Source of the DNA: Cliona cf. orientalis
Lineage: Eukaryota > Porifera > Demospongiae > Clionaida > Clionaidae
Direction: 5' to 3'
Assembly (NCBI GenBank): GCA_963930775.1
Contig: OZ005706.1
Coordinates: forward strand, 7,122,428-7,186,427
Length of the DNA stretch: 64,000 nucleotides
The notes under the pieces were generated by a model. The model was given only the letters and a program-made list of their open reading frames with translations, had not been told where the DNA came from and made no database searches. The translations under genes and the position numbers were made by a program. Shown here piece by piece: positions 1 through 64,000 of the stretch (the first letter of the stretch is position 1; each line of letters begins with the position of its first letter).

Positions 1-305
1 CACACTTGGACAGTAAGGGAGTAACACCACTGCACCTTGCAGCTCAGTGTGGTCATGTTGAGGTAGTGCAGTACCTCACCCTGGAGCAGCACTGTGACCC
101 ACTGTGTACTAACAAGGAAAACAACACTCCTCTTCATGTAGCTGCCTTACAAGGCCACCTTCAACTGGTTAGATTCTTCGTTGATGTGCTCCACTGTCCT
201 CCTGACGTTAGAGGAATGCGCAACATGACACCACTAGAGAAAGCACGTAGCCAAGGTCACCACGATGTTGTACAATATTTAGAGTCCATTCATATCCTTA
301 AATAA
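1..305 (+). CDS. 3' end of a Death/ankyrin-family gene (unit 0), terminal ankyrin exon
   Basis: This is the last part of a terminal ankyrin exon that begins upstream of the window. It stays open from base 1 to a TAA at 303-305. Three repeats are visible by their core motifs VTPLHLAAQCGH, NTPLHVAALQGH and MTPLEKARSQGH. Alignment with units I, II and VII shows that it corresponds to their last roughly 100 residues, so about six upstream repeats and the Death part should lie outside the window. Ankyrin repeats are protein-interaction scaffolds; a cytosolic role is inferred, and the partner is unknown. No frameshift or stop is seen in the visible part. Confidence 0.85.
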   Translation, partial: HLDSKGVTPLHLAAQCGHVEVVQYLTLEQHCDPLCTNKENNTPLHVAALQGHLQLVRFFVDVLHCPPDVRGMRNMTPLEKARSQGHHDVVQYLESIHILK

Positions 306-759
306 TTTGCATTTTGTGTTCATCACTATACATTGTGTATACATCTCGATTGAGACTTTTATTGCTATTCATTGCCTGTTTTTATAATGATTATAATTAT
401 TTTTGAGACAAAACATGCATGTTACCACAAGTTAATAGTCACTGGCTTATATTACTACATGCATTATTACGCACATTAATTATTTTTGATAGTGTATGTT
501 GCAGCATATTCTTTTTATAGAAGCCGCAGGATTGACACAATAATAATACAGAAAGTCAGTGCTAGCTCCATCTCACAATAATAGCATTAATTATTATTAT
601 TATTACAGTAACTGCACACAATAATTAAAATTAGTTAATAATATTATTATTATCAATAACTGACACAATTACTATTATTAGACCTACGTCAGGTCACATT
701 CTACAATCCTGATACTGGATACATGCTGTTTACTACACTCTTCCAACTCTTCTTGGCAG
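306..759. other. Spacer: AT-rich 3' flank with relic of the SDHC 3' end
   Basis: No gene is supported here. The first 300 bases are AT-rich with TTATTA runs and resemble the 3' flanks of the other ankyrin exons (for example near 40000 and 59000). Bases about 690-735 match the sequence around the SDHC stop codon at 50190-50235 and also 60235-60260. This suggests an old SDHC 3' end carried along by duplication. Confidence 0.5.
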
Positions 760-1352
760 TAAGGTACCTAACAAAGCCTCCTCAGCCTCCTACTCCATGG
801 CTGCTCGAGCCTACACTGGTAGCTTCTCTGAGGACCTAGCCAAGACCCCAGGGCCTGGGAGGTACAATGCTGTGACAAATGACACTTACACAAGGAAATC
901 ACCAGCTTACTCCATACTGGGAAGAAGCTACATGCCAGGAGGTATAATAATAAATGATTATTTATTTTCTCAACAATATTGGTGTCGTTAGAAGCAGTGC
1001 TGTGCTCTTCTGAATGTACATAAATTGACAATTTTTGGACTGTAATTGGTGAACAATTTTCTAGGTGATAATGACTATAAAATTTAATGCACAAAACATG
1101 CTTTTACTCATGCTTCAGTTGTACTTAAAGATGTCATTTCGTCCAGCAATATCCACGTATAATTAAAAATAGATTTCTGAAGCCATTAGCTACTAATTTT
1201 TCTGCTACTCCATAGATTCCACCAAGAAGCCAGGTCCCGGAGCCTACAGCCCGGAGAAGGTCCATGTGAACAAGCCATCACCTCCAAAGTTCTCCCTGGG
1301 GATAAGGCACTCCGAATACGTGACCCCTCTCATTCTCGAGGTTGGGGAATGA
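760..1352 (+). CDS. ODF3/CIMAP-like SHIPPO-repeat protein, 3' exons only
   Basis: Two exons can be read, 760-941 and 1216-1352, joined GGAG|GT...TAG|AT in frame and ending in TGA at 1350-1352. The product has two PGPG[RA]Y motifs (TPGPGRY and KPGPGAY) in the STPGPxxY setting typical of SHIPPO repeats. These occur in outer dense fibre 3 and related microtubule inner proteins of cilia and sperm tails. The piece encodes about 105 residues, whereas full family members are about 200-250 residues, and no upstream exon was found between 306 and 759. It is therefore either a 3' fragment moved by duplication or the end of a gene whose start was lost. It sits between unit 0 and the MRPL41 copy on the other strand. 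Confidence 0.65.
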
Positions 1353-1650
1353 TGACATCGTTCACTCATGGATCAATCTCATTGGACAGTTTCAAATCAT
1401 GTTGTCATAGCTTCTAGTCTAGGTTGCATGCATTAACTGGACTGGATGGTTTTTCATGACTGAAATCATTATAATTTGCATCACTTTCTGGGTTCTCCCA
1501 GTCTTTGGAAAAAGCATGGAATAGGGTCTGGGAATGGGACAATGCTTAGGCAGAAAGTGCAACGCATGACATTGTATGAAGTAATAATAATATTATTATA
1601 TTGGATCACTTAGAGAAAACATTGTACGTTACTGTTAATGATACTGTTCA
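1353..1650. repeat. Repeated spacer shared with 14060-14200 and 53860-53960
   Basis: No coding signal is seen. A stretch around 1440-1545 (TGGATGGTTTTTCATGA ... GGGTCTGGGAATG) recurs in the same place next to both other MRPL41 copies. It therefore belongs to the duplicated block and not to a random insertion. Confidence 0.5.
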
Positions 1651-2214
1651 TTATGTAGTAACGTTTGAGCTAGACAAAGTACCTTCGCTGGCTTGTACTG
1701 AGTCCAGTGGTTGGACTATGCTGAGAATATCCTCAGCTGTGATGGGTTTGGCTACCACATAGGGAGTCTTGTAGGAGACATAAGGCTTCAGCTGTATGTT
1801 GATGAGAGTGTGTGTGTGTGTTGGGGGGGGGGAGGTGGAGGAATTGAGGTGTACTCTTCCTTAAAACTAAATTTTTTACATAATTTGAAAAGTAGATACA
1901 GTAACTACCTCAAATCCATCCAAGTTCGGTACCACAATTTCTGGTATTCTGTGCTTGGTGACGATAAATCCACCTTATAAAAATAATCATTATTATCATC
2001 AATCATAATTATTATTTAATATGATTATAGCTCACCTTTCCTTGTGTGTCGTCCAGTGCCTTTAGTTCCTCTACCTGCATGCAACAATTCATATGAATTT
2101 AACATTGGGGAGACACTATGGCGACAAACCTTTGTAGAAGTTTTTGTTTCCTCGTTTAGAGGTCATGACCCCTCTAGTGGCTCCTCGGAGAAAGCCTCGG
2201 AAAAGATCTGTCAT
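1651..2214 (-). CDS. MRPL41: Mitochondrial large-subunit ribosomal protein mL41, intact copy
   Basis: Four exons on the - strand: 2214-2130, 2074-2036, 1973-1909 and 1791-1651, all with GT-AG borders and consistent phases, give 109 residues. The start is the ATG at 2214-2212, preceded in frame by a stop. The product reads MTSKRG (about 17-22), then GRGTKGTGRH, then VVPNLDGFELKPYVSYKTP, which matches the mL41 core (VPDLTGFKLKPYVSY in animals). Vertebrate mL41 is about 137 residues. The present stop removes the usual C-terminus, but a GAAG|GTAC donor near 1680 hints at a further exon. mL41 is a structural protein of the mitochondrial 39S subunit. The gene is divergent from unit I, with about 340 bp between the two starts. 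The other two copies are broken. Confidence 0.85.
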
Positions 2215-2384
2215 CACCTACACGATTGAGACACAGTCTCCTTCAGGGAACAAAGGGAAATGTTCCATAATAATATTTATTAACTTACCATGATGGATGT
2301 GTCATGCAACTTTTTATGAAAAAGGGTCGTCAGAGTTGCTAGCATGGATCCGGATCTCATTCCCAGACCCCATTCTACCAGCTC

Positions 2385-2425
2385 GTCTCGCAAGCCACAC
2401 CTCTGAAGGGTGTGGCTTGCGAGAC
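2385..2425. repeat. Perfect hairpin between MRPL41 and unit I
   Basis: Two 17-base arms (2385-2401 and 2409-2425; core CTCGCAAGCCACACC) are exact inverted copies around a 7-base loop. The same hairpin lies upstream of unit III at about 15111-15147. Related GCCACACCC/GGGTGTGGC hairpins occur next to the leader exons of units IV, V, VI and VIII. Confidence 0.8.
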
Positions 2426-2554
2426 CATCTGATCTGCCAGCTAGGCAAACATTCTATTGCATGTATTGTTTGTGCTCGAGTACGTATACATAGTTCTGAG
2501 ACGTCGTATGTGCATACTTAGTACTACCGATCAGTTGACGCAGAACACATGCAG

Positions 2555-5500
2555 ATGGCTCAAGAAATCGATGATCTTCTCTCCAAGGTTGACGACACAA
2601 GTTTTGGTGAGTATCTGAATCACGCAAGCTGAGCCACACCCTATGCATGCTACGTATGATAACTACTTGATGGATAGCTAATTATTTTTTCTAAATTTTT
2701 CACAGTGGAAGATGATTGGAATGTGGTGTTTGAAGAGTGTAGTTCACTAGCCTCCAAGTGGCAGCAGCTCAGTGCCTACCTTGGTCTCAAGCTGTCGATT
2801 ATCGATCGCATAAAGAGTGATTTCCCCAGCGATAGCCTCGGCTGTTGGAGCGAAGCCCTCAAGGAGTGGATCAAGATGAACTACGACACACAGAGATATG
2901 GCAAACCATCATGGAAGACTCTACTCAAAGCCATCGCCAAGATTGATAAGCTGCACTTCAGAAGATTGTCAACTGAGCATCAAGGTACAGACAGTATATA
3001 CTGGCTGCTGCTATTAGATTTCATTGTCATTGCATAATAATATTACTAGGTGCAACTTTAATTGTATCGGAATTATCCACGGTTGGTTCCGATTCCAATA
3101 CACCCACGCTTACCCTTGAACAGAAAGGGAGAATGTATTCCGAGTCACAAAACATGATGTACAAATTCCAAGAGCTTTTCACAGCAACGAGAAAATCGCT
3201 GTGGGAGAAAAAGGTCTCAGTTAAAGATCTAGTTCATCATCTGGAATGCCTTGGATCTGTTAAGCCAGCGTATAAGGACGTAGGTGAAAGTCCACTGCGA
3301 TGCCAGCTACCCGCACTAGCTAAGGCCAAGAGCGTTGATGATGTCATGTCTATTGTCAAGGACTACTCCCCATTTTTTAATTGTCGTATGTTAGAGCACA
3401 TCATCGGCGAGTTCGGCACCAAGCAAAACAAGGACAAACTGGCCAAGTATAAAGAAGATTTTGCCAAGTATGCCGAATGCTGTGTCGTTGAGTGTCCATC
3501 AGAAGTTAGTAAAATGAGTGAAGAGGGGTATTCCAACATGTTTGTGACATTGGATGATTCGTTTGACAATTGCACCGTTAGTCACCTAACCATATTTATC
3601 AATTTTTTGCGTAATACTCTGAAGATATCATCACATGTGCACCTCAAGCTGTGTCGCATCTGCCCTGGAAGTGTGACACTCATCTTTCAACTACCAATCT
3701 CTATCCAGCAAATCATTTTCCCTCTCTCTGAGGAGCAAGGAAAGGCTTTAGCTGATCAAGGTGTTGTGGAGATATCCTGTGGTACCTACATGTACCATTT
3801 CAATTTCAATAGAAGGGAGAACAAGGTAAGCTCACAATTATTATTACGTTTGATTGTTATAGATACACAGTCTCCCCAGAAGAATGTAAGGCATAGTGGG
3901 TAGTGGTTTGGGTGGCAGTTTGTGATCTTATCAATCATTTTGGTTACCAAATCGAAGAAATGGATATGGGAGGCTAGACTAAAACATGTATGATAACTAT
4001 ATATTGTGCATGTCTCTCTTAGCAGGAAGTCAAAGGAGCCAGACCCACTGATCCTGATGAAGACTGTGCTGCCTGTGCCGATAGTGAGTCATACTATCCA
4101 GTAATTGATCCTGAAATTTTACAGAGGGGCCTGGGATTGCACCTGCATCATGCATCTACATGTACCGGTAGTGTGTGTTGATGACCGTTACCTGTTGTGC
4201 TTGGTTAAGTGCAAGCACAGTATTGTGGTCAGCAGTGGGTAGTGTGATTAATGATTAAAATTTAATGATGTAGCTAATGTTATGATATAATCATAATGTA
4301 ATGATTAATGAATCCAGTTTTTCGGTGGATTTGTTATGCTTATATACGAGTCACTTAATTTGTTGCCTAAATTTTGCTTTCAATATCCCTTGCACATGTA
4401 TGTGGGGTACCCCGTGACGTAATGATTTTCAATTGTATGATTTCTGTGAAGGATAGATCAGTGTTTTTTTAAATACTTTGTTTGATTGTACATGTAGGTG
4501 ATACTTTTACTGATTTATCAACCACAACTGCTGGACTGGCTATGGCCATGGGCAAACCTTGGGATACTGCCTCCATCAGTGCTGACTCAGCATTAGGGAG
4601 GAGCAGTGTTATCACTGGCACTACAGCCAGAGTGACACAGCTCAGTGAGGTGAGTCAGATCACTGACTGCTACTGGTCTGGGCTGTTCTAATGTCCCATA
4701 TTCCATTCCCAGGATCTGGTGGACAGAGAATTAGGTGATATTGGAATGGGAATGGGACATGGTATAGCTGGTACATGTACATCAACTGAAAATGCACTAC
4801 ATCTAGCATCAGCCAGGGGAAACTTGAAGAAAGTCAAAGAACTAGTTGAGGAGAAGCAATTTGATCCACTACAGAAAGGAGGCCAGTTTGGAGTGAATGC
4901 ACTTCACTACTCAGCTCTATATGGACAGTTAAGAGTGCTGAGCTATTTCATCAAAGAGAGGGGATGTAGTCCAGCAAGTCAAGACAACCGAGCATGGACA
5001 CCTCTTCATTATGCAGCAGTTGGTAAACATCTTGATATACTCCGCTACCTTGTTGCCGAGCAACAGATGGATCCACTGTGTTGTGCTGACAATGGCTCTA
5101 CTCCACTACATCAAGCTTCTCAGGGTGGAGACATTAATGTCGTGAGATACCTAGTGGATGAACTAAGCAAGTTTCTTCCACTCAAGGACATAGTTACTAG
5201 CAGAGGCAAAGATGGAGCAGCTCCTATCCACCTCGCAGCTTTGAATGGATGTTTAGATATAGTGAAATTCTTCATCACTAACTTAAACTGTGACCCTAAT
5301 ATTGCTCTACCTGTTGAGTACCAGGGTAGGACTACTGGAGTTGGAGGTAGAATTGCCCTTCATGGTGCTGCCCAACGAGGACATCTGCACGTCATCAAAT
5401 ACTTAGTAGAACAGTGTAATTGTAATCCATCGCACTTGGACAGTGAGAGAGTAACACCGCTGCACATGGCAGCTGAAAATGGTCATGTTGAGGTAGTGCA

Positions 5501-5750
5501 GTACCTCACCCAAGAACAAAACTGTGACCCACTCTCTGCAGCCAAGGATAAAAACACTTCTTTTCATGATGCTGCCAGGAGTGGCCACCTTCAACCTGTT
5601 AGGTTCTTCACTGAAGTGCTCCATTGTCCTCTTGACATTAGAGGGTGGCGCAACATGACACCACTGGAACAAGCATACTACAAAGGTCACCGCCATGTTG
5701 TACGATACTTAAAGTCCGTTCATCCTAAACCAAGTCCTAAACTTCGGTGA
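2555..5750 (+). CDS. Death domain / unnamed domain / ankyrin protein, unit I, intact (784 aa)
   Basis: Six exons: 2555-2606, 2706-2984, 3050-3825, 4026-4083, 4498-4649 and 4713-5750. All borders are GT-AG and the whole reads open for 784 codons. The ATG at 2555 (MAQEIDD) is chosen because it is the start conserved in the other copies; another in-frame ATG lies at 2549. Residues 18-110 are a Death-fold domain (W-Q-Q-L...LGL...I..I...D...GCW..ALKEW...SWKTLL.AI). Residues about 120-365 form a conserved domain that I cannot name, with VMSIVKDYSPFFN, VTLDDSFDNC and FQLPISIQQ. Residues about 370-460 are a linker. Residues about 465-780 hold nine ankyrin repeats. A cytosolic adaptor or immune-type receptor role is inferred from the Death plus ankyrin pairing. 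Confidence 0.9.
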
Positions 5751-5843
5751 TGATTAATACTATTTTTGTGTTCATTACTATGTACTTGTGTGTATACATC
5801 GTACGATTTTCGTTGCTAGTCATTGTTTATCTCAATTTTGAGA

Positions 5844-7891
5844 CAAAATGTGGTTGATATTTCATATAAGAGTCACGAAATATGCAAAGTCAGCATTTAT
5901 GCACTGTATATATAATATAATATTATTGTATTGTAGTATCTTGGTGTCATTGGTGCCTGTTATGCCTCTGGTGCCTCTGGTGCCCCTGGTGTCATTGGTG
6001 CCTCTGGTGCCCCTGGTGCCCCTGATGCCGTTGGTGCCTCTGGTGCCCCTGGTGCCCCTGGTGCCCCTGGTGCCCCTGGTGCCCCTGGTGCCCTTGGTGC
6101 CTCTGGTGCCTCTGGTGCCCCTGGTGTCGTTGGTGCCTCTGGTACCTCTGGTGCCCTTGGTGCCCCTGGTGTCGTTGGTGCCCCTGGTGCCCCTGGTGTC
6201 GTTGGTGCCTCTGGTGCCCCTGGTGCCCCTGGTGTTGTTGATGCCTCTGGTGCCCCTGGTGCCCCTGGTGTCGTTGGTGCCTCTGGTGCCCCTGGTGCCC
6301 TTGGTGCCCTTGGTGCCCCTGGTGCCCCTGGTGTCGTTGGTGCCTCTGGTGCCTCTTGTGCCCCTGGGGCCTCTGGTGCCTCTGGTGCCCCTGGTGTCGT
6401 TGGTGCCTCTGGTGCCCCTGGTACCCCTGGTGTCGTTGGTGCCTCTGGTGCCCTTAAGCTTGGTGCCCCTGGTGCCCTTGTGCCCCTGGTGTCGTTGGTG
6501 CCTCTGGTGCCTCTGGTGCCCCTGGTGCCTCTGGTGCCCCTGGTGCTCTTGGTGCCCTTGGTGCCCCTGGTGCCACTGGTGTCGTTGGTGCCTCTGGTGC
6601 CCCTGATGCCTCTGGTGCCTCTGGTGCTCTTGGTGCCCTTGGTGCCCTTGGTGCCCCTGGTGTTGTTGGTGCCTCTGGTGCCCCTGTTGTCGTTGGTGCC
6701 TCTGGTGCCCCTGGTGCCTTTGGTGCCCTGGGTGCCTCTGGTGTCGTTGGTGCCTCTGGTGCCCTTGGTGCCCCTGGTGCCATTGGTGCCTCTGGTGTCC
6801 TTGGTGTCCATGGTGCCCCTGGTACCCCTGGTGCCCCTGGTGCCCTTGGTGCCCTTGGTGCCTCTGGTGTCCTTGGTGTTGTTAGTGTCGTTGGTGCCCT
6901 TGGTGCCCTTGGTGCCTCTGGTGTCCTTGGTGTTATTAGTGTCGTTGGTGCCTCTGATGTCCTTGATGCCTAAGGTGCCCTTGGTGCCTCTGGTGTCCTT
7001 GGTGTTGTTAGTAGTGTCGTTGGTGCCTCTGGTGTCCTTGATGCCTATGGTGCCCTTGGTGCCTCTGGTGTTGTTGGTGTCGTTGGTGCCTCTGGTGTCC
7101 TTGATGCCTAAGGTGCCCTTGGTGCCTCTGGTATTGTTGGTGTCACCAACGGCGCCAACAACACCAAGTGCACCAAGGGCACCAGAGGCACCAGGGGCAC
7201 CAGGGGCATTAGGGGCACCAAAGGCACCCTAGGCACCAGAGGCACCATCGACAGCAGGGGCACCAAGGGCATCAGAGGCACTAATGTCACCAGGGACACC
7301 AGAGGCACCAACGACATCAGAGGCATCAAGGGCACCTTAGGCACCAGAGGTACCAACGACACCGGGGGCACCAAGGGTACCAGAGGCAATAGGGGCACCA
7401 AGGGCACCAGAGGCACCAACGACACCAGAGATACCAAGGGCACCAAGGGCACCAGAGGTACCAGAGGCACCAACGACACCAGGGGCACCAGAGGCACCAA
7501 CGACACCAGAGACACCAAGGACACCAGGGGCACCAAGGGCACCAGGGGCACCAGAGGCACCAACGACACCAGAGACACCAAGGACACCAGGGGCACCAAC
7601 GGCACCAGGGGCACCAAGGGCACCAATGACACCAGGGGCACCAAGGGCACCAGGGGCACCAGGGGCACCAGAGGCACCAACGACACCAGAGACACCAGAG
7701 ACACCAGGGACACCAACGACACCAGGGACACCAACGACACCAGGGGCACCAAGGGCACCAAGGGCACCAGAGGCACCAGAGGCACCAATGACACCAAGAT
7801 ACTATATCACAATACAATATATTATATACAGTGCGTAAATGCTGACTTTGCATATTTCGTGACTCTTATATGAAATATCAACCCAAAATGT
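5844..7891. mobile_element. Foldback element with inverted collagen-like minisatellite
   Basis: The element is 5852-7883, flanked by an exact 8-bp repeat CAAAATGT (5844-5851 and 7884-7891). The outer ~95 bp at each end are inverted copies (GGTTGATATTTCATATAAGA...). Inside is one minisatellite of 9- and 18-base units (GGTGCCCCT / GGTGTCGTT). It runs in one direction from about 5943 to 7141, then flips to its reverse complement up to about 7797. The long open frames it creates (PLV, GAPEAP or GTRGTK repeats) exist on both strands and in several frames, so they are a by-product of a unit length divisible by three. It lies in the 3' flank of unit I. The superfamily is unknown; 8-bp duplications are usual for hAT-type transposases. 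Confidence 0.85.
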
Positions 7892-8072
7892 GATCACATG
7901 ACTGCATGATACGTATGCATTAATTATAGTGGTTGATAGCAACTAACCACGCAATCATCACCTACAGCCTCCTTCAGGTATCTATGTACGGAAAAGATCG
8001 TCACAGTTACCGGCATGGATCGAGTCTCGTTCCCGATCCAGACCCAAATTTGTGCTGAATCAGCGATTAGAT

Positions 8073-8095
8073 CTTACGAGCCCCACCCACTTTAG
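8073..8095 (+). promoter_or_regulatory. Conserved block upstream of 2A-leader genes (unit II copy)
   Basis: The sequence TTACGAGCCCCACC[CT]ACTTT is found about 250-450 bases upstream of the start codons of all three 2A-leader units: here, at 42067-42089 (unit VII) and at 60642-60664 (unit IX). It was not seen upstream of units with the short leader. A promoter or 5'-UTR role is an inference from position and conservation. Confidence 0.4.
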
Positions 8096-8326
8096 GAGTG
8101 GCAGTGTCTCAGCTTTGGACCTTTTGTTTGCTGCTCATCCAGCATAAATATCTCACATCAGTGAAGAAATTTGTGATCGATCTACCAAATATTAATATCT
8201 TTATTCCTTCATTATCGATTTTTGTGGAACTGACAGCAAGAAAAGTCTCTCCATACTCTGACGTGTGTAGATAAAGTTCATAAACGTTCACCATTTTGTT
8301 GCTTCTTGTCCATACCATCTGCTCCG

Positions 8327-11300
8327 ATGATGGATAGAGTTGATCTCGACGTTTCCCAGGCTCGCGCCGATCTTCTCCCTGACAAGTATGATCGTCGCCG
8401 GATCAGCGGGGTCCTTGCAATTAGGAGGTTGTCCAGCTGTCACTACAAGAGGCAGATGAGCAAGGGGGACGTGTGTAGTGTATGGGTGCTACTGCTCCTT
8501 CTCGTCTACTCCCTGCATCACGTGATTCACTCCAAGCTGTGGCGGTCGTTCAAAAGACGCCATTGGCTCCTTGTCTTCTTTGTCTCTTTGCCACTGAGAT
8601 TTTGTTGGAAGATCGTAAAGAAACTGTTGGCTGTGGTTTGTAAGATCGTATTCAAACTGTTAGCTGTAGTTTGGAAGATTGTAAAGAAATCGTTCAAACT
8701 GTTGGCTGTAGTGTGTGGTACATTGGCAATTGGCTACAAATTTTATTATCTTCTGTGGCTGTTTCTCAAATGGTGTTTCCTAACAGCAGAACTTTGTAAG
8801 CAGTTAGACTACAACGCAACCAGTATCGGACAGAGCTGTAATATTGACGTGGTGGGGTCAAAGTTCACCATGGAGCCAGTTAGCCATGTTTCTTGTGAGG
8901 TATTCGTGTACTCTGGAGTGGGGTGGGTGTGGTCTGGGTCAATCCAGCTTCGAGCAGCTCAGCTGATCATACGTCAACGACTCATCTTGTCTGGTGACGT
9001 GGAACTCAACCCTGGACCAAGTAAGATTATAACTATATTCATCATACTATTAGAATGTTTATGACGATGCGTATTGTATTTTCTATATAATTATATAGAT
9101 GGTCAAGAAATAGAGGCTGTACTTGCATCAGTGGACGATACTGTGTTTGGTAAGTGATGTTAGTCTTCATAGATACCATTAAGGATTTGAAATTTATTTT
9201 GAATTCTATCCTCAGAAAAAGAGCATTGGAATATTTTGATCATCGAGTGTAAATCATTGTCTAGCAACTGGGAAAAAGTCAGTGGATACCTGGGCCTCTC
9301 CTTCGAACTGATTGAGACTATCAAACGGGACAACCCCAGGGACAGCGCTGGCTGTTGGAATGAAGCCCTCAAACACTGGATCAAGCAAACCTACAACACG
9401 AAGCTGTTCGGCCAACCTTCATGGAGGAGTCTTCTCAAAGCTGTGGCAGAGGTAGATAAACATCAGTTTCAGAAGTTAGCAGCGGAGCATCAAGGTGAGA
9501 AATTAATATTTTACCCATTTACTCTGTAACTATGATACTTTGTTTTCCATAGCTGCCAGTGGAATATTACATGTATGTCAAGGCAGTGAAGGGAGTACTT
9601 TCTGTGAAGTTCAAACCAGCCGTAGTGAATCTAAAGGTTTGCTGTTTAACAGTAATAATTTGTACATGTGTATGGCTTTCATAGTCTATACTGTTTTATC
9701 ACCTGTTAATGTTATGTTATGTGTTGTTGTATCATTTTCAGAACCAGTAGGGATATTTGCTGAGTCAGATCCAACAGTACCCACCATATCTCCTCAACAG
9801 AAGGAGCAGCTTCGTGAAAGACAATGTTTCGAGTCTGAGCAAATGATATACAAATTTCAGAAGCTTTTCACGGACACAAAAAAGTCACTACGAGAGAAAA
9901 AAGTTCCCGTTGATGAACTAGTTGGTCATTTGGAGTGCTTGGGCTATATCAAAGCAACGTTCACTGATTCTGGCCTTCCATCTTTACGACATAAGCTACC
10001 AGAACTAGCTGATGCTAAGACTGTCGATGCTGTCATGTCCGTCGTCAAGGACTACTGTTCGTTCTTCAACTACCACATGGTGGAGCACATCATCGATGAA
10101 TTTGGGACGAGGCAAGACAAGGAGAACATGACCAGCTACAAAGAGGACTTCACCAAGTATGCCGAGTGCTGCATTACACAGTGTCCTTCAGAGGTTGGGA
10201 AAATGAGTGAAAAGGGGTGTGCTAACTTATTCGTGACGCTGGATGATTCATTTGACAATTGTGCCATCAGTCACCTCAATGTATTCATTGGCAACTTGCG
10301 GAAGATCCTGAAGATTCCTTCTAATGTGGTGCTCAGGCTGTGTCGCGTTAATCCCGGATGCGTCAAGCTAATCTTTCAAATCCCTCTTTCTGTCCAGCAA
10401 GCCATCTTTCCTCTCTCCAGTGAGCAGAAAGTAGAGTTAACCAGTCTAGGTGTCGTACAGCTCTCCTGTGGGGACTACCAGTTCACTGCACAACAGACTG
10501 AGGTAAAGTCAATAGACCCTAGTGGATGGATTTGTTGAGTAGTTCCATTTTCTGTGTTTCCAGGAAGTGGTAGAGGAGCCAGCGACTAATGGAGACTCAG
10601 ACCACACTGATAGTGGGGCAACTGTCGACAGCTGTAAGGCAGTCATTTTGTGTTAATCCATCTTTTTAATTATTAGGGTATGCATTATTATTAGTACTCT
10701 GTACAATTGTATATCCCATGCAATACGCATAAAGTTTTATAGGGAAATTAAACACTAAGTAGAAAAAAAAAGCAAATTTAAATAAATAATCTAATTTGTG
10801 GGGGATTTGGGAGCACTTGGGGGGTTACATGGGCACGCAGAATGGGTCGAAACTAGAGATTTGACCGGACAGATTTTTGATTCACGCCTTAGAATTAAAG
10901 TTATGGCCCTTTGAAGTTTTCCCATATGTTGCATAGGAAGCCATGCAGTTGCAATGTTTTCCGCCCACGCTCTACGTGAGGGGTGGGGCCACGCGCGCAC
11001 ATCAACGTGACGACCATTACCCACTTTGGTCAAAATTAATGTATAGGCTGCCTGCTTGCATTGTATGGCTCTACTATGCATCCAGCTCGACTATGTGGTG
11101 GTTTTTGGACGATTTTTTTTTCTGCTTAGTGTTCTGGTCTTCTTGAAAAAAAAAAAAAAAGCAAAAACACATGTGAGTTAGATATAGCACACTGAGTGAC
11201 TGGATATAATTTTTTGGATCCTCCATGGTTTTCAATAGTACATGCAGTATTGAAGATCTAGGAATGGAACTGGGGACAAACCTTTATTCAACAATCATAT

Positions 11301-13704
11301 ACTTGCATACACTAGTATGCATGTGTACCCTGTAGCTATATACTTTGCCAAACTGACAATACTGTAACCACTGCATGCAGGGGCGGGCCAGGATCATGGG
11401 GGGCAGCTAATCCCCCCTCCCCTTTCCAGGGAAATAATAATTTGTAGCATCTTGCATCATTCTGCTGTGCTTGGTTAAATAGGCAGCTTTAGCACCCTCC
11501 CTTCAACTAATGAATCTTGATCCGACTACAAAATGTAGCTAGAAACCTATTAAATTTGTAAGGTGAAATGATCAGCATCTCTGGCTGTCGTCTCATTCAC
11601 GGCAATGATGCACATGGGCATGGCCACTTGAAAACTTATTACAGGACCCCTACTTGATATACTGGATCCGCCCCTGCACTAGATTTACAAATCATTGTTT
11701 GGGTGGGCCTAAGTGAGCCTAAATGATACATCTACATCCAGCATGCAGTCTATACTATTGTAAAAACTTGATGGAGCTCAAGTCTGCACTCAGCTGATGG
11801 TCCAACTATCATGATCACACTGAGTTTTTCTTATCGAGTTACTGTCATAGCCACTCAGGCTCGCCCCACTATAATAATATACAGGCCCTACATGATACTA
11901 TAGTCTTTACTTTGTGTGCATGACTATAGGTGATGCTGAGTTGTTATCGATGGCTGCTGGACTGGCTGTGGGCAAACCTGGGGATACTGCCTCCATCAGT
12001 GCTGACTCAGCACTAGGGAGGAGTAGTGTTATCACTGGCACTACAGCCGGAGTGACACAGTTCAGTGAGGTGAGTCAGATCACTGACTGCTACTGGTCTG
12101 GGCTGTTCTAATGTCCCATATTCCATTCCCAGGATCTGGTGGACAGAGAATTAAGTGATCTTGGAATGGGAATAGGACATGGTATAGCTGGCGCATCAAC
12201 TATAGGTGATGCTGAGTTGTCATCGATGGCTGCTGGACTGGCTGTTGGCAAACCTGGGGATACTGCCTCCATCAGTGCTGACTCAGCACTACGGAGGAGC
12301 AGCGTTAGCACTGGCAGTACAGCCGGAGTGACACAGTTCAGTGAGGTGAGTCAGATCACTGACTGCTACTGGTCTGGGCTGTTCTAATGTTCCATATTCC
12401 ATTCCCAGGATCTGGTGGGCAGAGAATTAAGTGATCTTGGAATGGGAATAGGACATGGTATAGCTGGTGCATCAACTATAGGTGATGCTGAGTTATCATC
12501 GATGGCTGCTGGACTGGCTGTGGGCAAACCTGGGGATACTGCCTCCATCAGTGCTGACTCAGCACTACGGAGGAGCAGCGTTAGCACTGGCAGTACAGCC
12601 AGAGTGACACAGTTCAGTGAGGTGAGTCAGATCACTGACTGCTACTGGTCTGGGCTGTTCTAATGCTCCATATTCCATTCCCAGGATCTGGCGGGCAGAG
12701 AATTAAGTGATCTTGGAATGGGAATAGGACATGGTATAGCTGGCGCATCAACTGAAAATGATCTATTCCAAGTGTCATGCAGGGGAGACTTGAAGAAAGT
12801 AAAAGAACTAATTGAGGAAAAGCAATTTGATCCACTACAGAAAAAAGGCCATTTCGAAGCCAATATTCTTCACTGTTCATCTCGATATGGACAGCTAGGA
12901 GTGCTAAGATATTTCATTGAGGAAAGGGGATGTAGTCCAGCAAGTCAAGATAATCGAGCATGGACACCTCTTCATTATGCAGCATCTGGTAAACATTTGG
13001 ATATAGTCCACTATTTGGTAGTTAAGCAACAAATGGATCCACAGTGTTGTGCTAACAATGGCGATACTCCACTACATGCTGCTTCTCAGGGTGGGGACAT
13101 TAATGTCGTGAGATATCTCATGAATGAACTAACCAACTTTCTTCCACTCAAAGACATAGTCATTATCAGAGGCAGTCTAGGAAGAACTCCTATTCACCAC
13201 GCGGCTTTGCATGGACATTTGGAATTAGTTAGGTTCTTCATCGCTGACTTAAACTGTGACCCTAATAGTGCTTTACCTGTTATGTATCAGAGAAGGATTA
13301 CTGGAGTTGGAGGTAGAATTGCCCTTCATTCTGCTGCCCAACGAGGGCATTTGCAAGTTGTCAAATACTTAGTAGAACAGTGTAACTGTAATCCATCATA
13401 CTTGGATAAGAAAAGAGTGACACCGCTGCACCTTGCAGCTCAAGATGGTCATTTTAAGGTAGTGCAGTACCTCACCCTGGAGCAGCACTGTGACCCACTA
13501 TGTAGAGCCAAGAATAACAACACTCCTCTTCATTTAGCTGCCTTATGTGGCCGCCTTCATCTTGTTAGATTCTTCGTTGAAGTGCTCCATTGTCCTCCTG
13601 ACATTAGAGGATGGTGCAACACGACACCACTGGAACAAGCACGTATCCTAGATCACCGCCATGTTGTACAATATTTAGAAACCATTCGTGCTAGATTTAA
13701 GTGA
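8327..13704 (+). CDS. 2A-leader Death / unnamed domain / ankyrin protein, unit II, intact (1174 aa)
   Basis: Ten exons: 8327-9020, 9099-9149, 9216-9494, 9553-9636, 9742-10502, 10564-10633, 11930-12069, 12133-12345, 12409-12621 and 12685-13704. All are GT-AG and in phase, giving 1174 codons. Residues 1-231 are a basic, hydrophobic leader with likely membrane segments near 52-66, 80-91 and 125-155 and a repeated KLLAVV motif; it ends in SGDVELNPGP. Ribosome skipping before the last proline would free the rest. The Death domain is at about 249-341, the unnamed domain at about 385-620, then three copies of a linker module, then about nine ankyrin repeats (850-1170). The ATG at 8327 is the first in the frame. 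Exon 10564-10633 is cut by a retrotransposon remnant, but a GT at the junction keeps the frame. A membrane/cytosol dual product is inferred. Confidence 0.85.
8963..9019 (+). other. 2A-type ribosome-skipping signal of unit II
   Basis: Residues 224-231 read DVELNPGP, preceded by RQRLILSG. This meets the established 2A consensus D[VI]ExNPGP, with skipping between the final glycine and proline. The exon ends one base after the proline codon, so the downstream product would begin Pro-Asn-Gly-Gln-Glu, directly ahead of the VDDTVFE Death leader. Confidence 0.85.
10634..11157 (+). mobile_element. Retrotransposon-tail insertion in linker exon of unit II
   Basis: Unit VII carries GACAGC followed directly by AAAAACACATGTGAG (46366-46378). 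In unit II the same two pieces are separated by 10634-11157, which ends in a run of about 14 A. The first ~140 bases end in CCCATGC..TACGCATAAAG...ATAG, like the 3' tail of the non-LTR element at 41820-41870. The remainder (10790-11140) is unrecognised. The insertion splits the ancestral exon. A GTAAGG right at the left junction now serves as donor in the same phase. Confidence 0.7.
11158..11377. other. Intron remnant downstream of the insertion
   Basis: This begins with the displaced end of the ancestral linker exon (AAAAACACATGTGAGTTAG) and continues as intron, similar to 46373-46480 of unit VII. No other feature is seen. Confidence 0.5.
11378..11676. mobile_element. MITE with CAGGGGCGG termini
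   Basis: The left end CAGGGGCGGGCCAGGATC and the right end GGATCCGCCCCTG are inverted copies. The interior has no coding potential. It lies in the long intron before the first linker exon of unit II. A clear target duplication was not seen. Confidence 0.6.
12133..12684 (+). repeat. Two tandem 276-bp exon+intron copies in unit II
   Basis: Exons 12133-12345 and 12409-12621 are each 213 bases, followed by 63-base introns, and are nearly identical. Each fuses two modules that are separate exons in units I and VII: DLVDRELSDLGMGIGHGIAG, then GDAELSSMAAGLAV. The former splice acceptor CTATAG|GTGATGC is now read through as coding (ACT ATA GGT GAT GCT). The duplication therefore joined an ankyrin-exon head to a linker exon. 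Confidence 0.9.
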
Positions 13705-14427
13705 ACTGTATTTTAATAATATCCATCACTGTACATAATTCGTGAAAATTTTTTGTTGTTCATTTTGTGCGAAGTGACAAATCTTTTTATGCAAAGTTTA
13801 TCTGTACTAATTTATAATTTAAAAGCGAATACATAGTGCACACTTGAAGTATTGTTACATGAAATTTCTAACACAAATTGAAAATTTTGCAAAGAAATTA
13901 ATTTGAATTACGATAATATTCTAAGATTTTCATTTTAAATGATTGATTTATATGCAACCACAAGTTATCCACAAGTGTAGAGTGAAAGAGAGAGAGAGAA
14001 GAGCAACTTGAAGTTTCAAGTCATGTTATCATAATATATATAGGTTCTAGTCTAGATTTCATGCATTACCTGGATTGGATGGTTTTATCATTATTAATAA
14101 TGTTTTCATCACTTTCTAGGATCTCCCAATCTTCAAAAAAAGAACCCTGCATGGAATGGGGTCTGGGAATAAGACTATGCCCAGGCAGAGAGGCTAATTT
14201 GCAAGGGTTAATTCCTAACATGGAGGACGTGTGTTCCACACATCAAAGCTATCCTCGTTTTCAAGGATCAGCTAATGACATCATATATACATGAATTTCT
14301 AAGCTTAAGGTGAAAAAAGTATTCATGAATCCCAAAAAGAATAGCAAGTACACTATATCAACGCGAGATTATAATAGTGGATCACTTAAAAGAAACATCG
14401 TACATTGTTGTTTAATGATACTGTTCA
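13705..14427. other. Spacer after unit II
   Basis: AT-rich 3' flank of unit II, then from about 14040 the repeated block also found at 1430-1545 and 53860-53960. No gene is supported; the open frame at 14061-14294 is not conserved in the other copies. Confidence 0.5.
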
Positions 14428-14967
14428 CTATGTACTAACGTTTGAGCTAGATGGAGTACCTTCACTGGCTTGTAGTGAGTCCAGTGGTTGCACTATGCTG
14501 AGAATATCAGTGATGGGCTTGGCTACCACATAGGGAGTCTTGTAGGACACACAGGGCTTGAGCTGGAGGGAAGGAAGGAGGGAGAGAGGGAAAGAGAGAC
14601 ACTAAGATAAAGTTTTGACCTCTTTCAAACTTCCTGATAATGCAAGTAGATACCTCAAATCCATCCAAATTTGGTACTACAATTTCTAGTATTCTGTGCT
14701 TGGTGATAATAACTCCACCTTGTTCATGTTGTTGAGCATAGCAGTATTAAAATTTAATGCTAATAATGCAATTTATACTACTGTAATCACTGTTTCTTGT
14801 GTGTTATCCAGTGCCTTTATAATTAGTTCCTCTACCTGCAGGAGAGAGTAAGATCATGATACACTCGTGAGGGTACGAATTAAGTCCGCGTCTTGTTTCC
14901 TCATTTTAATAGAGGTCATGACCCCTCCAGTGGCTCCTCTGAGAAAGCCTCGGAAAAGACCTGTCAT
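14428..14967 (-). pseudogene. MRPL41: Broken copy of MRPL41 (copy B)
   Basis: All four exon regions of the intact copy at 1651-2214 can be found in the same order. Exon 1 has insertions that destroy the MTSKRG frame and its donor. Exon 2 carries a 6-base insertion and an in-frame TAA where the intact copy reads TGRH. Exon 4 has lost about 9 bases. It precedes the leader of unit III, just as the intact copy precedes unit I. Confidence 0.8.
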
Positions 14968-15719
14968 CACCTACACGATTGAGGTAAAATCACCTTCAGG
15001 GAGCAAAGGAAATGTTCCATAACCTACCATGATGGACATGGCATGCAACTGTTTTATGAAAAAGGGTCGTCAGAGTTGCTAGCATGGATAGCTATTCCCA
15101 GGCAGCTAATCTCGCAAGCCACACCTCTGAAGGGTGTGGCTTGCGAGACAATCTGAGCTGATCTGCCAGCTAGGCAAAAATTCTATAATTTGTGCTGGGA
15201 GTACAGTCGCGCTTTGCTAGTACATAGTTCTGAAACGTCGTGTGTGTGTGTTTATAGTACTACCAATCAGTTGACGCAGAACAAAAATGGCTCAAGAAAT
15301 CGATGATCTTCTCTCCAAGGCTGACGACACAAGTTTTGGTGAGTATCACGCAAGCTGAGCCACACCCTATGCATGCTATGATAATTACTTGATAGATAAT
15401 TATTTTATCTAAATTTTTCACAGTGGAAGATGATTGGAATGTGGTATTTGAAGAGTGCAGTCCACTAGCCTCCAAGTGGCAGCAGCTCAGTGCCTTCCTT
15501 GGCCTCAAGCTGTCGATTATCGTCGGATCGTATAAAGAGTGTAGACATGGCTAGATTTAAGATGAAAAGGTGGTTATTTTCCTAACCAAGAACCTGTTTC
15601 CGTGGTTCTCGGGGTTCCTTAAAGTCACATGTTTAGGTATGCTGGATTCATGGCAATAAGTAAATCATTTGATTAGTGCTATATCATTAAAGTATGTAAG
15701 CCTAGGAATTTCCGTGTAA

Positions 15720-16456
15720 TGGTTCTCTTTGTGGTTCCTAGAGGTTCTGGTAGGTTCTCACTGGTTCTTAGAGGTTCCTAGTGATTCTTGTAGGTTCTTA
15801 GTGGTTATCATAGTCATAGGTTCTTAGTGGTTCCTAGTGGTTCTTGGTGTTTCTCGTAGGTTCTTAGTGGTTCTCACTGGTTCTTAGAGGTTCTTGTAGG
15901 TTCCTAGTGGTTCTTAGTGGTTATCATAGGTTCTTAGTAGTTCTCAGTGGTTCTTAGAGGTTCCTAGTGGTTCTTGGTGGTTCTCGTAGGTTCTTAGAGG
16001 TTCTCGGTGGTTCTTGGTGGTTCTCGTGGGTTCTTAGAGGTTCTCGGTGGTTCTCAGTGGTTCTTAGAGGTTCTCGGTGGTTCTTAGAGGTTCTCGGTGG
16101 TTCTTGATGGTTCTTAGAGGTTCTCGGTAGTTCTCGGTGGTTCTTAGAGGTTCCTAGTGGTTCTTGGTGGTTCTCGTAGGTTCTTAGAGGTTCTCACTGG
16201 TTCTAATAGGTTCTCACTGGTTCTTAGAGGTTCTTGTAGGTTCTTAGAGGTTCCTAGTGGTTCTTGGTGGTTCTCATAGGTTCTTAGAGGTTCTCACTGG
16301 TTCTAATAGGTTCTCACTGGTTCTTAGAGGTTCTTGTAGGTTCTTAGAGGTTCCTAGTGGTTCTTGGTGGTTCTTGTAGGTTCTTAGTGGTTCTCAGTGG
16401 TTCTTAGAGGTTCTCGTAGGTTCTTGGTGGTTCTCACTGGTTCTTAGAGGTTCTCA
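15720..16456. repeat. GGTTCTTAG/GGTTCTCGG minisatellite
   Basis: About 70 imperfect 9- to 10-base units of the type GGTTCTTAGA and GGTTCTCGGT. Single units of the same kind sit near the left end (15600-15625) and, inverted, near the right end (18735-18765) of the surrounding transposon. The array probably grew from the element's own subterminal repeats. Confidence 0.85.
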
Positions 16457-18022
16457 CTGCTGACACTCCGTCAGGACCACTGGATTTGGTTGTGTCCAGA
16501 GATGACAAGAGGTCGAAGACTTCTTCTTCAGTACAGAGGTTGTCCTCAAGGTGATCAGTGATGTTGGAACGCAAAGAGGCAATAGGAGGTAGCGAGGTAT
16601 TAAAACAGGAGTGAAAGAAAGAATTCAACATATTAGCTTTGTCAAAGTCTTTGGTTGCTGTAGTGTCCCCTTGGATGAGAGTTGGTACAGAGAGGTGGGG
16701 AGTTTTTGACAGGAACTTGATTGCCTTCCAGAAACTCTTGGGATCTCTTGGGTTGAGCTTTTGGAAGTAGTCTTTGCGGCTCGGAGGTCTGCAAGTGTTC
16801 TGTTGCGGTGAACTTTGTATTTTCTGAAGTTGCCTGATGACTTGGCTCTCTTAAATAGCAGATTCTTTTTCTTAATCGAATTAATTAACTGTTTAGTCAA
16901 CCAGGGCAGGTTGTGTCTAGACTTCAGAAAACAGTTGGGTATATATTGCTCCATTATTAGCATGAATTGGTTTAACCAGTTTTCACAAGCAACATTGATG
17001 TCGTCAGACATAATAGAGTTCCAGTCAAAGCTGTCTATGGCTTCACAGGCTCCGTCCCAGTTTGCATACAAGTATCGCCAGATTTTACGGCCCTTGTTCT
17101 TAAATCTGTGTTTTCCAAATTTCTTGTTGATTGTTGCAACAACACCGTAATGGTCAGATGTAGACAATGGAGGGACAGTTTCACACCTGTGCACTAACGT
17201 AGCTTCGTTAGAGAACAGAAGATCGATTGTTGAGGAAGAATTTTCGTGGTGGACACGTGTGGGACCTGGAACATGCTGGAATAAACTGTGCAGTGACACA
17301 AATGAGTGAAGTGTGTGATACAAGGGATGGGATGCATTAGAATAGTTAACATTAAAGTCTCCCAGAAAAATGAGGTTTGAGAGAGATCCAATACAAATTG
17401 AGTCAAAATAAGAAAGTAACAAGTCAAAAATAAAACTGCCAGAAGAGGGCGGGCGGTAAAAAAGACATAAATTAAGTTTAAAGTTGTTTAACCTGGCTGA
17501 TAAGGTGAGCAGCTCAAGGTGTGGGCCAGAATCAGGGAATAATGATACTGACATACAATTTGTAACATAAATAAGTACGCCACCACCTTGGCGGTTTCTA
17601 TCCTTACGATAAAGTTGGTAGCCTGGGATATCAATCTCGGCTGAGGTAATCTCATTGGAAAGCCAGGTTTCTACAATACAAATTATATGGGGGTGATATG
17701 TTGATACAGATAGAGTAAGGTAGTCGAACTTGGGCAATAAGCTTCTGGCATTGTAGTACAAAATATTAAGATAATTACAATCTATAAAAGAAAATGTTTG
17801 GTCTCTCACGGAGTCAGGTAGTCATTGTTGCTGAGTGGAGGGTGTTAGTACATTGGAGTTAGAACCAGGCTCACCATTCTCTGAGCTTTGAGCAAGAAAT
17901 GCATCAGCGTTGATAGGGGTGGACTCATCAGGCTGATCACTGGGGTTTGCAGTTGCATGATCTGAAGGGCCTGTGGGAGTGAACTCTGGTTTGGATGCTG
18001 TCAGCATTTGCATCATTGACAA
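16434..18022 (-). pseudogene. Non-LTR retrotransposon 5' part (endonuclease, start of reverse transcriptase)
   Basis: The - strand frame 17809-16625 encodes an AP-type endonuclease: NARSLLPKF, ETWLS, the DRN..GGGV.IYV block, FLGDFNVN and STSDHYGV. A frameshift near 16628 leads to the start of the reverse transcriptase (EEVFDLLSSLDTTKSSGPDGVS), which is cut off by the minisatellite at about 16457. A short proline/serine-rich frame at 18022-17822 precedes it. It is truncated at its 3' end, the opposite of normal retrotransposition damage, so it was cut after insertion. It may be the same family as the element at 40347-41880, which keeps the complementary 3' part; this is not proven. Confidence 0.8.
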
Positions 18023-18433
18023 GAGAGCAATTGAAGAAAATCACCCTTTCCTATGACAATATGTGTCATTTGAACAATTTGAAGGTGGAGAGAAGTCCAC
18101 TGCCGTTGCCTGGCAAATTCAGTCACATCTGGATGGATGTGAAGAAGATCATTGATACCCTACACATCGCTAACCACAAAGACAAGACATGCATGCCATG
18201 ATCTGTACAGTCCGGAATTGCTTAAGAAGGAAAACCCAGACATGAACACGATGTGTTGTGAACAAACATTTGCGTGGCTATCGCGTTACAAAAGGATCCT
18301 TTCATCTATGCCCAAAACGCACCATCATTTTTATTTGCATAGAATGGTCAGGAAAAGGAACAGTTACATAGAAAAGTGTTATGCTAATGGACGTAGGCCG
18401 CTACTGCCAAACATTAAACACCCACAGTCTTAG
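17995..18433 (+). pseudogene. KDZ-type transposase C-terminal fragment
   Basis: The frame reads YDNMCHLNNL ... DVKKIIDTLHIANHKDKTC. After a frameshift near 18195 it continues MCCEQTFAWLSRYKRILSS and FYLHRMVRKRN, ending at a TAG (18431-18433). The cysteine/histidine pattern and the EQTFAWLSRYK block match what I know of KDZ (Kyolt/Dileera/Zisupton) transposases. The N-terminal catalytic part is missing, so the copy cannot be autonomous. Confidence 0.65.
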
Positions 18434-18541
18434 TATTAATACAGGCATCATAACTCGCTGTTGTTATTTAAAAGTCAAGGTTTAATCAAAGTTTCAATAA
18501 ACTTACCGTGACAAGTCAAAGTGCGCTACGATCGATTCGGA

Positions 18542-18585
18542 CATAGATGATATAGTACGGACGCGTCCGTACTATATCATCTATG
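18542..18585. repeat. 44-bp perfect palindrome
   Basis: CATAGATGATATAGTACGGA and its exact reverse complement meet at CGCG. The outer 14 bases (CATAGATGATATAG) resemble those of the palindrome at 28098-28157 inside another transposon. Confidence 0.85.
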
Positions 18586-20223
18586 ATTCGGACATCGCGC
18601 GATAGCATGCTATCGGTGCGGTAATGGTCGTTACGTTCCTACGCACGAAGGGGCTGGCCCGCCAGACTAGGTATGGCCATGATATGGGTCGTTCCTAGCA
18701 TATACGGAAAGTATGGGCATAAGTCGGTAATGAGAACCCCGAGAACCCTGAGAACCGGTTCCCGTATCGAACAATTCAACGTTGTCATCTTATATCTGGC
18801 CACTACTGAAAGAGTGATTTCCCCAGCGATAGCCTCGGCTGTTTGAGCGAAGTTCTCAAGGAGTGGATCAAGATGAACTACGACACACAGAGATATGGCA
18901 AACCATCTTGGAAGACTCTACTCAAAGCCATCGCGAAGATTGATAAGCTGCACTTCAGAAGATTGGCAACTGAGCATCAAGGTACATGGCTACTGCTAAA
19001 TGCTAGATTTCATTGTCATTGCATAATTCAATTGTAGCATCTACTACAATGTATGAAGGGACTGTGGCCAATCCCAATGAATCCAATGGTGAGTTTATTC
19101 ACGGTTTAGTGATCAAAAATTCATTATAATAATAATTACTAGGTGCAACTTCAAATGTACCGGAATCATCCATAGTTGGATCTGATTCCAATACCCCCAT
19201 GCTTACCCTTGAACAGAAAGGGAGGGTGTGCTCCGAGTCACAAAGCATGATGTACAAATTCCAAGAGCTTTTCACGGCAACAAGAAAATCACTGTGGGAG
19301 GAGAAGGTCTCCGTTAAGGATCTAGTTCATCATCTGGAATGCCTGGGATCTGTTCAGCCAGCTTACAAGGATATAGGTCAAAGTCCACTGCGATGCCAGC
19401 TACCTGCACTAACTAATGCCAAAAGCGTTGATGATGTCATGTCCGTTATCAAGGACTACTCCCCATTTTTTAACTGTCGTATGTTGGAGCACATCATCAG
19501 CGAGTTTGGCAACAAACAAACCAGAGAGAAACTGATTGAGTACAAGGACAACTTCACCAAGTATGCCAAATGCTGTGTCATCGAGTGTCCATCAGAAGTC
19601 AGTAAAATGAGTGAAGAGGGGTATTCAAATATGATTGTGACATTGGACAATTCATTTGACAATTGCACCGTTAGTCACCTGAACATATTTATCAATGATC
19701 TACGTAATATTCTGAAGATATGTGCACCTCAAGCTCTGTCGCATCTGCCGTGGAAGTGTGATGCTCATCTTTCAATTGCCAACCTCAATCCAGTACACAA
19801 TTTTCAAGACTCCGCTCTCTGAGGAGCAAGAAAGGGCTTTGGCTGATCTAGGTGTTGTGAAGCTCTTTTGTGGTACCTATCATTTCAACAGAAAGGAGAA
19901 CACGGTGAGCTCATGATGATTATAAACGTGTAGGGTTCTCCCCCTGCCTACCGAAATTAACAGTATGGTGGGTAGGCGTGGTTTGGGTGGAGCTTGTAAC
20001 CATATCAATGTAATTTGGATATTGAAGGCATGGAGCATTGGGCTGAAAGAGTCTGGGGAGAGTACTAATATCATGTGACGTGTTTATTACTATGGATGTC
20101 TCTCCTACATTGTATATCGAAGGAGGTTAAAGGAGCCAGACCTACTGATTCTGATGAAGATCCTGAATCTACCAATAGTGAGTGAGCTTCATTACAAACG
20201 TATGCAATTTATATCCCAGGTAA

Positions 20224-21345
20224 GCGCCAGTTATGTTTCATGGGCGCTTACCCGGAACACTACAGTATAATTAACCCTCAACACATGCGCCGCAGGATTA
20301 CGGTAGTCGTTCTGTGTATCTGTCTGTCTTTCTGTCTGTCTGTTAACTCTCTAACTGCAACATACCTCGTTTGCGGGTCTCAAGTATGGTGTTATAATAT
20401 GATTCTCTATGGCGTTTCAAACGCATTTACAGTATAATTGTGTGGATTTCTCTGAAAGTTCTTTGTTCTCCCGTTCTGGCGACCGCTATCTTCCGCCATA
20501 GATCCATCCTTCCACACACCCTGGCAGCTTTTCGATGGACAGAATGAACAACAGTAGACTTCTTTCAAGATAGAAAATAAGTAGTTCCAGCCACAACTCC
20601 TGTAAAGCTACTGCCTGCCTGCCAATAGTCAGCGAAGTAACTGCTTAGCTTCTTGATTTTCCTGCAAGCCACACCCAATGCACTCATCTCTATTTACATG
20701 CAAATAATGCTACCATATACAATATACATTGTACTGCATGCACTTTACAAAAGCACGTATCTAAACTCTGGCCACGTTTAATACTAATACATATATAAAT
20801 GTGCTTGTAGCCTTGTACCCAGACCCTTAATATTGTATTAAATATTTGTGATTTGATTTAAGAGTCATCATGCCTCCAGTCCGCAAGCGGCATCCTAAAT
20901 ATTGTTCCATGGACCACGGTAGAAACCTGTGTGTGTGTGGTGTGGTCATTCTTTTAAAGCAAACCTCCAGTTTATTCCACTGGGAAAAAAGAGAATAGCA
21001 ATAGCAGTGCAGCAACAGAGAGCATCAGAATCAGCAGATGAGATTGCATTGAGGCTAGTGAAAGATAGCACCAGAAAAGCACAAACGCAAGCCTACACAG
21101 GATACAGCTTAGTCTAGTCACCAGACCAGAGATGAGATAAGGAGTTATGCCTTACTCCATCCCCAAATTGGTACGACACCCCTCAAATTCATCAATTTGA
21201 GCTTGACTGAGAAGCATGTGAGCACTCAGAAAATCAATGTAGCCAGCTTGTGCAACAAAATGCCATGCAACGTGCCGAGGATTTTGGGCTCTAGAGATCT
21301 CTAGTATTATTATAGAACTCACATGACTTTCTATGAAGGACATGT
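20224..21345. repeat. Repeat block shared with 30850-32410
   Basis: The block starts with a CGCATGCGCCGCAGGATTACGG segment followed by a CTGT run. It ends near CTCTAGAGATCTCTAG. The same series of segments is found in intron 1 of unit V, where it is interrupted by a MITE and a long TG tract. No protein motif is seen; open frames are short and not shared. It lies in the intron before the linker exon of unit III. Confidence 0.6.
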
Positions 21346-22916
21346 CTACAAGTAGTATAGTTGATATAATTTTTTACCCGTAAGATGAAGATGCAGTGAT
21401 TGAGCAGATTAATTTTTAATAAGCTTCGGAATTTGTGCATCCCTCTTTCACCGTGTATTTATTTCTATATTATCATTAATAGGTGATACTGAGTTGTCAT
21501 CGATGGCTGCTGGACTGGCTGTGGGCAAACCTGTCTCCATCGGTTCTGACTCAGCACTAGGGAGGAGTAGGAGTAGTGTTATCACTGGCACTACAACCAG
21601 ACTGTCACAATTCAGTATGGTGAGTCAGATCACTAACTGCTACTGGTCTGGACTGTTCTAATTAGGGATAGATAAATTACGCCGGCATAATTTTGAGAAT
21701 TTTAGGGCACACAATTGCAAGTAGCTATTAATTGACCTTTATCACAATGCCTGGACTACATAATATTATTATGGACTTGTAAATGGTTGATCAATCAGCT
21801 GGTATCCATTTGCGAATCTGAACACATATAAAATTGAAATGGCTGCACTCTAACTGAGTCTCCACATGAATCATATAATATTATGCATATCGGCATTATA
21901 GTTGTGGGCAATGTACAGGGCCGTAGGAGCCGATCAGACTGGTGAGGCCATGGTCTGACCACTTTCTGGTCAATCTTTTTGGTAAAGGTCATTGGTACTG
22001 TGCATGTGCACCTTGCATGCACCACCAAAGCAATTGTTGTATTATGTGATCACAGTCTCTCTACAGATGACAGGCCTAACCACTGAAAATTTGCTTCCTA
22101 TGGCCCTGATGTATTAGGAATCATAGGTGCACTTCTTGAGCATTATTAGGGATTTTTGAGAATAGCATTATAGGCCAAAAATCATAATTTACCTATACCC
22201 CTAGTTCTAATGTCCCATATTCCATTCCCAGGATCTGGTGGACAGAGAATTAGGTGATCTTGGAATGGGAATGAGACATGGTGTAGCTGGTGCTTTAACT
22301 GAAAATGAACTACATCTAGCATCAGGCAGGGGAGACTTGAAGAAAGTAAAAGAACTCATTGAGGAGAAGCAATTTGATCCACTACAGAAAGAAGGCCGGT
22401 TTGGAATGAATTCTCTTCACTACTCAGCTCAGTTTGGACAGCTTGGAGTGCTAAGATATTTCATCGAAGAGAGGGGATGTAGTCCAGCAAGTCAAGACAA
22501 TCGAGCAATGACACCTCTTCATTATGCAGCAGGTGGTAAACATCTTGATATAGTCCACTATCTGATTGCCGAGCAACAGATGGATCCACTGTGTTGTGCT
22601 GACGATGGCACTACTCCACTACATCTAGCTTCTCAGGCTGGGGACATTAATGTCGTGAGATATCTAGTGAATGAACTAAGTAAGTTTCTTCCACTCAAGG
22701 ACATAGTCACTAGCAGAGGCAAAGATGGAAAACTTCCTATCCACTTTGCTGCCTTATGTGGACATTTCGAGATCATCAAGTATTTCATCATGGACTTAAA
22801 TTGTGATCCTAATATTGCTCTACCTGTTGAGTACCAGGGTAGGACTACTGGACTTGGAGGTAGAATTGCCCTTCATGATGCTGCCCAAGGAGGACATCTG
22901 CACATCATCAAATACT

Positions 22917-24131
22917 TAACAAGTATAAAAACAATTGAATAAAATTGAAGAATGAAGTAGGGATGGCAGGATCAAAAAGTACATAAACAAGAGATATCGC
23001 AACTACTATACATCCCTACACTTGCTTTTCTCAACTATTATCATAGATTATATAGTGCTATTATGTACCTATGAATGTCAACATGTTTGTTGAGTGTGGT
23101 ATATGGGAGATATTCAGGTTGTTCCCTAGTTGTCACGATGGTTTGGGTTTATCAGTTTTGATTCAATCGCATTATTACTGGTTATTTTTGTATCCTTCAA
23201 AAAGCAAGCGTAGGGATGTAGCTATAGTAGTTGCGATATCTCTTGTTTATGTACTTTTTGATCCAGTGCCATCCCTACTTCATTCTTCAATTTTATTCAA
23301 TTGTTTTTATACTTGTTTCTGCTCTTTTTTAATGCACTTAGTGTAATTTATCAGTGCCATCTTACATGGTTTGCTCACAATTAATTTTTTGTCCAGTGTA
23401 ATTAAGTGGAAGGTGGGCGGTACCGAAGTTTGCAAAATTCGTAGCCACGCCCCTCATTAACTAGCGTTCATATGGCGATCGACCCAGCGGAGCTCTAGCG
23501 CTGCACGCGCTAGCAAGTAGCTCGCCTATGCCTAGCGCCTTACCGCTCCTCGAGCCTTGCACCTTCATATTCATATCCAACGTACCGCTGCACGCACTAG
23601 CGATAGCGCTAGCGCTAGAGCTAGACTAGACCTCGCCTAGGGCCAGGGCCAGGCGCAGTCACATGATTTCACCATGGCAACCCATTCCGAGCATGCGCAT
23701 TACATAAAATAAAATGGCGTATCAGACACACCCAATCATTAATGCGCCGTACACGCCCACTATTACGTAACTGTCGAGATAATGCCGAACTAGCGTGCCA
23801 CTGCACTGCGCGCTACAAAATAGAGTGGATTTATATGAAAACTAAGGTGAGAGGTCCAGACAGTCTTGAGTTAGCCCTGAAAATGAGAAAGAAAGAAAGA
23901 AAGAAGAAAGAAAGATTGAGAAATGGCCATTTTTTTGAACATCTGGTTCTGGCATATACAATTGATTTGATGAATGATCTTGGTATTGTTAGATAGATAA
24001 TTTGCTGGAGATTCTGATTTTAACACTTAGAAATTTCATAAAATTACCTATTTTGAGATATTTGGGTATTTGTAATGTATTATATATATGGCATATCCGG
24101 GCCATCCCTACTTATAGAGTCTACCGACTCT
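22917..24131. mobile_element. Composite inverted-repeat insertion in ankyrin exon of unit III
   Basis: Intact paralogues read AAATACTTAGTAGAACAGTG without a break; here AAATACTTA and TAGAACAGTG are about 1.2 kb apart. Bases 22917-23030 and 23213-23317 are inverted copies of each other (AGTAGGGATGGC...). The right end also carries GCCATCCCTACT. The stretch 23871-24121 is repeated in inverted form at 24953-25196. No transposase is seen; the open frame at 23742-23996 is not recognised. Confidence 0.65.
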
Positions 24132-24155
24132 ATGATAGAACAGTGTAACTGTAAT

Positions 24156-24557
24156 CAAGAGTAAATAATAAGGAGAGGAAGAGAGTGTCGAACGCGCTAT
24201 ATACCCCGTGTAATATGTTTTCGGCAAGTAACGTGACTTTCAGCCGTGCGCACGTGACTAGCTCAAGGTGCTAAATACTTGATTTTTCTTAGAACTGAGA
24301 AGAATAGAGGCGTTTTTCATGAGTTTTATGCTAGATTCTTCATAAACGCTTGTTTTATGTTGTGATCTGCTCGTGCTTTCGGTCGAAATCACGCTCGCGT
24401 TAGCTTGCACTCGAGGCTACGCCCACAACGTACCATTTGAATCGAGCGCTCTGATTGGTCAATTTTTGAATTCCTCGCGCGTGACTTTCCGAAAACATCT
24501 TGTACGGAGTATATAGCGCGTTCGATACTCTCTTCCCCTCCTTATTATTTACTCTTG
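24156..24557. mobile_element. 402-bp MITE with CAAGAGT termini and 7-bp target duplication
   Basis: The ends are inverted repeats of about 80 bases (CAAGAGTAAATAATAAGGAG...), and the flanks repeat CTGTAAT exactly (24149-24155 and 24558-24564). The paralogous ankyrin exons carry CTGTAAT once. The interior contains GC-rich segments but no gene. The element at 62892-63199 has the same termini and also a 7-bp duplication. Confidence 0.9.
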
Positions 24558-24952
24558 CTGTAATCCATCGCACTTGGACAGTGAGAGAGTAACACCGCTG
24601 CACAAGGCAGCTCAGAATGGTCATCTTGAGGTAGTGCGGTACCTCACCCTGAAGTACTGTGACCCACTGTGTACTAACAAGAATAACCGATACTCCTCTT
24701 CACGACGCTGCCAGGAATGGCCACCTTCAACTTGTTAGATTCTTCATTGAAGTGCTCCACTGTCGTCCTGACGTTAGAGGACAGCTCAACATGACACCAC
24801 TGGAACAAGCACGTAGCCTAGGTCACCACCATATTGTACAGTATTTAGAGTCAATTCATATTATAATTTAAATGATTTTTGTGTTTGTCACTGTACACAT
24901 TGAGACTTTTGTTGTTATTTAGTGTCTAATGATGATTGATTTAGCTATTCAT

Positions 24953-25196
24953 GACTCTATAAGTAGGGATGGCCCGGATATGCCATATATGTAATACATT
25001 ACAAATACCCAAATATATCTCAAAATAGGTAATTTTATGAAATTTCTAAGTGTGAAAATCAGACTCTCCAGCAAATTGTGCATCTAATAAGACCAAGATC
25101 ATTCATAAAAACAATTATACACGTCAGAACCAGATGTTCAAAAAATAGGCCATTTGTCAATCTTTCTTCTTTCTTTCTTTCTCATTTCCAGGGCTA
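24953..25196. repeat. Inverted partner of 23871-24121
   Basis: This segment is the reverse complement of 23871-24121, with a few substitutions, from GACTCTATAAGTAGGGATGG to the CTTTCTCATTTCCAGGGCTA end. The two arms enclose the rest of the unit III ankyrin exon, so the arrangement is about 1.3 kb across. Confidence 0.75.
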
Positions 25197-26307
25197 CGTT
25201 GTGTGTGAATACCAGTAGATCTATACTACTGATCGGTTGATAAAGAACATAAATGGCTCAAGGAATCGACGATATTCTCTCCAAGGTTGACAACACAAGT
25301 TTTGCGCGCGCCACACCCCCAAATCCGAGAGGTTGGGGTGTGGCGCGTGCCTACTGAGCTATATAGAGGCAAGGATTTATATAATTAGATCTTAGATAAA
25401 ATAGGAGGGGATGATTAGATGTATTCCAGTACTGTATAAATATTTAAATAATACTATTCTCTAGGTAGTATAATAATTATGACATAATATGTGGTATATA
25501 TATAGCTACCCTTAGAAAATCAGTATGGGCCAGAGAAGACTTATGGGGAAATCATAGAATTTGTACGTGGGGGAGCTCGAGGGGGATCCCTGTACCCTCG
25601 AAATATATACCTGCTTATGGATCAGTATAGTTCCACAGTGGAAGATGATTGGAATATGGTGTTCGATGAGTGCAGTTCACTAGCCTCCAAGTGGCAGCAG
25701 CTCAGTGCCTATATAATAATATCTTGGTCTAAAGCTATCAATTATTGATTGCATAAAGATTGATTTCCCCAGTGATAGCCTTGGCTGTTGGAGTGAAGCT
25801 CTCAAGAAGTGGATCAAGATGAACTACGACATACAGAGATATGGCAAACCATCATGGAAGACATTATACTCAAAGTCATTGCAAAGATTGATAAGCTACA
25901 AGTCAATAGGCTGGCAACCGAGCATCAAGATACAGGTAGTACTAGCTATTGCTATTAATTATTATCATTATTGCATAAATTATTTGATTGTAGCGTCTAC
26001 TATAGTATATCAAATGACCAAAGGAACTATGCCCAATCCTGGATAAGCCAGTGGTGAGTTTATTCATGGTTTAGCAACAAAATCGAATAGGTGCAAGTTG
26101 CCAACGTTAAATCCAATACACCCATGCTTACCCTTGAACAGAAAGGGAGGGTGTGCTCCGAGTCACAAAGTATGATGTACAAATTCCAAAAGTTTTTCAT
26201 ATTATAATATAGCAATGAGAAATCGCTGTGGCAGAAACAAGTCAGTCTCCATTAAGGATCTAGATCATCATCTGGAATGCCTGGGATCTGTTAAGCCAGT
26301 TTACAAG

Positions 26308-27101
26308 GGTGGATCTGCAGGGCGCTCCTGTAAAAACCTTGATGCATTGTCTTTGAATGAGGCAGTGGATGTGGTGACGTGATGTCAGCAGGTAGAGCAT
26401 TCAGATGGTCCAGTGGAAAAGGGAACTTTGAAGTATACTGCCTTCCTACTGTTGCGGTTCAACGTTTAAACAGCGAGTTCTTCGACAAGATGAGGATTGA
26501 GCAATAGTGATAAGACCAGGGAATGACGACAATATACAGATATCAGGGGCCTTTTATAGAAGGCCTATAGTTCTGACATAAAATACTAAGACAAAACAAG
26601 ACTTTAGATACACGAGAATAGATTAGCATACACAAATCTGCAAATAGTAAATTTGTATAAATAACTTATTGTTCGGGTATTAGTTCATTCCATATATAAC
26701 ACTACTACAGTACAAGCCACAGCCCTAGCCCTTGGGTAATCTCAATAAGGCTGATAGTGAAAACTAATGGCGTCGATGTCAGGTTTGTGAGGGCTGGTAG
26801 TCAATGGAAATGCCTACTGAATTACAGTATAGTGGGTGGGCAGTTGGTGGTGATTTCAATGCAAGGCTTAAGTTGTGATTGTCTGTTGGCGGCCTGTGGA
26901 TCCTTCGCACAGTAGATGCATATGGGTTGGTATTAATTTTATATACGTTGTTAACTTTCTTTCACTAGATCTAGAGAACAAAGCAGCCTAGAAATAGCGC
27001 ATAAGAGCAAGTACATACTGAGACTGCGCATGCATGAACCCCTGTACACCCTATCTTGCATGCACCATACTCCAATTGGTTTAGCTATACTTCCATTACA
27101 G
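26308..27101. other. Unrecognised insertion/spacer inside unit IV
   Basis: The unnamed-domain exon stops matching its paralogues at about 26307. The next ~600 bases show no coding signal or clear repeat ends. From about 26960 the sequence matches the intron end that precedes the ankyrin exons of units VI (39110-39238) and VIII (58090-58200). Confidence 0.5.
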
Positions 27102-28097
27102 AACTACATCAAGCATCAGCCAGGGGAGACTTGAAGAAAGTAAAAGAATTCATTGAGGAGAAGCGATTTGACCCACTATAGTAAGAAGACCAATTTGGAT
27201 TGAATGCTCTTCATTACTCCGCTCTATATGGACAGTTAGCTATTTCGAATTCATCAAAGAAAGGGGATGTAGTCCAGCAAGTCGAGACAATCGAGCAATG
27301 ATACCTCTTCATTATGCAGCGTATGGTCAACATCTTGATAGTGTCTGCTATCTGGTTGCTGAGCAACAGATGGATCCGCTGTGTTGTGCTGACGATGGTA
27401 CTACTCCACTACATCTAGCTTCTCAGGCTGGGGACATTGATGTTGTGAGATATCTAGTGAATGAACTAAGCAAGTTTCTTCCACTCAACGACATAGTCAC
27501 TAGCAGAGGCATTCATGGAACTACTCCTATCCACCTCGCTGCTTTTTGTGGATATTTAGAGATCGTTGAATATTTCGTCAATGAACTAGACTGTGACCCT
27601 AACATTGCCCTACCTGTTGAGTACCAGGGTAGGACTACTAGAGTTGGAGGTAGAATTGCCCTTCATTCTGCTGCCCAACGAGGACATCTGCACTTCATCA
27701 AATACTTAGTAGAACAGTGTAACTGCAGGGCCGTAGACAAAATTTTTGATTTGGGGGTGCTACATGAATTATTTTGTTGATCTGGCTAGTTGGCAGCTGC
27801 CGTAAGGCAGCTCCTCCTAGGGGGGTCTGGGGGCATGCTCCCCCAGAAAAGTTTGAGATTTTAGGTGCTCTGAGATGCATTCTGGAGGCTCCTGAGGTCA
27901 TGATAATTCCACTGTTGCTACTACAGTCACAAAGTATACAACCAGTTAACTGAATATGCAAGAACTCTATGCCTCCTGATCCTATCTTGGTAGCTACTAT
28001 ATGCAAGCTCAGGTAATAGGCCTGAGGAACTAGCATCCATTGATGGCTGTCTTCTTCCAGTGATTGAGAACCATTTTAGCAGTCCATAGCCTACAGC

Positions 28098-28157
28098 CAT
28101 AGATAATATAGACTACGTAACGTACGTACGTAGGTTACGTAGTCTATATTATCTATG
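28098..28157. repeat. 60-bp near-perfect palindrome
   Basis: The arm CATAGATAATATAGACTACG is repeated inverted around a GTACGTACGTAG centre. Its outer bases are like the palindrome at 18542-18585. Both lie inside larger transposons. Confidence 0.85.
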
Positions 28158-28318
28158 CTACAGTATACAGCATAGCACTGTTACCAGGGTCAAGGTTCAA
28201 CTAGTGACGATGTTTGAACATCACTGGGGCGAGCCTTCGCTAAAAACATAGCTGCTGTATTGAAAATTTTGTTTGTTCAATATTGTGTTTTAGGTAAAGA
28301 GAGGATGATAAACTTTAA

Positions 28319-29521
28319 TCACAATATTATTTTGAAATAATGAGAATTGAAGATAATGAATAATAATGAGCATGATAAATATATAATCACAATAATAATG
28401 AGAATTGAAGATAACAGTGGATATGTAATATGTGAAGTCAAGTTGTTGTGGTAGTAGACATTATTTGTCTGTAACCACTGAAGTGCAGATAGCACTCGAG
28501 ACCTCCTGACACGAAAGTCACGATGTGACTGATTGGCTCCTTCTTTCCTCACAATAATGACATCAAGCTCGCTGGGTAGTCGAGGCAAGCTGTTGGCAAA
28601 TGAGGCTACATCTTGTGGCAAGTTGATGACATGTCCACTGTAGCCATACTGTCCATGTGGTAGACGATAGAGGGTCATAAAACAGCTGATATTAGCATTT
28701 CCTCCACCTGTGTTAAATCCTGCAATGTAAAAAAACAACATTGACATGATGCTGTAGTATTTGCTACTGAGCATATTTACCTGTAGTTGTTGTGGTACAG
28801 GGCCAGGATTCATGTTGTTCTCAGATGAGTACAACTTTGGTACATGCTTGTCCCGACTGCATGATAGACACTCTCCAGAATGTGAATTAACTTTTAGCCC
28901 AGGGAATTGCTTACAAGTTGTACAGGTTGGCATTTCCAGCGCTGCACAGTGTGCATGAAACTTCAGCATCTTTGATTGAACTGATGACTGTTCAAGTAAG
29001 GGTAGATGGGTCACTTGGTCCCTGTGCCTCTCTCTATCAGCCTGCAGCCTGGCTTCTCTTTGGTCCAGAGTCTCCTCAGTCAACCTCTCATTTCGGCAAG
29101 CTGTTACATGCGATAGGCGGGCCTGTCTTTCTTCTGGAGTCTCGGTAGCCAATCTTTCACTTTGGCGAACACTCATCCTGTCAAGCCGGGCATCTCGTTG
29201 CTCTGGAGTTTCAGTGTCAAGTGCTTGACGTGTATGAATATGGACTCGCTCCAACCTGGCCAATCTGTGCTGTTCACTCTCTGCAGCCAATCTTTCGCTT
29301 TCCCTGGAACGTTTTTGCTGTAGTCTTGTTTGTCTCTGTTCCTCAGTCTCTGCAGCTCTTCTCGCTCTATGATCCCTCATTCTTCTCTTCCTTTTCAGCC
29401 GCGGTTTCCGGAGCACGGCGAGCTCTTTCTCTCTCTCGTCTACGTTGAAGTTTGCTTTCATGTGAAGCACTCCGGCAAGGTCGCTTAGAAGTAGAAGGGG
29501 TAGACGTACAGTAGGATCCAT
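28319..29521 (-). pseudogene. Helitron-associated N-terminal protein (DUF6570-like) fragment
   Basis: The ATG at 29521-29519 starts a basic, charged stretch with about four repeats of the type ETPEQRxARLxR (residues about 55-160). A zinc-finger-like CTTCKQFP...SGECLSC segment follows, then YRLPHGQYGYSGHVINLP and LPSELDVIIVRKEG. This order is that of the DUF6570 region found before Helitron-like replication and PIF1-type helicase domains. A 61-bp intron (28780-28720, GT-AG) appears to lie in the middle; splicing it out gives LTQVEEMLIS. The frame shifts soon after, and no Rep or helicase follows. It is cargo in the element 27726-29981. Confidence 0.7.
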
Positions 29522-30293
29522 ACTTCACTGTTCAGTGCAAGTGAACCTCGAAATGCAAAAAAAATACCACCGTACCGCATGCACGAGGTGAAAATTGTAG
29601 CGTATTCGTTAAATTAGAGGTAGCGCATTTACGGAACGACGTACGACAGAAACATATAAACGGAAAAAATCTCGATTGAACTGACTAGTGTGGGGCTCGC
29701 TCCGGCTCGCCCCAATTATTCTAATGCATGCACACTGTGCTCTCTGGGGCGTGGTCAACGGAGTCGAGAACGACCGAGTTAGTAACAAAATTCTTACCGG
29801 GAGGAAAAGAGGCTACTATCTGAGGAGCTACTGCATGCAAAGCTGCCTTTCTTCATTCTAGAAGAGTCATTTATATATTTGTGGGCTCTTATGCTGTCTT
29901 CACAGAGATCATGTCAAAAAATTTGGGGGTGCTTCCGAGGGTGCTTCAGCACCCCCAAGCACCTACTTGTCTACGGCCATGAACTGTAATCCATCATACT
30001 TGGACAGTAAGAGAGTAACACCGCTGCACATGGCAGCTCAACACGGCCATCTTGAGGTAGTGCAGTACCTCACCGTGGAGCAGCACTGTGACCCACTGTG
30101 TACTAACAAGAATAATGACATTCCTCTTCATCTAGCCGCCTTAGATGGCCACCTTCAACTAGTTCAATTCTTTGTTGTTGTGCTCCACTGTCCTCCAGAT
30201 GTTAGAGGGCAGCTTGACATGATACCACTAAAACAAGCACGTAGCCAAGGTCACCGTCATGTTGTACGATATTTAGAGTCCAAACTTCAGTGA

Positions 30294-30599
30294 ATTGTAT
30301 TTTGTGCATGTGATTATCCAATATCATGTGTGTACATCTTTTATTGCTATTCAATTATTTTTTGATGATTAATTGGGACAAATTTACGACCACAAGTCAT
30401 AATAATTACATTAAGTACTGGATACATGACACTGTTTTTATAATTATATACTATAGGCATCAGCACTATAGTTATAATATAATAATATTATTAAATTTAT
30501 AAGGCTACTATGATTATAATTATTATACTAGAGTATCCTATTTTCCCAGACTCCCCTTTTTTCATGGGTACGACCTTCCCCTTTATTTCGAGTGCCTGG
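30294..30599. other. AT-rich spacer between units IV and V
   Basis: AT-rich 3' flank followed by an ATTATAATTATTATACTAGA segment that recurs upstream of units VI (36595) and VIII (56035). No gene is seen. Confidence 0.5.
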
Positions 30600-30691
30600 G
30601 TAGCTACGAGGCTAGACTTGAGACAGTTCGCAGAAGTCGTGTGTGCAAATTTTTATAGTAGCTACTACTGATTTGTTGATACGGAACACAA
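30600..30691 (+). promoter_or_regulatory. Conserved 5' block of short-leader genes (V, VI, VIII)
   Basis: The segment from GAGGCTAGACTTGAGACAG to TTGATACGGAACACAA, directly before the ATG, is almost identical at 36700-36794 (unit VI) and 56140-56225 (unit VIII). It is unlike the block upstream of the 2A-leader genes. A core promoter and 5' UTR are inferred from position only. Confidence 0.45.
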
Positions 30692-34471
<3,780 letters not shown>

Positions 34472-34946
34472 GTAAGTCATACTATCCAGTAATATATTTT
34501 TGAAATTTTGCAAAGGGCCTGGGATTGCATCTGCATCGTGCATCTAGCTACATGCATCTGCAGCAGCAAGTGTGCGTTTGTTGACAACTTTAAATTTATC
34601 CATTATGCTAGATTAAGTGCATGCATGCATATGAGCAGGGGTTTGTCTGCATAGAGCCCAGCAGGGTGTGTCCTCCTCCCCCCCCCCCCCCCCCCCCCCC
34701 AAAAATATTTACAGAAACTTAGTTGAAATTCATAAAGTGTTGCATAAATGGCTTTTTTGGGAACACTAATACCAATAATTATTTATGCTTTAGCTTCCCG
34801 CCACCCACTCCTTTTGGGTTGCCAAGGCAGTCCATTCGTCTAGCATACCTCGCATGTTTCCAGATAAGCAAAAGCACAATGTCATGGCTTGCAGTGGGTA
34901 GTATTGATAGGCATGGTCAGCAAAGTGAAGTGTTTATGATGATCAT
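34472..34946. other. Spacer after unit V with C/G tracts
   Basis: This resembles the intron after exon 4 of unit I at first (to about 34620), then contains a 20-base C tract (34681-34700). No linker exon like 4498-4649 could be found, although it would be expected here. Confidence 0.5.
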
Positions 34947-35276
34947 CAGGGGTGTAGCCAGGATTTTCTGAGGGGGTTTCCTAGCAGTTGCGCGCGGAGC
35001 GCGCGCGAAAAAGTTTAAAGACCACGCCCACTTTTCGGCCACGCCCTCTAATTAACGATCGCCATTTTCAGCAAGATTTTGCTAGATTCTCGAGATTTTG
35101 GTAGAGAAAAGCACAAAGGAGGAGATCTAGGCTAAGTTTTAGGAGATTTTAGTGCCTGCACATTGAATCTGGAAACCAAGGGGGTTTCCTGATGGCTAAA
35201 TCATACTAAGATAATACTGAATCTGACTGCCAGGGGGGGTTTCCGGGCAACAAGGAAACAACTAAGCTACGCCCCT
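34947..35276. mobile_element. MITE with CAGGGGTGTAGC termini, 5-bp target duplication
   Basis: The left CAGGGGTGTAGCCA and right GCTACGCCCCTG ends are inverted copies. The flanks repeat ATCAT. The interior has GGGGGTTTCC motifs at both ends and no gene. It lies between units V and VI. Confidence 0.7.
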
Positions 35277-35393
35277 GATCATGGACCTTGCCAAATGATT
35301 CGAGGATTTTGCCCTGAGGATGACTAGAGAGCATCATAATGATATTATTATTATTATTGATTAATGATAGTTATATTATTTCATGATTTATAG

Positions 35394-35435
35394 AAAAGCA
35401 AGAGATTCTCTCTGAAGTGGATGACACAACTTTGG
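35394..35435 (+). CDS. Orphan 2A-type Death leader exon
   Basis: This 42-base exon with AG and GTATGT borders encodes KQEILSEVDDTTLG. It matches the second exon of units VII (42713-42754) and IX (61290-61331), which follows the 2A leader. No 2A leader exon was found upstream in this place. Its phase (1 in, 1 out) allows it to join the last exon of unit V to the Death exon of unit VI. Confidence 0.6.
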
Positions 35436-36794
35436 GTATGTAATTGTGCGTTTTAATACACTGTATACAGCTTGCTACTTATAGCTAAAAATAATTATTT
35501 TCAAGGGATACAATAATTTTTGTGAATAAGCACAGTATGAAAGTCAGACCCCTAAATAGCACGATTGTACTAATTAAGTATGATGAGCAGTTAAAATGAA
35601 ATTGGCAAAAATTAATGGTAAATATCACCTATAATATCGGTGAAAATTGAACCTCTCAAAAATTTCCCTGCCATATTATAATTATAATATTATTATGGCA
35701 TAATAGTATGTGAGCTGATGAATAATATACTCATTGGTATTCATTAATACTACTCTTGGATTGGCTGACAGACAATCGGTCCACTCTTTGAATATGTCAA
35801 ACTGACTACCTATAGCTAAAAATTCGACTTACTGTGTGTGGGCATGCATAATAATGTTGTGTCCGTGGATTATTTGCACATATCCTGTAGTCCCTTTGTC
35901 ATGTAACTCCTTCACAAACATGGGAGATATCTAAAGCCTGTACCTATCCAATACTAAACTTTCAGACTCCAGGACCCCCAGCAATTAAGCAGCATTTCCA
36001 CTATTTTTCTCGATTATAGCCATGCACCGAAAGTAAATCTATAAATTATATTGTGCAATGTGCGCGCGGGGTATGTGCTCTACAGAGCTCTAGTTTTATT
36101 AAAGCAACCATATCAACCATGGATTTATCACTAACAGAGTGCAGCGTTTTTCGGTGTCCATGAGATATTTTTTGAAGACCATCAGAAATGGTATTAATTA
36201 AGGCTTGATAACAAAGACTCTTGCCATAGCCTTTTTGGTAGCCATACAAACACATCGTATCCGTCGTAAATCGCTTTCATGGACGAGCACTGCAACTTGG
36301 GAAGAGCATAAGCTTAGATAGATAGATAGATTTTTTTTATGTCACACATTAAAAAACCGCATCCGCCCTGAAGGAAACACATAGGAAACACACTCGGGCT
36401 ACCCAATTGGCCAAAGGGCTATATAATCCAGAATCGTCGCTAGCTCCGCTTCTTGATTTCTCACTGGCGCATGGCCGCGATCGATCGATCGCACGTTACG
36501 CGCACGCGCATACGCCCACGTTGACATTCGTCATCATACTAGGCGTCAGCGCTATAATTATAATAAGTATTATAATATTTATAAGGTTACAATAATTATA
36601 ATTATTATACTAGAGTATCCTATTTTCCCAGACATTTTGGCGCTTTTTCCCTCCCTTTTTTCATGGGTACGATCTTCCCCCTTTTTTTTCGAGTGCCCGA
36701 GGCTGGGTACGAGGCTAGACTTGAGACAGTTCGCAGAAGTCGTGTGTGCAAATTTTTATAGTAGCTACTACTGATTTGTTGATACGGATCACAA
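35436..36794. other. Spacer upstream of unit VI
   Basis: A GGGGTATGTGCTCTACAGAG fragment of the ACCCCGTGC repeat family lies at 36068-36090. From about 36100 to 36794 the sequence is paralogous to 55080-56225, upstream of unit VIII. No gene was found; the short frames are not conserved between the two copies. Confidence 0.5.
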
Positions 36795-39700
36795 ATGGCT
36801 GAAGGAATCGACGATATTCTCTCAGAGGTTGACGACACACTTTTTAGCAGTGAGTGATAATATCTCGCGTGCCACGCCCACAAATCTGAGGGTGTGATTA
36901 ATATTATTACTGCTCGGTGCGGATGATATTATAAGCTCGGTGCCTGCTGTGCTGATAGCACTTGTATAGGGATTTATAATTTTTCAGGAGAGGGAAATCA
37001 GATGTATTTGAGTGCTTTAATAGTAGGGGAAAGCAAGGGTTTTTGGGGGCCAGGGCCAGGGGGGTGGGGCTGATCCCAATGTCATGTACCATTGAAATGC
37101 ATACCTGTTTATGGATAGATTATTAAACGTCATATACAGTGGAGGATGATTGGAATGTGGTGTTTGAAGAGTGCAGTCCACTAGCATCCAAGTGGCAGCA
37201 GCTCAGTGCCTACCTTGGCCTCAAGCTGTCAATTGTCGATCGCATAAAGAGTGATTTCCCCAACGACAGCCTCAGCTGTTTGAGCAAAGCTCTCAAGGAG
37301 TGGATCAAGATGAACTATGACACAGAGAGATTCGGTAAACCATCATGGAAGACTTTACTTCACGCCATCGCGAAGATTGATAAGCTACTATTCAATAGGC
37401 TGGCAAATGAGCACCCAGGTACAGGTACATGTATAGTACTAGTTATAATATACTACCAGATAATCATTTTATTGCATAAATTATTTGATTGTATCGTCTA
37501 CTGAAGGAACTATGCCGAGTTTATTCATGGTTTAATAGTGATCGAATAGGTCATGCAACGTTTGAATGTACCGGAATCATCTACAATTGGATTCGATTCC
37601 GGTGTCATAAAATTTTGGGGTCCCCATTTTCATTGATTTTGTGGACTCTTCCATGAATTTGGGGACCCCAGCATAATTCACGTTCATAACAGAACTTGAA
37701 GAATCACTGGTTGCCATGTAGCTACTGGGATCAGCAGCGTTCATTATTGTTAGGAGATTCAGAAGTTAGTGGCTGGCTAGAAACGGTATGGCTAACCTGT
37801 ATAAAAGGCTGTACAGTAACTGTGACGATGGAAGTATTGATTTAGCGATTCTTTGGTAAAGGTCATCAGCGCTTTATAATTGCAGGAGACGAAAAGCCAA
37901 TCTACTCTTCAGACATTAATAATATAGAGTGATAATAGTGTTTTATGAAGTTTATGACTGTGCCAGGGTAGCTAGATCTTGTGTATAAAATCTACTCAGA
38001 AGTTGTAACTGCTTGTTGCAGAGTAGCTAGAAGTGGCACTGTGGAGTCATCATTCTGATGATTCAATCTCTAGCATGTAGCTATTAAACTACAACCCTAG
38101 AGCTTGCATGATAGTAGTTGTGCTACAAAATTAGCTAATGGGTACCATGCATGCTGAGTCATGTGCTGTCTAGTCCTCACTGTCAGTCTAGTTAATGTGC
38201 ACTGATGCCTACAAGTGGAGGTCCCCATTTTCATAAGAGGGTTCCCAAAATCCTATGAAAATGGGGACCCAGGAGTCCCTAAAATAATTATTATAAAAAT
38301 ACGTACCCAGGTCCCCACTTTCTATGAAAATGGGGACCCGGGGTCTCCAATTTGGGGGGTCCCTATTTTCACATGACACCGATATCCTAGCCAAGAGTCA
38401 CTCTCATACTCTAGCTCCATGCAGGCTTCTAGTATAATTAAGAGCCTGCATGATACCCCATCAAATCTTGGATCTAGTGTATGTGCTTGGTGGTCAGTGC
38501 TGCTACATAGATACTGTAACACTGCACCCATTCAAGGGCGTTGGTGACCTGTCATCTATTGGTTTTCACAGAATGCTTTTTGTCAGCAAACAGAGGGCCT
38601 GTTAACGTTGTGGCTCCCATTCGATCAGATAAGATTTCTGCCGTATCAACAAATTCCCGGCTTGAATTTGGTTGACAAACTTTCGGGGTTCTGGTGGTAA
38701 GCCGGCCCCATGGCCAATGGATTGTGGGGCCCCCTTGCCTTTGAGTGTTGCAATGTGAGACAAGAGCCCCTTTTGTGGGGATTGCTCTATAGTTGCAAAG
38801 TACAGAGCAAGTGCTGTGAAACAATTATTGCCAAAAATACTTACAGCAGCAACTTACTTGTTTGAGCCGATGTTAGATTCCCTCTCCTGGATTGGCTGGC
38901 TCCCGGCTGCCATTGGTGGGGGAAGGGGGTGCTACTTTTTTGCTGGTCCTTCAGGGCCTCAGCCGGATACCAGCTTGAGTTTGGGGGGGGGGGGGGGGGG
39001 GGGGGTGGGGGTGGTGGAGTTGGTAATTCTGTCCCATCGCCTTCTTCCCATCACGGCGGCCTTTTCTATGGGCTGTTGATGGGGGTTGAAATTGATAGCT
39101 ATTGTTCACTAGAGAACAGAGCAACCTAGGAATAGCACACGAGGGCAAGTACTATAAGACTGCGCATGCATGAATCCCTTGCGTGCACCATACTCCAATT
39201 ATTGGTTTTAATAGCTATACTTTAATTACTCATTACAGATGCTATCAAGTCTATATTGACTGCTGGATCGGGACATGGTGTAGATCTAGCAACAGCCATG
39301 GGATACTTGAAAAAAATAAAAGAAGTCATTAAGGAGAACCAACCACTCAAGGATGAAGGAGCTCCTATCCTCCGTTTTGCAGCAGCATGTGGAAGCTTGG
39401 AACTAGTACAACTCTCCATTACTCGATTAAACTGCGACCCTAATGTTGCTCTACCTGTTGAGTACCAGGGTAAGACTACTGGACTGGGGGGTAGAATTGC
39501 CCTTCATCTTGCTGCCGAAGGAGGACATCTGCAGGTCTTCAAGTATTTAGTGGAACAGTGTAAATGTAATCCATCGCACTCTGACAGTGAGGGAGTAACA
39601 CCGCTGCACATGGCAGCCCAGTGTGGTCATCTTGAGGTAGTGCAGTACCTCACCCTGGAGCAGCGCTGTGACCCACAGTGTACTAACAAGAAAAATAACA

Positions 39701-39870
39701 CTCCTCTTCATGACGCTGCCTCATTTGGCCACCTTCAACTTGTTAGGTTCTTTGTCGAAGAGCTCAACTGTCCTCTTGACGTGGGAGGAGTCCTCAACAT
39801 GACACCACTGGAACTAGCGCGCAACCAAGGTCACCACAGTGTTGAACAGTATTTAGAGTCCAAACTTTAG
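36795..39870 (+). CDS. Short Death / ankyrin protein, unit VI (321 aa)
   Basis: Exons 36795-36849, 37140-37418 and 39239-39870 are in phase and open for 321 codons. The leader MAEGIDDILSEVDDTLFS uses a shifted donor (AGCA|GTGAGT) that still keeps phase 1. The Death domain is at residues 19-111. Ankyrin repeats run from about 130 to 320 (APILRFAAACGSL, IALHLAAEGGH, VTPLHMAAQCGH, NTPLHDAASFGH, MTPLELARNQGH). The unnamed domain is gone: only its first bases remain near 37545-37600, cut by an inverted-repeat element. The ankyrin exon starts mid-family without the DLVDREL head. It is a close paralogue of unit VIII. The Death exon could also be used by a V-VI fusion transcript. Confidence 0.75.
37601..38380. 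mobile_element. Inverted-repeat element with GGTGTCAT termini
   Basis: GGTGTCATAAAATTTTGGGG at the left and CCCTATTTTCACATGACACC at the right are inverted. TGGGGTCCCCATTTTCAT-like blocks recur near both ends (37616 and 38220-38360). No coding region is seen. It sits in what was the unnamed-domain exon of unit VI; because the sequence after it is not the continuation of that exon, a deletion accompanied or followed the insertion. Confidence 0.65.
38381..39238. other. Intron of unit VI, paralogous to 57810-58200
   Basis: Non-coding sequence with a G tract (about 38981-39005), shared with the intron of unit VIII. The last ~100 bases match the intron ends of units IV and VIII. Confidence 0.55.
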
Positions 39871-40189
39871 TGAACTGTATTTTAATTTGATCGTACTAAA
39901 CTTTAGTGAACTATAATTATTTACTACAATAACTAATTAATATTGTGTGTAAGCTTATACTTCTTGAGATTTTGCTGCTATATTGATATTATTATTTTTT
40001 CTGATGATTAATTATTAATTTTGAGACAAAACATGCAACTGTAAAATTAATAATTGCATGCATTAATAATATTTGCACATAATTACATATTATTATTATT
40101 AATAATTGATAGTGCATGTCCATGGTAGCATAATAATAATAATAATAAACTGCAGGATTGACATAATAATACAGAAAGTCAATAAAGTT

Positions 40190-42060
40190 ACAAGACTTAG
40201 TGCTAAACTCGCTCTGAGACTCCTGACATACACAAAGTCCGCAGTAGGGGATCTTCTGGACAGTCTTGGTCAGGGTGCGGGGCTGAGCTCCAACTAGCTG
40301 TCTGGTACAAGCCTCCAGCGTAGCAGCGTGACCGACAAACATCACGTTGCCAGAAGCTGGCCCAGTACCAAAGGAGTGGAAAATATCTGCTGTTGTTCCA
40401 GTTCCAAAAGGTGACAATTCAAGTCAACCCAGTAACTACAGGCCTATATCGCTCTTATCTATTCTTAGTAAGCTTCTGGAAAGACATATGCACAAAATGA
40501 TTTACAAACACTTGGAATCCACTGTCCCGCTAGCCTTACAGCAGTGGGGTTTCCGCCCCAAACGATCTACTGTATCTGCTCTACTTGATGTTACCAATCA
40601 TTGGTTTCAATCTTTGGATAAGGGCAAAGAAATATGTGCGGTTTTTTTCGACCTGCGCAAAGCTTTCGACTCTGTTCCACACCGAATAGCTACTACTACA
40701 GAAAATACGATCAACTGGTATTAATCAACTGGTCTCAAATTGGTTGTTCTCATATTTACACAATAGAAAACAGTACGTTGTGCTTGATGGAAAAGAGTCT
40801 GCACCGGTTCCTGTATTGTCTGGAGTTCCACAGGGATCTGTCCTCGGTCCCCTTTTGTTTTTATTATACATTAACGATGCAACAGATGAGCAGTTAAATT
40901 GCGGAAGTCTCACTACCCTTTATGCTGATGATATGCTTCTACACAGGGAGATCAGCTGCCCAGATGATTATGCTAAGATACAAAGTGATATAAATACCCT
41001 TTCTACCTGGGTCGACAAGAATAATCTAACATTGAATGGAAGCAAATGCAAGTACATGATAATATCTTGACTCGGTGGCAGCTCCTATTCTAACTCTCCA
41101 CAACAAGGCTATTGAAAAAGTATCCTCGTATAAGTATCTAGGTGTCATCATTACAAAATTTAATGACCTATTGTGGTCTGCCCATATTGAACGGATAAGG
41201 AGTAAAGCGAATAAGATCATTGGCCTTATTTACCGTCAGTTTTATAGCTGGTCTTCACAACAAACTCTACTTAGGCTATACACTTCATTAGTAAGGCCGC
41301 ATTTAGAATATGCAACGCAGGTTTGGAACCCGTATTAATTTTGATGAAAGATATCCAAAAATTAGAGAACGTACAGAAGTTCGCACTTAAGGTATGCTGC
41401 AAGCGATGGGACTTAACCTATGCTGAAGCCCTGGAGCAAACGGCACTCCCAGATCTCAAGGCACGCAGGACTCACTTAAATCTATGTTATTTTTATAAGC
41501 TAATTAATGGGTTTTTTGAGTTTCCCAATTCCCCGCTAACTACGGGCCAGTTAAACTACCCTACTCGTAGTGGTAGAACTAATTTGTAGCTACTATCAAC
41601 CTTATGCACATTCTAATTCATTTCTGCACTCCTTTTTTCCCGCAAACTATTTCATTATGGAATTCCTTACCTTTTTCTATTGCTTCTGCTCCTACTTTTA
41701 ATTGTTACAAACGCGTCTATTATTGTCTTATGTTTAGTCTCTATGCTCTGTCATCTTGTCTCTTGTAATTTTTGTTTTGTTTTTGTTTATTTGGTTACAT
41801 GTTTATATGATAGTGTATAGCTATTGCACTTATACATGTACCCCATGCTAATGCATAAAGATATTATAGAGAAAAAAAAATCGTCTTCAGAATCACCCGG
41901 GTGATGTTAAACATTCAACATTCTCTTGTAGAATTCCACATTGAAGTGCGTCTCACTCGGTTTGAGGTCTTGGAGAACCGCCCTTCATCGTGGACCAAAG
42001 TTTTAAATAAGAGATGGAGAGTTCAAGACTGACGGGACACCTAGCAGCTAAACATCAAGA
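40190..42060 (-). pseudogene. UBASH3/TULA-type phosphatase exon, split by a retrotransposon (copy 1)
   Basis: On the - strand 40346-40240 reads NVMFVGHAATLEACTRQL followed by VQKIPYCGLCVC. This matches the second half of the histidine-phosphatase domain of UBASH3/TULA proteins (VAHASSLEACT ... RKIPYLGFC); the histidine is the family's catalytic residue. The preceding part of the exon, THFNVEFYKRMLN, lies at about 41900-41980, beyond a 1.5-kb retrotransposon. A 7-base duplication-type frameshift just after it is shared with copy 2. It is a fragment: there is no UBA or SH3 region and the remainder of the catalytic domain is missing. It lies between units VI and VII. Confidence 0.7.
40347..41880 (+). 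mobile_element. 5'-truncated non-LTR retrotransposon (reverse transcriptase)
   Basis: The frames 40347-40724, 40744-41070, 41075-41338 and 41323-41589, separated by frameshifts, read as one reverse transcriptase. Motifs are WKISAVVPVPK, NYRPISLLS, FFDLRKAFDSVPH, GVPQGSVLGPLLFLLYIND, the catalytic LYADDMLL and the YKYLGVIIT thumb. The 3' end is TAATGCATAAAGATATTATA plus an A run. It is most like CR1/L2/Jockey-type elements. It interrupts the TULA fragment; copy 2 at 60300-60600 is the empty site. It is inactive because of the frameshifts and truncation. Confidence 0.85.
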
Positions 42061-42514
42061 TGAACTTTACGAGCCCCACCTACTTTAGGCGCGCGAGCTA
42101 GGGGCGAGTCCACAAATTGAGCCACTCCCACTGTAGGTTTACTGAGCTTCGTAATATCATCGTTCACTAGAATATCGAGATTTTTTCTTGCCAGCGAAGC
42201 AAGTCAGTGAATTTCGTGTCTCTGTAATCTGCGCAATCCACGTCTCAGTGAAGTCCTTTCGCGTTCACCTCCGCTTAGATTGTCACATACTTTTATCATT
42301 TCACGCCAAGTAAGTCAGTATTAAAGATCTGTACGTTCGCCGCGGTGGAATGGAGAGATATTAAAGCACCCACCATTTTTGCTTTTCCTAGAGTTGTTGA
42401 TCTGCTGGTGTCGTCCAGGCTCCGCCCAACCTTCTCCCTGGCCAATCAGATTGTCGTCAGATCAGCCACGCCCTCCTATTTTCACTTTTGATCAACAATA
42501 ATTAATATCAGCTG
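41881..42514. other. TULA remnant and 5' region of unit VII
   Basis: The upstream TULA part lies at 41881-42060. Then comes the conserved block TTACGAGCCCCACCTACTTT (42067) and about 430 bases nearly identical to 60660-61091 before unit IX. This is the likely promoter and 5' UTR of the 2A-leader genes. Confidence 0.55.
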
Positions 42515-45500
42515 ATGAGTGATTTGTGTGTTGTGTGGTGGGCGTGGTTTGGGTCACTCCTGCTCGGAGCGTCCTGGTTGGTTGTTGCCCTGCGTCTCAT
42601 CATGTCTGGAGATGTTGAGCTCAACCCTGGACCTATCGACCAAGGTTGGTCTCTCAGCAATGCCTGCCATCACTGCCGTTCATTAATGATATTCATGATA
42701 TTATTTTTATAGAAGATCAAGAGATTCTCTCTAAAGTGGATGACACAACTTTGGGTATGTAACTGTGTGATGATATTAATTTTACCCCGTGCACGTGCGC
42801 AAGGGGTAAAGTATATAATAGATTTTGTATGTGTCTGTTATCATGTATCAGCACAAAAATCGCCAGATCTGGAGATCTAGGCATCTGAGCGACTAGTAAG
42901 TACAATGTATCCATCAATATCATCGAAAAACCGGCCTCAGTATGTGCTTTGAATTATTTGGTACGACCCACAAGCATCACAAATACTTAGTTTTATTGGC
43001 CATGCCTATGGACACTACCACTATGTACTTTCTGCTCATGCACACAACCTGGCACAATATGTAGGTAAAGATCATCAATAGGCTGCTGGCATGATCTCTG
43101 ACATCGACGCTGCAGCGCACGGGATATGTGCTCTATAGAGCTCTAGTTTTCATGCATGATTTTACATAGATACACTGTAAACGTGGAAATTTTTCCTGGG
43201 AGAAAAATTGATTTTCACCACCTTGCCCTCTATTAATTTTTTATTTGAGGTACATGTAGCTGGGCTTTGAAATTTCCACGTACAGTAGTAATAATTGGGG
43301 CAAGCCTGAGCAAGCCCCACACTAATCAGTACTACGAGAAAACCGCTGTACTTGTGTATGTATGTACATGTATGTATGTATGTAGCGATACGTCAAACAC
43401 GTGCTCGCTAGCGCATAGCGCATGCACATAATTATCGCGGTAAAGATCGTCAACGTTGGCTGCGTTTTAACTCTAAATATAGCTCACCAAAAGATGCAGC
43501 TTGCATCCATTCGATCGAGTAGACTGCTAGAAAACAAGAAATGGTAAGGCATCAGTACAAGTATCTACAGCAAAATTGAAGGCTAGGCCTACAGTCTGGG
43601 TACAAGAACTACGTTATGATCTAATTTCAGTAGCTAGCTAGCTGTACAATTCTGTAACCACTGTGATACAGCCTGTGTATGTAGTAGTCCAGTGGCAAAA
43701 CTCCTGACGTACTGAGGATGAATCATGCATGGTGTGCAACTGTTATTTATAGCGTAAAATACCGATTATCGGCATGTATCAATTATCGGCACCCGCATTT
43801 ACGGCAAATTTTACGGGAAATTACAGATCCGTTTACGGTCCTGGAACAAAAACTCGCGCTATCTCTCGAAGGGAAGTAAACAGGATGTTTTAAGGCCAAC
43901 AGTCGTTATGTAGGCGTGGCAACGGACCCATAGAGCCCAAGAAAGTGACCTTCGACCCCCAGTTCGCTAGCTGAATTTTTGGGATCGAGTTTTTAGCTAT
44001 TTTGTTGTCTGGTAGTCTCCACTGAGTCTTAAAGTGGCTGTTAATGAGTTCTATAGCTTCAGGCTATTGCCAGGAGCTAGAGTTTAGCCTACAAAGTGTC
44101 AGACAAACGCCGATCATATCTAAGAGAAAATTTTGTGTATTTTTGGATATAATTTCAGCTATTATGTAGCGAGTGGAAAGATTCGCTCTCTTTAAATGCT
44201 ACTGTTAGTGGAGCACATCGAAAGGAACCTGTGGAATTTTCTTCAGAATTTTCCAAGTAAGTATAGTAATTGTGGAGATATACGAAAGCTCGCTGGTGCC
44301 GATAATTGAGTATAGGCAGTACTATGGGGTGCCGATATCTGATTTTTTGATACCTTGGCTATACTGCCCATAGTTCCGTGAAGAACTGTATCTATAGCCT
44401 TGGATTTGAGATGTAGTATATTGAGTAAAAAAGCTATCCTTTGGTGCAAGAACCATCATCATAGGTTGTTCTGCTGGTAAGTTATGCGCGGGACAAATAT
44501 AGGTGCCGATAATTAGTATTTTACGCTACTCCTTATCCCTTGGTCTTTGTAGTGACAATAGACTGAATCAGCTGAGCAACAGATAGCTGCTTGTACTGTA
44601 GGTATTTAATATGGATTGAAGGTAGTACAGGGGGCACCCCAATCCTCCCCCTCTACTATTAAAATCTAGGAGCAAAGGCTCACCCCCTCAATGATTTATA
44701 CGTACAATGTACATGTACTTCACCCTAGTATTTTGGTGTAAGCTGTGATAGTGATGAATACTCACACTGATATTAAATTTTATTTTTTTTCTTCCCAGAG
44801 GAGGATGACTGGAACATAGTGATTGATGAGTGCAGCTCAGTGGCTGCTAAGTGGGAGCAGGTCAGTGGGTTCCTTGGACTCCATCTCTCCCTCATCGACA
44901 CCATCAAACAGAACCGCCCTGGAGACAACGTTGGCTGTTGGAATGATGCCCTCAAGAACTGGATCAAACACAACTACAACACAAGCAAGTTCCATGAGCC
45001 GTCGTGGAGGTCTCTGCTCAATGCCATTGCTAGGGTCGACAGGGCACTCTTCAAGAAATTAGTTGCTGAGCACCAAAGTAAGCATAAACTGAGTTCGATT
45101 TTTAGAATATTTTTGAAGAGAGAAATTTTCATTTCTATCTGTTGCAGTGAGTGTAAGTGTTGAAGTGGATCATGTGGAGAGAGACACAGAGAGTTTGAAG
45201 GTGTCAACAAATGATATCCAAGAGTCTAAAGGTAACAGCATTAACTCAGCGAATACTTTCATCAATATGTACGTCCATTTTACAGATAGTGGTAATGCTA
45301 CAAAGTCGTCTGATGCTGGTACACAGCCTGCCGACAGTGGAAGGGCTACAGTGGAACACCAAGGTGTGTATTGTGCTTAAGAATTCTTACAAGCTAACTG
45401 TATTACATGTGCATGAATCTAAAGGCTTGTATGTCCTGCCCAATCTACTATTTTATCATCTTTGTGTTTTATCCTCTAAGGACCAGTTGCTGAATCAGAT

Positions 45501-48500
45501 CCAGCAGTACCCATCGTATCTCTTCAACAGAAGGAGCAGCTTCGTGAAAGACTATGCTTCGAGTCTGAGCAAATAATATATAAATTTCAGAAATTATTCA
45601 CGTCCACGAAAAAGTCACTACGAGAGGAAAAAATTCCTGTTGATGAGCTAATTGGTCATTTGGAGTGCTTGGGCTACATCAAACCAACGTTCACTGACTC
45701 TGGCCTTCCATCTTTACGCCACCAGCTACCAGGACTAGCTGATGCTAAGACTGTCGATGCTGTCATGTCCGTTGTCAAGGACTACTGTTCATTCTTCAAC
45801 TACCACATGGTGGAGCACATCATTGATGAATTAGGGACGAAGCAAGACAAGGAGAACATGGCCAGCTACAAAGAGGACTTCACCAGATATGCCGAGTGCT
45901 GCATTACACAGTGTCCTTCAGTGGTTGGAAAAATGAGTGAAGAGGGGTGCGCTAACTTATTCGTGACACTGGATGATTCGTTCGATAATTGCGCCGTCAG
46001 TCACCTCAATGTATTCATTGGCAACTTGCGGAAGATCTTGAAGATTCCTTCTGATGTGGCGCTCAGGCTGTGTCGCGTTAATCTCGGAAGCATCAAGCTG
46101 ATCTTTCAAATTCCTCTTTCTGTCCAGCAAGCCATCTTTCCTCTCTCCAGTGAGCAGGAAGCGGAGTTATCCAGTCTAGGTGTTGTACAGCTCTCCTGTG
46201 GGGACTACCCGTTCACTCCACAACAGACTGAGGTAAAGTTAACAGACTCTAGTGGATGGATTTGTTGAGTAGCTCCATTTTCTGTGTTTCCAGGAAGTGG
46301 TAGAGGAGCCAGTGACTGATGGAGACTCAGACCACACTGATAGTGGGGCAACTGTTGACAGCAAAAACACATGTGAGTTAGCAGTTATGGTGTAATTTTC
46401 TTGTACTCTGCATCGTCCATGTTTTTCAATGCTACATGCGGTTTTGAAGATATGGGAATGGGGCTGGGAACGATAGGCGCTGATCCAGAAATTTGCATGG
46501 AAGGTGGCTGATGGGGTGGCTACTCATAGTAAACTATACTGGTGCAAGGGGGGGGGTGGCTGATTGATAATGGTGGACGTCTCCAACACTATTACTTGTG
46601 TTGCATAAAAGTGAAGGGAAAGCCTATCTACCCCTGGCCCTGGATCAGTGCCTGGACCAGCCTTCATTTTGATTCCATAAACATGTACATGCACAGGTAT
46701 GGCACTAGATGTACAAGCCATTTTTTGTGAGCATACCCTTAACAATGGTGCACCCCTCTCTCTCTCTCAAATTAGGCAATGATAAACATCTTATCATCCT
46801 AAATTGGAGTGAGCCTGAGTGAGCCTAAATGATGCATCCATACATCCAGCGTACGATACATGTACGGTGGTACAATCATCAAAGTACATAGCTTAGTGTG
46901 GCTCTACGGATATTATTACCCGTGCGCATGCGTAAGGGGGTAAAGTATCGGTCATGTCGTCGTTGTTGTCGTTAGCATAAAAATCGCCATACCTTGAGAT
47001 ATAGGTGTCTAAGTGTCTCGTAAGCACAATGAATCAATTGAATTTGGCGAAATACTGGCTTCGGTGTGCATCAAATTGAGGGATACAGTCCATGAGCATC
47101 ACAAATAGTGCCTTTTTGTTGGCCACCGTAGCCACGCCTATCAACAGTGCCCATCAATGCATATGCATACCAATAATTATTGTGATTTCTGCTCATGCGC
47201 ACAACTATATGTAAGTGGCCAAGCCTATGACTGGTAAAGATCGTCAATGTTGTAAATAATGCTCGTGATGTCTCTAGTGACTGAAATCCAAAGCCCTATG
47301 GAACCAATCATAATGTAAGATAGCTATACTACTACAGGTAGAAATTCATATCTTCCTATAGTCTGGGCTAGGTCTGGGTGCAAAGAGTGCTTTTTCAAGT
47401 GTCACTAGTACAGCTAAGCAGCATTTCCGTTATTTGTCTGAAGTTCACACAACTATAGCCATGTACCGAAAGTAAATCTATAGACTGCGCAATGTGCACG
47501 CGGGGTATGTGCTCTACAGAGCTCTAGTATTGCAAAATAATCTGCTGCATATTCAAATGCCCCATACCACTCTAATTCTTTTCGTGAGCTGTATACTGGA
47601 TTTTGTGGGTGAGCATGTCTGAGAAACTAAATTTTGCTCTGCCTATTCAATTTGGAGCTCAAATCTGCACTAGTACTCAGCTGATGGTCTATGACAGTTT
47701 TTTTTTCACATCTGCTGTCGTAGTCGCTCAGGCTAACCCCACTACAGGCCCTGCATGGTACTAGTCTATATTTTGTGTGGCTATAGGTGATACTGAGTTG
47801 TCATCGATGGCTGCTGGATTGGCTGTGGGCAAACCTGGGGATACTGCCTCCATCAGTGCTGACTCAGCACTAGGGAGGAGCAGTGTTATCACTGGCACTA
47901 CAGCCAGAGTGACACAGTTCAGTGAGGTGAGTCAGATCACTGACTGCTACTGGTCTGGGCTGTTCTAATGTCCCATATTCCATTCCCAGGATCTGGTGGG
48001 CAGAGAATTAGGTGATCTTGAAATAGGAATGGGATATGGTGAAGTTGGTGCATCAGCTGTGGATGAACTGTATCGAGCATCAGGCAGGGGAGACTTGAAG
48101 AAAGTAAAAGAGCTCGTTGAGTTGAACAAGCTTGATCCACTACAGAAAGGTCCGCTTGGAATGACTGCTCTTCACAACTCAGCTCTGTTTGGACAGCTAC
48201 ATGTGCTAAGGTATTTCATCGAAGAGAGGGGATGTAGTCCAGCAAGTCAAGACAATCGAACATGGACACCTCTTCATTATGCTGCTCTCGGTAAATATCT
48301 TGATATAGTGCGCTATCTGATTGCTGAGCAACAGATGGATCCACTGTGTTGTGCTGACGATGGTGATACTCCACTACATGTAGCTTCTCGGGGTGGGGAC
48401 ATTAATGTAGTGAAATATCTAGTGAATGAACTAAGCAAGTATCTTCCGCTCAAGGAAATAGTCACTAGTGGAGGCAAAAATGGAACAGCTCCTATCGACT

Positions 48501-49006
48501 ACGCAGCTGGGAATGGAAATTTAGAAATAGTGAAATTCTTCATCGATGACTTAAAGTGTGATCCAAATAATATCGCTCGACCTGTTGAGTACCAGGGTGT
48601 GACTACTAGATTTGGAGGTAGAATTGCCCTTCATTCTGCTGCCCAAGAAGGACAACTGCACATCGTCAAATATTTAGTAGAACAGTGTAACTGTAATCCA
48701 TCGCACTTGGACAGTGAGAGAGTAACACCGCTGCACCTCGCAACACAACACGGTCATCTTGAGGTAGTGCAGTACCTCACCTTGGAGCAGCACTGTGACC
48801 CACTGTGTGCGCCGAAGAATCATAACACTCCTCTTCATTCTGCTGCCTACAGTGGCCACCTTCAACTTGTTAAGTTCTTTATTGAAGAGCTCCACTGTCC
48901 TCCTGACGTTAAAGGAGCGCTCAACCTGACACCACTGGACTTGGCAGGTTGCCGAGATCACCACCATGTTGTACAATATTTAGAGTCGATTCGTCCTAAA
49001 CTTTAG
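42515..49006 (+). CDS. 2A-leader Death / unnamed domain / ankyrin protein, unit VII, intact (866 aa)
   Basis: Nine exons: 42515-42644, 42713-42754, 44799-45077, 45148-45231, 45286-45363, 45481-46232, 46294-46372, 47787-47926 and 47990-49006. All are GT-AG and in phase, giving 866 codons. Residues 1-30 form a tryptophan-rich hydrophobic leader (VVWWAWFGSLLLGASWLVVA) and residues 33-40 are DVELNPGP. Skipping would release a 43-residue-scale leader end and a product starting PIDQEDQEILSKVDDTT. The Death domain is at about 58-151, with two acidic/serine linkers at 151-205. The unnamed domain is at about 215-455, the linker module at 482-528, and nine ankyrin repeats at about 545-860. Intron 2 (2.0 kb) and intron 7 (1.4 kb) are full of repeats. 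Unit II is the nearest relative in the unnamed domain. Confidence 0.88.
42581..42634 (+). other. 2A-type ribosome-skipping signal of unit VII
   Basis: Residues 31-40 read SGDVELNPGP after VALRLIM. All invariant positions of the D[VI]ExNPGP motif are present. The hydrophobic leader before it is only about 30 residues, much shorter than that of unit II. Confidence 0.88.
42780..43160. repeat. ACCCCGTGC inverted-repeat family, copy in unit VII intron 2
   Basis: The copy begins TACCCCGTGCACGTGCGC and ends near GCACGGGATATGTGCTCTAT. Other copies are 46915-47535, 61360-61725 and a right-end piece at 36068-36090. The ends are weakly inverted. There is no coding region. Confidence 0.6.
43161..44798. 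other. Rest of unit VII intron 2
   Basis: The segment includes a GGGGCAAGCCTGAGCAAGCC motif (43300), a TATG run and other sequence paralogous to 62505-63400. The MITE at 62892-63199 is absent here (empty site near 43713). No exon between 42754 and 44799 is supported. Confidence 0.5.
46373..47786. other. Unit VII intron 7 with ACCCCGTGC-family repeat
   Basis: A copy of the ACCCCGTGC family at 46915-47535 makes up nearly half. The remainder resembles the equivalent intron of unit II (11160-11929). The MITE of unit II at 11378-11676 has no counterpart here. No exon is seen. Confidence 0.5.
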
Positions 49007-49727
49007 TGAATTGTATTAATTATTCAATTTTTGTGCATAAATAATGTACAATACTATAATAATATTATTATGTGTACATCTTTAGCTGCTATTAATTGTT
49101 TATTTTCTAATGGTTAATTTTGGGACAAAACATGCAACCACAAGTTATAACTGTTATACTATAGCTAATTATAATAATATATTATTACAAATCTTGTGCA
49201 TCAATTTTGGCTGTGTATGAACCCTTGACCACATCCCCAGTGGCTGTATAATTCTAATGGTGCATGTGGTAAAGGTCGTCAATACACACATCGATGCCAG
49301 GGCCTCAATCGTAGAGATGGAGTCTAAGATCAACTTTCGACTTCGAGTTTCGATGCTTCTATCAAAGGAGATGAACTCGACAGCACAGTACAGCTTCCGA
49401 ACTTCAGATCGGTCGTGGCATGACGCGTGCTATAAATAGCGCAAGGCTAGCTTTATTTATCCACAGGATTACGTCAGCCAAGAGAACGCGTGAAGTTCGG
49501 CCGGCATTACTTGTCGGAGAAAGTAGCACTCAGCTTTTAATGTATTCGCTGGATATGTATGTAAGTTGATATATGATTCTGTGGATTTTCAGGTCTCAGA
49601 AGTGTTCTGTAAAGGCTCTGAATTTTAGCGCTATGACGACATAGGTTACATCATAATTACATCATAATTACCTAATAACCGCAAAAAAGTAAGTTTATAC
49701 TGGGGATGTAATGAAAAACTTAGAGAC
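49007..49727. other. Spacer after unit VII
   Basis: AT-rich 3' flank, then 49250-49680, which is paralogous to 59270-60130 after unit VIII. The small open frames in this part differ between the copies, so no gene is claimed. Confidence 0.5.
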
Positions 49728-50148
49728 TACGTCCAGAGTCCCTCATGAATACGCCGCCACAAATTCGAACTAGGACACATCGACAAACTGCGCATGCTCC
49801 GAATACGCGTACAATATTGGGGCGCGCGGCTTGAGCCGGTTGACCTTCACCTGCCATGTGCTCGACTGAACAGGGAAATCCCCCTGCCCTGAAAGCGAGC
49901 TCGCTAGAGAAAGCGAACTGAGAGAAACGCCATAAGGATATCATCAGGTAGTCCACGATCTCTTCTACGCTAGGTTCGAATTCTGGGTCCCAACAACCTT
50001 TCATGCGCGCTAAACATTTTGAAACAGTTTCACAGCAATTACATCATAAGTTTCATCATAGGTTTCATCATCATTTCATCATCATTTCATCATAATTTCA
50101 TCATAGCGAGAGCCGAATTCTTTGTTTCTAATTGGGACTCTGGACGTA
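49728..50148. mobile_element. 421-bp MITE with TACGTCCAGAGTCCC termini
   Basis: TACGTCCAGAGTCCC at the left and GGGACTCTGGACGTA at the right are exact inverted copies. The inside has a TTTCATCAT repeat and GC-rich parts; open frames are unrecognised. The paralogous spacer after unit VIII lacks it. Confidence 0.75.
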
Positions 50149-50230
50149 ATTAATTGACATAATAATATTATTGTTCGAGTTGCATTCCACAATATTCTGG
50201 TACTGGATATATTATTATACATGATGCTGT

Positions 50231-53200
50231 TTACTTGGATGGTGTGTAGAATGCCAGTCCAAGAGCTGAAAGGATGGCAGTAGCAAACACTGCATAGCCA
50301 GCTCTGTACGTGAACTCCATAGTGAACCCTCGACCTGTGTCCCAGTACTGAAGGGAGAGAGAGAGGGAGGGAGAGTGGAGGGGGAGAGAAAGAGAGAGAG
50401 CGTGAGTGAGTGAGAGGGAGGGAGAGAGAGAGAGAAGAGGGATAGAGGGGTGGGAGTGAAAGAGAGGGAGAGAAAAGGTCGCGTCCATATCACACAGAGT
50501 CTCTTTCTTCTCACCAAGTGCCTGACACTACTGGATATAGTTTATTGGAAAATTATAATAATAGTGTTGAAAAGGTGTTAACATTGATGACATTGTATCT
50601 GAAAATTGTATTAAACACGGATGTTTTCCAACATGCTATCCTGAGTTCATGTTGGAAATTTTGGAGAGTATGAGAATCATATTGGAAATAATTGATGTTC
50701 ATGTAGGAATATTTGAGAGTGTGAGAATCGTATAGGAAATAAGATTCAGCTACATCTGATTTGTATCAGAAATGTTATCAGTGTTGGAATTCGAAAGAGT
50801 GCGTGTTTTACCACGGTGTTGGAAAAGCAACCAAAATTTTTGAGTGTTGGAAAAATATCATTCCGAGTTCATGTAGGAATTACCACGGTGTTGGAAAAGC
50901 AACCAAAATTTTTTGAGTGTTGGAAAAATATCATTCCGAGTTCATGTAGGAATTACCACGGTGTTGGAAAAGCAACCAAAATTTTTTGAGTGTTTGAAAA
51001 ATATCATTCCTAGTTCATGTAGGAATTACCACGGTGTTGGAAAAGCAACCAAAATTTTTTGAGTGTTTGAAAAATATCATTCCTAGTTCATGTAGGAATT
51101 ATCACGGTGTTGGAAAAGCAACCAAAATTTTTGAGTGTTGGAAAAATATCATTCCGAGTTCATGTATAGGAATTTTCTAGAGTGTGAGAATCGTATAGGA
51201 AATAGTTATTAAGTGTTGGAAACATTTAAATTCAATAATAATGTGTGAATTGTATTGCAAAAGTGTTGAAAAGTAGTGCATGTGCAAGGCATGTGATCCA
51301 AGCTGAGTCAGCAATATTCAAAATCTATTGTGTCAAACATGCCGGGCTCTCTATAAGGAAGGCCTTGAGTAGTGGAGATCTACACATTGAAAATGAGTAC
51401 CTGAGGAAAGGAGGATCGATTCGGGTTTGTCTGCAAACTTAGAGTTCAGGCAGGAGGTAAGCTACAAATCACGTATGCATGCACTGGCAGCGGTGCCGGG
51501 ATGCTTTATAAAATTATACACAGAAACTAAGTATTGTTAGATTTACACGGTCATGTTTATCGTGAAGGATGTAGCCTCAAGGATAGCTAACTATAGTCTA
51601 GCGAGCTAAACCCTCTCTCGCTCGCCACACTAAGAAGCGAGCGAGAGTTTAAGCCAAAATACGCCCAAGCACCAACCGAGAATACTATTCGTGAAGATGC
51701 CTCCTGTTGGCTTGGTGGTCCCAGTAAGAACATCAATGGCCATAGAGACTGCTGGGCTTTGGATCGTTTTAATACGCATACAGTTCGTATTAGCTGAACT
51801 GCAATTGTCAAAGGTGTTGATCATTTATTGAATATGCTACTGACTTACAGGTGGTAGCTATACATTTGGACTATAAAAGTTTGTCTCGAAATAGATGTCA
51901 GTACAGAACCAAGAAGACGGTGATGGATGGAGTTTTGTAGAAGCTGGTTCGAGGAAATCCTGACACGTTAAGATCTTAGCTGCAGGAGATGGCGAGCGAC
52001 GCCGGTCCTTTGAGTTCAGAAGCAGTCGACCCATCACCAGAGGTGGAGGAATCAACCCTTTCCAACTCCACTAACTTGAAGTTAGTTTGTGTATGTGTGC
52101 GTGTGCAAATGGACGCGTGTGTATGTGGATGTGAATCATGCCCTTCGGGACAACCCTTGTGCGTATCTGTACGAGTTTGCACTAATTATGATTGAGATTG
52201 TGTAGCTAAGTTTGCACATAATATGGGGTAGTACTACAACTAAAATTAATGTTAATTATAGTAGCGATTCCGGACGCCGGATTTTTCGGCTCGATATCAC
52301 AAAGTGGCGGCAATAGCAATTCATACGGTTAAGGTATCAATAGCTTCCTCTCGATGAGGCCTATTCAGCGCTGGATGTTTCTTATTGAAAGGACAAAGCT
52401 TGTTCGAGTTACGCACTAAAATAGATTTTTACATACAAATTTCCATAGAGCTAAAAATCAAAATTGCAAAGCATGTGGTAAACCGATTAGCTTGATTCAA
52501 GGTTCAGAAGAAAGGCCATTCACTCTGCTAACTCGTAGTTTGTGTTTCCTGTTCATAGTAGCTAATTCCATTGCCAAGTTATGGCTGCTTTTATATTGCC
52601 ACAGGTCGATCGTCCGGAAACGCTAATTTTAAGTGGGTGAGTGTGCACATGTACTTGCAGTTATTGATAGGTATATTTCTAAAATTTCTATAGTGACACT
52701 GTGCCCAAGGGAGTAGTCCTGGGATCTACAGCATTAATTTTATCAAGTCCCTGATGAAAATTAATGGTAAGTCGTACACTTTTAATATTATATGACATTA
52801 CTAATAATAAATAATAATTATGTATTCTAACCAATTTGCAGGTATGTATACAGAATATTATATTAAAGGGAATGACTGGCCGTGAAGACCAGGAACCGGA
52901 GGGCCAATCCCACCCAGGTGGATCGCCTCATTTACAACGAATAAGGTTAATAATTAACTTGATCGTGAATTGCTATAATAATATCTATAATATATTATGA
53001 CATGTACATGTATATTAAAATTTTATCCATCACAATGCATGCTCAATATATTCTTTATTTAATCCTTATCACTTCATTCATTATAATATTATTATTATTC
53101 ATGATTCTTTTCACTTCATCACTATTATAATAATATTATGATCTATGTATATCATTATTTTCCTTGTGATCATTAATATTATATTATTTTTATTTAGTGA

Positions 53201-53651
53201 TTATCATTTTATTTCCAATATTATTATAACACGTTTTTAACATATCTGAACCGTGATTTCCAATTGAATTACAATAATATTTTCCAACAATACCCAAGAA
53301 TAGATATAAAACCAACAGGGTAATTTCAACAGTATTATCATACTTTTCCAGTGGTATCGCAATGGTTTCCCAAGAAAAACGCGCGCATAATTTCGCACAC
53401 TTCTCCACTACAATTCCTACTATTAGAATTACCCCTGATCTGTGGAAAATTCATATACTTTCAAAACACATTTCCTACAGCTTTTTCCAGTAGTGTGAGT
53501 CCATTGATACAGTGGTAGGTGAACGGTAGAGCTATCATAAACTTGCATGAAGTCCAGAGTGCTGGGTTCTGAGCTAAGCTTTCAAATGTCTTGATGAACT
53601 CTTGGAAGTTGCCACCACTGATCAAGTATTCAATGGAGAGAATGGAAACAG
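50231..53651 (-). CDS. SDHC: Succinate dehydrogenase cytochrome b subunit, last two exons
   Basis: Exon 53651-53479 encodes ...GGNFQEFIKTFESLAQNPAL...KFMIALPFTYHCINGLTLL, and exon 50347-50231 encodes YWDTGRGFTMEF...FATAILSALGLAFYTPSK with a TAA stop. Together they match the second and third membrane helices and C-terminus of SDHC, the membrane anchor and ubiquinone/haem site of complex II. The TYHxxNG histidine is at the place of the haem ligand. The donor of the first exon is uncertain: GCT|GTAGGA keeps frame but adds three residues. The 3.1-kb intron holds GA-rich, 73-bp tandem and AT-rich sequence. Earlier exons were not found before the MRPL41 copy at 54371, so this may be a fragment. Relics of its 3' end lie near 735 and 60250. 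Confidence 0.7.
50811..51175. repeat. 73-bp tandem repeat in SDHC intron
   Basis: Five copies of a unit beginning CCACGGTGTTGGAAAAGCAA start at 50811, 50883, 50956, 51029 and 51102. Degenerate relatives (TGTAGGAATTTGAGAGTGTG) extend from about 50620 to 51240. The exon border at 53479 is followed by similar GGAAA-rich sequence. Confidence 0.85.
51241..53478. other. SDHC intron / possible small gene, unresolved
   Basis: A + strand ATG at 51989 opens 30 acidic/serine-rich codons (MASDAGPLSSEAVD...) up to a possible GTTAGT donor at 52081. Further short open pieces at 52264-52335 and 52841-52884 cannot be joined in one consistent phase. From 52950 to 53460 the sequence is AT-rich with no coding signal. 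No gene is claimed. Confidence 0.3.
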
Positions 53652-53802
53652 CTGCAGTACAGGAGAGGGGAAACAAACTATATAGCATAAATTCAGTACA
53701 ATATCCTTATTTTTTCTTCTCACAAATAACAAGGTACAAAATACCCCAACACACATGTATATATACAATCAGTGAGACACAGTCACACAATATCACCCCC
53801 CT

Positions 53803-53806
53803 CCCC

Positions 53807-53821
<15 letters not shown>
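53803..53821. repeat. C tract followed by (CA)n
   Basis: About 19 C in a row, then CACACACACACA. Part of the spacer between SDHC and the third MRPL41 copy. Confidence 0.9.
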
Positions 53822-53838
<17 letters not shown>

Positions 53839-54123
53839 GACCTCACCTGGAGTGATGATGGGATGGTTTTTCATGATTGAAATCATAAACCATTTTCATC
53901 TTTCTGTGATCTCCAATCTTTGAAAAATTGCATGGAATGGGGTCTGGGAATGAGACTAGACGTAGGCAGAGTGAGGCCAACTGATTTTTGATTAAAAGTA
54001 CGTGTCTGAAAGAAAAGCAAAAAGGGGACTTGCATGAATCCCAAAAAAAGAATAGCAAGACACTTCAATCATGACATTGTATGATGTAACTATACAGGAA
54101 ACATCATAGATACAGTACTGTTA

Positions 54124-54355
54124 GGGGGCTTGTCCAAAGTCCGTGTGGAAAAATTAACGTCATTGTGACGTTAACTTTTTACCCCCCTCCCCCCCTCCTC
54201 TTAGCGTCACAGCAGTTCGGTTAACCACGCCCCTTTTTGCGAGTCCCGCCCACTTTTCTAGCAATGCAATTGCATAACGTCATGGACTAAGACCCCCTCC
54301 CCCCCTAACGTCATAATGACGCTAATTTTTCCACAAGGACTTTGGACAAGCCCCC
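54124..54355. mobile_element. 232-bp MITE with TTA target duplication
   Basis: The ends GGGGGCTTGTCCAAAGTCC and GGACTTTGGACAAGCCCCC are inverted for about 50 bases. The flanks repeat TTA (54121-54123, 54356-54358). The first MRPL41 copy shows the empty site CTGTTAATGATACTG at 1633-1647. TTA duplication with short inverted repeats is typical of PIF/Harbinger-type MITEs. Confidence 0.9.
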
Positions 54356-54370
54356 TTAATGATACTGTTC

Positions 54371-55004
54371 ATTATGTAGTAACATTTGGGCTAGATGAAG
54401 TACGTACCTTCACTGGCTTGTAGTGAGTCCAGTGGTTGCACTATGCTGAGAATATCCTCAGCTGTGATGGGCTTGGCTACCACATAGGGAGTCTTGTAGG
54501 ACACATAAGCTTGAGCTGCATGTTGGTGAGTGTGTATGGGGGGATTAAAGGTATATATTATTTTTCCAAAGTAGATACAGCAAATACCTCAAATCCATCC
54601 AGGTTTAGTACCAGTATTTCTAGTATTCTGTGCTTGGTGATGATAAATCCACCCTGTAAAAATTATATCATCAATCAAAATATTAATTGTGAGATTATGC
54701 CAATAATATGATTATAGTTTACCTTTTCTAGTGTGCCGGCCAGTACCTTTAGCTCCAATACCTGAAAGCAATGATTAATAATTAGATCCTAGTTTAATAT
54801 CAAGAGAAATCTTTGCTCGGGATTCTATAATAGAGCCCTTCGAATTCGGTCTTCTAAATCATGTAGAAACCTCCTAGTAAAACAGTGCATGTCTAACTAT
54901 TAAATAGTTTGGTGAGTTTTTGTTTTCTCATTTGATTTTGAGGTCATGACCCCTCTGGTGCATGTGGTGGCTCCTCTGAGAAAGCCTCGGAAAAGACCTG
55001 TCAT
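54371..55004 (-). pseudogene. MRPL41: Broken copy of MRPL41 (copy C)
   Basis: The four exon regions are recognisable (start near 55004, MTGLFRGFLRGAT; GIGAKGTGRHTRK near 54760-54725; ILVPNLDGFE near 54600). Exon 1 is changed after MTSK and lacks the donor. The last exon has a 1-base deletion right after its acceptor (CTCAAGCTTATG). It precedes unit VIII, as the other copies precede units I and III. Confidence 0.8.
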
Positions 55005-55488
55005 CACCTACACAATTGAGGCACAATCTCACTCCTCTTTTCCTCAGACTTTCCTATCTGACATAATATATTAATAATAAAGCAACCAAAAAAATTTAAT
55101 GGACTCATCACTAGTGTCCATGAGACCCCTTTTGAAGACCATCAGAAAACAGTGGTATTAATCAAGGCTTGAAAGCAAGATTCTTGCCATAGCCTGTTGG
55201 TAACCATACAAACACATCGTATCCGTCGTAAATCGCTTTCATGGACAAGCGCTACTCCACTTCTAGAGACACCAGACATTTGCAACTTGAAAAGAGCATA
55301 GATAGATAGGTAGATTTTTTATGTCACGCATAAAAAATGCATCAAGGAAACACACTCGGGCCACCCAAAGAAATCGTCGCTAGCTCCGCCTCTTGATCGC
55401 ACGTTACGCGCACGCGCATACGTATACGCCCACGTTGACATTCGTCATCATAATAATAATTATTATACTATTGGCGTCAGCGCTATAA
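55005..55488. other. Spacer paralogous to 36100-36540
   Basis: The segment from AAGCAACCA (55081) through CACGTTGACATTCGTCATCA matches the region upstream of unit VI, with small indels. No gene. Confidence 0.55.
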
Positions 55489-55497
55489 TTATAATAA

Positions 55498-55985
55498 CAC
55501 TGTGTCTACCGTACCGGCACCGGTACCCAAGATTTAGTGCTTGGAGTACCGGCAACTATATTATATAGCTATAGATCCCAGCCCCCGAAGGGGGCTGGGA
55601 TCTATAGCTATACTAATAGCCACTATTAAATACTGAGCGCTAGACGGCTAGTGAGGCTAGTAGCGCGTGGTTGGGTTTCGGTAATCGGTAGGAGACGAGG
55701 GGGGTTTGGTTTTAGGGTATGGTTGTTGACCAAGGGTTAGTATTATAGTGACAAGGTGTATAAAGGTGGCAAAAAACGGTATCCAGCAGCGGCGAGCCGG
55801 GTTGGTACAGTGGGCTAGGGCTGGGACTGGTGGAGCGGTGGTCGTGGGTTCGAATCCCGCTTGGATCTTTGGATTTTTTTTTTTTCTTCCACTTTCGAAA
55901 ATTTTCTAAGTTTTTTGGCGGGCTATTATGCCGGTACTCGAAGCGCTAAATTATCAGTACCGGTGCCGGTACGGTAGACACAGCC
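55498..55985. mobile_element. 488-bp inverted-repeat element with Pol III promoter motifs
   Basis: CTGTGTCTACCGTACCGGCA and its exact inverted copy bound the element for at least 27 bases. A 9-bp repeat TTATAATAA flanks it (55489-55497 and 55986-55994). It lies between ATAATAACA and CCTTATAAT, where unit VI (36560) has continuous sequence. Inside are a 50-bp palindrome (GATCCCAGCCCCCGAAGG, 55563-55612) and a tRNA-like segment. A 9-bp duplication is common for Mutator-type elements; the superfamily is not proven. Confidence 0.75.
55796..55878 (+). other. tRNA-like Pol III promoter (A box, B box, T-run)
   Basis: TGGTACAGTGG (55803-55813) fits the A-box consensus TRGYNNARNGG. GGTTCGAATCC (55847-55857) fits the B box exactly, 44 bases downstream as in a tRNA gene. 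GTGGG and CCCGC form a T-arm stem. A run of 12 T begins at 55873. The acceptor ends do not pair, so it is a tRNA-derived, SINE-like module and not a working tRNA gene. Confidence 0.55.
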
Positions 55986-56225
55986 TTATAATAATAATAA
56001 AAATTATTATAATATTTATAAGGCTACTATAATTATAATTATTATACTAGAGTATCCTATTTTCCCAGACATTTTGGCGCTTTTTCCCTCCCCTTTTTTC
56101 ATGGGTACGACCTTCCCCATTTTTTTCGAGTGCCTGGGTACGAGGCTAGACTTGAGACAGCTCGCAGAAGTCGTGTGTGCAAATTTTTATAGTAGCTACT
56201 ACTGATTTGTTGATACGGAACACAA

Positions 56226-58847
56226 ATGGCTGAAGGAATCGACCGTGATATTCTCTCCAAGGTTGACGACACAAGTTTTGGTGAGTGCCACTTCTCGCGC
56301 ACCACGCCCACAATCTGAGGGCGTGATTAATATTACTACTTGGTGCGGGTGATATAAGCTCGGTGCCTGCTGTTCTGATAGCGCTTATACTAGATAGGAG
56401 TTTATAATTTTTCAGGAGAAGGAAATCAGATGTATTTGAGTGCTTTAATAGTAGGGGAAAGCAGGGCTTTTGGGGGGCCAGGGGGAGGGGGCGGGGCTGA
56501 TCCCACAATGTCATGTACCATTGAAATGCATAATATATTATACCTGTTTGTGGATAGATTATTAAATGTCATATACAGTGGAAGATGATTGGAATGTGGT
56601 GTTTGAAGAGTGCAGTCCACTAGCTTCTAAGTGGCAGCTGTTTAGCACCTACCTTGGTCTCAAGATGTCGATTATCGATCGCATCAAGAGTGATTTCCCC
56701 AGCGATAGCCTCAGCTGTTTGCACGAAGCTCTCAAGGAGTGGATCAAAATGAACTACAACACAGAGAGATTTGGTAAACCATCGTGGAAAACTTTACTCT
56801 ATGCCATCGCGAAGATTGATAAGCTACTATTCAATAGGCTGGCAACTGAGCACCCAGGTACATGTAGGTATATACATGTACGTACATGTAGTACTAGCCT
56901 CGTCCCCAGGCTCAAGAGAGCCTAGGAACAAGGCTATTAAATGTAGTACTAGCTATAATATAGCTACTGCCAGATAATTATTTTCATAATTGCATAAATT
57001 ATTTGATTGTATATTGTTTACTGAAGGAACTATGCCCAATCCTGGGGAAGCCAGTGGTGAGGTTTAATAGTATTAAAAAAAAAACGAATAGCTGCAACAT
57101 TTAAATGTACCGGAATCATCTACGATTGGATTCGATTCCAGTCCCCCCACGCTTACCCTTGAACAGAAAGGGAGGGTGTGCTCCAAGTCACAAAGCATTG
57201 TATACAAATTCCAAGAGCTTTTCATAGCAATGAGAAAATCACTGTGACAGAAACAGATCTTGGCAAGAGTGCATTTAGGACTCTTGGTCTCGGTTAAGAT
57301 CTATCGTTTTTATTCGAATACTAGCCGTGGCTACTATTTAATTTCAGCCTTGCTGGAGTGCGGCTACTAATCGAGGGCGGCTTTTTAATATTAATTTGGA
57401 GCAATACCTCTTGGTGATATTGACACAATAGACTTGATAATTTTCAGGACTGATTTTCGAATATTGGAGACAGATGATATCGATCAATAAACAAGCAGCA
57501 GAACCAAGCTAAGGACGTTTTTCTCCCATGTTTTTGCCTCGAACCATAAACGATCATTCATAGCTTGCGATCGTGGCTACGCCCACTTAATTGTGTTCGC
57601 GCATGCGTGCGGCTACTATTCGAGGGCTCGTGCCCAGCCTCTTTATCATGTCAGAGGCTGGGCACGAGACTATACAAGGGTGGGGTCACAGTCGAGGTCA
57701 TTATTAAAATGTAGTGACATTTAAATTTGACGATGCGGCTGCCATTTTGGCGGAAGCGCCGGTCATAGCTACCTAGCCTCGCGAGCCAGCCCCTCCTACG
57801 CAAAGGTCATACCGGTATCCTAGCCAAGACACAATGCAAGAGTCACTCTCTTCTCAGGTGGGGATTGCTCTAGCTGCAAAGTACAGAGCAAGTGCTGTGG
57901 AACAATTATTGCCAAAATACTTACAGCAGCGACTTACTTATTTGAGCCGATGTTCCCTCTCCTGGATCGGCTTGGTGGGGGAGGGGGCACTGCTCTTTTA
58001 GCTGGTCCTTCAGGGCCTCAGCCAGATACCAACTTGAGTTGGGGTGGGGGGATGGAGTTGGTAATAAAATCGATAGCTATCTTTCACTAGAGAACAGAGC
58101 AGCCTAGAAATAGCACACGAGGGCCGCTATAAGACTGCGCATGCATGAACCCCTGTACACCTTATTTTGCATGCACCATACTCCAATTGTTCCATTACAG
58201 ATGCTATCACGTCTATATTGGCTGCTGGATCAGGACATGGTGTAGATCTAGCAACAGCCATGGGAGACTTAAAGAAAGTAAAAGAAATCACTGAGGAGAA
58301 ACATCCACTCACGGATATAGGCATAGATGAAGGAGCTCCTATCCTCCGTTTTGCAGCAGCATGTGGAAGCTTGGAACTAGTACAACTCTCCATTACTCAT
58401 TTAAACTGCGACCCTAATATTGCTCTACCTGTTGAGTACCAGGGTAAGACTACTGGATTGGGGGGTAGAATTGCCCTTCATCTTGCTGCCGAAGGAGGAC
58501 ATCTGCAGGTCATCAAGTATTTAGTGGAACAGTGTAAATGTAATCCATCGCACTCTGACTGTGAGGGAGTAACACCGCTTCACATGGCAGCCCAGTGTGG
58601 TCATCTTGAGGTAGTGCAGTACCTCACCCTGGAGCAGCGCTGTGACCCACAGTGTACTAACAAGAAAAATAACACTCCTCTTCATGACGCTGCCTCATTT
58701 GGCCACCTTCAACTTGTTACGTTCTTTGTTGAAGTGCTCCACTGTCCTCCTAACGTTAGAGGAGTCCGCAACATGACACCATTGGAACTAGCGCGCAGCC
58801 AAAGTCGCCAGGGTGTTGTACAGTATTTAGAGTCCAAGCTTCAGTGA
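56226..58847 (+). CDS. Short Death / ankyrin protein, unit VIII (326 aa)
   Basis: Exons 56226-56280, 56579-56857 and 58201-58847 are in phase and open for 326 codons. The leader is MAEGIDRDILSKVDDTSFG. The Death domain (residues 19-111) reads DDWNVVFEECSPLASKWQLF...SCLHEALKEWIK...SWKTLLYAIAKID. The ankyrin part (112-326) has five to six repeats like unit VI, with an added TDIGID segment near residue 150. A decayed stub of the unnamed-domain exon remains in the intron (57090-57265, in-frame TGA), so the domain was lost after the unit was made. It is the paralogue of unit VI within the segmental duplication. Confidence 0.78.
57090..57265 (+). pseudogene. Stub of the unnamed-domain exon in unit VIII
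   Basis: LTLEQKGRVCS.SQS.VYKFQELF can be followed before a TGA (CTG TGA, near 57245). Homology ends at about 57265. In unit V the same exon is 779 bases and open. Confidence 0.75.
57266..58200. other. Intron of unit VIII
   Basis: 57300-57790 has a GGCTACTATT/GAGGCTGGGCACGAG repeat mix with no gene; 57810-58200 matches the intron of unit VI. No exon is supported. Confidence 0.5.
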
Positions 58848-59500
58848 ACTGTATTGTAATTCGATCGTATATTAAACTTCAGTGAACCATATTTACTATA
58901 ACAACTAATATATATACTGTGTGTAAGGCTTACTTCTTGAGATTTTGCTGCTATAATATCTATTTTCTGATGATTAATAATTATTATTAATTTGAGACAA
59001 AACATGCAACTGTAAATGATAGTAATTATTACTGAATGCATTAAATATGCACATAATAATAATTGATAGTGCATGCACGTGGTATATAGCATAATAATAA
59101 TAATAATAAACCGCAGGATTGATACAATGTCATAGTAATACAGCAAGTCCGTGCTAGCTCCATCTCACGATTAATATGTAGCACACATTCAATAATAAAC
59201 TTTGTAATTTAGACTCAATCTATTATGAGACACTATATACCATATCCCCAGTAGCACTATAGCTGCATGCATGGTAAAAACGGTACATGTGATAAAAGGT
59301 CGTCAACATGGTGCCTAATTGCGAAGATAGAGTCTGAGATGACTCTTGACTTCGAAAGTGACAAACTCAATGCTTCAATTACAGAGATGAACTTGACAGT
59401 GCAGTACAGCTTCCAAACTTCAGCTGCAGATCAGTCGGGTCATGGACGGTATGCTAGAAATTATTATATAGTACATCTCTGCAAAAACTATTGGATCAAC
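58848..59500. other. Spacer after unit VIII
   Basis: AT-rich 3' flank nearly identical to 39871-40190, then 59270-59470, which is similar to 49255-49440 after unit VII. No gene. Confidence 0.5.
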
Positions 59501-59875
59501 CATGGGTTATCTCAGTTGCACTCACTTCTAGTCACATGAAAATGCTGCATGATGAGAAATCACCATAATTATTCTTTAATTTGTACACCTACCATTGTTA
59601 CATGATGATTGTTTCCGTAGTATTGATCGATAAGCACAATACTGCTTTCTATACTTGGTATCATCTAATCTACGTTCTGTAAGAACGTGACTTGCCTTAA
59701 AATAATTCATATGTTTAATAATGGACTGCAGTATTGTGACTACTGATCAATACTATGAAAACAATTGCTATCATGTAACAATGGCAAGTGAAGGAATTAA
59801 AGGATCTGATGATTTCTTGTCAGTCTTTTGTTGACTCGCATGTGCTAGAAGCAAGTGCAACTCAGATAACCCATG
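59501..59875. mobile_element. 375-bp hairpin MITE with CATGGGTTATCT termini
   Basis: CATGGGTTATCTCAGTTGCA and its inverted copy form the ends, and most of the interior also pairs (ATTGTTACATGATGATTG against CAATTGCTATCATGTAACAAT). It forms nearly one long hairpin. No coding region. Confidence 0.75.
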
Positions 59876-60302
59876 TTAGGTTGATATGACCCACTGATTT
59901 TTGCAGCTAGAGTGCAGGTTAGCTATATGGATTACACAACTCAAGAAGTTCGACCAGCCATACTTCAGAGAAAATAGCATGCAGCTTAGCTATAACGTAT
60001 TCGCTGGATACATGCGTTAGATACTTCACATACTTATCGATTTTCAAGTCACAGAAAAGCTCTAGCGAGGTCCTGAATTTTCTCATATTTACCTCATAGA
60101 TTACCGTACCACCATAAATTACCTCATAACCACAGAAAGTAAATAGCTACTGGGAATTAACTATACTCTATTAATGAACAACTGGCACAATTATTATTGT
60201 AACATGTAGACCTACATGTAGTTCACGTCACATTCCACAATCCTGGTACTGGATCCACATTGCTGTTTGCTTGGAGGATCAATAAAGTTACAAGACTTAG
60301 TG

Positions 60303-60600
60303 CTAAACTCGCTCTCCTGACACACACAAAGTTCGCAGTAGGGGACCAGTCTTGGTCAGGGTGCGGGGCCGAGCGCCAATTAGCTGTTTGGTACAAGCCT
60401 CCAGCGTAGCAGCGTAACCGACAAACATCACGTTACCAGCCTGAGAAGCTGGTCCAATCATCTTCAGAATCAGCCGGGTGATGTTAAACATTCAACATTC
60501 TCTTGTAGAATTCCAAGTGCGTCTCACTCGGTTTGAGGTCTTGGAGAGCCGCCCTTCATCGTGGACCAAAGTTTAAGAGATGGAGAGTTCAAGACTGACG
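60303..60600 (-). pseudogene. UBASH3/TULA-type phosphatase exon fragment (copy 2, uninterrupted)
   Basis: The - strand encodes THxxNSTREC, then after a frameshift FNITRLILKMIGPASQAGNV, FVGYAATLEACTKQLIGA. Compared with copy 1, the catalytic-site histidine in VGHAATLEACT is tyrosine here and the KIPYCG segment is damaged. It lies between unit VIII and the unit IX leader, the same place as copy 1, and gives the empty site for the retrotransposon at 40347-41880. Confidence 0.7.
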
Positions 60601-61091
60601 GGACACTTAGCAGTTAAACATAATTTGCCTCAAGATGAACTTTACGAGCCCCACCTACTTTAGGCTCGCGAGCTAGGGGCGAGTCCATAAATTGAGCCAC
60701 ACCCACTTTAGGTTTACTGAGCTTCGTAATATCATCGTTCACTAGAATTTCGCGATTTTTTCTTGCCAGCGAAGCAAGTCAGTGAAATTCGTGTCTCTGT
60801 AATCTACGCAATCCACGTCTCAGAGAAGTCCTTTCGCGTTCACCTCCGCTTAGATTGTCACATACTTTTATCATTTCACGCCAAGTAAGTCAGTATTAAA
60901 GATCTGTACGTTCGCCGCGGTGGAATGGAGAGATATTAAAGCACCCACCATTTTTGCTTTTCCTAGAGTCGTTGATCTGCTGGTGTCGTCCAGGCTCCGC
61001 CCAACCCTCTCCCTGGCCAATCAGATTGTCGTCAGATCTGCCACGCCCTCCTATTTTCACTTTTTTGATCAACAATAATTAATATCAGCTG

Positions 61092-61331
61092 ATGTGTGAT
61101 TTGTGTGTTGTGTGGTGGGCGTGGTTTGGGTCACTCCTGCACGGAGCGTCCTGGTTGGTCATTGCCCTGCGTCTCATCATGTCTGGAGATGTTGAGCTCA
61201 ACCCTGGACCTATCGACCAAGGTTGGCCTCTCAGCAATGCCTGCCATCAGTGCCGTTCATTAATGATATTCATGATATTATTTTTATAGAAGATCAAGAG
61301 ATTCTCTCTAAAGTGGATGACACAACTTTGG
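61092..61331 (+). CDS. 2A leader of unit IX, rest not in window
   Basis: Exons 61092-61221 and 61290-61331 encode MCDLCVVWWAWFGSLLHGAS..., then SGDVELNPGP (residues 31-40), then EDQEILSKVDDTTLG, with donors GTTGGC and GTATGT. They are nearly identical to the first two exons of unit VII. In unit VII the Death exon follows after 2 kb. Here the matching intron ends near 63415, where homology breaks and no Death exon follows up to 64000. The gene may continue beyond the window or be truncated. Confidence 0.65.
61158..61211 (+). other. 2A-type ribosome-skipping signal of unit IX
   Basis: SGDVELNPGP with all invariant residues, preceded by IALRLIM. It is unchanged relative to unit VII although the surrounding leader has substitutions (LLL to LLH, VV to VI), which suggests constraint on the motif. 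Confidence 0.8.
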
Positions 61332-61359
61332 GTATGTAACTGTGTGATGATATTAATTT

Positions 61360-61725
61360 TACCCCGTGCATGTGTGCAAGGGGTAAAGTAATAGATTTTG
61401 TATGTCGTCTGTTGTCATGTGTCAGCACAAAAATCGCCAGATCTGGAGATCTAGGCATCTGAGCGACTAGTAAGTACAATGTTTCCATCAATATCATCGA
61501 AAAACCGGCCTCAGTATGTGCTTTGAATTATTTGGTACGACCCACAAGCATCATAAATACTTCATTTTATTGGCCATGCCTATGGACACTACCACTATGT
61601 GCTTTCTGCTCATGCACACAACCTGGCACAATATGTAGGTAAATATCATCAATAGGCTGCTGGCGTGATCTCTGACATCGACACTGCAGTGCACGGGATA
61701 TGTGCTCCATAGAGCTCTAGTTTTC
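61360..61725. repeat. ACCCCGTGC family, copy after unit IX leader
   Basis: The position and sequence match the copy at 42780-43160, so it was duplicated with the block. Confidence 0.6.
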
Positions 61726-62891
61726 ATGCATGATTTTACATAGATACACTGTAAACGTGGATCCTGGGAGAAAAATTGATTTGCACCACCTTGCCCTCTA
61801 TTAATTTTTTATTTGAGGTACTGTACATGTAGCTGGGCTTTGAAATTTCCGCGTACAGTAGTAATTCGGGGCGAGCCTGAGCGAGCCCCGAATGCAAGAG
61901 TAACATATGGCAAATTCGCTGTACCTATGTATGTATGTATGTATGTAGCGATACGTCGTCCACGTGCTTATCACGCATGCGCGTATGGTCATGATGTCAA
62001 TCGGTAAAGATGGTCATTACGTACAGGTACTAGGTAAAGATGGTCATAATGCTGACATTGTACATACATGTATTAAATTATACGTACATATACGCGTACG
62101 TACAGTGTGCGTAGTCGACAAGTCTGAAGCATCTGTGATCGTGAGTGTGCTGTTCCAACCTGCAATGTAAGAAGAGAAGGAGAAGGTACGGTCTAAGCCA
62201 ACTTTAAGTAATTAATGCTTGACTATGGAACTAACTCGGCTACTTATGAAGACTGTGCTTTAAATAGAATCATGCAACTTTGATGTTGTAGCTAGCGCGC
62301 TTTAAAATTTTTAATCATCAATATTAAAAGTCATAGAAATATCAAAGAGTTAAATATCAATCACATAAATATATATACGAAATGTCATTTTACAATGTTA
62401 ATAATGAGATACAACTTTCGTCTCCTTGAGAACATCAATGTTATAGCAAATTTCACTGCATGAGCGAAGGCTCGCCCCGCATGATGATTATCATCTTTCT
62501 AGTAATTGGGACGAGCCTGAGCGAGCCCCACACTAATCTGTACTACGAGAAAACCGCTGTACTTATGTATGTATGTATGTAGCGATACGTCAAGCACGTG
62601 CTCGCTAGCGCATAGCGCATGCGCATAATTATCGTGGTAAAGATCGTCAACGTTGGCAGCGTGCTCTAAATATAGCTCATCAAAAGATGCAGCTCGCATC
62701 CGTTCGAGTAGACTGCTAGAAAATAAAAAAGGTAAGGCATTAGTACAAGTATCTACAGCAAGATTGAAGGCTAGGCCTATAGTACGTTATGATCTAATTT
62801 CAGTAGCTAGCTAGCTGTACTATTCTGTAACCACTGTGATACAGCCTGTGTATGTAGTAGTCAAGTGGCAAAACTCCCGACGTACTGGGGA
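61726..62891. other. Intron-like sequence of unit IX with GAGCGAGCC repeats
   Basis: This contains two copies of a segment starting GGGGCGAGCCTGAGCGAGCC (61868, 62507) followed by a TATG run. One copy exists at 43300 in unit VII, so there is an extra ~600-bp insertion/duplication here. No gene. Confidence 0.5.
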
Positions 62892-63199
62892 CAAGAGTGC
62901 ATAATAGAAAGAGAGAGGAGAGTGTCCCACTAGTATGTCATCGCTGCGCAAAGTTCAGAGAGGTCATTAGTATGTAAATATGTCTAAATAAGCATGAGGT
63001 GAGCTAAATATGAGTAGTCACATACACATTGACAATGCTGGCCATGTAATCTCGAGTGGAATGTTGATTTTCTGATGCAAATGCAGTTTTATGTTTGTGT
63101 GTCAACAATGCTGAAAGGTCACGAACCCTTGCCAGGGATGGTCTGCAGCATATATGCAGAGTGGGATACTCTCCTCTCTCTTTCTATTATGCACTCTTG
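62892..63199. mobile_element. 308-bp MITE with CAAGAGT termini and 7-bp target duplication
   Basis: CAAGAGTGCATAATAGAAAG and its inverted copy bound the element, with about 39 paired bases. The flanks repeat CTGGGGA exactly (62885-62891 and 63200-63206). The paralogous empty site is CTGAGGATG near 43711. It is the same family as 24156-24557. Confidence 0.9.
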
Positions 63200-64000
63200 C
63201 TGGGGATGAATCATGCATGGTGCGCAACTGTTATTTGTACTCCTTATCCCTTGATCTTTATAGTGACAATAGACTGAATCAACTGAGCAACAGAGAGCTG
63301 CTTGTACTGTAGGTATTTAATATGGATCGAAGATAGTAGAGGGGGCATCCCAATCCTCCCCCTCTACTACTAAAATCTATAATATTATGAGCGAAGGCTC
63401 ACCCCCTCGATGATTTACAATAAGGCCAATAAAAGGTTAACATTCCATTTCCTATTCTAGGATTGTTGAACAGTGTGAAAACGAGAACGAAACGGTAGCT
63501 GAACGGTATGGACAAAAAGTGACAAGCGTTCATTTGGTAGGTGAGAAACGTTCACAGAGAGCACAATGCGTAATAAGACAGCCTTAGTCACTTGCTGCAT
63601 TGGCTTCTACGATCACTAGGCAGCTCTACTCAGCCGCTTGCTGGAAGCCAAGCCGATTGCTTTTTTAGCTCGAGGCAATCGCTCGAATTATTTGCTCGAA
63701 ATGTACCTAACGGTTGATAAGACACAAAGATACAGCTTTCTTACGATGTCTGCTACATTATCGAGTCTGTACGAGGGTTGGCTGTGCTTCTCCGTTGCTC
63801 ACGGCTTCCCGAAAGCTTGTTTCTTCCACGCGGCATTGAGAACGGTCAATTATTGCAGTACAGTCGATCATGCCTACCAATTAAGCGTTTTATGTGAACG
63901 TAAAAACAATGGATGTGCGCACGTGCGTACTTCCTCATACCGTGGAACGGTGTGAAAACGGAAACGTTCTCACTTCAAAACGATCATACAATGGAACTGA
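63200..64000. other. End of window, unrecognised
   Basis: The sequence to about 63415 matches 43715-44700 in part. From 63415 it is new: a GTGTGAAAACG[AG]AAACG motif occurs at about 63473 and 63950, and one 105-codon open frame (63638-63955) has no recognised domain. Possibly the start of another insertion. Confidence 0.3.

Follow-up and report, generated by a model that had tools for sequence, protein, structure and literature searches.

Leader cassettes ending in a 2A core and their apparent exchange among Death-domain genes of the sponge Cliona cf. orientalis

Genes of one Death-domain family in Cliona cf. orientalis carried 5' leaders ending in a StopGo/2A core, and the comparison of their sequences strongly supported an exchange of these leaders among different bodies, with a seam right after the 2A. 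The stretch of DNA that was analysed, called the window, was 64,000 nucleotides long (C18:7122428–7186427) and belonged to a genome of 216.8 Mb in 149 contigs. The best explanation, which we consider probable, is a 5' 2A cassette on a Death body that would give skipping together with some tethered fusion, with cassettes exchanged between genes at the 2A seam. The cassette would consist of a membrane leader and the StopGo/2A core, preceded by sequence from the promoter side, and it would be joined by phase 1 splicing to a body of Death, TRADD-like, and ankyrin parts. The anatomy of these genes, the constraint on the core, the cassette exchange with its seam, and the single clade of genes starting with a methionine in the head exon were read from the DNA itself.

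A six-frame scan of the window for D[VI]ExNPG[PA] gave three sites, all on the forward strand and all reading DVELNPGP, at positions 8996–9019 (unit II), 42611–42634 (unit VII), and 61188–61211 (unit IX). Exon 1 of unit II (8327–9020, forward strand) encoded a multi-span leader of 231 residues, which contained three predicted hydrophobic spans and ended with GDVELNPGP and one further base at a phase 1 donor. Exon 1 of unit VII (42515–42644, forward) encoded a hydrophobic leader of 40 residues ending in the 2A, followed by IDQ and one base. The corresponding exon of unit IX (61092–61221, forward), the end of which was set by homology to unit VII, also encoded a 40-residue leader ending in the 2A. 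Both short leaders had 31 residues before the core; the unit VII leader showed one hydropathy span, and the unit IX leader lay below the same cut-off. The short leader type was present in 12 copies in the genome with identities of 88–100%. Among the 24 leaders of the unit II type, 21 were 205–250 residues long, and the number of predicted spans ranged from one to five. No Pfam family was matched by the unit II leader. This leader gave a weak match (E 0.047) to the sequence upstream of the unit VII ATG, which suggests that the short leader may have arisen by trimming of the long one.

The StopGo/2A core has been described as (D/G/C/N)(V/I)ExNPGP, with a permissive upstream context that is rich in leucine and ends in S/A/C-G, as given in the available part of the source (PMC12846837). 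The core was present in all three 2A units, and the reading frame was open through the Death exon in units II and VII. The residues directly before DVELNPGP were RLILSG in unit II and RLIMSG in units VII and IX. When compared by eye, RLI[LM]SG was compatible with the L-rich, SG-ending upstream class of that report (PMC12846837). Viral and eukaryotic StopGo elements, as described there, have the core in common with the window sequences, and likewise an upstream stretch that is L-rich and closes with SG (PMC12846837).

The two kinds of head exon were distributed as the preliminary description had reported. By homology mapping, Met-start heads were located in units I, III, IV, V, VI, and VIII, and heads lacking a methionine in units II, VII, and IX. 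The two kinds were homologous and shared one splice phase, again as described earlier, and the leader, head, and Death exons of units II and VII were joined at GT-AG sites in phase 1. The Met-less heads, all on the forward strand, lay at 9099–9149 in unit II (QEIEAVLASVDDTVF, phase 1-1), at 42713–42754 in unit VII (EDQEILSKVDDTTL), and at 61290–61331 in unit IX, where the ends were set by homology to unit VII. An orphan Met-less head exon with a donor, QEILSEVDDTTLG, was found at 35393–35437 on the forward strand in addition to the units named earlier; neither a leader nor a 2A was found upstream of it. The Met-start heads were located, on the forward strand, at 2555–2606 (unit I), 15287–15338 (unit III), 25253–25303 (unit IV), 30692–30746 (unit V), 36795–36845 (unit VI, with an apparently shifted donor), and 56226–56280 (unit VIII). 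Several of the Met-start units were damaged. The Death exon of unit III was split by an insertion from about 15521 to about 18810, with a LINE-type endonuclease fragment inside the exon and a frame break later on. The head of unit IV had lost its donor and its body was broken by stops, and the TRADD-like exon of unit VIII was broken.

Downstream of the head, unit II continued on the forward strand with a Death exon (9216–9494), a linker exon (9553–9636), and a TRADD-like_N exon (9742–10502). Its five exons, from the leader to the TRADD-like exon, were open in one frame with GT-AG joints. A putative ankyrin open frame was assigned to it by homology at 12664–13704 (forward), with a short partial copy at 12112. 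Unit VII contained, on the forward strand, a Death exon (44799–45077), a TRADD-like_N exon (45481–46232), and a putative ankyrin exon as a separate exon downstream (47990–49006; Ank_2, E 6.8e-53). Here too a single frame with GT-AG joints was open, across its leader, head, Death, and TRADD-like exons and one further short exon. The Death exon of unit IX was located at C18:7186528 (L041), about 100 bases past the end of the window.

The Pfam Death domain was matched by 23 of 28 family members (E<=0.01), with a best E-value of 2.5e-6. The Death exon of unit VII scored 17 bits, which was below the Pfam cut-off of 22.6. By sequence, the Death exon matched nothing in the PDB. The AlphaFold2 model of the Death exon had a pLDDT of 79.6, and in Foldseek its 21 best PDB matches were all death-domain entries with a probability of 1.00 and no E-value below 0.001. 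The model resembled the death domains of FADD, RIPK1, and ankyrins. TRADD-like_N (PF20694) was matched at 25.0 bits in both units II and VII, just over the cut-off of 23.7, and the copy of this exon in unit I gave no TRADD match in Pfam. Judged from these matches, the bodies in the window are composed of Death, TRADD-like, and ankyrin parts, which is the architecture of an expansion in the sponge Amphimedon. That expansion, of the NCOA6 clade of TRADD-N, numbers 357 proteins (PMC8195603), and it shares with the present genes the Death-like domains, followed by TRADD-N and commonly by ankyrin repeats, and a large family size. The likeness is one of architecture, the Pfam match here being to TRADD-like_N. 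No 2A leader is described for the Amphimedon family in the available text of the report, in which the term "2a peptide" occurs 0 times (PMC8195603).

In order to assess the constraint on the core, relatives of the leader were collected from a set of 5.8 billion proteins by a query containing the leader only; other searches returned body proteins only. The core was kept in 51 of the 53 relatives, and the other two left the leader frame before the core. Seven of the 53 agreed letter for letter with leaders of this genome, which means that not all of them came from other species. The 51 relatives with a core were aligned with 24 genes of this genome, and the 75 rows were thinned to 63 non-redundant leaders. 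In these 63 leaders, all of which were selected for the presence of the core by a search that itself favours genes with a core, eight of the nine columns of GDVExNPGP were invariant, and x alone varied (62 L, one V). The other 194 leader columns had a mean pair identity of 0.675 and contained invariant runs of two columns at most. Nine-column windows reaching the mean identity of the core numbered two of 195, of which one was perhaps the core's own window. The core is under strong constraint, which supports a function as a 2A.

The motif might instead be an inactive passenger behind an ordinary signal anchor, and the gene at C13:625657 fits this possibility, in that its head and Death exons were retained while its core had decayed to GDMELTPRP. 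We regard it as improbable, since the constraint on the core exceeded that on almost the whole leader, in rows chosen with a core, and the single substitution affected x, the known free position. A paralogue near that gene, at C13:632134, had an intact core. Given the decayed core at C13:625657, either the 2A is dispensable in some genes or this gene is dying.

The exchange of leaders was examined in the 24 long-leader genes, the Death exons of which were sorted into three classes, c1, c2, and c3, named by short motifs. Unit II carried a leader of the C18 type, as did copies on C3 and C6. When genes with C13-type leaders were compared between classes c1 and c3 (24 pairs), the median dS was 0.075 in the leader, whereas dS in the Death exon was saturated. 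For the C18-type leaders, compared between c1 and c2 (48 pairs), the median dS was 0.163 in the leader and 2.1 in the Death exon. The change was located by comparing the last 300 nt before the 2A end with the 120 nt beyond it. In pairs with different bodies, the mean identity dropped across the 2A end from 0.937 to 0.393 on C13 (18 pairs) and from 0.882 to 0.344 on C18 (35 pairs). In pairs with the same body, the mean identity on C13 was 0.931 before and 0.932 beyond the 2A end (18 pairs), whereas on C18 the value past the 2A end was only 0.541 in 31 pairs, and the contrast at the seam was therefore cleaner on C13. Three C13 pairs that differed in their bodies were profiled; in these, identity was 86–100% over some 200 nt preceding the usual ATG, and the similarity ended at the 2A.

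Likeness of leaders between unrelated bodies could also arise from strong selection on the leader without any exchange, and the long leaders are under purifying selection, with a median dN/dS of roughly 0.3–0.4. The silent sites, however, were nearly identical as well, with low dS in the leader where the Death exon reached 2.1 or was saturated, and the identity extended into the stretch upstream of the ATG and stopped at the 2A. Selection without exchange is accordingly very improbable, and exchange of the 2A leaders is the reading followed here. AU tests, for groups chosen after the data had been seen, agreed with it: the leader DNA rejected the c1 clade (p 0.00115), and the Death data rejected the set with C13-type leaders as a clade (p 0.0028). 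In one public protein, P0033, the leader was of the C18 type and the tail matched a C13 c3 body, a pairing absent among the 24 genes; it may be an assembly chimera, as its contig is 1,412 bases long.

The relationship between the 2A heads and the Met-start heads was different. A Death tree was built from 93 columns and 76 rows, after seven of 83 Death fragments had been removed. All seven labelled Met-start genes were located in one clade of nine (support 97/95), which contained zero 2A-labelled genes. Of its two unlabelled rows, L069 had a Met-start head on reading, and the other was L084. The 2A heads were scattered over many clades, with at least seven changes forced by well-supported branches, several of the 2A labels being set by the distance to a listed site where the fetched stretch fell short of the 2A. 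Because the Met-start genes shared one clade and the 2A heads were spread over many, the Met-start genes look like a single derived lineage, in which the head exon turned into the first exon. In another clade, of 15 genes, no 2A was found, and its member L107 had an extra Met-start Death exon upstream, which represents a third kind of 5' end.

The preliminary description had proposed that a cytosolic start and a 2A leader are interchangeable heads, either of which could be placed on any body, with a translational switch of location as the result. The common phase 1, the homology of the head exons, and the apparent mobility of the 2A cassettes between bodies are in line with this proposal. The confinement of the labelled Met-start genes to a single clade without a 2A-labelled gene speaks against it, as does the observation that neither leader type was matched upstream of the Met-start units of the window at E-values up to 0.05. 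Free exchange of the two heads is thus unlikely. The description of one family with homologous head exons in a single phase was borne out, and the interchange is supported in a different form: 2A leaders appear to move among bodies, whereas exchange between Met-start and 2A heads was not seen. In the cassette model preferred here, the Met-start head would be one derived lineage and no freely swapped alternative.

The proposed working of the cassette is as follows. With skipping at the 2A, the leader would become an independent membrane peptide or protein, and a cytosolic body starting at Pro would be released. Such a body would closely resemble the product of a Met-start gene (PIDQEDQEILSKVDDT compared with MAQEIDDLLSKVDDT), and because the two are nearly the same, we read the cytosolic body as the predominant product of 2A genes and Met-start genes alike. 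Failed skipping would give a membrane-tethered Death protein as a minor product. In unit II, whose multi-span leader differs from a plain signal peptide, this Death protein would more probably be anchored in the membrane by several spans than secreted. By analogy with the sea-urchin precedent (PMC4981915), the 2A could thus act as a translational switch of location. Unrelated bodies would swap cassettes via recombination or gene conversion, with the end of the 2A core as the seam. An immune function of the family is presumed, as are the skipping itself, the fate of the two products, and the role of the upstream stretch as a promoter.

Skipping may also be near-complete, in which case the arrangement would serve purely for the co-expression of a membrane protein and a Death adaptor, with no meaningful fusion or dual targeting. 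We consider this quite possible, although somewhat short of probable. The length of most long leaders, their one to five spans, and their dN/dS are as expected for a real protein, and the core is nearly invariant. In addition, all four of the upstream motif classes put to the test, one of them L-rich, were active in lysate at about 92.7% to almost 100%, according to the available part of the source (PMC12846837). On the other hand, the leaders of units VII and IX comprise little beyond one hydrophobic stretch before the core, and a comparable sea-urchin leader gave about 80% skipping with about 15% of the reporter secreted (PMC4981915).

A further idea, which we put forward as tentative and rather doubtful, is that the 2A core also serves as a seam for recombination, and that a library of membrane leaders, each accompanied by an upstream region of its own, is shuffled onto a library of Death/TRADD-like receptor bodies as a combinatorial repertoire. 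Each new pairing would then yield two equimolar separate proteins and some tethered fusion, and nearly any body would be tolerated without a lasting fusion, since the 2A would free the leader. If this idea holds, the family would represent a combinatorial immune repertoire based on translational skipping. The position of the seam at the 2A would also suggest why the motif persists, as a leader could join any partner without a lasting fusion. The role of incomplete skipping is directly testable with the natural set of related leaders, which includes short and multi-span forms as well as a decayed core.

The closest known system is found in Strongylocentrotus purpuratus, where an N-terminal 2A of NLR proteins gives a cytosolic product upon skipping and an exocytic one upon failure; non-LTR retrotransposons of this species carry 2As too (PMC4981915). 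A hydrophobic N-terminal leader, the 2A core, and a Death-containing immune-type protein are common to both systems. The 14 tabulated sea-urchin leaders are 26 residues long and their bodies are of the Death-NACHT-LRR type in the available part of that report (PMC4981915), whereas the window bodies contain Death, TRADD-like, and ankyrin parts in place of NACHT-LRR. The sponge genes also differ in having multi-span leaders, mostly of 205–250 residues, in addition to short ones, and in the exchange of cassettes, the seam of which falls at the 2A. Dual targeting by N-terminal 2A leaders is already known from the sea-urchin NLRs, and the body family is already known from Amphimedon. As far as we have seen, the 2A leaders on this Death family, the multi-span leaders, and the cassette exchange with a 2A seam are new. 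A literature search covering titles and the beginnings of abstracts, with partial coverage, found no paper on 2A in sponge or TRADD proteins. A systematic eukaryotic 2A survey by Rao et al., reportedly published in Cell Reports in 2025, may already include sponge 2As.

Across the genome, the pattern G-D-(V/I/M)-E-x-N-P-G-P was found at 152 sites and the reversed-pattern control at 0, which places the 2A cores beyond chance. The available part of the StopGo report describes enabling motifs as very rare in cellular coding sequences (PMC12846837), in contrast to the 152 cores in this genome. The neighbours were counted for the 151 of these sites with coordinates, against a list of 150 Death exons scored among 321 candidates. 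At 60 of the 151 sites, where 0.4 were expected, a Death exon of the family followed downstream in the same orientation at a distance of up to 8 kb. A Death match lay upstream at 20 of the 151, and 0 were on the opposite strand; the upstream matches, we think, reflect tandem arrays. About 150 cores, with 60 of 151 before one Death family, would mean that the sea-urchin NLRs are joined by a second group of animals. Several stretches downstream of other 2A sites contained more distant Death exons. Pfam gave no confirmation of the TRADD-like exons at L117 and L131 or of the region upstream of L110, which was FN3-like by eye. NACHT exons were found downstream of the 2As at C10:338299 and C15:7203546, by proximity. 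Furthermore, some 2A sites were located in apparent mobile elements, of which one repeated family contained a helix-turn-helix (L025) and another family PHD fingers and DUF6570 (L127).

The head exon lacking a methionine, a form normally spliced after a 2A leader, also occurred as an orphan in the window (35393–35437). Its splice donor was intact, no leader for it was found upstream, and the exon is possibly a relic of a lost 2A gene. At the C13:625657 locus (L113), the 2A core had decayed to GDMELTPRP, while the head and the Death exon after it were still readable, and a paralogue with an intact 2A was located close by.

A large Death clade that includes locus L107 and the cluster at 7.9–8.76 Mb of contig C10 had no listed 2A nearby, and one of its members carried an extra Met-start Death exon upstream. 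At C15:6801569 (L114), a kinase-domain exon preceded the head and Death exon of a member of the window's Death family and may represent either a kinase fusion or simply a neighbouring gene. The genome-wide core scan also detected two pairs of same-strand 2A cores on C10, one at 760122 and 760492 (L129) and the other at 773803 and 774007. The spacing within both pairs was approximately 200–370 bases, and each pair, judged from sequence, possibly provides two skips within one gene.

Domain matches revealed mobile-element fragments among the window units. The two halves of the unit III Death exon (15521 and 18810) flanked a minus-strand ORF with LINE-type endonuclease domains (PF14529 and PF03372; 16434–17821), and a plus-strand reverse-transcriptase fragment (RVT_1; 40690–41070) was located between units VI and VII. 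A minus-strand ORF at 28319–29524 contained DUF6570, which was shared with L127, a PHD-finger 2A element; the NMNPGP inside this ORF does not constitute a 2A core. Elsewhere in the same genome, 2A cores were also present within apparent mobile-element ORFs (L018–L030; L127, L028, and L021). One of these, L025, combined GDIEVNPGP with a helix-turn-helix, and PHD-like fingers followed the cores of L127 (by Pfam), L028, and L021 (both by eye). A long stretch of tandem repeats at window 5842–7873, in which several frames were open on both strands (LVPLVPLV/APGAPGAP), is low-complexity sequence and probably not a gene.
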